DNA of 64,000 nt. Source: Buxus sempervirens. Its lineage: Eukaryota; Streptophyta; Magnoliopsida; Buxales; Buxaceae. This document shows positions 1 through 64,000 of this stretch, piece after piece (the first letter of the stretch is position 1; the number at the start of each line of letters is the position of its first letter). The stretch is taken from assembly GCA_947561395.2 (NCBI GenBank), contig OX387184.1, forward strand, positions 38,678,766 to 38,742,765, given 5' to 3'. Both the position numbers and the translations under genes were made by a program. Under the pieces are notes generated by a model, which did not search any database, had not been told where the DNA came from, and saw only the letters and a program-made list of their open reading frames with translations.

Positions 1-898
1 TATCATTAGTAGCATTGCTCCTAAGTCGCACGGTGGTATAGCAATTGGTTGAGAATCATCTCAAAAGGTTTATCTATTTTTGTGAGTCCTACAATGACAC
101 TGAAATCATAACACTTGGTATTATTATTGTATACATGCGGGAGGCATGTGATTGAGATATTGGTCGAATGTGACTGCTTAGTACATCCTGGCAATGTGTG
201 AATTATGTTACTGATTTGACTATTGTATTCTCATATTAAAACTTGCTGAAATTCATTTCTAGAACTGTTTATCAAACTGTTTTGTGTTCTTGAACGGTAT
301 AAATGATTATGCGAGCCTGATTAGTCGATGTTGCTTAATCGTGCATGAACTGTTACTTTACTTATATTAACTGTTTAATTATGCATGTATTACCTACTGG
401 AATATTCGTATCTCACCCTACTTTTATTCCATTTTTCAGCTGATACGCGAGAGGGGGATCTCTTAGACTCCCAGGGAGAGATAGCTGAGTATTCACCAGA
501 GGATTACTATTATCCAGATCTTGTCTAAGGTGGATTAATGCTATAGACTTAGTACATTTGATTGGACTATTATTATTCATTGAGTTGATGTATTGAGAGA
601 TGAGAGAGATAGTACCCAGTTATTTTACCAGACTATGATATTACTGATTGATGGTCAAGTTTTATGTTCAGTTGAGGATTTTGATCTACACTTCCGCACA
701 TACTTGTTTCCGCAACTCTGATAGTATAATAAGATAATGGATTTTAAATTCTTTAGTCTGGTATGTTATTGATGTTGTATTTGATATGGGCCGGTAACAC
801 CTCAGATTTGGTTGTTGAACTAAATTGGGGTTGTTACAGTAGCGATACGGGTTCGGGTTGGGTGCCGGTTTGCACTGACCCGGGTTCGGGGTGTTACA
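1..898 (-). mobile_element. Family 1 LTR, 5' part, cut by the window edge
   Basis: On the minus strand this begins TGTAACACCCCG at 898 and matches the start of the family 1 LTR at 51305, including the run of proline/glycine-like CCCGAACCCGGGTC repeats. It also shares the later segment 'CTGAAAAATGG...GTGAGAT...' near 400-440. The 3' part lies left of the window, so its target duplication cannot be checked. It sits inside the 3' internal region of the family 2 element whose LTR follows. LTRs opening TGTAACACCCC are common in Del/Tekay-type Ty3/gypsy elements; that assignment is inference. Confidence 0.75.
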
Positions 899-987
899 CC
901 AGCGAAAGTGGTATAGTTAGGACTTTCTATTTTAATTGTTTTAGTTCAGTTTTGCTAGGGACCAGCAAAAAGTAAGTTGGGGGGGTG
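899..987 (+). mobile_element. 3' internal end and polypurine tract of a family 2 LTR retrotransposon
   Basis: A short AT-rich stretch ends in a purine-rich run (AGCAAAAAGTAAGTTGGGGG, about 963-985) lying directly against the LTR start at 988. That position and composition are those of the polypurine tract that primes plus-strand synthesis. It shows that the LTR to the right is a 3' LTR, not a solo LTR. The rest of the internal region lies left of the window, displaced by the LTR ending at 898. Confidence 0.75.
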
Positions 988-2596
988 TGATAAGTCATGA
1001 AAATACCACATTATAGCACATTAATTTCATGACTTATCTGGTTTTATTTCATATTTAATTCCCAATTTTACTTAGAAATTGTCAAAGTTTTTCATCTTTG
1101 TATTTTATTTTCATTGTCTAAATTGTGCCTAATTTGTTGATGTAGAGATACTCTTGGTGATTATAGAAGTCACGGTTCAAACGGCGTAACATTCGGAGTC
1201 AAATTGCAGAAGTTATGATCAACGTTAGCTAGCCGTTCGACTGTCGTTCGAACGTTGGTGTTTTGCAGAGAAACCCAAGAGTAGCGTTCGCTGGCCATTC
1301 GACTGTCGTTCGAATGTTGGTATTCTACAGAGAAACCCGAGAGCAGCGTTCGCTGGCTGTTCGACTGTCGTTCGAACGTTGGTGTTCTGCAGAGAAACCC
1401 GAGAGCAGCGTTCGCTGGCCGTTTGATGAACGTTTGAACAAGAGAAGAGGAAACAGGTGTTTGACTTGAACGTTCGACCCGCGTTCGACAGTCGTTCGAA
1501 CGTTCAAGTAGTAAAAACTGTTATAAAATTCCGAACTTTGCAGATTTGTTTCCTTTTTCTTGGGGATCTTCTTCTAACTTTTAGGAGGATTTTTTAGGGT
1601 TTCTAATTGAAGAGATTAGGTCATTTTTGGACTTCTAAGTCGTGGATATACAAGAAAAGGAAGTTCTCTTTTCCTTAGGAGTTTATTATTTTGGAAGGAA
1701 AGTTTCTATTCCTCTTCAAGGATTCTTTGGCAAGCTGAGGGGATTCCTATAAAGGAGAGAGCTGGAACGTGAAAAGAGGGAGTTAATGCTGGGAACGGGA
1801 GAAGGAATCTGGAACGTGGGAGAGATCAGAGCTTGGATCGTCATTAGTTTTTTTCTTCTCTTTCTTTTTTTATACTCTGTTTTTTATGGTTGTTCTTAGT
1901 TCAATCATGAACTAACTTTTATTACTAAGGCTTTGATGTAATCTAAACATGATGTTTTAATTCTGAATATTATTGCTAATGAATTTATGATTTGTTCTTT
2001 GAGTATTTTATTATTATGTTTAACCCAATTGAGTACTTGATCACCATTCAATTGTATTTGGTAGTTGTATTGAGATCGAGAGGAGATATACAATTTTAGT
2101 TCCTGTGATAAAATACCATAGTCTACATGTTGATAGAGATATTGGCATGGTTTATGTAGCTTTGTGTTTTGTACATGAAAGTCCACAGATCTTAATGTGC
2201 CTTTTTTGTTTTAAATTCACATAGAGATATCGTGAGTTATCGTGGGGAGGTAAGTTCGTTGGTGCTCGAGAGAGACCATTGGATAGAATAGGGATTTTTG
2301 CTTTCAAATTGGATTATAAAATTCAGTAGCATGTGTATTCAAGAGTTGATTCAGATTGGTTTATGATAAAATCAAATGCCTTAGTATTTTTAATCTCTTA
2401 TTGAATCTTACTCTTTTATTTTCTTAGTTAATAATTTTAATTGCTAGTTATACACCCATCTCACTTTTTGATTATCCAAATAGAATTTAGGATAGTAATT
2501 TAGTATTTAGTAGCTACAATTCCCCGTGGGTTCGACACTCTATTTCATCATTTTATTACTTGTTACGAATTCGTGCACTTGCGAAAAAGTACATCA
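988..2596 (+). mobile_element. Family 2 3' LTR (1609 bp)
   Basis: Starts TGATAAGTCATG and ends GTACATCA. The same sequence occurs on the minus strand at 17195-18799 (1605 bp) as a solo LTR, which fixes both ends. The junction at 2596/2597 falls inside a family 1 LTR (homology resumes at GCAGC, as in the copy at about 51974), so this element inserted into that LTR. The matching upstream GCAGC duplication must lie off the left edge. No coding capacity; the small open frames here are incidental. Confidence 0.85.
1215..1505 (+). repeat. About 60-bp tandem repeats with CGTTCGAACG palindromes in the family 2 LTR
   Basis: Roughly four copies of a 60-bp unit, each containing GTTCGAACGTT-like palindromes and the phrase GCAGAGAAACCCGAGAG. 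The solo copy on the other strand has the same array at 18286-18560. It lies in the upstream half of the LTR, where promoter elements are expected. Confidence 0.8.
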
Positions 2597-4905
2597 GCAG
2601 CTATAGACAAGAGCCGTAGTCACCGACTTATTGCGCACGAACTCACCAGAGTTGGCATGTACCACCAGCATGCAGCACCAGAATCAATACATGGAGATGG
2701 TCGCTTATCCACATGTATAGGGAATCACCAGCGGCGCACTGGGGTGTCCCTCCAGACATAGGACCTTCCCAGAGCAAACTAACTTGCAAGGGAAGTGCCC
2801 TCGTATATAGGAGTAACTCAACCCAAACTAAATACCACTTAGCTAACCAGCCAAAACTATGGATCCATATACAACTAAGCCCACTGACACAAAACACGAT
2901 AAAACCACATACGGGAGGACACGCTAATGTAGGAGGCATACACACTTTTACCCGTAAAGGATTACACATCTCTACACAGAGGATTACCCATATTTGCCAT
3001 AAAAGTTAGTATCAACTCAACCACAAAAGCCGTATCACCCAACCATAAAAGTAAAGTGAACAACACCATACCACATACCAAACCTTACCCAAGTATTCCA
3101 TTCCATGTGAAATCCATGATTCAATCCTTACTAATTCCATTAAAGGCTTTTTCAGAATAACATATGCAATTTCTTAATTATATTCGAATAAAGCTCATGT
3201 ATCATAAATTCAATAGAAACCAGAGTTTATGCAATTCCAGAATCCAACATTCATATTGAAAACTCAAATAAAGTAAAACAAATCTTACTTAAAGTTTCCT
3301 TTAATTAACCCCTTTGTTAGAATCCAATTTCCTATCTTAACACCTAAGCTAGTTTCTATTTAAATTTTCTGTATTTTATTTCTCCAGCATGTTCTACAAA
3401 CCTAAAATAAAGTTTAGGAGATGTTCTTACCCTAGGAATTCCAGTAGAATTATTCCTATCAATATCTTATTTAGACCCTTTCATGCACACCCTTTCATTA
3501 TAACCTTCAATTTATTGATTAATCTTTCCAATTTAATTTTATAATTTTTATACCTTAATTAGGTCCTTATAAAGATGCTAACATGCTTAACTAATCAGAA
3601 AAATTATTGGATTTTTATTCGTATTTCAAAATCCCCAAAATCTGCAAAATTTACATAAAACGCCGACCTTTACAGGGCTAGGCGATCCTAGGCGCTCGTG
3701 CAAAATTAAACAGAAAATTTCCAGATTTACAAAGTTCGGATTTTTATGCTTTTACTATATGTTTCTTGGGTCTAAATTAATCTAATAACATTCTAAAACA
3801 TTCCTAAAGCCTTATAGACTAATTCCCATCAATTAAATACCATTCTATAATTAATTTCATGATCAAACAAAGTTTTCTTCTTTATTTCAACAAATCCTTC
3901 AAGAATACCAATCACTAATATATAAACAATTTGATTCCATGTAAATACTATTCCGACTAATCCATATGAAATCATAGAAAACGAAATCATGCAATTCCTC
4001 ACGTTTTCCAAGGTTACTAATTGCCTTATACGCTAAAATCCTTCTTCCATTAAAACTTCTAATTTTGGACCTGACTTTTACTCCCAAACGCACCAAGCTA
4101 GCGTTCTCTGATTCACATCTCCACCGCTCACATTGTAGTTCCCTCAGTCATGAACAAAAACCCCAAATTTGATGATGATCCACCGCACGGATTTTCCCCG
4201 ATCATGTTTTGATAATGGCTGGTCAAACACCTCCATTAGCAACCTCCTTCCTTTCTCTCCCTCTTTTCTCTCAATAATAAACCCATGAAAATTCTCTTTT
4301 GTCTAACCTTAATCTCCTATTTATATTAGGCTTTAGAAGTCTTAAACCAACCCTAATAGGCTACTTTAATTTGGGCTAACCCAACCATGGTCTAATTAAA
4401 GTTTAACTCATTCTAATTAATTCCTACTTTTTCTCCACCTTTTATTTTTCTACTTAAACCTTAATAATTTGATCTCTTATCATCTAAACTCCTATTTATA
4501 ACCTATTTTTGTGCATAATATTTAATTAAACTTTAATATCACCTAAAACCTTATTTTCTCCAAATTAAGACGTGAAATCTCCTAATTACCCTTTTTCCCA
4601 CTTTTAGGCTTTTATTAATTCCTTTCAATTTCTAACTTGTCTAAATAAATTATTTTCTTCTATTTTCTAATTCTAGTTATTATTTAATGATCTATTTATT
4701 AATTACCCTTTTCTGAAAATTACCAAAATACCCTTTTTACTCTTTTAGGCTAATTTCATTAAAATTCTTTCTTTATTTACAACTTATGACTTATTCGAAT
4801 TAATTATCCTCTAAATTTTCATTTTTTATTTTAACTAGGACTTAACTCATATTTTCTTTTATTTATTATTTATTTATTTATTAGGCCAAAATTCGGGGTT
4901 TTACA
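2597..4905 (+). mobile_element. Family 1 LTR, 3' part (5' part displaced by nesting)
   Basis: Colinear over its whole length with 51974-54162 of the better preserved copy, ending ATTCGGGGTTTTACA at 4905. Shared landmarks include the segment at 2604-2780, the stretch with AGGCGATCCTAGGCGCTCG near 3680, and the TTTATTTATTTATTA tail. Its first part is to the left of the family 2 element that split it. The 5 bp after its end (ACCTG) should be its target duplication; the partner lies outside the window. Confidence 0.8.
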
Positions 4906-6302
4906 ACCTGCTATCTTACCTTAGTAAAATATGGAATACACACTATTGCGTATTCTGGGGAGTCCTGTCATAAAGGACGAGATAATTGCCTAAGGTTTGT
5001 TGGTTTTAAGCGGGACCATTGTGACCCATCCACTTACCTGGGGACTCTCCCGGAACATCGTACAGCATGCAAATTTTGCACTTTCTATAAAAAGACAGTA
5101 AGGAGCCCTATATCAGTCAAATATCCCAAAGCTCACCCAATTAGGCATAGCACTTCACCACACTGTGGATAAATTTCTTTAAACTGCGTGGGGTGACACA
5201 CATGAGGGAGACTGTGTGAATGATCTGACTCGAATGTTTTGTCAATGAATGAATGCTCTTCTCAAACAAAACTTAAACCTCTCTAGCAGCCACCCTTCTG
5301 TTTCGATAAACTTACTTTCGGGATGGTATTAGCCCTACGCTCCCGTGGCTTTCTGGGGAAAGTAAGGTAAACCCATCTCCCCAGGTTTCTGGATTCCTTA
5401 GCGCCACTAGTTTCTTTCCGTGGTATGTGAGGGGTCTGGTACTTGGCTCGGGCCCTTGTAGGCAGATGCTTCGGGCTGGGTATCCTTCCCGACCTATTGT
5501 TTCTAAAAGACCCTGATGCTGTGAATGTGCTTTGAATGTTAATGTGATTGTGAATGACGAAATAAAATAAAGTTAAAATCAGCTTAAAACCTAAGAGTCC
5601 ATCTGGGGCAGCAACCCCCGCCTTTCGCATCAAATTGAGTAAACCCTAGATCATGGGTTGTCTTAGCCCTAATTTTGGAGGCCGACCCAATTCTGATCAG
5701 GGGAGCCACCCCAAATCCATGCATTGAGTCCTGTGAGCCGTGGGCCTTGACCCATTGAGTCTGCTAGAAGCACCCTAAGTTTAGTCGGCCTTCTAAGCAG
5801 ATGAAAGCCGGCCAGATCAGACAGTCAGATGAAAGTAGGCTAGATCAGAATAGGGGCAGAAAAGACCCTAGATTTAGGAATTCGGCAACCTGCCTTTGAA
5901 GCAAATTTGTACCCTCCTTTTGGGCTCCCAACAGCCCAAAAGGTGAATTCTTTGCAAATTTTGTAGATACCATTGTAATTTCACCCTCGATGGAAAGTTG
6001 TAATTTTTGCTGGCACCAGAAGCAGATGAAAGAACAGATGAAAGGGAAAAGGCTAACTGGGACTTAGACGTGCTTCCTTATACAAGTATGTCTAGGAGTC
6101 GCACCTTAACTGGTGCCAACCATTTAGAACCACACACCTTGTGTGTTTGAATTTAATTTCTGCATTTGTTTGCTGATTTGCTAAAATGGTGATGCCCACC
6201 CCTTTTATTTAATGTCTGCAATTTCCCATGCATGCTTTAGACTGATTGAGAGTTATAATGTGGAAACCCTAACTAATTTGGAATTTCGATTGGATAGTTG
6301 GC
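4906..6302. other. Unassigned interval, probably leader of an older element
   Basis: No convincing coding sequence. The open frames at 5283-5633 and 6273-6623 have no recognisable domain, and the second is antisense to the PMD relic. I cannot identify an LTR boundary or a primer-binding site with confidence. Because the PMD relic that follows reads in the same direction as element B, this may be the left portion of element B, but that is speculation. Confidence 0.4.
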
Positions 6303-6643
6303 ATGGCATCTTCGTCTTCGTCTGAGAGAGTCTGCTTCCCTAGGATAGAGAAGTGTGCCTACGATATGCCTTGGATACGTTCTTGGACCAGGTAGCTCCA
6401 AGAGGATGAGCAAATTGAATGGGAGGTGCAATACCGTATGGGGCAAACCTATCCTTGTTGAATGTGCCGATGAATTAGGATATGATCCAAGCAGCTTTGC
6501 TTTTCTGGGATCCCTAGCTTTCAGTGTTTGGTTCGGTATCAATGAGTTGACTCCCACAATTGAGGAATTCGACCTATTCCTCCGATTTCGTGACCTTGGA
6601 GAACATGTCCGACCAAATCTCAAAGATAGCTACAAGAATGAAG
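6303..6643 (+). pseudogene. Plant mobile domain (PMD) gene relic, N-terminal part
   Basis: An ATG at 6303 opens a serine-rich start, broken after about 30 codons by a frameshift. The frame from 6355 then gives the PMD signature ELTPTIEEFDLFL, matching EMTPTIEEIETIL in the antisense PMD gene at 27454-29244. PMD proteins (MAIN/MAIL1 type, sometimes called aminotransferase-like) occur as plant host genes and inside transposable elements. The relic continues at 8835 after a solo LTR that entered at codon 'NEA' with a perfect TGAAG duplication. It is in the same orientation as element B, unlike the two PMD genes of element A, which are antisense to theirs. Confidence 0.7.
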
Positions 6644-8829
6644 TGTAACGCCCCGGATCCGTGTTGTTCATTAAAGATATAACACGTCTCACAGAAGGTT
6701 AGGTAAGGATCTCAATAACAGTGATCGCTGGATAATCACCCGATTTATACCATATCAGAGTGCACAATTAAAATTCTCATCTAAGAATTCTATAGAATCT
6801 TCAAATAACATCAAGTGGTTCCAATTTACTACCTTATTACATTTCCCACAAAATCAATTGTAACAGAGTTTAAAACTAAAAGAACCTACTAGTCTAAGGA
6901 TTGTAGTAATAATCCTCCTCCCTATAGGTGTCAATCAGATCTACCCCAGTAGGTGCCTCACCACTAAGATCTGAAAAACAAAGCAACAACGAGGAATGAG
7001 ATACGAATATCTCAGCGAGTAGCACATGCATGCAGAAATAGTTAAACACAGTTATAAACATGCTGCGATAAATAACCAACGATTAAACCAACAAATTTCC
7101 GATAACACCACAAAAAGGTCAATGTCATGCATATTGTTAAATTGATTAATTTATATGCCAAGTAGACACTCCACACCTCCATGTACACAGTTCCGACCTA
7201 CTCATGGTATCGGACACTCTAAAATGACGGCCAACTCAGGGTATCGTCATCCAATGCCGGCCTACTCCGGGTATCGGCACTGACAACCAGGCCTACTCAG
7301 GGTATCTGGCTGCTCTACACTGGTCGTGGCAACACACAAGGCCATGCAATTATACCAATAAACAAATACCATCACATTACTAAGCTTAACAAGGATCCAA
7401 GGGAAGCTAAACCCAAAACCGATAAATAACCATATAAACTCCGCATTCAGTAAACCCACATTGATTTCAAACCTGTGTATCCCAATACACTCATCACAAG
7501 TTGTTCCAACCAGAACATCAACTCACACAATTCGAAGGTTCCCAACCTCACAACAACACTCTCATGCAATAAAATTTCTTACTCACACAAAACCATTCAA
7601 TACTTTTCAGGCATTGGATATTGAACGAAACCAATTTATACAATTTCTAAAGCAGGAAACAGATGAAGTATATACCAAAAATGGCTCATTTACTTATAGG
7701 ATCATAAATAGCACAACCTACCTAAATTTCTTAAACTCTCCTTTCGAATAGTTTGTAATAATGTTCAGTATGTGATTCAATAGTCTCCAATTTGGTTTGA
7801 ACGAATATAGTATTTCTAACATCCTAAACTAGTCAATAAGTAAGTGCTTAAACCTTCAAGGTGTCCACTGTAACTGGTTTTTATCAAATCTCTCCTTTCG
7901 GCAAAAGATCGGGGCTGGCGTTGACCTCTAGCGCTAGGCGCGAGGTCGGCGGTAAGACATTTATAAATAAATACCTGTCGCGCTTGGTATAAGGCTATTG
8001 GGTGCGAGACTTGCGCGAAGAAAACGAGACCACGCGAGCTAGGCGCGCGTTGAGCATGGGCTCGGCGGTAAGTCAAATTGTCGTTTCACCGACCAGGGTG
8101 AGTTGGCGCTGGGTCGGCGCCACTCGGCGAATACCCCCTTGTTTCTTCGACTCTCTGTTAGTTCAAGATCTACATGACTGGCCGAACGTTTTCCCTCTGT
8201 AACAATTTTCCTAGTCTCCAAATATTCCCAGAACACATTTAAACCACTTTTGAAATTAATCTAAACACATTTTTATTTATCTCATTCAATCCTAAAGAAA
8301 CCCACACTCGGACTATCTCCTTCCAGAAAACACATGACTATCTCCTTCCAGAAAACATATGCATTCAGATTAAACTTACGAATAATACGAAAACCCAGTT
8401 TTAAAACGATGTCACTCACCTTATACGTTTCCAAGTCTTTGCAACAGCAACCCTTCGTAGAGCAAAACACCGACCAAGACCAACACCAACAGTCGATCTC
8501 TGCTAAGACTCCTTCGGTCACGAGAGTATATCCAAATACCCTAAATACGGAATACCTCGATCGGCAGGAAAACCCAAACTCTTCTTCTCTCTCCGAACCC
8601 TATATCACCAGCCGCAATCGCCTTCAACAATGTATGCGCAAACGAAAAGAAAACCCTACGATTCTAAATACGCTAGGTATTTATACTTACCTTTTATACA
8701 CTTTGCCGCTCGACGAGTTTTGAAACATTTGTTTTGGTGCAATGCTCGCCCACCAAGATTCCTACATACACACACCTTATTAGTTTTATTTTTCCCATAA
8801 AATCATGTAGAAATTATTGGGGTTTTACA
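6644..8829 (+). mobile_element. Family 1 solo LTR (2186 bp) inside the PMD relic
   Basis: Begins TGTAACGCCCCGG, ends GGGGTTTTACA, and is flanked on both sides by TGAAG (6639-6643 and 8830-8834), a perfect 5-bp target duplication. No internal region remains, so it is a solo LTR left by recombination between two LTRs. Around 7905-8140 it carries a CpG-rich patch of GGCGC/GCGCC-type short inverted repeats. A plausible TATA-like sequence (TATTTATAC) lies near 8680. Confidence 0.92.
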
Positions 8830-9869
8830 TGAAGCTTGTGCTTTCTTTGGCCTCCCCAGAGGGGAATTCCAAACTTTAGGAGGTGACCAAGCATTCACGA
8901 GGGTCTCCAAAACCTTCCTTGCTGAAAAGATAAGAGGTAAAAATCAGGAAAGACCCCATGTTTGGTTCGACACCTTCACCCTCATGGTTTTGTTGCAAAT
9001 CTTCTTTCCAACTGGGGGAGACACCATTAATTTGGCCCTCAGAAATTGTGGATCAACTCCGGTTGGGGTACTGACTTGTGCCACTAATCCTAGCTCAATT
9101 GTTCCATTCCCTGACCTTGACCAAGAACGGAACCAGGAGGTTTCAAGGGTGCACCCCTCTCCTCCACATTTGGTTACAAGACCACCTGATGGTTGCTGAA
9201 CCCATCAGCCCTCACTATGGGGTAGTCCATGATAATATCACATGGATGGCCCGCAAAGAGATTAGACCAGACTTACCCACTCGTGAGGATTGGTTGAACC
9301 ATTTTCTCAAATTGAATGGAGAAACGGACATTAGATGGTGGGGCACATTCAACTTCACCTACACCCCCATCCCGGCCTTCAGAGACAGAAGGTGCCTAGC
9401 CTTGGTAGGTTTAACTCATGTCGTGCCGTACTATCCAAGCCGAGTTGTGGGACAGTTTGGGAAGTCTTAGGGAATACCAATTAAGGACGATGCAGGCGAT
9501 TTGACTGGCCCACTCACAAGGGAATTGAAGAAGCATTTGCTTAAAGAATGGCGGAATGTGTGCAAACTCCAGGAGGACTTCTTTTCCCAATCCCACGTTC
9601 ATCTATACGAATAGTGGATGGCTCGGGCGTTTGGCCTCGACGGCCCCCCGCCTCTTCAGCCCGTCGCTTCTAGCAACATTCCAGTTCCGCTCCCTGGCAT
9701 ATACAAGGATAGGGTGGCTAAACTGCAAGAAACCCATTCTTGTCTTCATCTCGCCTACGTGAATTCAGAAAGAGAAAGTAGGCAGGCCAATGAGGCCCTG
9801 CAGCAAGAAATGGAACTTGTGTGCAAGAGCGCAAAGGAGGACCGACGTCTGCGGTTCTACGTGCCTTGA
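8830..9869 (+). pseudogene. PMD gene relic, C-terminal part (no intron)
   Basis: Continues the relic at 6303-6643: KNEACAFFGLPRGEF, then VSKTFLAEKI and LLQIFFPTGGDTINLAL, matching LSKTFLTEKL and LLFPRGDDQVDLAL of the antisense PMD gene of element A. There is a frameshift near 9078, then CTPLLHIWLQDHL and a coiled-coil-like tail ending near 9869, with an in-frame stop at about 9468. Where the element A gene has a 199-bp intron (between CAPILQ and LWLLDHL), this copy reads straight through. That is the state expected of a gene in sense with the genomic RNA of its retroelement. Confidence 0.75.
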
Positions 9870-10133
9870 GAAGGCAAGACGTGTCCTCCCACTATGATGA
9901 TGACCAGCCTAGCTAGAACTTGGCTTTGTTGTAATGATGCACTGTAAATCTTGATGTTAACTTTCCAGCTGTTGTAATTCTCAAGCATGAAATTTTCTTT
10001 GAATCCAATATCTTGTGTTGAATCTAATCTGCAAAAACAAAAGCATAATTTGAAATGAATGAAGTAAATGAAAAAAAAATTGAAGTCCTCCATAGGCAAA
10101 TTGGCCCCAAGTGGCCACCTTTGTTAATCTCGG
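9870..10133. other. Non-coding tail after the PMD relic
   Basis: Short AT-rich interval between the end of the PMD relic and the solo LTR at 10134. No domain or repeat recognised. It continues after the LTR at 13175 (CTCGG/CTTGG junction). Confidence 0.5.
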
Positions 10134-10711
10134 TGTAAGCACCCAAATTTTGATCAAGCCAAATAAAAAGAGAAAAATGTGCTAAAAGACAACAAAACGG
10201 ATCAAAACCCTAAGGAAACAAAATTGACCTTTTGATCGGGTGCAAATTCCCCACCATACTTCTTCCCAATGTTTAGGAAATTCCGACACGATTCTAACGC
10301 AACTGAGTTTGCTCAGATCGGGGTCCGGATGAAGAAGATATGAGCCGGTCAAACTTGAGGGGAGCCGAAAGTTGACTTTTTGCCGAACCCCGAATCAGGT
10401 GCTTACCCCTATGCCATTGGATAGAGGGCTCCGATGCGGGTCCAACGCAATTGAGTTTGCCCAAATCGAAGTCCAGATGAAGAAGATATGAGCTGTCGAA
10501 CTTTCCAAGCAGCAAACCCAGAAACTGCACACGTGGCGACAAACGCAGCAAAATATCTCAGGGGGCAATCTCTAAATATCCAAAACTTACCAAATATCTT
10601 AGGGACTAAACCAAAAATCGTACGGGGCAATCTGCGAATATCCAAAAGTGTCAAATCGGTCAAATCAATCGCGTCGGTCAAGTCGAGGGGCAAATCCGTA
10701 AATACCCTGTT

Positions 10712-10960
10712 TGTATCTGATGACATATGTCGGATACACAGGAACTTCTTCATATCCAACATTTAATGTTGGATACATTGCCATGCCCCCACTGGATTCG
10801 CACCGATTCCCCGATAGATTCGCGCAGAAAATAAAATTTTCGAAATGATTATGTCTTGTATCCAATATTTTTTGCCGGATACAAAGGAGGTTCTGTGTAT
10901 CCGACATAAAATGCCGGATACAAAGGAGGTATAGTGTATCCGACATTAAATGCCAGATAC
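10712..10960 (+). promoter_or_regulatory. Palindrome array (25 bp, 39-bp spacing) upstream of the LTR TATA box
   Basis: Five imperfect palindromes built as GTATCCGACAT...ATGCCGGATAC, centred near 10724, 10764, 10870, 10909 and 10948. Three successive intervals are 39-40 bp. The last ends 11 bp before the TATA box. Two related palindromes recur downstream at about 12057-12130. The position suggests binding sites for a dimeric regulator. Confidence 0.7.
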
Positions 10961-10971
10961 AAAAAAATTTG

Positions 10972-10981
10972 TTATAAATAG
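10972..10981 (+). promoter_or_regulatory. TATA box of the family 3 LTR
   Basis: TTATAAATAG directly follows the palindrome array and precedes a CT-rich leader, as expected for an LTR promoter. Confidence 0.65.
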
Positions 10982-13174
10982 GCAAAAGCAACCCCATTTC
11001 GGGGGTTGGCTTCCCTTTGGTTGATTTCCACCCCCTCTCCTCCTTTGTCTCTGATCCGAAACCCCCCACTTTCACCCTTCCTTGACCCTTGAACCCCTAG
11101 AACACCGCCTAAAGGCCATCCTACCCCTCTCCACTCCCTTCCTCCACACTTAGGAACTTGAAGGAGAAAAGGAAGCTGCTGCCACTGTGGGAAGGTGCTG
11201 CTCCAGCCTGTGTTCTTGCTTCAAAGGAGATCCCTACACCACACAAGGGTTGTAAGAACCATAAGGTATTGTTCTCCTTTACATTTTATATCACATATAT
11301 GAGCATGGATGGGATTTGTGATGGTTAGAAGGATTCACTTCTCCCATGATTAAACCAGTTTTTTTATTGCAAGTGGTTTGCATGTACCTTGTCCTCATTT
11401 GCATAATATGCTTGTCTCCAAAGGTAAGGGAGGTTTACGTTTGGTTAAAAAAGGGGGAGATGAGAGGTGCTCTACACATTCTTAAGTCCCATTCTAAGCT
11501 ACTGTTGTGCATGCTTATTTGATCCTTTGAGGGAGCATGTTCCCTCCTTTTCTCTTGATCCATTGTATCCCTTGAGTAATCCCCCTTCTCTTCCCTTCTT
11601 AAAGCTCTTTTAGATCGGGTGAGTATGTCAAGTTAAGGAGGTCATGATAAAAGCCACATGTGATAAATGCTAGTTCTTCATATAGCCTAATTGTTTTTCT
11701 AAGTTTGCATGAACTCATCATTGTGTAAAGCACCTATGCTATTGCTTCTAGGACCATGTGAATGCCTGTACACTTGAGCACTCACCCACTTGCATGCTAC
11801 CTTTACTTGCTAATTTATATGATTTTCGTGCTCCATGAGATCTGTCCAAGTTTTTTGAGTTGTTGTTGATGGAATGAGTTGCATGAGGAGACCAAGAGGG
11901 AGGCTTTCCCTCTTCTCTGTACCACTGTGGGCCCACATAGGGGCCCACAGATTCTCTGGAACTCCCCAAGAAGCCTAAAAACCCAACCCCAATGCAAAAA
12001 ACCACAAAAACAGCTTCTGTAGGTTGATCCGGCAACTCAGGTCGGATCAACAGAGTTGTATTTGTAGCCAGCAAAAGATGCCGGATACACTGAGACTTGT
12101 GTGTAACCGGCATCTTAGGCCGGCTACACTGCCAGATTGCTTTTTTTGCTGTTTTGTGATATTGTGCTGATTTTTTGGTTCATGTGATCAATCCGGATGA
12201 ACCAGAAGGGTTTTCGGGTCACTCGGAAACCCAAGATGGGCCATGGGCCGACCCGGTCCAAATCGATTTCCGGTGGGCCTTCTAACGGGGCCTACCAAGC
12301 CCGACAAACTTATTTGGGCTTAAATAAGATAATTAAAAGAATTGAGTGGGCCAGACCATCGGAGGCCCACCCAAGCCAAGTTTCAAAAGCATGTTGCTTA
12401 GATTTAGGCATGGTTTGGCCGAGACCACGGGTAGGGCCGATCGGGCCCGCTAAAGCCCACTAAACCAAACCAACTTAGGGTTTCCAAACTCTAACTCAGG
12501 AAGTCTTGGGCTTTCAAGCCCAAGCCCAGGTAAAGGGGCCCCAAGCCCAAGGCCTGGCCCGTTTTTGCACAGTTAATAAAGATAATCAAAATCACTTGGC
12601 AACCAACTGTGTGGCCCACTCAGGGGCCCACAAAGCAATCCCGGCTCACTTTTGCATATAAATCAAATTTAATCAAACTTTAAATTCAAATAAAATCAAT
12701 TCATTGAGCCAAAACCCAAAGGGCCTCTCAGGTTTAGACTGAGGCCCACCAAGGGAACACGTGGGCTTAACCAAGCCCACCAAGGGATCCGCAGGCCTTC
12801 CAACGGGGCCTGCCCAATCAGACTCAGATCACCCTAAATAAAGAAAAGATAAAATCAAGTAAAGGGACCCACACCACTTCAGTGGTCCCGTAAGACTTAA
12901 CCAAATGGCATGCTGGATTAGGAATCGGGTGAGTGAGAGACCAAAAGTTGACTCAAACCAGGAAAACTACGGGACCCGTCATTCGACGAAGCGGACTGGG
13001 GTGTCTACGGACTTCCCCGGACCGTAACCGAGACCCTACCTTAGAATCTCTAGCCGCAGACCAAGCCTAATAATAGAAAACCTAGGCACCCAGGTGTCCG
13101 CTTGCACCCCATCAGGCGGTGGCGACTCCAAATTCCCATTTTTACCCAGTGCGATCCGGAAACAGGTGCGCACA

Positions 13175-13394
13175 CTTGGTCGATGAGACCACTTCTTCAT
13201 TGAAATCAAAATCCTGAAACCCTACAAGTGTTCTAAACCTAAGAACACCCAAGCCTTTGAGCTTAGATCACACCCGTATGTATCTTTTTTTTAAGATCAT
13301 CCGGTCAGCCTTTTGGGGCATCGAAGCCGCTAATAATTAAACCAGAGATTGGTGGAGGATCGTCCTAGTGTAAGGCGCCGAAGTCTATGGTAAT
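13175..13394. other. Left end of a tandem-repeat region, target of element A
   Basis: From about 13300 this matches the ~115-bp repeats at 36075-36720 (GCCGAAG, ATTAAACC, GAGATTGGTGGAGGATCGTC). The sequence is interrupted after GGTAAT by element A and resumes at 36075 with the same GTAAT. Confidence 0.8.
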
Positions 13395-13498
13395 TGTAGA
13401 CACCCCAAATTGCACTACAGAATGAAAAAGTAATAAAAACATGTAATTAGAACTTAAAACAGGTCAAAAATGCAAAAAAATTTACAAAGCAGGCTTTG

Positions 13499-13600
13499 CC
13501 CGTATTTCATTCACGGGCCGGTCGCGCCCGAGATCGCTCTATGGTCAGGCGCGCCCGTATTGAAAATACGGTCACCATTGGACCGTAATTCATTTACGGT
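13499..13600 (+). promoter_or_regulatory. Palindrome array 1 in the element A 5' LTR
   Basis: Four palindromes of the CCGTA-N7-TACGG type: CCGTATTTCATTCACGGG (13499), a decayed one (13527), CCCGTATTGAAAATACGG (13554) and ACCGTAATTCATTTACGGT (13582). Their centres are 27-28 bp apart. The array lies about 200 bp upstream of the TATA box. The 3' LTR carries the same array at 34372-34473. Confidence 0.8.
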
Positions 13601-13801
13601 CACTAAAGACTCGTGCGAGTTTTACTCTTCTCTTGATTTCCGAGCTTTATCTTTAGTCCAATATATCTTTAAATGAGCGAATTACGTCTTTTATTCGCTG
13701 AAGCCACCTTGGTTGGCTATGGATGGGCATTATCTCTGTCTTTCACTCTATCTTAAGGATCAGGATATATCCTTCTGGACCAGCCTTGCCCCTGGGTTTG
13801 C

Positions 13802-13811
13802 CTATAAATAG
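13802..13811 (+). promoter_or_regulatory. TATA box of the element A 5' LTR
   Basis: CTATAAATAG followed by a leader rich in AAG/CCAAG; repeated at 34675 in the 3' LTR. Confidence 0.7.
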
Positions 13812-15202
13812 AGGGCCTTTCCTCAAGCAAAAGGCCACGAAATTTTGAAGTCCAAGAAGCTCCAAGAGAAGGAGAGGAACCCCTGCTGCTCTGCCTGCTC
13901 AATACAGGTAAGTTCCTTTTCCCTTTTATTTTCTGTCTTCAATTCTAGAAGTAATAGGATCATCTCTATTGCTGTAGAATAAGGCCATCTTTTGTATCTA
14001 GTATTCCTAAACCTGCCTCTAAGTACCTCAAGAGTCTCTCTAGCCGTAAAACGTGAAGAGAGAGCTAGGGGAAAAGAGAAAAGGTGGATCCCTAGAATAG
14101 AACCCCATATCTGTTTTTCTCTTTTTTATAGAATAAAGCCTCTGATTGTGTTTGTATAACCAAACCTATCTCCAAGTACCTCAAGAATCCTCTCTAGCCG
14201 TAAAACGTGAAGAGAGAGCTAGGGGAAAAGAGAACAGGTGGATCCGTAGGGTAGACCCCCATGTGCTCAAATCTGTGAGATGTGGCTGCTTTGAATATCT
14301 TGATCATGTTTTAATGGTTTTTATGATGAATCTGAATGAATCTATGAATCCATGATGTTTATAGCATGAGATCCCCACTTTTTTTATAAAATTTGGATTT
14401 TTGCCACTTTTGCACCTACAGCACTGTTTTCGTGATTTTTGTGAGTTTATGCTAAGATCTTGGATTTATCATGATCAATATGGTAGATCTGGATCCAGAA
14501 GCCTGAAAGTAAATTCTAGGGTTTCATGATGTTGTTTTTGAATTGTTTTTCATGTTTGAGAGAAGACCCTACGGTCTAAATTCTCCCCTTTTGGTGTTTT
14601 TCATCAACGTGGGTATTTTTGTTTTTATTTTCAGATTTAATGTGAAATTTGAGCTTTATCTATGTCCTGGACTATTCAAGTTCAGTTTTGAAATATTTTA
14701 TAAAAATCATATTTTTCTAGATTTCTAGAATTTGACTTGAAGCCAGATTTTTGGATTTTTCACTTTAAATTGATTTTATTTGATTTCATCTCAATTTTGT
14801 TTTGATCATGAAACCCTAGGAATGGTATGATCATATTTGAAAGTTCTGGATCAATCAGACTATTCATATGAAAAAACCATATATTTTGTCTTTTTTGTGA
14901 TTTTTCCTTATTTTTATAGCAAGCTTTTCTTTTTTGTAAAACATGAACAATACCTGGCAACCACCTTGTGTGGATGAATAGGGGTGCCTAACACCTTCCC
15001 CTGTTCATAACCTAATCCCCTTACCCATCTCTGGTTGTTTTTTTAGGAGGGTTATTTTTACCCTAAAATTGCCTTTTGTGCTTATTTAATATTTTGGTGT
15101 CCATTCACACCTAAATTGAATGGTGGCGACTCTTTGTTTAATTTAATCCCATGTGATGATTGAGGAAGTCAATGGAAATTGATTTTTTCCCATGTCTCAC
15201 AA

Positions 15203-15221
15203 TTGGTGACTTTGCTGCGGA
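15203..15221 (+). other. Primer-binding site of element A
   Basis: TTGGTGACTTTGCTGCGGA begins one base after the LTR end. Tat/Ogre elements have a TGG(T/C)GACTC-type site in this position that pairs with a tRNA 3' end. I did not identify the tRNA. Confidence 0.7.
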
Positions 15222-16712
15222 CTGGAGGATTTGAGCCTTTTTGGTGTTTTAGTTCATGTTTTTGATTTTTTTATTTGCTTGCTATTTTGTGTTCTTAAGC
15301 ATGTTGAGTATGTTTTAAATCTGATTTATTGCTTAAGAATTCATGGGGGTAGAAACATGCTTAATTCTGATTTATAGGATTGTTTCTACAAACATGCGTA
15401 GGGGAGGGTCGTTTTGCTGAACCATGTTTATTTCTTGCTATATTTTTATGATAGCATGTTTTAATTTTCAGCATGATCTCCATGATGATTTTGGGTGTAT
15501 AACATGATCATATGTTTGCATGATTAGATGATTTTTTTTATGAGCATGTTTTAGGTGCTATAGGATTGCTTTATTTACTTGTTTATTTTAAATATGCTTT
15601 CCTATTATGCCTTGGTTTGTTTATGCATGGCTGCGAAAAGAGTGGTAAGGGTTTGGGACGTTGTGAATGCACCCTATTTTTACAATCCACTGTGCACATT
15701 TTATTTTTTTTACACAACCTACCCTTAACCTATAGGAAGTTGAACCCGAATGTGTGTAGCTTGGCGCAACGAGGTCGATACTTCGGAAAGCGAAAGTGAA
15801 AACATTCACCTTAGAACTTTGAGCTAATGATGTGATGATAACGTGGATCTGGGATTCTGGTCATCACTAGGCTTGAGTGCTAAGTTGCCATTAAGCCAAA
15901 ACCCAAAACCCCTACGCTTGAAGGTGGAGTTACACGTTTTTGGCTAAAGTACACAATTACGTGGGGATATGGGTTTGTATGATTGTGGGAAGGCCGTGTG
16001 CATGGCTTACAAACCAGGGCATAATGCGGATGCCATATTGAAGGTAAACAAGGTAACAAGGTAATCCTATTGTTTTGCATTATTTTCATGTCATGGGGTG
16101 TCATGGTGCCCATTGGTTCGGGATAAAATTTGTCCCAAAATATGCATATTTTCTAAAATTGGTGCAGCCCATAGGAAGAGTTTCTAACTTTGTTTAGAAT
16201 CAATCGTACCCAATGTTCATACAAGAGGCAACAAAAGGGTACCAAATTCTTGAGTATGGTGTCAATTTGGAGGGTACATGTGCCTTCCTAAACATGTATT
16301 TTAGCAAAAAGGTCAAAGTCCACTTTGGGACAGTTTAGAAGCCCTGCACTGGGTGAACCGTATGTTTGGATGAGCAATCAAAATGATCAAACCATGTAAA
16401 AACTGAGAAAACATAAAAGAGTTCCGTAAAACCGTATTTGATACACGGGCTGGGCTCGTCCGTATTAGTTATACGGGCGGGGTTTGCCTGTGAATTTCAT
16501 ACAGTCACGGCTCGCTCGTAATTTAAATACGGGCAGGGCTGGACCGTACTGTATATACGGTTTTCGCGGAAAATTCAATTTTAATCAGCTTTTTCCCACT
16601 AAATCTTATTCCTTTAACCTTTAAATGATGATAAAGGGAAACAGGGTTGAATAAAATGCTTCAAAAAAATAATAATAAATAAATAAATAAATAAAAAAGC
16701 GTTAAGAGAAAA
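15222..16712 (+). other. Element A leader, upstream part
   Basis: Non-coding sequence between the primer-binding site and the tandem repeats. Only short frames are present (for example 15566-15799), with no recognisable domain. It contains palindrome array 2 near its 3' end and an AAATAAATAAAT run at 16674-16695. Confidence 0.6.
16432..16560 (+). promoter_or_regulatory. Palindrome array 2 in the element A leader
   Basis: Five palindromes: CCGTATTTGATACACGG (16432), CCGTATTAGTTATACGG (16460), a decayed one (16487), TCGTAATTTAAATACGGG (16515) and ACCGTACTGTATATACGG (16543). Centres are 27.5-28.5 bp apart. The half-sites are those of array 1; the 7-bp spacers differ. It lies 2.8 kb upstream of gag (1.2 kb without the solo LTR). 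Confidence 0.8.
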
Positions 16713-17194
16713 TCCTTTGGGCCTCTGAAAGCCTTTGAATTTCAGACTTTTTCTCAAAAAATCCTTTGGGCCTCTAAAAGCCTTTGAATTTAAGACTTTT
16801 TCTCAAAAACTCCTTGGGCCTCTGAAAGCCTTTGAATTTCAGACTTTTTCTCAAAAACTCCTTGGGCCTCTGAAAGCCTTTGAATTTCAGACTTTTTCTC
16901 AAAAAACCCCAAGCCTCTGAAAGCCTTTGAATTTCAGACCTTTTCTCAAAATGTCCTTGGGCCAAGCCTTTGAATTTCAGATCTTTTGGGCCTCTGAAAG
17001 CCTTTGAATTTCAGACCTTTTTCTTTTGGGCCTCTGAAAGCCTTTGAATTTCAGACCTTTTTCTTTTGGGGCTCTGAAAGCCTTTGAATTTCAGATCTTT
17101 TTCTTTTGGGCCTCTGAAAGCCTTTGAATTTCAGATCTTTTGGGCCTCTGAAAGCTTTTGAATTTCAGACCTTTTTCTTTTGGGCCTCTGAAAG
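16713..17194 (+). repeat. Leader tandem repeats, left part
   Basis: About a dozen copies of a 33-42 bp unit with core GCCTTTGAATTTCAGAC, separated by TTTTTCTCAAAAA or TTTTTCTTTTGGGCCTC. Interrupted at GAAAG by a solo LTR and continuing at 18800. Open frames across it on both strands are by-products of the repeat. Confidence 0.9.
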
Positions 17195-18799
17195 TGATGT
17201 ACTTTTTCGCAAGTGCACGAATTCGTAACAAGTAATAAAGTGATGAAATAGAGTGTCGAACCCACAGGGAATGGTAGCTACTAAATACTGAAATTACTAT
17301 CCTAAATTCTATTTGAATAATTAAAGATTGAGATGAGTATTTAACTAGCAATTAAAATTATCACCTAAGAAAATATAAGATTAAGATTTAATAAGAGATT
17401 TAAAATACTAAGGCATTTGATTTCATCATAAACAAATCTGAATTAACTCTTGAATACACATGCTAATGAATTTTATAATCCAATTTGAAAGCGAAAATCC
17501 CTATCCTATCCAATGGTCTCTCTCGAGCACCAACGAACTTACCTTCCCACAATAACTCACTATATCTCTATGTGAATTTAAAAGCAACAAGGCACATTAA
17601 GATCTGTAGATTTTCATGTCAAAAACACAAAGCTACATAAACCATGCCAATATCTCTATCAACATGTAGAGTATGGTATCTTATCATAGGAACTAAAATT
17701 GTATATCTCCTCTCGGTCTCAATACAATTATCAAATACAATTGAATGATGATCAAATACTCAATTGGGTTAAGCACAATAATAAAATACTCAAATAATGA
17801 ATCACAAATCCATTAGCAATAATATTCAGAAATAAAACATCATGTTTAGACTACATCAAAGCCTTAGAAAAAGAAATTAGTTCATGATTGAACTAGGAAT
17901 AACCATTAAAAACAGAGTATATTTAAAAAGAGAAGAAAAGAGAAGAAGTAAACTAATGGAGTCCAAGCTTTGATCTCCCACGTTCCTAGTTCTTCCTTAC
18001 GTTCCCAGCATCAATCCTCCTCATTCACGTTCAAGCTCCTCCTTTTTATATCTCCAAACTTGCCCAGAAATCCCTTGAAGAGAAAATAGAAACTTGCCTT
18101 CCAAGACTCCTAAGGAAGAGAGAACTTCCTTTTCTTGTATATCCATGATTTTCAAGTCCAAAAACGACCTAATCTTCTTTATTAGAAACCCCTAAAAATC
18201 CTCCTAAAGACTAGAAGAAGATCCCCAAGAAAAGGGAAACAAATCCGCAAAGTTCGGAATTTTATAACAGGATTTAATACTTGATCGTTCGAACGGTCAT
18301 CGAACGCCGGTCGAACGTTCAGGTCAAAAAGTTGTTTCCTCTTCTCTTGTTCGAACGTTCATCGAACGGTCAGCGAACGCTGCTCACAATTTCTCTATTT
18401 TTCACCAACGTTCGAACGACAGGCGAACGTTCAGCGCACGCTGCTCTCGGGTTTCTCTGTGGATCACTAACGTTCGAAAGGCAGGCGAACGGCCAGCGAA
18501 CGCTACTCTTGGGTTTCTCTGCAGAACACCAACGTTCGAACGGCAGGCGAACAGCCAGCGAACGTTGCTCATATCTTCTACAATTTGACTCCGATTGTTA
18601 CGCCGTTTGAACCGTGACTTCTATAATCACCAAGAGTATCTCTACATCAACAAATTAGGCATAATTTAGACAATGAAAATAAAATGTAGAGATGAAAGAT
18701 TTTGACAATTTCTAAGTAAAATTGGGAATTAAATATGAAATAAAACCAGATAAGTCATGAATTAAATGTGCTATAATGTGGTATTTTCATGACTTATCA
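17195..18799 (-). mobile_element. Family 2 solo LTR (1605 bp) inside element A leader
   Basis: The reverse complement starts TGATAAGTCATG at 18799 and ends TACATCA at 17195. Perfect GAAAG target duplication at 17190-17194 and 18800-18804. It matches the LTR at 988-2596 throughout, including the CGTTCGAACG repeat array (18286-18560). It entered after element A and then lost its internal region. Confidence 0.95.
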
Positions 18800-19089
18800 G
18801 AAAGCCTTTGAATTTCAGATCTTTGGGCCTCTGAAAGCCTTTGAATTTCAGACTTTTTCTCAAAAACTCTATGGGCCTCTGAAAGCCTTTGAATTTCAGA
18901 CTTTTATCAAAAATCCTCGGGCCTCCGAAAGCCTTTGAATTTCAGACCTTTTCCAAAAATGTCCCTGGGCCTCTGAAAGCCTTTGAATTTCAGACCTTTT
19001 CCAAAAATATCCCTGGGCCTCATAAAGCCTTTGAATTTCAGACCTTTTTCAAAACCCCCCTAAGCCTCTGAAAGCCTTTGAATTTCAGA
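18800..19089 (+). repeat. Leader tandem repeats, right part
   Basis: Six to seven more units with the same GCCTTTGAATTTCAGAC core, ending just before a poly-A run (about 19146) and the gag start region. Confidence 0.9.
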
Positions 19090-19326
19090 TCATTTTCTCT
19101 TTATTGTGGGACCTGTTGGAAGCCCTAGAATATTCCAACAATTCTAAAAAAAAAAAAAAAGAAGCAAATAAAGAAAAAAATCCAAACTCGTGTTCACCCA
19201 GCTTGCACATAGGCATTCATAGGTATGTGAATGAGATTAAATTGGCACTGATATTTTTTTTCTTTATTTCCAGGTACTAATACACTTGCAATCATAGCTC
19301 CTGTAACCAGATCAAGAGCTCGCGCC

Positions 19327-20940
19327 ATGAATCCCATTGAAGACGAAGCTGATGCTCCTCATCCAGATGTTGTCCTACTCCAAGAACAAGTAGCAGGACT
19401 AGCCCGAATGCTAGAGAACGTATTGTCCGTACAGGCCCAACAAGTGCAGGCCCAACAAATGCAGGCCCAGAACCAAGCATCCACTTCCAACCCTGCACCT
19501 CCACCCCAAATCAATATTCCACCTCCAGTACAACCAATTCTTGAACCCGTCTATGAACCCACCCCTGAACCTATACTGATCAGGGATGAGACATCTGAGT
19601 CAAACAAGGCTAAGGAAAAGGAAAGGATAAGGGAAGAGGTTGAAAGAAAGTTCCTACACAAACTGGAAATGATCCAAGATGAACTTAGAGAAGTAAAAGG
19701 GGTGAGCAACTTCGGGGGCACCAACTTTGAGGACTTATGCCTATACCCCAATGTTAACCTGCCGGCTAAGTTCAAGTGCCCAGACCTAGATAAATATGAT
19801 GGCACTGGCTGCCCCATGAGCCATTTGAAGTTATACTGCGGTGCCCTATGCCAGTTTGGTCGAGATGAGGGTGTTTTGATCCAACTCTTCCAAAGGAGCT
19901 TAACTGGAACTGCCTTGAGGTGGTTCGCTACTCTAGACCATGGAAAGATTAGAAGATGGAAGGACCTAGCAGATGCCTTCCTAGCTCAATACCGGTTCAA
20001 TTCAGAGATCGTACCAGACAGGTACGATGTAATGAGAATGAGCAAGGGAAGGGATGAACCTGTGAGACAGTATGCCAAGAGATGGAGGGAGACTGCCTCT
20101 CAGGTCAGGCCACCTATGCTAGAGCAGGAGATGATTTCTACTTTCATCAGCACATTGGGTCAACCATTCTACAGCCATTTGGTGGGTCAGACCACCACTA
20201 ATTTCGCTGCCTTAGTCCAAGAGGCTGACCGAATTGAAGACGGGATAAGATCAGGTAAGATAGTTGACCACTCTGCTATGGTCAGTCAGCAAGACCCTAA
20301 TGTGAAGAAAGGAAGCGGGATGAAGAAGAATGGGAACAAGAAAGAAGGGGAGGTAAACATGGTGCAGCCACCATCAGGCCCTAACAAGCCCATACAAATC
20401 AACGTACCTGCTCATTTTCCTACTCCATCTCCATCTACCCAGGCCCCTATGAGGGTTAATGTTCCAGCAGCACCTTCAGACCAAAAAAGGGTTTTTACCA
20501 AGGAGGAAAAGGATGCTTATTTTGCAGCAAGGAGAAATAGGGTTTTCACCCCTATTCCAATGACTCCTTCTCAGTTGCTGCCCACCTTATTGCAAGCAGG
20601 GTATATCACTTTAAGAGAACCCAATCCGAATGCACCCAAGGGGAGAAATTTTGACCCCTCCACCACTTGTGATTACCACATGGGTGCACCTAGGCACCCT
20701 ACGGACAAGTGCTGGCCTTTGAAACATGCCATTCAGGATTTACTGGACCAGAATACCCTGTCTTTCAATACAGGGGCTCCCAATCCTCCTAGAACAGATA
20801 TTGGACAGAACCCTCTGCCCCAGCATCATGGAGCAGGTCCATCTAATGTTATAGGTGTCGTCCCTTCTGATAAAATAACCTTTGACCCATTCCAGTTAAT
20901 TGCTCCAATAGGGACAACGGTCAAGGTTTATTTTAACTGA
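19327..20940 (+). CDS. gag: Gag of element A (Tat type), in-frame TGA before protease
   Basis: 537 codons from the ATG at 19327. The N-terminal part has a Q/P-rich spacer and an acidic/basic helical segment (about residues 95-125). The retrotransposon gag domain (about 140-330) includes FQRSLTGTALRWF and DAFLAQYRFN. Near residue 455 is CDYHMGAPRHPTDKC, a C-x2-H-x5-H-x4-C knuckle variant seen in Tat elements in place of CCHC. Gag would form the cytoplasmic particle that packages element RNA. It stops at TGA (20938-20940), but the same frame stays open through the protease, so gag and pro are one frame split by a single stop. The stop may be a mutation or a readthrough site; element B has a sense codon there. 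Confidence 0.9.
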   Translation: MNPIEDEADAPHPDVVLLQEQVAGLARMLENVLSVQAQQVQAQQMQAQNQASTSNPAPPPQINIPPPVQPILEPVYEPTPEPILIRDETSESNKAKEKERIREEVERKFLHKLEMIQDELREVKGVSNFGGTNFEDLCLYPNVNLPAKFKCPDLDKYDGTGCPMSHLKLYCGALCQFGRDEGVLIQLFQRSLTGTALRWFATLDHGKIRRWKDLADAFLAQYRFNSEIVPDRYDVMRMSKGRDEPVRQYAKRWRETASQVRPPMLEQEMISTFISTLGQPFYSHLVGQTTTNFAALVQEADRIEDGIRSGKIVDHSAMVSQQDPNVKKGSGMKKNGNKKEGEVNMVQPPSGPNKPIQINVPAHFPTPSPSTQAPMRVNVPAAPSDQKRVFTKEEKDAYFAARRNRVFTPIPMTPSQLLPTLLQAGYITLREPNPNAPKGRNFDPSTTCDYHMGAPRHPTDKCWPLKHAIQDLLDQNTLSFNTGAPNPPRTDIGQNPLPQHHGAGPSNVIGVVPSDKITFDPFQLIAPIGTTVKVYFN

Positions 20941-22704
20941 ATAAACAAGGAAAAAGAAATAAATGTAATTTCAAAGGGGAATGATAGTGCTGCAAAGAAC
21001 ATTAGCTCATCTCTGGACCGGGTCTCGTCCCTCATGGCCCAAATGAACATTGCAAAACCACCATTGGTCATCAATTGCAGTCCATCCACCTTTACTTCAC
21101 CCATTCAGTCAAAACCACCATTGGTCATAAACTGTGACCCTCTTAATGCATCAGTCACTTCTGTGACCCCTCAACCAAAACGACTTCCACCATTGGTTGT
21201 TGATATCCCTCTCACTCAAATTTCATCATCCAAGTCTAAACTTCCTCCCTTGGTGATAAATGTCCCCAAGCCTTCCTACTCTGAATCGGCTGTACCATGG
21301 AACTACAGTGAAGCTTTTACCACTACATGCCCTGCAGCTGAAAGCAAGGAAGAAGTGAACCTCATGATGAGGTCAGTAAAATGTGTAGGGGTGGAAGAAA
21401 AACAAAAGGAAATAGAGAAGGAGAAGGAAGAAGAAAAAAATAAAGGAAAGGCCAAGATAGGGGATGATGCCCCTCAGGGAACTAACAGTGAGGCTGCTGA
21501 CCTCATGAAGGTAATAAAAAAGAGTGAGTTCAATGTTGTCGAACAGTTGAACAAAGTCCCTGCCCAGATCTCAATACTGGGCCTATTGTTAAATTCTGAA
21601 AAACATAGGGACTCCTTGTTAAGGATGCTCCAGGGGGCCCATGTGCCTAAAAACATTGAACCAGACCAACTAGGCCGGATGGTTGGGCAAATATTATCTC
21701 ACAATGTCATAACCTTTTCAGAGACTGAGATCAGCCCAGCAGGGTACCACCATGTTGACCCATTGCACATAGCTGTACTCAGTAAGGGTTGCATGATAGC
21801 CCGGGTCTTGATTGATAATGGGTCGGCTCTCAATGTCTGCCCATTAATAACCTTTGTTAAGCTCGGTCTGGAGCAAAACAAAATCAAACAGAATGGAAGA
21901 ATCATAAGAGCATTTGACAGCTCTAAAACACACTCCCTAGGGGAGGTTGAACTGCCGGTCACAATTGGACCGTATATTTTCAACATCACATTTGAAGTGA
22001 TGGATATACCTGCAGCCTTCAACCTACTCCTAGGAAGGCCGTGGATTCATACGGCTAGGGCTATACCATCTACCCTCCACCAAAGAGTCAAATATATCAG
22101 AGGGCAAAAGGTGATTACTGTCCTAGCCGAAAATTTGGTTCCTCCCATGTGGTCCCCTGATGTACCCTACATAAACATGGAAATGACTGCTGACAAAATG
22201 GCATTTCACTCTTTCCAGTTTGAAGCTGTTAATTTCATACCTGGGGGGTATCAGGAAAAAGAAGGAAAATTGACCTGTGTTGAGAAAATGGTCAAGAATG
22301 TGCTAGAAAAATATAACTTTCACCCTGGAAAAGGTCTGGGGGTTAACCTGCAAGGAAGGATAGAACCGATAAAGGTTAAGAAGATAGTCCACAGAGCAGG
22401 ATTGGGGTCAAAGCCAAGGAAGTGGAGAAGTCAGAAGGAAATGGAAGATATGAAATTCCCTCACATCAGGGAAACTTTTCCTAAGCTTTCTCACATGATT
22501 CAGCTATCTCCTCCTGAGGATCAGTCCAAACCCCCATACTATAACATCAATCCATTCCAAAAACCCAAATCCTCAACCGTGCAACCATATGTTCCACCTC
22601 CACCTCCACCAGCATTGGGTGGGCCTGGGCCACATAAAAAACAGAAGCATGACTTTTCTGAGGACGTGGGAGCCTTTTTTGCCATGACAGAAGGCAACAA
22701 ATAA
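20941..22704 (+). CDS. pro: Protease region with G-patch, element A
   Basis: Continues the gag frame after the TGA; the first internal ATG is at 21034. The first third is a low-complexity spacer with four repeats of PPLVIN(C/V). VLIDNGSALNVCP (about 21808) is the retropepsin active site with Asn where DTG/DSG has Thr/Ser, as seen in other Tat/Ogre elements. LLLGRPWIH follows. Near 22270-22400 the stretch YNFHPGKGLGVNLQG resembles a G-patch, a glycine-rich RNA-binding module. Cleavage of the Gag-Pol precursor is the expected role. It ends in TAA (22702-22704), although the frame stays open for a further 80 codons. Confidence 0.85.
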   Translation: MNKEKEINVISKGNDSAAKNISSSLDRVSSLMAQMNIAKPPLVINCSPSTFTSPIQSKPPLVINCDPLNASVTSVTPQPKRLPPLVVDIPLTQISSSKSKLPPLVINVPKPSYSESAVPWNYSEAFTTTCPAAESKEEVNLMMRSVKCVGVEEKQKEIEKEKEEEKNKGKAKIGDDAPQGTNSEAADLMKVIKKSEFNVVEQLNKVPAQISILGLLLNSEKHRDSLLRMLQGAHVPKNIEPDQLGRMVGQILSHNVITFSETEISPAGYHHVDPLHIAVLSKGCMIARVLIDNGSALNVCPLITFVKLGLEQNKIKQNGRIIRAFDSSKTHSLGEVELPVTIGPYIFNITFEVMDIPAAFNLLLGRPWIHTARAIPSTLHQRVKYIRGQKVITVLAENLVPPMWSPDVPYINMEMTADKMAFHSFQFEAVNFIPGGYQEKEGKLTCVEKMVKNVLEKYNFHPGKGLGVNLQGRIEPIKVKKIVHRAGLGSKPRKWRSQKEMEDMKFPHIRETFPKLSHMIQLSPPEDQSKPPYYNINPFQKPKSSTVQPYVPPPPPPALGGPGPHKKQKHDFSEDVGAFFAMTEGNK

Positions 22705-23356
22705 GAAGGAGCAGAGGAGCTACCTTTTATTGACTGGGCTGCAGTAGAAGTTCCATCTGGGACTAGCCCTACAGAAGAAACAGGCGATGCAACTCACCCA
22801 GTATTGGTGATTTCAGATGCGGACCCGGAGCTTGAGGAGCAGGCTTGTATCCCTGCCCCAGATTCTTTTAGTCTGAACAATTGGGAGGAAACTCCCCTTA
22901 CTTTTGAAGCCGCGTTTGTTTGGCAAACAGACATGGCTTCCAAAAAAAAACTCCATTAGTGGAATGCCCTTTCCCTGAAGGTTTTAATGAGCCTTCTTCT
23001 TCAGGGAAAGATTTTGTAGAAGGCTCTCAAAAAATACAAAAAGATTTTCCAATTTTTTATAGAAAAGATAAATTTTTCAAAAAGGTCCAAACCACTTATG
23101 AACCATATAAGCAAACGAAATTGGATCGGGTTGAGTATGACTTCGACCTTGAGCTCGACTTCGACCTAATGGGGGTTGAGGAAGAGACCAAGGACGAAGA
23201 AGACGACCCTCCAAAAGAAATCACATATCAATTGGAGCGTCATGAAAAGGGGTCCAACCCAATATTGAAGAGACCATATCAATAAACCTAGGGACTGAAG
23301 ATGACCCAAAGATAGTAAAGATTGGGGTATGCTTATCTGAGATATAGCGAGATGAA
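22705..23356 (+). pseudogene. Linker between protease and RT, frameshifted (element A)
   Basis: Acidic linker coding sequence, colinear with 49860-50060 of element B (QLERHEKG against ALEKHEKG; IEETISINLG against IEETEPINIG). A run of nine A (22942-22950) changes frame, a second frameshift lies near 23256, and a TAG at about 23344 precedes RT. Ogre-type elements place a spliced intron between protease and RT, so part of this could be intronic; the homology with element B argues that most is coding. Confidence 0.65.
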
Positions 23357-26300
23357 ATGATATGGTTCTTGGCTAATTATGAAGATGTATTTGCATGGTC
23401 GTATCGGGATATGCCAGGGTTAGACACGGACATGGTTGTGCATAGGCTACCCATTCTACCAGATGCCAAGCCAGTTAAGCAGAAACTGAGAAGGTTAAAA
23501 CCTGAATGGACATTGAAGGTCAAAGATGAAGTGGTTAAGCAATTTCAAGCTGGGTTCTTAGCGGTCTCCACTTACCCTGAATGGCTTGCAAATATAGTGC
23601 CAGTACCAAAGAAAGATGGAAAGGTCAGAATGTGTGTAGACTACAGAGACTTGAATAAGGCAAGTCCAAAGGATGATTTTCCACTTCCACAAATAGACAT
23701 CTTGGTAGACAACACTGCTGTACATAGCCTGTTCTCATTCATGGACGGGTTTTCTGGGTACAATTAGATTAAGGTGGCTAATGAAGATCAAGAGAAGACA
23801 GCCTTCATCACACCTTGGGGTACCTTCCATTACACTGTCATGCCATTTGGATTTAAGAACGCTGGGGCGACCTACCAGAGGGCCATGACAGCCTTATTCC
23901 ATGATATGATCCATAAGGAGATGGAGGTTTATGTGGATGATATGATAGCCAAATCATGTGAAAAAGAGGACCATTTGGTCAACCTGAAGAAGGTGTTTGA
24001 CCGGCTCAGGAAATATAGTCTAAGACTTAACCCTGCGAAATGCGTCTTTGGGGCTACATCAGGAAAATTATTGGGCTTTATAGTAAGCAGGAAGGGAATT
24101 GAGATTGACCCAGCTAAAGCCAGAGCAATCATTGAAATGCCATCACCTAGAACGGAGAAGGAAGTTCGTGGTTTTCTTGGAAGGATTCAGTACATAAGCT
24201 GGTTCATAGCACAGCTCACCGCTATCTGTGAACCAATTTTCAAGCTTCTAAGAAAGAATAACCCGACAGTCTGGAATGACGATTGCCAAGAAGCCTTCGA
24301 CACAATAAAGGAGTATTTATTGAACCCACCTGTGCTAGTACCACCGACTCCAGGAAAACCATTGATCTTATACTTGTCAGTTTTGGAGACGTCAATGGGG
24401 TGTGTCTTGGGACAGCATGACAATACAGGCAGAAAGGAAAGGGCGATTTACTACTTAAGCAAGAAATTTACAGAATATGAAGCAAAGTACTCTCCTTTAG
24501 AAAAGACTTGTTGTGCTTTAGTGTGGGCAACTCAAAGACTGAGGCATTATTTCCTTAGTCATTCCACCTTATTGATATCCCGAATGGACCCTTTGAAGTA
24601 TCTATTTGAGAAACCAGCTTTAACTAGCAGAATAGCAAAGTGGCAGTTGTTACTCTCTGAATTTGATCTCACCTATATCACACAGAAAGCCATTAAGGGT
24701 CAAGCCATTTCTGATCACTTAGCTGCACACCCTTTACCAGAATACCAACCTTTGAAGACTAATTTCCCTGATGAGGCAATCCTGTTTACTGAAGAAGAAG
24801 AAGGGGAAAGCTCATGGCAAATGTTTTTTGATGGGGCCGCCAATATGAATGGAAATGGAATAGGGGCTGTTTTGATCAAGCCAGATGGGGCACACATCCC
24901 AATCGCAGTGAAGTTAAGGTTCCAATGCACAAACAATATAGCAGAGTATGAAGCATGTATAATTGGGTTGCAAGCTGCTTTAGACCATGAAGTAGAGGAA
25001 CTTGACGTATATGGGGATTCGAGTCTTATCATCTTCCAAACAACTGGTGAATGGAAGACCAAGGATCACAAATTGATCCCCTATCACCAGTATTTGGAAG
25101 AAATAAGCACCAAATTTACTCGAATTTCCTTCAATTATATGCCAAGGGCCAAAAATCAGTTTGCGGATGCTCTAGCAACATTGGCTTCAATGGTCAGTAT
25201 GCCAGAAGGTGTTGATATTAGACCATTGGAAATTGAAGTCAGAGATGAACCAGCTTATTGTCTTGTTCTAGAAGAAACCCCAGAAGAAGAAGTACCATGG
25301 TTTCATGACATTAAGAACTTCTTAAATAATCGGAGTTTGCCAGAAAATGTCACTTCTACAGAGAAAAGAACAATACAGAGGTTGGCAGGACAGTTCTTAC
25401 TAAGTGGTGGTCAGTTGTACAAAAGATCACACAATGATATACTACTTAGATGTGTTGCAAAGACCGAGTCAGAAAGGTTAGTTGAAACGGTACATGGAGG
25501 AGTGTGTGGACCCCATATGAACGGGCATATGCTTGCCAAGAAGATTCTGCGATTGGGATATTACTGGTCAACAATGGAGCATGATTGCTATATACATGTC
25601 AAAAGGTGTCATTTATGCCAAGTGTATGCGGATGACAAGAATGCACCCCCAAGTGAATTACACAACATGACATCTCCATGGCCCTTCTCCATGTGGGGTA
25701 TAGACGTCATTGGAATGATCTCTCCAAAGGCATCAAATGGACACAGGTTTATACTTGTAGCAATTGATTACTTCACCAAGTGGGTAGAGGCAGCTTCATA
25801 TGCAAACATTACAAGTAGCCACGGTTTGAAATTCTTGAAGCACAATATCATTTGTCGCTACGGTTTGCCAAGTGTCATAGTATCAGACAATGCTTCAAAC
25901 CTTAAGAACAAGGACATGAGAAAGATGTGTGAACAGTTTCAGATCACCCACCACAAGTCAGCTCCGTATAGACCAAAGATGAATGGGGCAGTGGAAGCAG
26001 CAAATAAGAATATAAAGAAGATCATTCAAAAGATGGTAGTGAGTTTTAAAGAATGGCATGAAATGCTGCCACTTGCTCTACATGTTTACAGAACTTCAAT
26101 CCGGACTTCTACAGGGGCAACCCCGTATTCCTTAGTATATGGAATGGAAGCAATTTTACCAGTGGAAGTGGAAATACCTTCACTAAGAGTGCTAATGGAA
26201 GCTGAATTAGAAGAAGCTGAATGGATACAATCAAGACATGATCAACTCAATTTAATAGAGGAAAAGCGATTAAAAGCGCTTTGTCATAGCCAATTGTATC

Positions 26301-26545
26301 AGAAGAGAATGGCTAGGGCTTACAATAAGAAGGTGAAGCCCAGAACTTTCCAAGAAGGAAATTTAGTATTGAAGAAAATTTTACCCTTTTTAGAAGATCC
26401 TCGTGGAAAGTTCAAACCAAATTGGGAAGGACCTTATGTGGTCAAGAAGATCCTATCAGGGGGTGCTCTCATCTTAGCAGAAATGGATGGGAAAGATTTT
26501 CCTGAGCCAATTAACTCTGATGAAGTAAAGAGATATTTTCCTTGA
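23357..26545 (+). pseudogene. pol: RT, two RNase H domains and integrase of element A (one TAG)
   Basis: RT has VPKKDGKVRMCVDYRDLN, FSFMDGFSGYN and YVDDMIAKS (23929). One in-frame TAG at 23765-23767 replaces the Gln found in element B (GYNQI). The first RNase H (24360-24720) reads LYLSVLETSMGCVLG, where the usual first catalytic Asp is Ser. A second RNase H (24820-25190) has FFDGAANMNGNGIG and YGDSSLI with Asp and Glu in place; a second, archaeal-type RNase H is a Tat hallmark. Integrase has the H-H-C-C finger (about 25494-25620) and the D, D, E residues in WGIDVIG, VSDNAS and GAVEAANK. The C-terminus (NWEGPYVV) has no chromodomain. Apart from the TAG the 1060 codons are open. Confidence 0.92.
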
Positions 26546-27453
26546 ATGAATATTACTAGGAAATGATCCGAGGCCATTTTTCTATATCTCTCAAAAATTT
26601 CATCTCTAGTCAAGCCAATTTGAGCCTGTTCGTCTTCTTTGTTAAACCTAAACTGGACTTACAGTCTTATACTGGGGCAAGGCCCATAGGGGCGAAGCCA
26701 ATAGGGGCAGAAAGAAAAAAGAAAAAAATAGGGACAAATGAAAGCCAAATACAAAAGAAGGGGAATGGGATTGAATTCACCATGACTGTAAGTCCGGTTG
26801 ACCCATTTTCACACTTAGAAAATTTTGAGCCTTTAATACCTTTTCTTTCATAAACCGAGCCTAGCCTTTGTTTCGTCCTATTATTAAGCCCTCGGTGATT
26901 TTAGTATATTCATTCAACTTTCAGAGTAAGATTGGTGATGACGGAATACAGAAGCCGACCCTAGTGAAAACCGTAATTGGCACTAGGGGCAAAAAGAAAA
27001 AAAATAGAAAAAAAAAGAAAAAAAAATCAAAGGTTGAGTTGATCATGTGGTCTAAATTTAATCAGCATGAGCACTGGAAACTGAGCAGATTAGCAGGGTC
27101 AATCATGAAGGTAAAGCCATTAGGGGATGATTCTAAAGGTCACGGGGTAGACAGATTTGGTCTCTCCCTATTGCTTGGACTACCCTTTTTATTATCCAAC
27201 CTGATTTTAATTCCTTTAATTATATGTGATTAAGTGTTTTGGATCAGCTTTCAAAAAAAAAAAAAAACTATACTTTGGCCAGTGATGAGAAATCAAATAC
27301 TTTTCCATGAAACTTCTGTTTTTACAAGCATCTGAGAATTCTGAGGCCAAAAATATAAAACCTATTTTGAATTAAATCTATTATCTTTCCACTAATGGAG
27401 TTTGCTTTTGGTATAAAAGTATGAAAAAAAAGAAAAAAAATAGATAAAAGAAT
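26546..27453 (+). other. Spacer between pol and the antisense genes
   Basis: About 900 bp with A-rich runs (26705-26730, 26990-27030, 27246, 27425-27441) and two short frames without recognisable domains. Sense and antisense transcripts would converge here, so polyadenylation signals for the PMD genes may lie in it; I cannot point to a specific one. Confidence 0.5.
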
Positions 27454-29244
27454 CTAATCCCTACTCCCCAACTGCTCCTCAAGTTCCTTAATCCTAGCTG
27501 CCTGAGTTGCAATGATTCCAGAAGCTCCCTCTGCATCAGGATCACTCAAAAAGGAGATGACCTCATCTGAAAAGAATGCTTGATCTTCAACGCCCTAAGG
27601 TCGGCCAAGGAATCCTGATATTTCTTCCGCATCACTCGGACTTCAAAGCGACAAGCTTGCCTTTGTTCTTCAAGTTTCTTCTCCATGGCAATACAGCCAG
27701 ACTTCTGCTCTTCAAGTTTCCTCTCCAGATCAATGACTTTTATCCTAAGCTCTTGAGCCTCCCGTACCCATATTTGTTGAAGCCGCTTATGGGTTGCCCT
27801 TTCAGACTCCAGAATGTCCTCATTGGTAGGAGGAAGAACTGCAGGAGGATCCTCTGGTACTGGGGCATGACTCTGCACCTGCTCTTTGGTCCAGAAATGA
27901 TAGTCCTTCACATGGGACTCAGAAAAGACAGGACCCCGCAGAAAGCGAACATAGGACCACTCATTCATTAATTGAGCATTTAGCCCCATGGTGGCTAATG
28001 TAAGTGGCCCTACAAGGCTCTCATAGCCAGTTGGGATCATAATTCCCTGGGTCGCTCCAAACTGCCGAAGAACCCTTAAAGGAAGATAGAGAACAGCAGA
28101 TTTCAAGCCTGCCAGGACCAGAAAGTTCCTATCTCTGAAGCTGATCACTGTCTCTGGATTGGTCTGATAAGTGCCAGGCCATCTCACTTGATCATCCTGG
28201 AGAGTACCCAAGAAAGTGAACCATCCCTGCTTGCCACCTTGGATATTAGGACAACCCCTGTGGCTCATCAGAACAGGAACTTTCAACCTTGGAAAGAAGC
28301 GGCGAGTTATCTCTTCAACTTGGCTCAGGTGGTCAAGCAACCAAAGCTGCAGAAAAGGGGAGAATTTCAATTTATTTTAGAAAGAAAAAAAAGAAAGAGA
28401 AAAAAGGAAAAAAAAAAGGAAAAAAAAAGAGAAGAAAAAAGAAAAAAAAAGAAGAAGGAAAAGAAAAAGAGAAGAAGAAGAAGAAAAGAAAAAAAAGAAA
28501 AAAAAAAGAGAAAAGAAAAAAATATATATATGTATATTTTTTTACCTGTAGGATAGGGGCGCAGGCAAGGAAGCGTTTCTTCTTTCTGAAATAACAGTCA
28601 GTAAGGGCCTGGTATATCTCTGCTAAGATCATAGGGGCCAACCTCTCACGTTCCCTAACCTGGCAAATAACTGAGATAAGAGCCAAGTCAACCTGGTCAT
28701 CACCCCGTGGAAAGAGCAACTAGTTGACCACTACCAAAGTCAAAGCATTAAACCTGGCATCCTTGTGCCCACTCCTTAGAAGTTTTTCAGTCAAAAAGGT
28801 CTTGGACAAGGTCAATAGGGTATCAGAACTCCCTAAGTCTTTCTTCCCTATACCCAGGAATGTAGAGGCCTCCTTTTTGTAACTAGGCTTTAGGGGCGGG
28901 TTCACAACTTTTTCAGAAAATGTTAAGCCAAGGATGGTTTCAATTTCTTCTATGGTAGGAGTCATCTCTTTGTCATCAAAACGGAAGAGATTCAGTTCAG
29001 GAACCCAGTGTCCAATCAAAGCTTCAATAATTTCCCACTTGAAGGGAATTTTAGGGATGTGTAGGATATGCCCTAAGTGGATGGAATCCCAACGAATCTC
29101 CTCATCAAGGGTCATGGAGTTAACCCATCTGTCATAGAAAGAATCTACCACGTTATACTTGGTGAGAATAGGAGGTTTGGATCTAACATGTTGTTTTACA
29201 GGAGGAGATTCAACGACAGAAGAGAACGGTGCAGGGGAAGCCAT
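27454..29244 (-). pseudogene. Antisense PMD gene 1 of element A, two exons
   Basis: ATG at 29244. Exon 1 (29244-28546) has MTPTIEEIETILGLTF, LSKTFLTEKL and LLFPRGDDQVDLAL, typical of the plant mobile domain, and ends CAPILQ. A 199-bp intron (28545-28347) has GT and AG borders. Exon 2 starts LWLLDHL and ends in a long coiled coil (residues about 400-480). Splicing keeps phase 0. One in-frame TAG (28722-28720) lies in VVN*LLFP. A one-base frameshift near 27586 separates the last 40 codons, so the frame stops at 27546 instead of about 27454. PMD proteins act in nuclear silencing and expression control in plants; the role of the element-borne form is unknown. It has its own TATA box and palindrome array upstream. 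Confidence 0.85.
28347..28545 (-). other. Intron of antisense PMD gene 1
   Basis: Donor CAG|GTAAAA at 28546/28545 and acceptor TTTTCTGCAG|C at 28347/28346 on the minus strand. Between them is an almost pure pyrimidine tract about 140 bp long, which appears as a GAAAAA-rich block on the + strand. Translation across the joined exons matches the uninterrupted PMD relic at 9150-9180 residue for residue. Confidence 0.85.
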
Positions 29245-29335
29245 AGAAGTGCCAAAGAAGCCAAGGAAAGCGAGAAAAGACGTGCTCAGGGAGTTTCCAA
29301 ACTATTAAAAGTGTCACAATGACGTTCCCCATGAG

Positions 29336-29345
29336 TTTATATAGA
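29336..29345 (-). promoter_or_regulatory. TATA box of antisense PMD gene 1
   Basis: TCTATATAAA on the minus strand, about 92 bp upstream of the ATG at 29244, which allows a leader of some 60 nt. It lies between the ATG and palindrome array 3. Confidence 0.75.
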
Positions 29346-29367
29346 AAAAATCGTAAGGCAGTAAAAT

Positions 29368-29495
29368 CCGTAATTATAATACGGGCATAGCGCGCCCGTA
29401 GAGGAAATACGGACACCCTTGACCGTGGAAACTTCACGGGCAGAGTGCACCCGTAGTAACTTTACGGGCACGGCTTGCTCGTAGTCTAAGTATGG
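29368..29495 (-). promoter_or_regulatory. Palindrome array 3, upstream of PMD gene 1
   Basis: Five palindromes on the + strand: CCGTAATTATAATACGG (29368), CCCGTAGAGGAAATACGG (29395), ACCGTGGAAACTTCACGG (29422), CCCGTAGTAACTTTACGGG (29450) and TCGTAGTCTAAGTATGG (29479). Centres are 27-28 bp apart. The array begins 22 bp upstream of the TATA box. Half-sites match arrays 1, 2 and 4 while the 7-bp spacers are all different, so the palindromic form rather than the exact sequence appears to be kept. Confidence 0.85.
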
Positions 29496-29640
29496 TTCCT
29501 TCGAAAAAATGCAAAAAAAAAAAAAAGGGAAATTTCAATTTCTTGTTTCCCTAAGCTTCACCTGTCCCTGCTTTAACATTCATCATGCCATAAAAGCTGA
29601 AAACAAAGAAGAAAAGAGCAGAAATGAATAAAAATCAAGA

Positions 29641-29670
29641 TTCTTTTATATATATATATATATGAATATG
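29641..29670. repeat. Short TA microsatellite between the PMD genes
   Basis: An alternating TATATA run in the 290-bp gap between the distal (upstream) end of array 3 and the stop of PMD gene 2. Nothing else recognised in the gap. Confidence 0.7.
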
Positions 29671-29788
29671 TACATCACTTTGGTCAAAATACATATACAT
29701 CAAAAATCCTAATCTACTGTGCCTACGCAGGTCCACCCCTACGGCTACGGCCACGGCCACGTCCTCTGCCTTGACCACGGCCTGAAGA

Positions 29789-32620
29789 TCACCGAGGCTC
29801 AAAAACATATCGCACTATGTTACGGGCTGTACTACGGGTCATCCTGCTCAAAACAGACTGAATATCATGCCACATATATAAAGGCACAAGGCCAGCAGTG
29901 GGATGATCAGGAGGAACGTACCCCGAAGTATCTACATATCCCGTAGACTCGATATCAGAATCCGTATAAACAGACATAGAATCATCAGAAGTAGGATCAG
30001 CAGCAGCAGGCGTCTCCTCTGTAGGCTCCATGGCAGGACCAGCAGGAACAGATGTCCCAGGTACATCAGCATCAGGACCAAGCTCCACAGGATCAACTAT
30101 GGCCTCCTCCGTCATCCCAGCCTCCATGGTAGGCTCTACCACAGCGGCATCCCTAGCCGACTCCATATCCACATCCGCAGATGCCACAGGAACAGTCTCA
30201 GCTACTGGGGCAGACTCTGGCACATCCTCAGCAGCAGGTGCAATATCAGCCTCGATCTCAGGCTCTGCTGCAGGTGCCTCTACCGGACTGGGAGAAGTCA
30301 CGAACTCCACCCGTGCCACAGAAAATACCTCATCCCGAAGATGCATGGGCACAGGAGAAGCAGGTGAAGAAGGGCTGGCTGTGTCCTCCTGAAAATAAGA
30401 GAAGAAATTTCAGTCAGAACCAGATAAACAGTTATAATAGCAGGAATGGAAATAAAAGAAGAAAATAACCTGAGTATGAGATGGACCCGCCTGGTCCTAT
30501 GCATCAGATGGACCCGCCTGGCCCTGTGCTCTGGCTAGCTGTCCCCGGAGGTCTGAGATCGTGATATAGAGGGCATCCCTCTCAGTAATCGTACATCACG
30601 CTGGTGCTCTAGATCAGTGTACCGAGACCAGATCTCTGCCAACTGAGCCTCCTGAAATAGAAAAGAAAGAAGTCAGAAAAATGCTAAAGTTCAGATGAAA
30701 TGGAAATATAAGATCACAAAGAGAGAAGGCATACCGTCGTATCATAAGCCCGGATCACTACCCCTCCTATCTCCGTGACTCCACCACGGACAGGCATGGG
30801 TGGCATGAGGCACCCAACAGAAGCTCGCCTGAACCAGGCATCATAGTCACCCTCCTCTAATAAAGTCTCTGCCTCAGTCCAATCTAGGAACTGGGCAGGA
30901 TCAACAGGCATAGGAGGGAAGGAGGGGGTAGTATCTGGAGGAATGGCAGGAATCCACGGCTCTCCTACATGCTGAAAGAAGAAGCGCTCGCCGCAGTACC
31001 AAATGCTGCCCATCTGACCAATAAAGAACTGGTATCTCTGTCGTCTCTGGTCAGGGACGAAAGCATCATCTCTGGCTGCATGCAGGGCCAGCACCTCATG
31101 AATGTCCTCCATCCTGGGGACAAATAGCTGCAAAAAAGAGGGGGATATTAGATATGTGATTCAGGAAGAAAAGGAAAGAAGAAATAAGAGGAATTAATGT
31201 AGATTACCTCAGACCGGTATAGCCTGTCCAAGTGGGCTCGGGCGGACCTAGGACGACTCTTTTCAGAGTCGTGCTCTACATGACACCATCTGCGTGCCAT
31301 GGGATACGTCTCCTCAGACATCGTAGAGGTAGGGCGGAAATAGGGTATATAAACCCTAGCAAAAAACTGCAGAAAGAAGAAAAGAGTCAGAGGAATAGAA
31401 AAGGAGAGATAGAAAAAAAAAGGAGAGAAAGAGAAAAAGAAGGGAAATAAGATTCACCTGCAAAAAGGGCCAGAAGAACCTGCACCCAACTCCAGCTCCT
31501 CTGGAAGTAGAGAGGCCGCTCACTGATCGGCGAAGGCCGGCCAAAATAGTACCAAAAATGAGCGGGCCCCATGCATACCTCCTCGCTCGATGCAGATCCC
31601 CCAGTAAGCTCAGAAAATAAGGACTAACCGAAGTCGTGTCCTCTGGGAAGAAGCAAGATCCCATCATGTACAGAAAAAGGAATCGAAAGGCATACGGGAA
31701 AACATGATCACCGGAGGCAAGCTGGCCAAACTGCCTCACCCTGAAAGTCTCCCTCAACCATGTCAGAGACAATCTCACTCTCCCTCTATCCCATGCCTCA
31801 GGAGGCAGCACAATATATCCAAGATAAGCAGTGACCTCATCAGTCTCTGGCATCACCATCTCAGGAATGACATCACCAATAATCCTAATCCCGGTGATAA
31901 GGGTGAAGTCAGAAGGCTGGATCCCAATCTCAATATCTGGGAAATGGAAGCTCAAAGTCTCTGGGAAGAATCTCTCGAGCAGTGCCGCAATAAGAGCACG
32001 ATCCAGGCAAACATCTGGAATGGTGATAAATAGGCCAAAGCCATATAAGCCTAACTCCCGACGGTAGGCCGAACTGCAAGCTCCAATAAACTTAATAAAG
32101 CTGGCCCAGCTCCCTCTGTAATGGGACATCGGATACTCTAGAGGGATATCTGCCCTAATACACGCTGAGGGATGAGTCCTCAAGCCATGCAAAAGATCAG
32201 TATCCCTGATCTGGGCAGCAATCGCCTCCGGGACCTCAACCCTGGTCCTGGCCTCATCTCTGCCACGGCCTCCTCTGCGGCCTCCTCTACGGCCCTCATC
32301 ATGGCCTGCATCTCTGCCTCCACCTCGGCGCCTGCTACGGCTCCTGTCTCTGCCCGAAGCCTCAACAACCAGCTAAAGAAACGATGGGAAGGAAGAAGGA
32401 ATCAGGGTGATGTATTTTGTGAAAGAATATTGAATTCAGAAGAGTTACAATATACCTCTGGGGTCGCCTCACGCGAATCCCCAAAAGGGAGATCTGGGAT
32501 ATCAGAATCTGAATCCCTCTCGGCTCTCGAAGACGAGGCCATATCAGCAGAATCTCGCCTAACCCTCGAAGAGGAAGGCTCATCTGCAGGATCCCTAGAA
32601 GCTGATTGAAGGCGGGCCAT
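29789..32620 (-). pseudogene. Antisense PMD gene 2 of element A, six exons
   Basis: ATG at 32620. Proposed exons: 32620-32456, 32372-31458, 31366-31208, 31127-30735, 30651-30470 and 30388-29789. Every junction has GT/AG borders and keeps phase 0, giving about 800 residues. The N-terminus is Ser/Arg/Asp-rich, then Arg/Gly repeats. The plant mobile domain follows (FPETLSFHFPDIEIG, LSLTWLRETFRVRQFG, RRYAWGPLIFG, YPMARRW). Exon 5 looks coiled-coil and has a one-base frameshift near 30590 and a TAG near 30499. Exon 6 is an acidic, Ala/Pro-rich tail (about 200 residues). It is a more distant PMD than gene 1, so the two are not a recent duplication. Function unknown; a nuclear DNA- or RNA-linked role is inference. 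Confidence 0.8.
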
Positions 32621-33638
32621 CTACGGTTCAAATCAGGGAGATGTTAATTATTCTTGTTAGAATTTTATTGCTCAATCTTTAGTTTAATCAAGATTAATTA
32701 ATTTGCAGGAAAAGGAAAAGTGGAAAATAGAAAAAATACTTTAAAAGTTTCCGACCAAATCAGGAGTCAATTACAGAAGATTATCTTTTTAATCTCAAGA
32801 AATTCTTTAAGAAGCTCCATTATCTTTTAGTGGCTTATTTTATCAGTTAATTATTCATATATTTTTGTTGGGTTTCAGGACAGTCAAGATATGTTCAAAC
32901 TAACCTGAGGTTGTGAACAGGAGGTTAAGTCTAATAAGGAAAATGCCTAACAAATCTAGGCTTGTTCAGGAGAAAATTCAGAAATGTGGATAGGAGATTC
33001 TAACATCCCACAGATCAAGAATCAGTTCAAACCCGTGAGTGTTCAACTCAAGCTAAAGTTTCAAAGCAAAATCAGTCATTAGTTTGAGTCTACTACAAAG
33101 AGAACACCAAGAGGAAAGCATGAACAGATGCAAACAACATGCTAAGTAAGGGTGTGCCAATGACAGTGGTAATTGCCCCATGGTGATCAATGTCAAAAGG
33201 GAAATGAAAGCATACAAGATTGAAGCAGAAATCCAGTCTCAATCAGAAAAATTGCAAATATCAGTTCAGTCAGCAGAAAGCAAACTCAGAAATTCAGAAA
33301 TTTGCTCATTCAAAAGCCAAATCTGTTAGCCCAAGAGCAGAAAATCATTTGGTTGAATATAAAAGTGGAAGATTTACTCATGAAAATCATACAAGCATTC
33401 AGGGCATCCATACAACAATTTTCGGATGTAACATTGGTATAAAAATCAGATATTGAACCAATGAAATAAATTGGAATCAAGGACAGATCATGGAATAGCT
33501 CATGGACGAATTGCTTAAAGACATACCTGTTTATCTGAATTTCGAAAAGAAAATGTGAGCTTGGTCTCACCAGAGCAAGGAGTTTGCTCACTCACAGAAG
33601 AAAGGAACAATCGTCCAAGGCAGAAAGTAAGAACTCAC
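32621..33638 (-). other. Probable leader intron of antisense PMD gene 2
   Basis: A strong donor CCG|GTGAGTT lies at 33639/33638 on the minus strand, and an acceptor ...CCGTAG sits directly before the ATG at 32620. No coding frame of note lies between. A first non-coding exon would then start around 33640-33800, just downstream of palindrome array 4. A long leader intron is common in plant genes; transcript evidence is lacking. Confidence 0.5.
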
Positions 33639-33815
33639 CGGAGGAGAACAGTGGTCGCCGGAAGGAGAGAGTCGCCGGAGAAGAACAGTGTTCGTCGGGG
33701 ATTGAAAGAAGAAGAAGGAAGACTGCAGAGAAGACTACGGTCGCAAGAAGTTAGGGCAAAGTGCGGACAGAAATGAAGAAATGTTCGCGGCCGCAGTTAA
33801 GAAGGAGAGTAAAAT

Positions 33816-33916
33816 CCGTAAACTCAGTATGGGCTTCAGACGACCGTGAAAGTAATACGGTCCCGTTCGCCCGTGATCGAACTACGGGTAGCATTGGTCC
33901 GTGATACAAATACGGG
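33816..33916 (-). promoter_or_regulatory. Palindrome array 4, upstream of PMD gene 2
   Basis: Four palindromes: CCGTAAACTCAGTATGGG (33816), GACCGTGAAAGTAATACGGTC (33842, shortened at the ends in the others), CCCGTGATCGAACTACGGG (33870) and TCCGTGATACAAATACGGG (33898). Centres are 27-28 bp apart. No clear TATA box follows, but the proposed leader exon does. Confidence 0.8.
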
Positions 33917-34251
33917 CGAAGCCAAAAAGTTGCATATTTTATTATTTTCTCCACACTTATCAAAAGATTAGTGTTTATATTAGTTGTAAGTTGCAAGGAT
34001 TGCCACCATACTCACTTTTGTCTAAAAATTTTGTCTCAAATCTCACTTCATAGCCACGAGAGCTCAGTGAGAGGAGAGAGGAGGATTTGGCCCTTAAGCT
34101 GAGGGACTTCTAGCAAATCTTCCACAATCAATTCTGTTTTCCAAAAATCATCCATTTAATCCTTGCAAAGTGCAATTGATTAGACAAAAATCTCAGAAAG
34201 TGCAATTGGTGGGTCTTTTTGCTCTCTGCTTGTAATTGGTTCCAATTACCA

Positions 34252-34267
34252 GCAAAGAGGGGGCAAC
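34252..34267 (+). other. Polypurine tract of element A
   Basis: AGCAAAGAGGGGGCAAC directly abuts the 3' LTR start, the expected primer site for plus-strand synthesis. Confidence 0.8.
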
Positions 34268-36074
34268 TGTAGACACCCCAAATTGCACTACAGAATGAAA
34301 AAGTAATAAAAACATGTAATTAGAACTTAAAACAGGTTAAAAATGCAAAAAAATTGACAAAGCAGGCTTTGCTCGTATTTCATTCACGGGCCGGTTGCGC
34401 CCGAGATCGCTCTACGGTCAGGCGCGCCCGTATTGAAAATACGGTCACCATTGGACCGTAATTCATTTACGGTCACTAAAGACTCATGCGAGTTTTATTC
34501 TTCTCTCGATTTCCGAGCTTTATCTTTAGTCCAATATATCTTTAAATGAGCGAATTACGTCTTTTATTCGCTGAAGCCACCTTGGTTGGCTATGGATGGG
34601 CATTATCTCTGTCTTTCACTCTATCTTAAGGATAAGGATATATCCTTCTGGACCAGCCTTGCCCCTGGGTTTGCCTATAAATAGAGGGCCTTTCCTTAAG
34701 CAAAAGACCACGAAATTTTGAAGTCCAAGAAGCTCCAAGAGAAGGAGAGGAACCCCTGCTGCTCTGCCTACTCAATACAGGTAAGTTCCTTTTCCCTTTT
34801 ATTTTCTGTCTTCAATTCTAGAAGTAATAGGATCATCTCTATTGCTGTAGAATAAGGCCATCTTTTGTATCTAGTATTCCTAAACCTGCCTCTAAGTACC
34901 TCAAGAGTCTCTCTAGCCGTAAAACGTGAAGAGAGAGCTAGGGGAAAAGAGAACAGGTGGATCCCTAGAATAGAACCCCATATCTGTTTTTCTCTTTTTT
35001 ATAGAATAAAGCCTCTGATTGTGTTTGTATAACCAAACCTATCTCCAAGTACCTCAAGAATCCTCTCTAGCCGTAAAACGTGAAGAGAGAGCTAGGGGAA
35101 AAGAGAACAGGTGGATCCGTAGGGTAGACCCCCATGTGCTCAAATCTGTGAGATGTGGCTGCTTTGAATATCCTGATCATGTTTTAATGGTTTTTATGAT
35201 GAATCTGAATGAATCTATGAATCCATGATGTTTATAGCATGAGATCCCCACTTTTTTATAAAATTTGGATTTTTGCACTTTTGCACCTACAGCACTGTTT
35301 TCGTGATTTTTGTGAGTTTAGGCTAAGATCTTGGATTTATCATGATCAATATGGTAGATCTGGATCCAAAAGCCTGAAAGTAAATTCTAGGGTTTCATGA
35401 TGTTGTTTTAGAATCGTTTTTCATGTTTGAGAGAAGACCCTACGGTCTAAATTCTCCCCTTTTGGTGTTTTTCATCAACGTGGGTATTTTTGGTTTTTAT
35501 TTTCAGATTTAATGTGAAATTTGAGCTTTATCTATGTCCTGGACTGTTCAAGTTCAGTTTTGAAATATTTTATAAAAATCATATTTTTCTAGATTTCTAG
35601 AATTTGACTTGAAGCCAGATTTTTGGATTTTTTACTTTAAATTGATTTTATTTGATTTCATCTCAATTTTGTTTTGATCATGAAACCCTAGGAATGGTAT
35701 GATCATATTTGAAAGTTCTGGATCAATCAGACTATTCATATGAAAAAACCATATATTTTGTCTTTTTTGTGATTTTTCCTGATTTTTATAGCAAGCTTTT
35801 CTTTTTTGTAAAACATGAACAATACCTGGCAACCACCTTGTGTGGATGAATAGGGGTACCTAACACCTTCCCCTGTTCATAACCTAATCCCCTTACCCAT
35901 CTCTGGTTGTTTTTTTTAGGAGGGTTATTTTTACCCTAAAATTGCCTTTTGTGCTTATTTAATATTTTGGTGTCCATTCACACCTAAATTGAATGGTGGA
36001 GACTCTTTGTTTTATTCAATCCCATGTGATGATTGAGGAAGTCAATGGAAATTGATTTTTTCCCATGTCTCACA
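34268..36074 (+). repeat. Element A 3' LTR
   Basis: 1807 bp, same ends as the 5' LTR. About 30 differences from it by eye, mostly transitions, with a few compensating single-base indels. It carries the palindrome array (34372-34473) and TATA box (34675). Followed by the GTAAT duplication. Confidence 0.95.
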
Positions 36075-36720
36075 GTAATTAAACCAACAACTAGCTAAGG
36101 CATGCCCGAGTATCCCTAGCCGAAATTTTGGGGCAACGAAGTTGCCGGTAATTAAACCGGAGATTGGTGGACGATCGTCCTGGCATAGCATACCTCTAGT
36201 GAGGCGCTGACTAAGGCACGCCTGCGTATCTCTAGCCGAAGTTTTGGGGCACCGAAGCCGCCAGTAATTAAACCGAAGATTGGTGGAGGATCGTCTTGGT
36301 ACAACATACCCCTAGTGAGGCGCCGACTAAGGCACGCCCGGGTATCCCTAGCTGAAGTTTTTTGGGGCACCGAAGCCGCCCGTAATTAAACCGGAGATTG
36401 GCGGAGGATCGTCCTGGCATAGCATACCCCTAGTGAGGCGCCGAAGTCGATGGTAATTAAACCTGCGACTAGCTAAGGTACGCCTGGGTATCCCTAGCCG
36501 AAGTTTTGGGGCACTGAAGCCGCCGATGATTAAGTCGGAGATTGGTGGAGGATTGTCCTAGCATAGCCTTCCCTTCGTAAGGCACCGATTGAGGCACGCA
36601 TGGGAACTACTAGCCGAAGTTAGGCGGCGACGCCGCCAGTGATTAAACTGGAGATTGGTTGAGGCATGCCTGGGTGCTGCTTTTCAACTCACCCCCTGCG
36701 GAGACCCTGCATGGTCCAAC
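36075..36720 (+). repeat. Tandem repeats of about 115 bp (element B leader)
   Basis: Five or so units keyed on GAGATTGGTGGAGGATCGTC (36163, 36277, 36394, 36538, 36651). Intervals are about 113-118 bp, with one of about 145. Each has GTAATTAAACCGG and AAGGCACGCCTGGGTATCC blocks. Colinear with 13300-13394 across element A. Confidence 0.85.
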
Positions 36721-36754
36721 CCCGTGATACTAAGCTCAAACAAAACCCCCCTCA

Positions 36755-37200
36755 ATTGAAGGTTCTCTTTCCTTGCCAAGATGGCTAAAATAGATCAGCT
36801 TTTTCAAAAATTTAGGGTTCTCTTTCCCAGTCACCTTCGAGTGGCTAAAATAGATTCGATTTTCAAAATTTAGGGTTCTCTTTCCCAGTTGCTTGAGGGC
36901 GACTAAAATAGATCAGGTTTCAAAAAATAGGGTTCTCTCTCCCAGTCACCTTCGAGTGGCTAAAATAGATCAGTTTTAAAAAAAAAATAGGGTTTTCTTT
37001 CCCAGTCACCTTCGAGTGACTAAAATAGATCAGCTTTCAAAAAATTAGAGTTCTCTTTCCCAGCCACTCTCGGTGGCTTAAATAGATCAATTTAGTGTGC
37101 TTTTTCCCAGCTGGCTTAGAAAGGCTAAAATAGATCAGTCTTAAAGAATAATCAGGTTCTCTTCCCTTGCTGCTTTGGAGCGACTAAAACAGATTGGTTA
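36755..37200 (+). repeat. Tandem repeats of about 58 bp before element B gag
   Basis: About eight copies of TTAGGGTTCTCTTTCCCAG...CTAAAATAGATCAG, ending 150 bp before gag. A leader with tandem repeats before gag is thus seen in both element A and element B, with unrelated repeat units. Confidence 0.85.
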
Positions 37201-37346
37201 AGAAGAAAAACAACAAAAAAATAAATTCAATAAAATTGCATGAGTTATCTGTGTAAAATTGCACTAATGCTTGTCCATTGTTTCAAAAAGGTACCAAAAT
37301 AGCTTCCCAGAGCCCATACCTGCTAAGATCGAAGCAAAGGCCAGAA

Positions 37347-39595
37347 ATGGATCAGCCAGAAGATCAGACACCACCAAGACAGCATCTGGCAGAAACTAGT
37401 CAGACATAGGCAATAGATGAAATGCAGCAGAGAATGGACAGCATGGGCACCATCATCCAAGATTTGATGGCCGAACTGAGAGAACTATGGCTGGTCCTCC
37501 ACCGATGGCACCACCACCACCACTGCCAGTGGCTCCACTTCCCCCGGCAGTACCAGCCCACCTCCCACCACAAGAGCAGCCCACACCTGTCCAGCTGGGG
37601 CAGAACGAAGAGGACTGGTACAGGACCCAGGAAGCTCAATTTGAACAGAGGGTAGCAGCCATTAAAGTAGCAGTCAAGGAAGACAGTAAGGCAGAGATAG
37701 CAGCAATGCATGAGGAATTGCTGAAGCAGCTGCAACCAAGTATGGTGCAGAGTGAGGCTACTCTCGAAAGTCTCTGTTTCTTCTCTGACATTCAGCTCCC
37801 ACCCAAGTTCAAGTGCCCAGAGTTGCACCAATTTGATGGCACCAAATGTCCACTAACCCATTTGAGATCCTACTCGGCGGATATGTGTCAGTATGCCAAA
37901 GACGAGAAAATTATGGTGCAATTTTTTCAAAGGTCATTAACTGGGGCAGCCTACACTTGGTTTTTGAGTCTGGATAAAACCAAGATAAAGACCTAGAATG
38001 ACTTGGCAGCAGCATTCGTCTAGCAATACCGACTGAATAGCCAGATCGTACAAACAAGAGCAGAGTTGCAGAGATTGACAAAGAAAAGTCAGGAGTCGGT
38101 TAGGGAGTATGCCAAGAGATGGAAGGAATTGGTGACGCTTGTACAACCCCCTTTGCTAGAATAGGAGATGACTTCTCTGTTCATTGCATTGTTGGGGCAC
38201 CCATTCTTCTCTCTGCTACTGGGGCAGAGTACATCTAATTTTAATGATCTGATTCTGACGGCTGATAGACTTGAGGATGCAGTCAGGGCCGGTAAGATTG
38301 ACGGTAGTGGCTAGGGTTTTGGACAAAGAAGACTAGCAGTAGGACAAGGCAGTAGGAACCAGGGGCAAGAGCCCAGGAAACAAGAGACACAGGTGGTCAG
38401 TTATGTGCAACCGACACAACCGTACCATTTCTCCCAAAGACCTGATACAGTAACGCCCCAAAGCCTGGGGCAACCAGCTTACCAAGGGGTGAGAAGGACC
38501 CGAGAAGAAATGGAGGCTAGAATGAAAAGGGTATTTACTCCTCTGCCGTATGCACCCGCCAAGTTGTTGGCAACACTGCTAAAGAAGGGGTACCTTCAAG
38601 TAAAACCCCCAAATCCCCGATTGGTTAACTCAAGGAGTTACAATGCAGCAGAGAGATGCGACTACCACTCTGGTGCTCCAGGGCATCACACCAATCAATG
38701 TAGGGATTTGAGGCATAATATTCAAGACCTGATTGATATCAAGAAGATCTCAGTTGATCCCCCAGCACCAGCAGCATTGACGCCAGCCACTGGCACCGCC
38801 ACAAACCCTCTCCCAGATCACTCCAAGGCTTCTTCCAGTGGGCCTGTGAATCAGGTGAGTAACAACCAGGGCAGTGAAATTCAGTTCGATCCGTCATTGT
38901 TAATTGGATGCCCAGGGCAAGTTCTCAAGGTGTACTTCCAGAAAGGGGCAGTGCAGCAGTTGGTAAACGTCATTGAGGAAGGCAGCAACGAGGCCTTCCC
39001 AGATCTCCCTCAAGTGCATTTCTACCAAGTTGACGAACCTAAATTTTTCTACCCTTCGTCCATCCCAAACGCACATACCATCAACATATTTGACCTAATG
39101 GACAGCCCTCCACATAACCTAGTAGGCCTTTCGTTCGAGCCACCCACCCTTAACCTTTCGCAACTCCACCTCGAAACACCATCTTACAATGCCGTACCAC
39201 CACCATACCAACTCCAACCTCTCTACCACCAGTATGGCGTCACCACCACCGAGACTAAAATCAACCGGATCACTCGATCTAGCCGATCTATTAACACTAA
39301 CCCTCCACCTGCACCAGAGGGAGAGACGGAGGAAGAAAAGAGAAGAAGAGAGAAAGGGAAGGAAGTGGCCACTGAAATGCCATAGACCCATAAGAAGGGA
39401 AAGGCGACGGAGGAGGAGATTGTTAATCTCCATAACAACATTCATGCCTCAGAATATGACCTCCTCCAACAATTGAACAAAGTACCTGCCCAAATATCCA
39501 TCATGCGCCTTTTGTTCGACTCGCAGAAGCATAGGAATGTGTTGATGAAAGTCCTGGATGATGCGCATGTACCAAACATCATCAGTCCTGAGTAG
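37347..39595 (+). pseudogene. gag: Gag and gag-pro spacer of element B, decayed
   Basis: ATG at 37347 in the same context as in element A. Frameshift near 37480, then one frame from 37487. It has a Pro-rich segment (MAGPPPMAPPPPLPVAP), the gag domain (FQRSLTGAAYTWF) and the knuckle CDYHSGAPGHHTNQC. TAG stops at 37407, 37994, 38021, 38162, 38312, 39383 and 39593 break it; most replace CAG, and 37994 replaces the Trp codon present in element A. VLKVYFQKGAV spans the position of element A's TGA with no stop. LLQQLNKVPAQISI near 39460 matches the element A spacer. Confidence 0.88.
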
Positions 39596-39719
39596 TGGAG
39601 GCGGTAGTGTCAGTAATAATGGCACCAAAGGCTATTTCATTTTCTGCAACTGACTTGCCACCTGAGGGTTGCAATCACATTGAACCGTTGTATATATCAG
39701 TAAGATGCTTCGACCTTGT
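39596..39719 (+). pseudogene. pro: Element B protease region, segment 1
   Basis: Reads ISFSATDLPPEGCNHIEPL, the equivalent of ITFSETEISPAGYHHVDPL in element A, after a frameshift near 39596. Ends at the CTTGT duplication of the next solo LTR. Confidence 0.75.
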
Positions 39720-41780
39720 TGTGCGCACGTCCCTCGGGGCACCGCATGGAATGTGATGGGGTATCGGGATATCGGAGTCGCCAGTGCCTGAGATGTGCAG
39801 GCAGACACTTGGGTGCCTATACAGGTCTAAGATTTTCTGGTCTACCACTTTTTTTAGAGATTCAGGCAAGTTCTCGGTTACGGTCCAGGGAAGTCCGAAA
39901 ACACCCCGGTCCACCCCGTCGAATGACGGGTCCCTTGGGTCTCGCTAGTTTTGAGTCAACTTAATCTCACCCTTTTCCTATGTCAGCATACTTATTTTTG
40001 GTCTAGTGGGGACCACTGAAGGTGTAGGCCCCCTTTATTATTGATTTTATCTTTTTTAGCCCTTTTAGTGAAGTGAGTCGAGTGTGGGCCTCGTTGGAAG
40101 GCCCAGAGTGGATCAGATTGGACTGTCAAATCCAACGTCTATTCTGGGTTTCTGGGGTTGCTTGGAATCTGTGTGGGCCCACAGAAGTGGAACACAAAAA
40201 GAGAGGCCTTGTTTGGCCACTTACCTATTAAACCATCATAAAGAAGCACAAAATAGCAGAAACATAATAAAGAAGGGACTTGGGGGATTCATGGGGTACA
40301 TTAGAAACTAAAGATGAGGAGAGGAACATGCTCCCCTTATAAAAATAGTTAATTCGGACATGACAAGGGCAGCCTTTCAAGTGTACTTCAATTCGCTTTT
40401 GTAACTAGGCAGACGGCACCTCCTTACCATGAGGTGTTTCTCATACGAAGTGAAGGGAGAAAATACCATCAAATGTTAGAAGAACAACACATGATACAAA
40501 GAAGTAGTATAACACATTTGAATTTACATATGTACAATACAACTTACCAGAAAAGCTTACCTAGGGTATGCTTGAAAGTGTGGAATCCCTTTGAGGCTTT
40601 TCCGGTAGCGTAACGGTAGTTTTCCAAGCTCAAGAGAAGGAGTTCAAAGCTTCCTTCGGGTTTGTGATAGAATGGAAGAAGTTGGAGAGAGTTTTAGCAC
40701 ACTTGGACAGGATATGGGGAATTTGGAAAGGTTTAGAATAGGAAGAGCAGGATTTTGGCCAGCATAACGACTCTTTCTTGAACTTAGGAGGGAGATTTCT
40801 AAGTCTATTTTGGGTTTGGAAGGAAATAGAAGAAGAAGAAAAGGTTTGCTATGCTTGGGAGAGACCTGGGTTAGTTGTAGGAGGGTATGCAAAAGAGCTA
40901 AAGGTTTAGAAAAGGAGAAAGGAGAAAGGGGGACAGGGGTTCAGATGGGAAGAAGAGAGAGGGTAGAGAGGGGGCATGCTTCCTTGCCTTTGGAGCATCC
41001 CTCCCCCTTCCCTTTTATTGGGGAGGTTGCTTAACAGTTAAGAAAGACTATTTTTTTAATTATTTTTATCAAAAATGATTTTTTTATTATTATTTTTTAC
41101 TTATGACCTTTCTATTATTATTTTTTACTTAAGGGTTAAGAATGACTCTTTTGTTATTATTTTTTACTTAGGGGTTAAGAAAGACCTTTTTATTATTATT
41201 TTTGTTTTCTTAAGGATTAAGAAAGGATGACATCCATGTGGCGTAGTTTGCCACGTGGACAGTTTATTTTTGACCTAGGGCTGCTCATAACTCTCTCATT
41301 TGAGCTCCGATTCTGACAAACTCAGTGGCGTTGGAATCAGGTCGAGATTCTCTACCCACTGAGCTAGAGTTTAGTAGCAAATTCGGGTTTTTTAGCAGAA
41401 GTGCCGAGTCGCGTCCTAGAGCCAATTTTGCTCATATCTCCTTATCCGGGACTCCGATTCCAACAAACTTAGTTGTGTTGGAATCGTGTTGAGATGCACT
41501 TTCTACTGGTATAGAATTGAGTAGCTGATCTAGGGTTTAGCAGAAAGTCAATTTCTGCTTTTTTCAGATTTGACCAGTCCATAACTTCTTCATCCGAACT
41601 CCGATTTGAGCAAACTCAGTGGCATTAGAACCGTAACGAAATCCTCTTTCCAATGGTATGAAGTATGGTGATTGATTTGCACCAGATAAAAAGTCAACTT
41701 TTTGACCTCCCCAGGTTTGACTTTTCAATTAAGATTTTCATTTTCTGCATTCTGGGAGGTGCAAAAATGAGGTGCTGATA
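39720..41780 (-). mobile_element. Family 3 solo LTR (2061 bp) in element B protease
   Basis: On the + strand it starts TGTGCGCACGT and ends AAATGAGGTGCTGATA. The perfect CTTGT duplication (39715-39719 and 41781-41785) fixes the end, so the LTR begins TA instead of TG on its own strand. The promoter-side region (41040-41230) holds AT-rich repeats of TTATTATTTTTTACTTA in place of the palindromes seen in other copies; one palindrome (CCATGTGGC...GCCACGTGG) is at about 41235. Confidence 0.9.
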
Positions 41781-41941
41781 CTTGTCGTGAAACGGGTGAT
41801 GATTGATAATGGGTCAACACTGAATATCTGCCCGGTCAGGATTTTTCACAACCTATAGTTGAACACTGATTTAATCAAGCCAAGTTCCCATAACGTCCGG
41901 GGATTTGATAATGCCAGGAGAAAGTCTCTCGGAGAGGTCGC
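41781..41941 (+). pseudogene. pro: Element B protease, segment 2 (active site)
   Basis: Contains VMIDNGSTLNICP at about 41799, the same Asp-Asn-Gly-Ser active-site form as element A, followed by a stop and FDNARKSLGEVA. Only 161 bp separate the two family 3 solo LTRs that flank it. Confidence 0.85.
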
Positions 41942-44457
41942 TGTGCGCACGTCGTGGGAAATGCGTGACACGAGAGGCGCAGGCGATGAAAGGGTGCAAG
42001 GAAAAAGGGGGGTTTAGGAGTCGCCACTGCCTGATGGGGTGCAGGCAGACACCTGGGTGCCCTAAGGATGTCCACTTTGGTCTGCGGCTTGAGATTCCGG
42101 CTAAGGTCTCAATTACGGTCCGGGGAAGTCCGTAGACACCCCGGTCCACCCCGTAGGTTGACAGGTCCCATGGGTTTCCCTGGTTCGAGTCAATTTTGGT
42201 TCAACTCATCCTTATGTCCTAAACCAACATGATCACTTATTAAGTCTGAATGGGACCTTCAAAGGTGTGGATCCCTTTTATTTCAATTGATTTTATCTTT
42301 CTTTGTTCAGGTGATGTTGGTCTGAATGGGCCCCGTTGGAAGGCCCATTTGATGCCAAGTAGGGCTTAGGCTAAGCCCAATTCTCATCGGGGGTTATGTC
42401 GGATAACCCCGCTTATTGGACTTGGTTATGTGGTTTGGAGGTTAATATAATGTACAAGATGATCATTGGGTTTACTAGGCCTAACCGCAGAACAGGCGTG
42501 GTTCAGGGGCGAACCGCTCTGTGTATGCGGTTTTGGCACAGAAAGCCCAAAAGGGAAATTTTCATGGGGGCTTTGGGTTCCTGTGTCTCTTGTGATGTTT
42601 CAGTAGTTGTGTGGGCCCATAGTGGTTCAGTGGAGGGGAAAGATCCCTCTTTGATCTCTTTTTGGGCTTCTAAGGTTCAAGCAAGAGAGGGGAGGATGGC
42701 ATGGAGGTTGCCCCCTCTGTTGTGAATCATGCATACCTGTAAAACAGGGATCAAAGTGTCCCTGTTTTGGTTTCCCAACACCCCCAAACGGCAGGTTCAT
42801 CACTGGCAAGAAATACAAACAAGCAAGGGCTTGACTCATGCTTAAGCTCCAAACTTCTACACACATACTTATCTACATACCATGCACGTGGATCCGCAAA
42901 TGTACACATCCAGTTCATGCTAAAAAGATAGTAAGACCGTTAAAGAAGTCTAGCATGATCCTATAATGGGGAACCCATGCATGCATCCGAAAGATATCCA
43001 AAACAACACAATGTACATTAAGACATAAAAAGCGTATGCTGCAGGTACCCAGGTCAGCAACTAGAAAGGGGTTAGACATGCTAACTAAGGCTGGAAATGG
43101 TGGGAAAGTGGGGTGGGGAGCATGCTTACGGGGTCCCTTATTCATGGTACACATATTGAGGCATGACATACAACTCAAATTTATTAAGACAGGGAAAAGG
43201 GGTGCTGCTGCTGTTGCCAGCAACAGCTCATGTGAGCCATAACAGTGGGCTAAGGGGTGAGGGGAGCATGCTTGTTGACCATAAAACAGCAAATGATGTA
43301 GGGGAGGCTAGGTGATCATGACCATGGGGTTTACACATGCATTCAATGGGTTACAAGGCCAAGCATGCTAGGTAGGTTTAGTCCTAAAAAATCTGCTAAA
43401 GGTGTTGGGAACAGCAGCCATATGAGGCGGGGTTAATGGGCTAAAGGGAGAGCATGCAGGTGGCTCGAAATACTGGTGGAACAGGGATCAAAAGGGATCC
43501 CTACTCTGGTCCTTTCCTTACTTCAAAAATCATTAACCAAGCAAACATAGATAAGGATCACTAAAGAGCTTGAAGAGCCAACTCTATATTAAAGTGTATG
43601 TGTGTGCACTTGCCATGCTTGGTTAAAAACAAAGTGAATATCATGACAAACCCGCGAAGACAGCAAACCAAAGATGTCCACATGGTTATGAAACAAGGAT
43701 TCCAAATGGTGATGGGTGATGGATGATCTCATGCCTACATAAAGCAGCAGCTAAGCCATGCACAAGTGAAGTAGAAACAATGAACTCAGCATAATCATCC
43801 CAATTTAACTCTTAGATTCAGCAAGCTCGTCTCAATCTAACTCAATCAATCAATAAAGAAAACACTTAAAGAAACCAAGAGAAGGGGGGTTATATGAAGG
43901 GTACATAGGATCATCATGCAAGGGGGAACATGCTCCCCCTCAAACAATTAAAACAAGAACCAGAACAGTAGCTTGCACGACTCAATGAAGCATAGAAAAT
44001 CTCTTATCCTCCCTTCAAAACCAAACGTAGGGTCCCCCTTTACCTTTAGGGACTTCCACATGGTGAAATACAGAATAAACACACCTAGATAAGGTAGAGA
44101 CAACAGCTCCAAGTGAGGTTAATCCAAACATCATATTAGAGGCTCATTTCCACATATATAGTACAAAACAACACAAGAGACAATACCTGAGGGTGAGGTG
44201 GTCCTGGAGCAGTATATGGGATTCCTTTGAAGCAAAACCAAGTGCTGGCAGGCTCCCTTCCAGCAGCAACAGCACTCCTTCTCCAAGTTCTTTAGTGGGG
44301 AAGAGTGATGGAGGGCTTGGGAGGTCTTGGGATTGGGTTTGGGAGGTGTAGGAAGCCAAGAGAGGTGGGAGAGAGGGGGTTCAGATGTTCAGGGAGCAAG
44401 GGAGAAGGAGAAGAAACAGTAGAGACCAACCATCCTTTGTCCCATATCCGAATTTGC

Positions 44458-44466
44458 CTTTTATAG
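44458..44466 (-). promoter_or_regulatory. TATA box of the family 3 LTR
   Basis: CTATAAAAG on the minus strand, 15 bp downstream (in LTR direction) of the palindrome array. Confidence 0.65.
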
Positions 44467-44480
44467 AAAACAGGGTCAAA

Positions 44481-44641
44481 ACTGCATACTCCGTGCAGTT
44501 TGGTCAAAACCGCATAGTATGTGCGGTTTGGTCTGAACCGTATGCTATGTGCGGTTCAGCCACGTCTTTTTAGCAATGATTAGGGGACAAACTCGCGCAG
44601 GCACAGACTGACAAACCATGCAACCGTACTGTAAGTACGGT
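44481..44641 (-). promoter_or_regulatory. 28-bp-spaced palindrome array in a family 3 LTR
   Basis: ACTGCATACTCCGTGCAGT (44481), ACCGCATAGTATGTGCGGT (44509), ACCGTATGCTATGTGCGGT (44537) and ACCGTACTGTAAGTACGGT (44623). The first three centres are exactly 28 bp apart; the fourth is 86 bp on, close to three periods. The spacing is that of the element A arrays although the LTR is from a different family. Confidence 0.8.
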
Positions 44642-45022
44642 TACTTTTCAGATTTGCCCTTTTTTTTCTCCCCTTTTTTTGGTTGAGTTGATGGCCGAGG
44701 TGACTCAGTCGCCCACTCGGACGAATTAGACTTCCCCAATATCATTATTTCCCATTTATCTTAATTAGTTTAATTAAGATATTTTAACTTTGACGGATTT
44801 GCCCCTGGGACTGTTTTACTCATATTTTCTCCGTCCGGGCTTCGATTCCTGCAAACTTAATTGTATTGGAACCGTCTCAGGATGCTCTAACCATTGAGAT
44901 AGGGTATAACAATCAATTTGGGCTCAGGCAGAAGGTTATCTTTTGCTCTTAAGGGTTTATACCTGTCTTTTAGGGTTTTGCTTTCAGGTTTTTTAGAGGG
45001 GTGCAAAAATGAGGTGCTTACA

Positions 45023-45564
45023 GTCGCCTTGAACATTGTGATTGCAGAAAAGTCCTTCACTATGATGTTTGAACTCATGGATATCAATGCCTCTTTTAAC
45101 TTGCTAATTGGAAGACTGTGGTTGCACCAGGTTGAGGCATCAACTTTGCGCCGGATGATCAGATTTATTTCTACAAACGAATTAATCACTATACATGCTG
45201 AGGACCACCGGGAGTTTGAGAAGGTCGGGGTTCCTTACATAGATTATGAACTACCCACATTGCAGAACTTCCAGACTGTGGAAATGGTACAAGTCAACCA
45301 TGCTCCTGCATCCGAACAAGCGCAACAATCGCGGAAAAGGAAGAGGAATGGCATGTTTGGCGCAGCTGAATGTGCCAATTGGGGGCTTTGAGTCGGAGAA
45401 GGACTGAGGAGATACAAGCAAGGGATCAAAACAGCTGTATAGCCTTATGAGAAGGCTATTGGGTTCGGAATGGGATATAATCCCCAACCTGAGGACTACA
45501 CCAGGCTCTATGGCATGCAAGCAGAAAGGAAAAGATCACGAATCGAAGGAAGAGACCCACATTG
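45023..45564 (+). pseudogene. pro: Element B protease, segment 3
   Basis: VALNIVIAEKSFTMMFELMD and ASFNLLIGRLWLH match element A's FEVMDIPAAFNLLLGRPWIH. A frameshift follows near 45380, then GMGYNPQPEDYTRLYGM, a weak G-patch counterpart. Ends at the CATTG duplication. Confidence 0.85.
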
Positions 45565-48500
45565 TGTAACGCACCGAATCCGGGTCATTTTTTTTTCTCA
45601 TTTTGACTCGGATCAAGGCATTAACTTGTGGTACATTACAATCAGTTCAAATATAATGAAATAAAGAACTAAGATTTATCAGAGTGCTAAGAAGCTTAAA
45701 TCATTTATTAGAAACTGAATCTCCCTATTACATCAATTACTCAAATGAAAGGCAGCTACAAATTAACTAACTCTCAATATCCTACCAAATCATCTATTAT
45801 GATTCCAATAAAATAAATACAACTATATAAAATCATCCTACCCTTTCATATGGAATTTCTAGACTTCAACTCACTATCTGTCTAACCCGTGGCGTCCTCT
45901 CCAAGATAACCTGAAAAATAGAATATAAAATAGGGGTGAAATACGAATATCTCAGTAGGTAACACATGCATGAGGAAACAGTTTATACATATAGAAAATA
46001 ACAGTGGTTTCATGCTCGGTAAAATAGACGACTAATTACGGTCAATAAGATAAACGAATAATCTCAATATAAAACAAACATTTACTCAGTGCCCGAAATA
46101 AAAGAAGTTAATCCTGTGCATTTCTATTCAATTTAAAGGACATTGTATTATATTTCACATTCCCATGGTTTCTGGTTTATTTTCTTTAGTGTCTTCTTAA
46201 GAGCAGTTCCACATTTTATTCATGATTCCATAATATTCCATTTTAACAGTTCTCATTAAATCATAGCAATTCTATTCAGTTATGACATTTCAATATTTCC
46301 TTTTTAAATAAACAATCCATTAACTTGAGAATCAATCATCATATCAGTAATAAAAGCCAACCTTCAGGTAGTAGCCTATCTCTACCATAGAACACAAACA
46401 CGTAGTATCCACACAAGCTCTGCAGGAGAATGCACATCTCTAAGACTACAGGTACCCCTTGCAGGAGACAGCATAACTCTACCGCAGGATGTGAACACTT
46501 AGCATCTACCTCTACACTAGGAGATAGCTTCCTCACCTTCCAGTGGTAATTCACACACCCATCCTCCATGTGGGATGCAATCATGCATAATCACATCTCC
46601 CCCACATGAGGTATCTCTCCTGTAGGATGCAATCCATCGGAAATACATCTACCCCACAGGAGGTAATGTCTCCGCCACCAAGCGGGTAATCTCTGCCACC
46701 AAGCAGGTTGGGTCTCCGCCTCCAAGCAGGTTATCTCTACCACCAAGCAGGTTGGGTCTCCATCACCAAACAGGTTAGGGTCTCCGCCACCAAGCGGGTT
46801 GGGTCTCCGTCACCAAACGGGTTAGGGTCTCCGCCACCAAGCGGGTTGGGTCTCCGCTACCAAGCGGGTTATCTCTACCACCAAGCAAGTTGGGTCTCCA
46901 TCACCAAACGGATTAGGGTCTCTGCCACCAAGCGGGTTGGGTCTCCGCCACCAAGCTGGTTATCTCTGCCACCAAGCAGGTTAGGTCTCCATCACAAAAC
47001 GGGTTAGGGTCTCAGCCACCAAGCGGGTTATCTCTGCCACCAAGCAGGTTGGGTCTCCGTCACCAAATGGGTTATCTCTGCCACCAAACAGGTAATATAC
47101 AATACATCTCTGCCACCAAGCAGGTTATTAATAAAACTGGCCACCAAGCCAATACAGAAATAATTCTCAATTCCATTATTATTTATAACATATTAGGTTC
47201 ATGTTTAGTTGATAATTCAAAGTCTGGTTCTAAACAGTTTCTCAGTTTATTAATTATAGTATTTTGTTCAGTAAATTCAAATAAGTTTAGCGTGACATCC
47301 TGATTTAGTGTTAGACAGGAATTTAATTACATCGGAAATGGAACGCATAACACGCATGCTAAAGTGCGGTTCTAATAATGTATTAAGTACATTAATATAA
47401 ATATTTAATTGTTTAATAATATATATGTGGGTCGTTTTAAAGCATTAGGACTTAATTAAGATTTGGTTAATTTATCAAAAGTTATTACAGTTTAGATTTA
47501 GTAGAAGAGTAGATTACGTATAAAATCTAATTAGGTTTAGGTTAAGGTTTTCAAGTTATTTAAAGTTTGGTGAGGGTCAAAAAGGCATATGAAAGTATTT
47601 AGAGTTTAGTTTAATTCAATAAAGTAAGATGGAAGTATTTAAGTTTAAGTTTTAATTTATTAAAGTAAATAAAAATATTTAAAGTTTAGGCTTGTAATGA
47701 TTACAAGCATGAATTCGCTTTACATATTTGATCGCGTAGGTACGCTAACCAAGTCGCGGCTCTTGAGCGATAACGCGTTTCGCGTGTTTCATTTTAAATA
47801 AAGCGAGCACCGAGCGACTGTTAGTCTGCGATCACGGGCGCTCTAAATATTTCAACTAACGCTGAACAGCGCTGAGGAGCTCCAAGTGCAAGCACGGTCG
47901 GCGCTCTAACCAAAACGGCGAACGGAGTTTCTAAAAATCATATTTTTGTGTTCTAATCACTTCTAACATTCATATAAAATTAATATCAGACAATATACGT
48001 ATATTTACAACATAAAAGATCATGCAACTCGAATCGAATAAACCGTAGGAAACCAAAATGAACGAGTAAACGGTGCTACCTACCTATGTTCGCTCAAGAA
48101 CACCTTCTTCCACCTCTTTCTCTTTCGTGTGACTTTGATTTCTTCTTTCGCAGCAACCCAAGCCCCTTCGAGATGACGATCTCCTTGGCTGCTCCTTCTT
48201 CATCTTCTCTCGGCCTCCCTCTCTCTTTTGTTCGTTTTTCTCTCTTCAGCCGCCAGAACCCAAAAACTAAAACTCCCCTACAATCAACCCCACATAAAAT
48301 ATAAAAACCCTATTTTATTCTCCTCTGATCCCACGTATCTCCTTACGATCATGTTCCATACTTATCCACCCGTTAGATTTAATAAGGACCGTTAATTCTC
48401 ACTTACCTCGATATCTCGCGATCCAACGGGCAGATCTGTGTCAAACTCCGGATCTCCCCTTGTAATGATATCCCCTACAATAATAAATTATTTCCCATCC

Positions 48501-48566
48501 ATAATAATCCTCAAGAATATTAATTATTATTTTATTTTAATATTTGGGAAAATTCAGGGTTTTACA
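45565..48566 (+). mobile_element. Family 1 solo LTR (3002 bp) in element B
   Basis: Starts TGTAACGCACCG, ends CAGGGTTTTACA, flanked by perfect CATTG repeats (45560-45564 and 48567-48571). It holds a 24-bp tandem repeat (46667-47126) and a CpG-rich patch (47730-47930). Small frames inside, including the one at 48438, gain their apparent length by running into element B sequence. Confidence 0.93.
46667..47126 (+). repeat. 24-bp tandem repeats (CCACCAAGCGGGTT) in a solo LTR
   Basis: About 20 variants of GGGTCTCCGCCACCAAGCGG with alternating GTTATCTCTGCC forms. Copies of the family at 51305 and 54570 do not show this expansion, so it arose within this copy or subfamily. Confidence 0.85.
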
Positions 48567-49500
48567 CATTGGCCCATCTGTGTGCATGGCCAATTATACC
48601 ATCACTTCACCAATATGGAACGAGAAGCTGCTCAATTGCTACAAAATATTGTTCCCCAAAGATGGGGTGACGAGTTTCTAGATTTCCCGGAACAAGAAGA
48701 GGGCTACTTGCAAGGACTGGCTCAGATGTTGTGGGAGGAACCCCTGCCCCTGGAAATGGTCGAAGATGCAGTGGAAGTAGATCCGCTAGCCCTAGATGGA
48801 TCACTAGACGACCTACCAACATTGGTCACCCTGGAATTTGCCAACGATGTTACCATTGCTGTTGCTCCAATTGATGAACCACCAGTCCCTGAGGGAATAC
48901 CCATGTACCCCCCCCTGCGGCAGTTGAAGCACCACCACTTGCCCCCATCCCAAAGTCAGAGGAGGAAGAGGATCCGGCTATGTACATATGCATGATGGAA
49001 AGTCAGGGTAGCTCAGGAGTTCCCAGTCGAAGACCCAAATCTCCACCTCCTCCTCCGCAACCTCAGCATCCGGGGACTAGTGACGGATTGAATGTAATGT
49101 TTCGAGGCATGCCCCAAGTGCTAGGGTCAATTTTGGAAAACATGTATCACGAGACCTATGGTCAATGGGCACCAGAGAAGAACTCGACCAATAGGTTAGA
49201 AGCACCATCTGGATCATCTTTGGCCGTCGCACCACCGAGGGCGGACCTCGCAGATGCGGTCACTATTGCCTACATGCCACCTTATACTGAGATTACAATG
49301 GCAATTCCCCTCAAATTCACATCCTGGAGGGGGCCGTCAACTGAATATGACCCTAAGTTTGAGAAAAGCCAGAACAAGCCGAAGGGTGCGGCCAATGACC
49401 CTATTTGCATCTCATCGGATAAGAGTGCCAATATGGTCTCGGCGGGAGAGCCGGAGGAGATAGCTGTGATCAATAGGGAAGATAGCCCACCACTGCAAAA
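48567..49500 (+). pseudogene. Element B protease-RT linker, frameshifted
   Basis: Joins to 45564 as RDPH then WPICVHG, reads through an acidic segment (MVEDAVEVDPLAL), shifts frame near 48910, and continues with a Pro-rich stretch (SPPPPPQPQHPG) and ADAVTIAYMPPYTEI to about 49540. No catalytic domain. The counterpart in element A is shorter and less similar. Confidence 0.7.
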
Positions 49501-51123
49501 TTGGAGCTCTATGCCTTTGTCACCAGCAAGGCCAATCTTCCAAAGGGGGTCCCCTCTACTTCTGATATTACTGTTGTAGCAATGGCTGAACTTTTCAATA
49601 AATGCCTCAAATCTTTTGAGTACTTGCCTGTCTCTGATAATAATTGCATAAATAAGCAAACTCAACCCCGTAACCTTAGTATCAATCTCGACGCACACTC
49701 GAAGAGTCCGAGGCACGAGGTAGGTAATCAGGTTGCTCAAAAAGAACAAAAAGAAATTCAAGAAATAATAAAAGAAAAGCATGAGCTAGTGCATAGTGCT
49801 GAGCAAGAATCTCAGGAATCAGATTGCGGCACTTTCCCATCGATGCTGGAGGATTCGGAACTCGTCCCCTGTGAGCCTTTCGAGCTTGAGGACGACGACG
49901 AATCATGGGGGACTCCACCTAAGATCCAGTTCGCTCTGGAAAAGCATGAAAAGGGTCTCCAGGCTAATATTGAGGAAACTGAACCCATTAACATAGGCGA
50001 AACAGCACACCCAAGGATTCTTCAAATTGGTAAAAAACTGTCACAATTACTGAAAACACAGATGTTTGATTTTTTAAAATCTTATACTGACGTGTTTGCA
50101 TGGACATACGAGGATATGCCTGGGCTAGACATGGACTTTTTTGTGCATCGGTTACCAATAAAATCTAAGGCCACACCAGTGAAACAAAAGCTCAAGCACA
50201 TGAAGCCAGAATGGGCCCTGAAGATCAAAGAAGAGGTCACCAAGCAGTTGATTGCCGGATTCTTGCAAGTAACGGATTACCCAAAATGGTTGGCAAACAT
50301 CGTGCTAGTTCCTAAGAAGGACGGGAGGGTCAGGATGTGCGTTGACTACAGGGACTTGAATAAAGCTATTCCTAAGGATGACTTTCCTTTGCCGCATATT
50401 GATGTAATAATTGATAATACGGCGATGCATTCTTTGTTCTCGTTCATGGACGGATTCTCTGGTTACAACCAGATAAGGATGGCACCTGAAGATATGGAGA
50501 AGACATCCTTCATCACGCACTGGGGCACGTATTGCTACCATGTGATGCCAGTCGGACTGAAGAATGCGGGTGCTACCTACCAGCGGGCAATGACCTTGTT
50601 ATTCCACGACAAGATGCACAGGAGATGGAGGTATACGTGGATGACATGATTGCAAAGTCGAAAGAAGAAGAAAGTCATCTGGTGAACCTCAAAGAGGTGT
50701 TCGACAGGCTCAGAGAGTGCAAACTCAGGTTCAACTCGAACAAGTGCGTATTCGGAGTCACCTCAGGGAAGCTGCTCGGGTTCATTGTGGGGAAATGAGG
50801 AATCGAATTTGATCCCTCAATGTTAAAGCAATACTAGAAATGCCTTCCCCGTCAACAGAAAAGGAAGTGAGGGTTTCCTTGATAGATTGCAGTACATCAG
50901 TCGGTTCATAGCACAGATGACTCCCGTGGGCGAACCGATATTCAAATTGCTGAAGAAGGACAACCTAGTGGCTTGGAATGAAGACTGTCAAGTGGCGTTC
51001 GATAAGATCAAGGCATATCTGATGAATCCGACGACTTTGGCTCCCCCGATACCAGGGCGACACTAGGATAACCCAATGGCTCGGAGATGGCAATAGCATG
51101 TGTCTTGAGGCAACATAATGAGA
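49501..51123 (+). pseudogene. pol: Element B reverse transcriptase, frameshifted
   Basis: Open from 49501 to about 50625 with DVFAWTYEDMPGLDMDF, VPKKDGRVRMCVDYRDLN and FSFMDGFSGYNQI. A frameshift then separates the YVDDMIAKS motif (about 50629). From 50798 a TGA and several stops and indels break the thumb region. The last codons (CVLRQHNE) run into the AGA target site of the CACTA element and resume at 58993. About 60-65% identical to element A by eye. Confidence 0.9.
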
Positions 51124-51304
51124 CACTACAAAAAAGGACGTTTTTACCGGCGGTAGCTTACCGCCGGCAAAAACGCATTTACCGTCGCTAAAAACATTAC
51201 CGGCGGTAACACCTATTGCCGTAAAAGATGTCGTCACTAAAGGTTATAGCGGCGGTAATAAATCTACTGCTATTGCTTACTCATTACCAGCGATAAGTTA
51301 CCGT

Positions 51305-54162
51305 TGTAACGCCCCGAACCCGGGTCAGTGCAATCTGGCACCCAACCCGAACCCGGTTCGCTACTGTAACAACCCAAGTCCGGTTCAACAACCAAACTCG
51401 AGGTGTTACCACGAAGCTGGGGTCAGATACAAACCAAGATTCACAATAATTTTAAAACTACTAATTAATTACATCAGAGTTATGGTGGCCAATAAAAACA
51501 ATTCTTTATTCAATAATATCAATTCAGTTTACCATAAAGTTTATCTAATCAACATGTGGCATTAATACCAATTATAATTCTACCCATCAGATTAAAACCC
51601 CATCTTCGCGATCTCTCCAAGCAACCTGAAAAATAGGGAAAACGGAGTGAGATTTACATCTCAGCAAGTAGCAGGTGCATGCAATTAGAAACAGTCCAAT
51701 ATAAGCAAATAGTCATGAGGTATTCGATTAATCAATGATAAGACAAGTAATCCCAAGTTATCCATGGCAATTCCAAATAAAGCGATAAAACAGATGAACA
51801 TGTATAAATACTAGTAATCTTGATGTTAACGAGGTAAAACCGACAAAAGCGATAAAACACGTGCCATTGCAGGACTCACAAAGATGATAAGTATTTGAGA
51901 TGACACTAGACTAAATGCTATTCCACCGTGCGGCTTAGGGGCAGTGCTACTTAATGATACTCAAGCCCCATGCAGCGCAGCTTAGGCAAGAGCCGTAGTC
52001 ACCGACTTATTGCACACGAACCCCGCAGAGTTGGACGTATCACCAGCATGCAGCACCAGAATCAATACATGGAGTTTGGTCGCTTATCCACATGTACAGG
52101 GAATCACCAGCGGCTCACCGAGGTGTCCCTCCAGACATAGGACCCTCCCAGAGCAAACTAACTTGCAAAGGGAAGCGCGCTCGCATATAGGAGTAAATCA
52201 ACCCAAACTAAATACCACTTAGCTAACCAGCCAAAACTATGGATCCATATACAGCTAAGCCCACTGACACAAACCACGATAAAACCACATACGGGAGGAC
52301 ACGCTAATGTAGGAGGCATACACACTTTTACTCGTAAAGGATTACACATCTCTACACAGAAGATTACCCATCTCTGCCGTAAAAGTTGGTATCAACTCAA
52401 CCACAGAAGCCGTATCACCCAATCGTAAAATTAAAGAGAACAACATCATACCACATACCAATACATACCCAAGTATTCCATTCCATGTGAAAATCATGAT
52501 TCAATCATAACAAATCCAATTATAGGCATTTTCAGAATAACATATGCAATTCTACCAATTATATTCAAAATAAAACTCAAGTATCATAAATCCGATAAAA
52601 TCTGAGTTTATGTAATTCCAGTAGCCAATATTCCTATTTAAAGCTCAAAATAAAGTAAATCCAATCTTACTTAGAGTTTTCTTTATTAATCCCTTTTATT
52701 AGAATCCAATTTCCTACCTTAGCACCTAAGCTAATTTCTATTTGAATTTTCAGTATTTTATTTTTCCAGCATGTTCTACAGACCTAGAATGAAGTTTAAA
52801 AGATGTTTATAAGCTATAAATTTCAGTAGTATTATTTCTAGCAATATCCATAACCTTTGACTCTTTTATAAACAATCCTTTCATTATAACCTTAAATTTA
52901 TTGCTTAATATTTTCAAATTAATTTTATAATTTTTATAGCCTAATTAGGTCCTTATAAAGATGCTAACGTGCTTAACTAATCAGAAAATTTATTGGATAA
53001 TTATTCCTATTACAAAATTCCCAAAATTTGCAAAATCTGAACAGAGCGTCTACCTCTACAGGGCTGGGCAATCCTAGGCGCTCGTGCAAAATTAGACAAA
53101 AATTTTCAGATTTCTAAAGTTCGGATTTTTATGCCTTTGCCATATGTTTCTTTGGTCTAAATTAATCTAATAACATTCTAAAACATTCCTTAAGCCCTTT
53201 AGATTAATTCTTCTTAATTGAATACCATCCTATAATTATTTTCATGATTAAACCAAGTTTTCTTCTTTATTTCAACAAATCCTTCAAGAATACCAATCAA
53301 TAACATATAACCCATTTGATTCCATGTAAATACTGTTCCGACTAATCCGTTCAATCAATATTAAATCACAGAAAACAAAATCATGCAATTCCTCACGTTT
53401 TCCAAGGGTTACTACTTGCCTTATACGCTAAATCCTTCTTCCATTGAAACTTTTAATTTTGGACCTGACTTTTGCTCCCAAACGCACCAACCTAGACTCT
53501 TCCAATTCAAATCTCCACCGTACACAATGTAGTTCCATCAGTGACGAACAAAACCTCCAAATTTGAAGGCGATCCACCGTACGGATTTTCCCCGATCATA
53601 TTTTTATGGTGGCTGGTCAGATACCTCCATTAGGAACCTCCTTCCTTTCTCTCCCTCTTTTCTCTCCAGAAGAACCAACGAAAATTCCCTCTTGTCTAAC
53701 CTTAGTTTCCTATTTATACTAAGCTTTAGAAATCCTAAACCAACCCTAATTGGCTAATTTAATTTGGGCTAACCCAACCATGGTCTAGATAAAGCCTAAT
53801 CCTTCTAATTTATTTCCTACTTTTTCTCCACCTTCTATTTTTCTACTTAAACAATACTAATTAAGTTTCTTATTATCTAAACTCCTATTTATAACCTATT
53901 TTCGTGCAAAACATTTAATTAAACATTATTATCACCTAAAACCTTATTTTCCCCAAATTAAGACGTGAAATCTCCTAATTACCCTTTTCTGAAAATTACC
54001 AAAATACCCTTTTTACTCTTTTAGGTTAATTTCATTAAAATTCTTTCTTTATTTACAACTTATGACTTATTTGAATTACTTACCCTCTAAATCTTCACTT
54101 AACTCATATTTTCTTTTATTTATTATTTATTTATTTATTAGGTTAAAATTCGGGGTTTTACA
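51305..54162 (+). mobile_element. Family 1 solo LTR (2858 bp) in the CACTA left arm
   Basis: TGTAACGCCCCG to GGGGTTTTACA. Flanks ACCGT (51300-51304) and ACCGC (54163-54167) differ at one base. The CACTA motif on each side joins into one TTACCGCC unit when it is removed. It is the fullest copy of the LTR subfamily also seen at 2597-4905. Confidence 0.9.
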
Positions 54163-54317
54163 ACCGCCACTTTTGCTTTATCGGCGGGGCTTACCGCCGC
54201 TAAAAATGGTATTTAAAAAATAAAAATAATAACATCACGATTTTTTAGCGGCGGGAAGTACTGCTGCTAAAAGTAATATTAAAAAATAAAAAAATTTGCA
54301 GCCATCCTTCGGCAGCA

Positions 54318-54569
54318 TACATACCGAGAGAGAGAAAGAGGGGGAGAGAGAGAGTGAGAGAAAGAGAGGGAGAGGGAGAGAGATAGAGAGAGAAAGAGAG
54401 ATGGAGAGAGAGAAAGAGGAAGAGAGATAGAGAGAAAGAGAGGGAGAGAGAGAGAAAGAAAGAGAAAGAGAGATGGAGAGAGAGAGGAAGAGAGATAGAG
54501 AGAAACATGCTTAGAGAGAGATAGAGATATATATAGAGAGAGATCATATAGAGAGAAAGAGAGATAGAG
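54318..54569. repeat. GA-rich microsatellite in the CACTA element
   Basis: About 250 bp of GAGAGA with A/T interruptions. Its long Ser/Leu-only frames on the minus strand are artefacts. Confidence 0.9.
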
Positions 54570-57500
54570 TGTAACGCCCCGGTTTCGGGTCCAATTCCCA
54601 AAACCCGAGGTATTATGGTAAGCAACAAAAGCAACTAAAATATGGAATAATTTAAAACTTTTTCTAACTTTATAATCAGAGTAAAAGCAGAAACTTGAAT
54701 TCAAATTCTCTTTATTAATCAACAATTATAATATAAAAGGATTTCAATTATATAAGCAATCCTACATCTATATAGACTACTCAGCTACAACTAGCCCACA
54801 ACTTGACGTCCTCACCAAGAGTACCTGAAAAATGGGAGAAACCGGAGTGAGAATAAATCTCAACAAGTAGCAAGGTGCATGCATGAAATCAGTCCACGTT
54901 TACAAAATAAGTCATGAGATGTACGATTAAACCAACAACAACATCAACAAGGATAATTCCAAAGTTTAAATCCAATCCCATTAATATTATCAAATCATAT
55001 TTCAATAACAATACCAATAAAACATCGAATGGTCAATGTCATGACTATTGTTTGAATTGATTAATTAACATGCCAAGTAGACACTCAACACCTCCATGTA
55101 CACAGTTCTGGCCTACTTAGGGTTTCGGACACTTTGAAATGACGGCCTACTCAGGGTTTCGTCATCCAATGCCGGCCTACTCCCCGGGTTTCGGCATTGA
55201 CAACCAGGCCTACTCAGGGTTTCTAGTTGCTCTACACCGGTCGTGGCAACATACAAGGCCATGCAATTACATCAATAAACAATACCATCACATTACTAAG
55301 CTTAGACATGGATCCAGGACAAGCTAAACCAAAACAGAAAACCATCGTATAATCTCAACTCTGACATCACAATAAATCAATATGTTCAACATCATGTATA
55401 ACACAACACAACTCACCACATGTCCCTCTGGACCAGAACAGTACTTCTTGTAGCTTCCGTATTTACTCAAATCTCATAACACAAGTCCATTGGTAATAAA
55501 ACCCATTTACTCACACCAAGAGAATCTTTACAAATACATTTCAGAACTTTCAATCAAGTAAAACCAGGTTAAATAAATTCTCAATCAAATACAGTGTATA
55601 AACAAAGAGAAAACTAAATCATGAACTCCTAGTGTTTGGAACAATAACATCACCTACCGATAACCCTTAAAATTCACCTTGGAAACTCCTAAGGATTACT
55701 AGAAATTCCCCTTAATAATCTCAGAGTATTTGAACAGGTAAAAGTATTTCTAAGATCCTAAATAAGTCATTGGAAAAGTGGTTGAACCCTTAAAATATCA
55801 AAATCTAGCTTTGTTTGGTCTAAAACCCATTTCAGCTAAGTATTTGGGGTTGCGCTAACCTTTGGCGCTTGGCGCGAGGTCGGCGATAACTCAATGATAT
55901 GAATACACGTCTCGTTTACCTAAAATAACTAGGCGAGAGCTAGGCGCGAACTAGGCGATAAGGAGAATCCATCTTGCGCTTAACCAAACTACTCGGCGCG
56001 AGATGAGCACGAGCTCAGCGGTAACAAGTTTTTCTTCTCCCGCCGACCAAACCAGTTGGCGTTAGGTAGGCGCCAACTCGGCGGATACTACCTCCGATTT
56101 TCAACTCTCTGTTAATGCGAAAACTCCATGACTGACTGAATTTTTTATGTCTGTAACAATTTTCCTAACCTTCTACTATACCCAAAAGACGTTTATACAA
56201 GTTTCAGACAGAATTATTCTAAACACATTAAAATTTATCTCTAGAAATCTTTCCAAAAACCTCACGTTCGACACTGTATTTTCCAGAACTTATGCAATAC
56301 GACTAAACTCAATGATCAAAGCCAAAAACCCAGATTAAAACGATGCTACTCACATCTTGGTAATTAAAATTTAACTAAGGTTTCTTTCTAATTCAACCCA
56401 CCCATGAACAACACTTTTCTTGATTCTTAAAAAGAGATTCAAATCACCAAATCAAAACTTTATAAACATCTAACTTTTCCAATGAAATCCAACTTAAAAA
56501 CCAATACGATCAATCATAAAAAAACACAAGAAAATATGCAGTTCCTCCAGTTTCAAGTGTTTGCTACTTGCCTTTTTTATGAACCCAGATTTTTCAGAAC
56601 TTCTTCTGTGCCCGTTTTTGGAGCTCGACCGCACCCCTCTAAACTTCTCAAATTTAGATCTTCACCGTTCAGTTTTAAGTCCTTCATGATTAGAACAAAA
56701 TCCTAAAATTTCAGCCCATTCCAACGGTTGGAGCTTTTTATCTTGTTGTTCGAAATTGGCTAGTCGGCCATCTCTGCAACTCCTTTTTCTTCCAAAATCT
56801 GGTTTTCTACCAACTTCTGGGTTAATTTGCACTACCTTAGACTCATCCAAATCCAATCTCCACCGTTCAGATTAAAGTATCTCATGTATAGAGCATAACC
56901 TCCAAATTTCATGACGATCCAACGACTACATCTTCGGGGATCGTCGTTCAAAGTCTGCTGGTCGGACCTCTGCAGCACCTCCATTTTTCCTTTCTTCCCT
57001 CTCTTTTCTCTCCTCTGTTCTTTCCTTTATTTTTCTCCCAAGTCCAAGCACGAATTTTTCCCTCTTTCCTCCTTATTTTTGGACTTGCTAAAAACCCTAA
57101 ACCTTTCGTAGACCTCCCCTTTTATAAGCTCTCTTAATTAGAAGTCCTAATATGTTTAGGAAACCTTCTAAATAGGATTCCCACTCTTAATTGGAAACCT
57201 CCCCATCTTAACCCTCATTCTAATTCCTCCTTTAAGTATCTTATATAAGAGAAGGATTTATTTTAATTTATTTTCGTGCTAATTAAATTTCTTATTTTAA
57301 AATATTACTAAAACACCCAAAGCTCATCTTATTCTCAAACTTAAGGTTCCTTATCAACCATAATCACCAATATACCCTTTTTCCTACTTTTAAGCCATAA
57401 TTTACTATTTAAATTCAAACCTAACCCAAATTAAGTCTAGTTAAATATTTCAAGTCTAATAATTATTTAATTACTCAATATATTAATTTGGCTAATTAGA

Positions 57501-57864
57501 AAATGACTAAAATACCCTTTCCTTGAAATTCCATACTTAACCTTTGAATCTTTTTCCAAAAATTCTCCTCTTTATTCTTCACATCAATCTTAACCATATA
57601 ATGTACTTGGATTAATACCTATCTTCTCCAATCCTTTATATTTAATTTCCTCTCCCAATTTATCCAAACCAACCTTGCTCTTTCCTATTTAAATGAAGCC
57701 ACTAGTTAAATTCCTAGTTACTCAAAATTATTGTTTATTTATTTAGTTACTAATATCTCTTTGGATCATAATATTATTCTTCCAATACCTAAATTGAATC
57801 TTAACTTCTCAATATTTAGGTTTATTTAATTTACTTTATTTTAGGAAAAATCCGGGGTTTTACA
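54570..57864 (+). mobile_element. Family 1 solo LTR (3295 bp) in the CACTA element
   Basis: TGTAACGCCCCGG to CCGGGGTTTTACA with perfect TAGAG duplication (54565-54569 and 57865-57869). It shares with the LTR at 6644 the 'CGGCCTACTCAGGGT' repeat block (55140-55220) and the GGCGC-rich patch (55855-56090), so these two form one subfamily. Confidence 0.93.
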
Positions 57865-57919
57865 TAGAGAAACATACCTTTAGTTGAAGAGAAGAAGAGA
57901 CTCGGGTGGTATTTGTAGA

Positions 57920-58992
57920 GTCGACTTTCACCGGCGGTAGGTACGTTACCACCCCTAAAAGTCGACGTTTACCGCGCCTGCAAGACGAATTAAATTTGAA
58001 AATGGCGGTTCTACTTTTAGTGGCGGTAATTTACCGCCCCTAAAAGTCAAAATAAATTTGAAAGGCACGCTTTACTTTTAGCAGCAGTAACCTACCGCCC
58101 CTAAAAGCCCAGTCAAAATTCAACCCATTAAAAATGCGGGGAAAATTCCCGCTCTCATTTCACCGAAGGGCCTTTTAGCGGCAGTAAAATTACCGCCGCT
58201 AAAAGACAAGTTTGATTTCAACAAAAAGGCCTTACCGCCGCTAAAATTCCAGTTTCATTTTTATGACGAAGGAGGACTTTTAGCGACGGTAACTTACCGC
58301 CGCTAAAAGACCTTTTCCATTTCTTGAATTATGTTTCCTTCTAAGTAATACTTGTTTTTTTTTTTTAAAACGAAGAAAGTTCTTTTAGCGGCGATAACTT
58401 ACCACCGCTAAAAATGTAGTTTTATTTCTAAACAAAGAAGGCCTTTTAGCAGCGGTAGCTGAATTACCGCCACTAAAAGTGTTATTACCGACGGGCTTGT
58501 ACCGCCCGGAACAACTTTTTATTTGGCGGGAGCTTCGCGCCAACTTGGTACCGGTAGTAAGCTACCTACCGCCGTTAAAAGTGGAGTTTTATTTCAACGA
58601 CGAAGCCCTTTTAGGGGCGCTATCTGAATTATCGCTGGTAAAAATGGCCCTTTAGGGGCGGTAAACATGTTACCGCCGCTAAAAGTGTTATTACCGATGG
58701 GCTTTTTTACCACCGGGAACAACTTTTTATTTGGCGGGAGCTACCCGCCAATGTTTTACCAGCGGTAAGCTACTTACCACCGGTAAAACTTAATATAACG
58801 GTGGTAGTTCCCGCCGCTAAAGGCTCTTTCGCGCGCAAAAAACTCGCGCCGTAGGTTTGTCACGCGAAAAAAATGATTTACTAATTTTTAGGGGCGGAAA
58901 ATGCCTTTACTGCCGGTAATAGTGCTTTTAGGGGTGGAATTTGCTTATCGCTACTAAAAGCTCGCCGCTAATTCCCCTCGTTTTTTGTAGTG
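57920..58992. repeat. CACTA subterminal motif array, right arm
   Basis: About 15 inverted pairs of CTTTTAGCGGCGGTAA and TTACCGCCGCTAAAAG, each pair forming a 30-40 bp imperfect palindrome at intervals of roughly 50-70 bp. Subterminal motifs of this sort bind the element's own protein in En/Spm-type CACTA elements. The left arm has the same motif at 51145-51300 and 54160-54260. Confidence 0.88.
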
Positions 58993-59795
58993 AGACAAAG
59001 GGAAAGGAACATGCAATTTATTACTTGAGCAAAAAGTTCACCAACTTTGAAATAAGATACACAATGCTCGAGAAGACATGTTGCTCATTGGTTTGGGCAG
59101 CTCAAAAGCTTTGGAATTATTTGCTCAGCCACACCGTCTTCTTGATTTCGAGTATGGATCCATTGAAGTACATTTTTGAGAAGACGATTTCCACTGGAAG
59201 GATAGCCAAGTGGCAGGTTCTTTTATCTCAGTATGACATTGTCTATACAACAAGGAAGGCAATAAAGGGATAGGCAATAGCAGATCACTTGGCAAAACAC
59301 CCTTTATCAAATTACCAGCCACTTCTTATTGGGTTACCAGATGAAGATGTAATGTACATTGAGCCAGCAGAAGAGGAAACCAGATGGCAGATGTTCTTTG
59401 ACGGGGCGGTCAATATCAACGGAAAGTGAATCGGAGTAGTGATAATTTCCCTAGAAGGAGTCCACCACCCAGTAGCAGCAAAGCTCTTATTCGATTGCAC
59501 CAACAACATGCAAGAATACGAAGCATGTGTGTTAGGCTTGAGAGTAGCAATCGAAATGAACGTGCGTAAGTTGAAGGTGTATGGTGATTCTAGTCTAATT
59601 TATCTACCAAGTGATAGGAGATTGGAGGACCAGAGATGTAAAGTTGGTACCGTATCAGGAACTGATTAAGGAATTGGAGGAGTAGTTTGAAATCATGACA
59701 TTTGACTATATGCCACGGGACAAGAATCAGTTCACAGATGCCTTAGCAACAATGGCATCCATGGCCACTATCACTAATGATACCTGGGTACCACC
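58993..59795 (+). pseudogene. pol: Element B RNase H domains, decayed
   Basis: Resumes the frame interrupted at 51123: KGKEHAIYYLSKKFTNFE matches RKERAIYYLSKKFTEYE of element A. TAG in KAIKG*AIADHLA (about 59271) replaces Gln. The second RNase H starts FFDGAVNINGK, then TGA, then YGDSSLIY and a frameshift near 59600, and ends DYMPRDKNQFTDALATMASM. It stops at the CCACC duplication of the next LTR. Confidence 0.9.
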
Positions 59796-59885
59796 TGTAA
59801 GCACCTCATTTTTGCGCTCCCAGAAAAAAAAAAAAAAAACCAAAAATACAAACCCTGGACAGAAAGTCAACCCTAAGGGGTGAAA

Positions 59886-60610
59886 AGTTGACTTTTTTTT
59901 TGATCAAATGAAATTGGCCACCTTGCTTTATCTCATTGGATAGAGAATCTCGACACGATTCCAACGCAACTGAGTTTGCAGGAATCGGGGTCCGGATGAA
60001 GGTTCTGCGGGCGGTCAAACTTAAGGAAAAGCCAAGAGTTGATTTTTCCTCGAATTCCGTGCCAAGTACCTTGCTTTATATCATTGGATAGAGAATCTCG
60101 ACACGATCCCAACGCAACTGAGTTTGCAGGAATCGGGGTCCGGATGAAGGTTCTGCGGGCGGTCAAACCTGAGCAGAGCCAAAATTTGACTTTCTGCTAA
60201 AATCCGATCCAGAGGCCTACCCCTAGGTCATTGGATAGAGAATCTGGACACGATCCCAACGCAACTGAGTTTGCAGGAATCGGGGTCCGGATGAAGGTTC
60301 TGCGGGCGGTCAAACTTAAGCAGAGCCAAAAGTTGACTTTCTGCTAAAATCCGATCCAGAGACCTACCCCTAGGTCATTGGATAGAGAGTCTCGACACGG
60401 TTCCAATGCAACCGAGTTTGCAGGAATCGGGGTCCGGATGAAGGTTCTGCGGGCGGTCAAACTTGAGCAGAGCCAAAAGTTGACTTTCTGCTAAAATCCG
60501 ATCCAGAGGCCTACCCCTAGGTCATGGGATGGAGGGCTCCGATATGATTCTAATGAAACTAAGTTTGCCCAGATCGGAGTCCGGATGAAGGAAATATGAG
60601 CTGACGAAAT
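59886..60610 (+). repeat. 147-bp tandem repeats in the family 3 LTR
   Basis: GCGGGCGGTCAAAC recurs at about 60007, 60155, 60302 and 60449, intervals of 147-148 bp, with diverged partial units on both sides. Each unit has GACACGATCCCAACGCAACT, GAGTTTGCAGGAATCGGGGT and AGTTGACTTTCTGCTAAAAT blocks. Family members at 10270-10480, 41280-41740 and 44800-44930 hold only one to three diverged units. Confidence 0.9.
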
Positions 60611-60817
60611 TCCCGGGCAACAAAACCGGCAATCTGCGCACGTGGCAAAAAGCTGCACACGTGGCGAGTTGCGCAGGAAAATATCTCGGGGATTAAATCC
60701 GTAAATATCCAAACATACGAAATATCCCAGGGACTAAATCCGTGAAAATCCGAGAATATCGGATTAAATCAAAAATTGCCAGGGACTAAATCTGAATTTT
60801 TCAGATTTTTACGTCCT

Positions 60818-60860
60818 GCGAGTGGCGGCATTAAATGATTTTCATCATTATGCCGCTCGC
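60818..60860 (+). promoter_or_regulatory. Imperfect hairpin upstream of the LTR TATA box
   Basis: Arms GCGAG.GGCGGCATTAAATGA and its near reverse complement around TTTTC. It ends about 70 bp before the TATA box, the position held by palindrome arrays in related LTRs. Confidence 0.5.
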
Positions 60861-60932
60861 GCGGACGTGGCGAGCGAGCATGCGCCCACCTTGAGCTGGG
60901 TGCCAAGGTGGGCGGCACCTTTTTTTTTCTGG

Positions 60933-60942
60933 CTTATATAAG
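60933..60942 (+). promoter_or_regulatory. TATA box of the family 3 LTR
   Basis: CTTATATAAG, followed by a leader with CT-rich tracts, as in the copy at 10972. Confidence 0.6.
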
Positions 60943-61877
60943 CCGCGCGACTTCTCGCACAGGGGGTTGGAAGATTTGTCGAAAAAAAAACTAAGTGTTC
61001 GGAGGGTGAGAGGGTTCGAAGGGTTTTTTGTGTGATTTTCTTCTTCCTTCACCCGAAGCCCCTCTCTTCATCCCTGCAGGCTTCCCAAAAAAACCCCAAG
61101 CGCCTCACCCCCTTTGGTTCTTCTCCATTTCCACCCAAGCAAGTGGAAGCTTGCTACTGTTGGTGCGGTAAAGAGGAGGCTCCAGCCGCTGTCCGACTTC
61201 GAGGAGGCTCCCCCACTCAGCTCCAGAACTCAGGAACTCCAGGTAATGTTTCGCACTTGTTCACATGTATAAAAATGGGAGTCGTATGCATGTCATCATA
61301 ACTGGTGTGTTTCCTTCCCTTGCTACGCATTCTGTTGCTCCCCATTTTGGGTGACATGGAGGTCTCCAGGGTAAGGGGGACCTCATGCACGACCCCGTGA
61401 AGAAGACAAGGGTTTGGTTGCTCCTCCGAGTGCTCATGGGGTACCCGGCACTCCAGTAAGGAACCAGCTCCTCATTTAATTCCTCTGATGTATCCCTGTA
61501 AACCCCCCTCCTCTCTCCCTTCTTCGGACGTTAATGTGCCGGCTCGGAGGCCCAGTCGGGGGAGGAAAGTGCATGTATGTCTGCATGTTGTTTTCTTGTT
61601 GTTTTTATATTGCTATACTTGCTAGCATGCTCCCATCACCCCCCTTTTTTTTTCAACCTGTTAATGCATCTGTATCTGTTTGTTTTTTATCGGGTTTGTT
61701 TCTGTTCTTTTAAGAGATTTTTATGAAGCATGAATCTTGTTTGGATTAATTTCAATATAAGTTTAAGTATGTTTTGGGGAGTGGCCGAAGCCCTGGGAGG
61801 GCTTACAGAGCCTTAAAAAATGAGTTACAGAGCTCAAAATCAGCTCAGAAATGGAGTTTGAAAAAAACCGAGAACAT

Positions 61878-62048
61878 CGAGTATCCGCGAAGCTCGCGCG
61901 AAGCTCGCGAGTATCCGCGAGGCTCGCGCGAAGCTCGCGCGCACCTTCGCGCGAAGCTCGCGAGTATCCGCGAGGCTCGCGCGAAGCTCGCGCAAGGCTC
62001 ACGCTCATCTCATGCGAGGTTCGCGCGAGGTCGCGTGAACCTCGCGCC
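61878..62048 (+). repeat. CpG-dense repeats in the LTR leader
   Basis: Repeats of GAGTATCCGCGAGGCTCGCG and CGCGAAGCTCGCG, nearly all CpG, in an otherwise AT-balanced region. The words overlap into short palindromes. Open frames here encode only Arg/Ala/Ser repeats. Confidence 0.85.
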
Positions 62049-63375
62049 CACCTTTTTTTTTATGTGTTTTTCACGTTTTCGGTCCGCCCGGCCCGCGCCG
62101 ACCTCGCGCCTAGTGCCCGAGGTCGGCGCATACCCCTAAAAAATGCCAAATTGATATATTTTTGAAAATTTCCAAAAATGCCCTTTATTGTACCGCGGGG
62201 GGCGAACCACCCCTTTTGTTCGTTGCGCATCCAACTCGTACCTTGGTACAGGGAGGTACCCCACCCCATGGGCTCCGCTTCGCTTCGCCCACAGGGCCCC
62301 CGAGTACCTCCCCTTGGACCCAGCACAATGAGCCAGTTTTTTTTCTGACAGAGTGTCTTTTTGTGTGATTATTGTTAGATGTGAATGCTATTTCTGAACC
62401 GAACCGGATAAACCAATAGGGTTTCTGGGTCACCCGGAAACCCGACATGGGACTTGGACTCCCGGTCCAACTTGACTTCCAGTGGGCCTTCCAACGGGGC
62501 CCACCAAGTCCAATAAACACCAAAGCATGCCATTAAAATAACTTAAGTAAAATGAACAATTTGAACCGGGCGGGCCAAACCCAATGCGGCCCACCCGAGC
62601 CTTGTTATGTGAAATTGATGCATGAAGTGCGTGGTTTGGCCGAGACCAAGGGCAAGGGCCTACCGGGCCCGCCAAAGCCCACCAACTGAACCAAGGAAGG
62701 GTGCAAACCCTAATTTATGGTAACTTGGGCTTACAAGCCCAGATTCGGACTACGGGCCCCAAGCCCAGTGTCCAAATCACTTTGGCAAAATTAAAAAGAT
62801 AAATTCGATAAAAAATACTTGGACACCATGTGGGCCCACCTTAGGGGCCCACAAACCGGTCTGGCCCACTTGTGCATGAAAAACACTTAACCTTCAAATC
62901 TGAATCTAAAGTAAAATCAATGCACCAACCAAAGCCCAAAGGCCCTCCTAGGATAGGCCAAGGCCCACAAGGGCACACGGGCTTGACTAAGCCCACCAAG
63001 GACACCGTGGGCCTTCCAACGGGGCCCACCCAACCAGACTCAGATCACCTAAGTAATCAAGATAAAAGCAATTAAGAGGACCCACACCACTCAGGTGGTC
63101 CCGCCAGACTTAACCAAAATTGCATATCGGATTAGGAATCAGGTGAGACCTATGTAAGCTGACTCAAACCAGGGAACCCACGGGACCCGTCATCCGACGG
63201 GGTGGACCGGGGTGTCTACGGACTTCCCCGGACCACAACCGAGAACTGACTTAGAATCTCAAGCCGCAGACCAAAAGCCCTAATAGACAGGATTAGGCAC
63301 CCAGGTGTCCGCCTGCACCCCATCAGGCGGTGGCGACTCCGAATCACCCCGTGCCACGTTTCCCACGCGCGCACA

Positions 63376-63666
63376 CCACCTCTAGAAATAGAGGTCCGGC
63401 ATTATCCCGTCTATTGCTTCAGCATTGAGAAAAGTCCACAGAAGGAAAAACCTTGGTACGTAGACATTGAAGGATACCTGAAAGACTGGATTATACCAGA
63501 AAATGCCACGGCAGCTGAAAAGCACACGATTTAGAGCTTGGCAGGACAGTTCTTCCTTAATGGAGGTAAGGTATATAAGAAATCCTACAACGACTCGTTG
63601 CTGTTGTGTGTTGAGGATGAGGCACAAAAGTTGATTGATGAAGTCCATGGAGGCTTGTGTGGTGCG
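63376..63666 (+). pseudogene. pol: Element B integrase N-terminus
   Basis: Continues 59795: LEIEVR, then PWYVDIEGYLKDWIIPENAT, TAG at about 63532 in KHTI*SLAGQFFLNGG, then LIDEVHGGLCG, the beginning of the zinc-finger region, matching element A at 25210-25510. Cut by the next LTR at 63667. Confidence 0.88.
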
Positions 63667-64000
63667 TGTGCGTGCGTTGGAAACGTCGCACGGGAAAATT
63701 TGGAGTCACCACCGCCTAATGGGGTGCAGGCGGACACCTGGGTGCCTAGTCTTGTCTATTATGGCTTGGTCTGCGGCTTGAGATTCTAAGTAGGGTCTCG
63801 GTTGTGGTCTGGGGAAGTCCGTAGACACCCCAGTCCACCCCTTCGGATGACGGGTCCCTATGGGTTCCCTGGTTTGAGTCAACTTTGGTTTCTCACCCGA
63901 TTCCTAATCCAGCATGCAATTTCGGTTAAGCTTGGCGGGACCACCTAAGTGGTGTGGGTCCCTGTTGGAAGGCCCACGGTGTCCTTGGTGTGCTTGGTTA
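63667..64000 (-). mobile_element. Family 3 LTR, cut by the right window edge
   Basis: Starts TGTGCGTGCGTTGG in the integrase and carries GGGGTGCAGGCGGACACCTG and GGTCCGTAGACACCCCAGTC blocks identical in layout to the LTR at 41942. The preceding GTGCG (63662-63666) should recur at its far end outside the window. Confidence 0.8.

Follow-up and report, generated by a model that had tools for sequence, protein, structure and literature searches.

Why should one short palindrome recur, in arrays, at several separate non-coding sites of a single LTR retrotransposon, and what might read it? The question is raised by element A, which occupies positions 13395-36074 (plus strand) of a 64,000-nucleotide stretch of Buxus sempervirens DNA (contig OX387184.1), called the window below. 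We consider it probable, at roughly 0.6, that the arrays are sequence-specific platforms for a dimeric protein, with fixed geometry and diverging half-sites, that would co-regulate the Tat promoters described here; the case is made from the DNA sequence.

Element A is delimited by a pair of LTRs (13395-15201 and 34268-36074) that differ by 26 substitutions in 1806 compared positions, one of the 26 being the base just before the LTR. As in Tat elements, the LTRs begin with TG and end with CA (TGTAGACACC...ATGTCTCACA) and a 5-bp target-site duplication, GTAAT, lies on both sides (13390-13394 and 36075-36079). The sense TATA box (CTATAAATA) is at 13802-13810 on the plus strand, TTGGTGACTTTGCTGCGG comes after the 5' LTR, and the leader contains 48-bp tandem repeats. 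Searches with hmmscan identified gag, G-patch, reverse transcriptase, RNase H, a second RNase H (RVT_3), integrase and PMD domains. In the open reading frame at 23768-26545, the second RNase H (354-472) is located between RT_RNaseH (195-299) and the integrase core (639-736), an order given in passages of PMC6317226 as diagnostic of the Tat lineage of Ty3/gypsy elements (Ogre/Retand branch). The same source reports PMD in 57% of surveyed Ogre elements, and a PMD-type extra reading frame of this kind is present in element A (31356-32372, E = 5.4e-17). Further marks of the Ogre clade are a primer site for tRNA-Arg and an intron separating gag-pro from RT. TRP28 (PF04195), the antisense product that marks the Retand clade, is absent from the Pfam hmmscan hits of the five antisense stretches.

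These five stretches form two genes on the minus strand. PMD gene 1 (27546-29301) consists of two open stretches, 28720-29301 with matches to DUF7745 (3.3e-8) and PMD (4.8e-5), and 27546-28376 with weak matches to both (7.2e-4 and 9.3e-4); its PMD score lies under the Pfam curated cut-off. A minus-strand TATA box (CTATATAAA, 29336-29344) stands about 93 bp ahead of an ATG at 29243 that was located by eye. PMD gene 2 (29789-33640) comprises stretches 31356-32372, which carries the PMD match cited above, and 30714-31160 and 29789-30409, for which hmmscan returned no Pfam family. Splice-like sites seen by eye suggest a putative first intron from a GT near 33638 to an AG at 32373-32374. For the PMD gene 2 stretch, a protein search that scored 8000 candidates gave none at E <= 0.001, and a comparison with PDB chains gave none at E <= 1. 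PMD proteins occur widely, both in the retrotransposons of angiosperms and in silencing by the host (PMC5418596, PMC7156037), and those made by transposable elements have been proposed to act in counter-silencing (PMC8616336); passages in PMC6317226, PMC5418596, PMC7156037 and PMC8616336 give the context of the PMD lineage.

The first-pass annotation had reported four non-coding sites with four or five palindromes of the form CCGTA-N7-TACGG each, and direct reading together with a motif scan bears this out. Array 1 lies in U3 of the 5' LTR (13498-13601; palindromes at 13500, 13528, 13555 and 13583) and has its copy in the 3' LTR (34371-34474; 34373, 34401, 34428 and 34456). Array 2 is in the transcribed leader (16430-16562; 16432, 16460, 16488, 16516 and 16544, at a 28-bp pitch). 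Arrays 3 (29366-29497; 29368, 29396, 29423, 29451 and 29479) and 4 (33814-33917; 33816, 33844, 33871 and 33899) lie upstream of antisense PMD genes 1 and 2, respectively. The four arrays hold 18 units (4, 5, 5 and 4), and the spacer is 7 bp in all 18. Steps within arrays measure 28 bp in 11 of 14 cases and 27 bp in the other three. The half-site extends outward to G-M-CCGTA, with G at -2 in 14 of 18 units and C at +2 in 15 of 18. Gag-pol of element A contains no match of at least 9/10. The motif arrays lie, as in VANC-type systems, in non-coding parts: U3, the leader and both antisense promoter regions.

An equal density in shuffled sequence had been named in advance as grounds for giving up the arrays; in 100 dinucleotide shuffles the exact 10/10 palindrome never occurred, against 10 times in the window. 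With the threshold lowered to at least 8/10, the window yields 33 hits, which include 14 adjacent pairs spaced 27-29 bp apart and a chain of up to 5; the shuffles averaged 9.05 hits, with no such pair and no chain longer than 1. The claim that half-sites are kept while spacers differ almost completely, at 27-28 bp spacing, also held: between arrays, half-site identity is 0.84 and spacer identity 0.34, where composition alone would give 0.32; within arrays, spacer identity is 0.40. Half-sites are thus individually conserved around a spacer of fixed length and free letters, the pattern of a dimer site, and together with the symmetric extended half-site this supports a protein dimer as the reader. 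In a generic test of palindrome density, with a threshold that arms of 5 bp scarcely reach, only the U3 array stands out (p 0.0033; leader p 0.14, PMD gene 1 p 0.08, PMD gene 2 score 0), so the evidence for the other three arrays comes from the motif-specific test. An uninformative comparison of all k-mers between U3 and downstream LTR sequence showed no consistent excess, with no regular rise in same-LTR counts, and to that extent counts against the binding-platform reading. Viral contigs had no match for two array patterns or for the pol protein, and the double-palindrome pattern in genome contigs gave 12 loci, all labelled bacterial.

How the arrays lie relative to promoters is only partly as first described, namely at the start of every transcription unit. 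The sense TATA box follows the U3 array at a distance of about 200 bp, and array 3 lies 23 bp upstream of the minus-strand TATA box of PMD gene 1. PMD gene 2 is a plausible third case; no TATA box was detected near array 4, and a donor-like GT follows about 180 bp further on. The claim of an array common to the sense and both antisense promoters therefore stands for U3 and the PMD gene 1 core promoter and is plausible for PMD gene 2. The leader array, inside the sense unit and some 2.6 kb past its TATA box, marks no unit start and counts against the binding-platform reading. Enrichment over shuffles and placement beside core promoters support it.

The arrays had also been described as dimer-binding sites on a fixed DNA phase. 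The near-constant pitch agrees with this, as do the conserved half-sites and free spacers; a common helical face does not survive, because 28 bp corresponds to 2.67 turns of 10.5 bp and places adjacent sites on different sides of the helix. Integer phase was accordingly rejected, and a constant non-integer phase is possible.

Related arrays in nearby LTRs contradict the view that the array is specific to element A. Lright, a minus-strand solo LTR nested in element B (41942-45022; target-site duplication GTCGC), has a U3 array (44479-44642) beside its TATA box (CTATAAAAG, 44458-44466, minus strand). Its sites, between 44482 and 44640, are CCGYA-N7-TRCGG-like, with three palindromes at a 28-bp pitch (44482, 44510 and 44538) and another at 44624. 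A further palindrome downstream (42512-42532, AACCGC..GCGGTT) is also of the form CCG-N11-CGG. The LTRs of element A and Lright cannot be aligned by blastn, yet share the CCGYA core and the 28-bp pitch. LTR1, a plus-strand solo LTR (10134-13174; target-site duplication CTCGG/CTTGG, one mismatch), has a U3 array (10712-10961; cores at 10717, 10756, 10862, 10901 and 10940) that ends 10 bp before its TATA box (10972-10980), and a downstream array (12023-12129; cores at 12029, 12068 and 12107). Its pitch is 39 bp in five of six steps, the exception being 10756 to 10862, and exceeds 28 bp by about one helical turn. Although LTR1 and Lright align over parts, their half-site letters differ. TGCCGGAT of LTR1 occurs five times in the window against 1.3 expected, four of them in the two LTR1 arrays. 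For AACCGCAT of Lright the count is two, both in Lright, with 1.8 expected, and this provides no evidence.

Palindromes lie 10-19 bp from the TATA box in Lright, LTR1 and LTR4, the last a plus-strand solo LTR (59796-63375; target-site duplication CCACC) with inverted repeats at 60825-60919, before a TATA box at 60934, and at 61886-62129. Among the windows from -200 to TATA of the five LTRs tested, these three are extreme: each reaches the floor p of 0.0033 set by 300 shuffles and ranks within the highest 0.6% of 200-bp windows; the two zeros are Lleft, whose TATA box is doubtful, and element A, whose array sits further upstream than the window scored. In the density test, two CACTA windows picked in advance as positive controls gave weak scores (p 1.0 and 0.05), although other CACTA windows (58601 and 58701) came within the top 12 of 638. 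LTR4 has strong palindromes that do not show the N11 geometry, and no array was found in Lleft; both points count against the binding-platform reading.

The CCG-N11-CGG geometry is common to three LTR families, those of element A, Lright and LTR1. Of 159 exact CCG-Nk-CGG pairs counted across 13 scanned regions, 24 have k = 11, the most of any spacing, and 14 of these are in element A; k = 13 comes next, with 13 pairs. When outward-symmetric flanks and at most one core mismatch are required, k = 11 accounts for 8 of the 17 pairs that pass in LTR1, both of those in Lright and 1 of the 9 in LTR4, but for none of the 43 in the remaining regions; the LTR1 palindrome at 10756, with two core mismatches, is outside these eight, and the pair at 12301, one of the eight, resembles a different palindrome. 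No element A site passes the filter, and the link of geometry to element A is thus carried by the core. The three-site arrays of LTR1 may be tandem duplicates, in which case N11 could count as a single event, with a chance of about 1 in 23 over k from 3 to 25.

Could such arrays have arisen by tandem duplication, as a functionless 28-bp minisatellite spread around the element? Tandem repeats are frequent in Tat elements (PMC11963269), the leader of element A has 48-bp ones, and linkers are alike across arrays in orientation and some letters. The linkers of the four arrays fit best when all are in plus orientation (0.454, next 0.424, among eight configurations), from which common descent may be part of the cause of their likeness. 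Copying followed by drift is nevertheless insufficient when spacers have fallen to composition level and half-sites 5 bp away are 84% identical, with the spacer at 7 bp in every unit. This contrast led us to reject the neutral account, which we find barely credible. Hairpins in the genomic RNA, serving packaging, dimerisation, export or protection, are improbable too. A full-length sense transcript would contain the leader, PMD and 3' U3 arrays, the leader and LTR1 downstream arrays are in transcribed parts, and the folding of nine stretches, with two arrays folded on both strands, returned z scores of -2.3 to -8.4; folding energy, however, drops for any palindrome. Paired cells amount to 88.9% against 87.4% in shuffles (136 of 500 as high), and three pairs show double changes (208 of 500 as high). 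This lack of covariation beyond shuffles favours DNA half-sites over RNA hairpins. In six arm pairs, G.T mismatches outnumber A.C mismatches by 13 to 6, as pairing in RNA would have it, but the excess is non-significant in a sign test and decay of C to T gives the same. The half-site letters are conserved beyond mere pairing, and the arrays adjoin TATA boxes.

That position just upstream of TATA is usual for activators, and the arrays could be enhancer sites of a conserved plant factor with a CCG-N11-CGG-like site, exploited by the element. Such a host factor would fit the finding that element A and Lright have the CCGYA core and the 28-bp pitch in common, although their LTRs lack blastn similarity. 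The different half-site letters of LTR1, which partly aligns with Lright, speak instead for fast turnover, and arrays at both antisense PMD genes are likewise less expected; we know of no plant factor with such a site. A host factor is, in our estimate, a rather unlikely explanation.

Under the binding-platform reading, each palindrome would be one dimer site with the core CCG-N11-CGG (GMCCGTA-N7-TACGGKC in element A), and an array would take up four or five neighbouring dimers, probably cooperatively, at an almost constant pitch of 28 bp. With the same platform at the sense U3, the leader and both antisense PMD promoters, one factor could switch the element as a unit. Related LTRs would hold the dimer geometry while their half-site letters shift, as for a family of binders diversifying in specificity. 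We infer binding by a protein, its dimeric state, and activation or de-silencing through the arrays; more tentatively, the binder may be encoded by the element, the PMD proteins being the leading candidates, and a feedback loop would then result. The host proteins MAIN and MAIL1 interact. It is a speculative possibility that Tat/Ogre elements run their own regulon, in which antisense PMD proteins, two per element and perhaps heterodimeric, bind CCG-N11-CGG arrays at the sense promoter, the leader and their own promoters, keep these active or unsilenced and co-evolve with the half-sites, the geometry and rough pitch phase (28 or 39 bp) staying fixed. If so, PMD proteins would counteract silencing in an element-specific, DNA-directed way, and the host silencing proteins MAIN/MAIL1 would descend or have diverged from them. 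The arrays provide a candidate target within PMD-bearing elements that is well defined, repeated and constrained in its geometry and that makes the question of PMD function testable, and CCG-N11-CGG with changing half-sites offers a search signature across plant genomes that separates control by transposon-encoded from host proteins.

Several known systems share parts of this arrangement. The window contains a CACTA transposon copy (51124-58992). Subterminal palindrome arrays of CACTA elements are thought to be bound by an element protein; they lie near transposon ends, whereas the arrays of element A are at the promoters of an LTR element. In HTLV-1, 21-bp repeats in U3 are read by host CREB with Tax, and there is an antisense regulatory gene. 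Like element A, this unrelated retrovirus combines a short U3 repeat array with an antisense gene; antisense HTLV genes are mentioned in PMC11963269. In maize Grande, gene23 is served by an antisense promoter of its own and its product is nuclear, and antisense genes are known from Retand, Grande and Ogre (PMC11963269, PMC7264820, PMC6317226). No palindrome array common to sense and antisense promoters is described in the passages of these sources, and the listings and passages retrieved agree with the first-pass annotation, which knew of no such description in Tat elements. Antisense genes of Retand encode TRP28, which is missing from the hmmscan hits of the antisense stretches in element A. 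In Arabidopsis, genes that need MAIN/MAIL1 share a promoter motif, 'DOWN' (PMC7156037); as proposed for element A, PMD proteins are there linked to a shared promoter motif, but the link is genetic and the genes are those of the host. Closest in design is VANC of VANDAL elements (PMC5735166, PMC10398659), with short, family-specific motif repeats in non-coding parts and an accessory protein of the element's own. VANDAL is a Mutator-like DNA transposon, whereas element A has LTRs, gag, reverse transcriptase, RNase H and integrase. VANC21 recognises YAGTATTAY, a motif of nine bases, and PMC5735166 does not use the term palindrome. Binding and demethylation are established for VANC, while element A, known from sequence, presents palindromes of fixed geometry at core promoters.

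Element A (13395-36074), a Tat-lineage Ty3/gypsy retrotransposon with a GTAAT target duplication and the one full element in the single window sampled, carries 18 palindromes of the form CCGTA-N7-TACGG. They fall into four arrays, located in the U3 of the 5' LTR (array 1, 13498-13601; present again in the 3' LTR), in the leader (array 2, 16430-16562), and upstream of the antisense genes PMD1 (array 3, 29366-29497) and PMD2 (array 4, 33814-33917). This confirms the positions in the first-pass annotation, and the near-constant spacing it described also holds, with steps of 28 bp (n = 11) or 27 bp (n = 3) and a 7-bp spacer in 18 of 18 units. The window contains ten exact units, compared with none in 100 dinucleotide shuffles; shuffling likewise abolishes the 14 neighbour pairs lying 27-29 bp apart at 8/10 matching half-site letters (none in 100 shuffles). 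No site matching at least 9/10 was found in gag-pol of element A. Arm positions hold 1.1 to 2.0 bits and spacer positions 0.05 to 1.15 bits, the most informative being position 7 (T in 13/18), and the symmetry extends two bases outward (-2 is G in 14/18, +2 is C in 15/18). Spacers had been described as differing almost completely, and their between-array identity is indeed 0.34 vs 0.32 predicted from AT-rich composition. Linkers are most alike with all four arrays read as + (mean 0.454; runner-up 0.424 among eight configurations), a hint of shared array ancestry irrespective of transcription direction.

A Pfam profile search identified gag, G-patch, RT, RNase H and a second RNase H preceding integrase; the G-patch domain (20941-22704, +; 1.6e-6) lies in the gag-to-RT frame. 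PMD similarity is strong in antisense stretch 31356-32372 (5.4e-17) and under Pfam's cut-off in 28720-29301 and 27546-28376, both of which also match DUF7745. An extra PMD-like fragment at 9075-9815 (+; 2.4e-7, under the curated cut-off), on the strand opposite to element A's PMD genes, is 31% identical to PMD1 across 9153-9815. The LTR pair differs by 26 substitutions in 1806 compared positions, one being the base preceding the LTR. Three differences, all C/T, fall in the U3 array (13500, 13523, 13542), the pattern expected from methylation-linked decay. A 1.6-kb repeat (17195-18799, inverted at 988-2596, 88.7% identical) splits the leader's 48-bp tandem repeats.

About 200 bp separate array 1 from the sense TATA downstream of it (13802). 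For array 3 the interval to a minus-strand TATA (CTATATAAA, 29336-29344), likewise downstream, is 23 bp, and beyond that TATA the ATG at 29243 opens the first PMD1 stretch. No TATA box was found beside array 4; splice-like sites read by eye ahead of the PMD2 stretch, a GT resembling a donor near 33638 and an AG resembling an acceptor at 32373-32374, lend plausibility to a transcription start just below 33816. The proposal that an array opens every transcription unit thus stands for U3 and PMD1 and is plausible for PMD2; it fails for the leader array, which begins no known unit and sits some 2.6 kb beyond the sense TATA.

The window also contains an older Tat element, B, and nested solo LTRs, with perfect 5-bp target duplications in Lleft, Lright (41942-45022, -) and LTR4 (59796-63375, +) and one mismatch in that of LTR1 (10134-13174, +), upstream of element A. 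The Lright LTR has no blastn similarity to that of element A. Its palindromes at 44482, 44510 and 44538 (pitch 28 bp) and at 44624, the last an exact element A site, lie just ahead of CTATAAAAG in the sense orientation of this LTR. LTR1 carries different palindromes (TGTATCCGACAT..ATGCCGGATACA and kin) in a row stopping 10 bp short of TATA, plus three in its downstream part; five of six within-row steps are exactly 39 bp and the other is 106. LTR4 has different inverted repeats upstream of its TATA. The 200 bp before TATA in LTR1, LTR4 and Lright each gave p 0.0033, the floor of 300 shuffles, and rank in the top 0.6% of 200-bp windows by palindrome score; this score is zero for the corresponding windows of Lleft and element A. 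A GGGCC-(ttccaacgg-like)-GGCCC palindrome, presumably reminiscent of TCP site II motifs, recurs in downstream parts of LTR1, LTR4, Lright and Lleft (12272-12296, 62482-62504, 63007-63029, 42325-42349, 40085-40105). A CACTA-type transposon (51124-58992; ends CACTAC...GTAGTG, AGA duplication) inserted in element B's pol is itself rich in palindromes around 58.2-58.8 kb.

Element A's unit can also be read as CCG-N11-CGG. Counting exact CCG-Nk-CGG for k of 3-25 in 13 regions gave a peak at k = 11 (24 of 159 pairs; element A 14, Lright 4, LTR1 3, LTR4 2, element B 1), followed by k = 13 with 13. With element A arrays excluded, and with flank symmetry of 4/5 and no more than one mismatch in the core required, k = 11 accounts for 8/17 sites in LTR1, 2/2 in Lright, 1/9 in LTR4 and 0/43 elsewhere; site 12301, among the eight in LTR1, is probably a different palindrome. 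No element A array site passes the flank filter, because the arms are short outward. As the LTR1 rows may be duplicates, we cautiously weigh the N11 coincidence as one event in 23. The 39-bp pitch exceeds the 28-bp pitch by 11 bp, roughly a turn of the helix. Twelve bacterial loci (five titled Streptomyces) hold two CCGTA-N7-TACGG palindromes spaced 27-29 bp, probably unrelated operators or chance.

Such palindromes could act as RNA hairpins, and the array stretches have folding z-scores of -2.3 to -8.4, although any palindrome array yields such values. In selected hairpins a change in one arm should be matched in the other. Across the 18-row alignment, pairing did not exceed shuffles (88.9% of cells vs 87.4%; 136/500 equally high), nor did compensatory double changes (3 pairs; 208/500). 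The excess of G.T over A.C mismatches (13 vs 6) was not significant by sign test. With no covariation beyond that in shuffles, the array sequence therefore resembles a series of DNA sites with two-fold symmetry. From sequence, we favour a dimer-binding platform, at a probability of roughly 0.6: factors of one family would bind in rows at promoters, keeping the distance between half-sites constant while their half-site preference moved between element families. The main rival, a host transcription factor, we consider less likely. We infer binding itself, the direction of effect and the identity of the platform's binder; the PMD proteins are attractive candidates, being encoded by the element itself behind promoters that carry arrays.

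Published work proposes TE-made PMD proteins as counter-silencing (PMC8616336) and links MAIN/MAIL1 to a promoter motif (PMC7156037). The literature searched, mostly outside subscription journals and partly seen, yielded no description of a shared array like that of element A. Studies of Retand and Grande suggest a regulatory role for antisense proteins, and Grande gene23 has its own promoter (PMC11963269, PMC7264820). The closest precedent in logic is provided by the targets of VANC (PMC5735166, PMC10398659).
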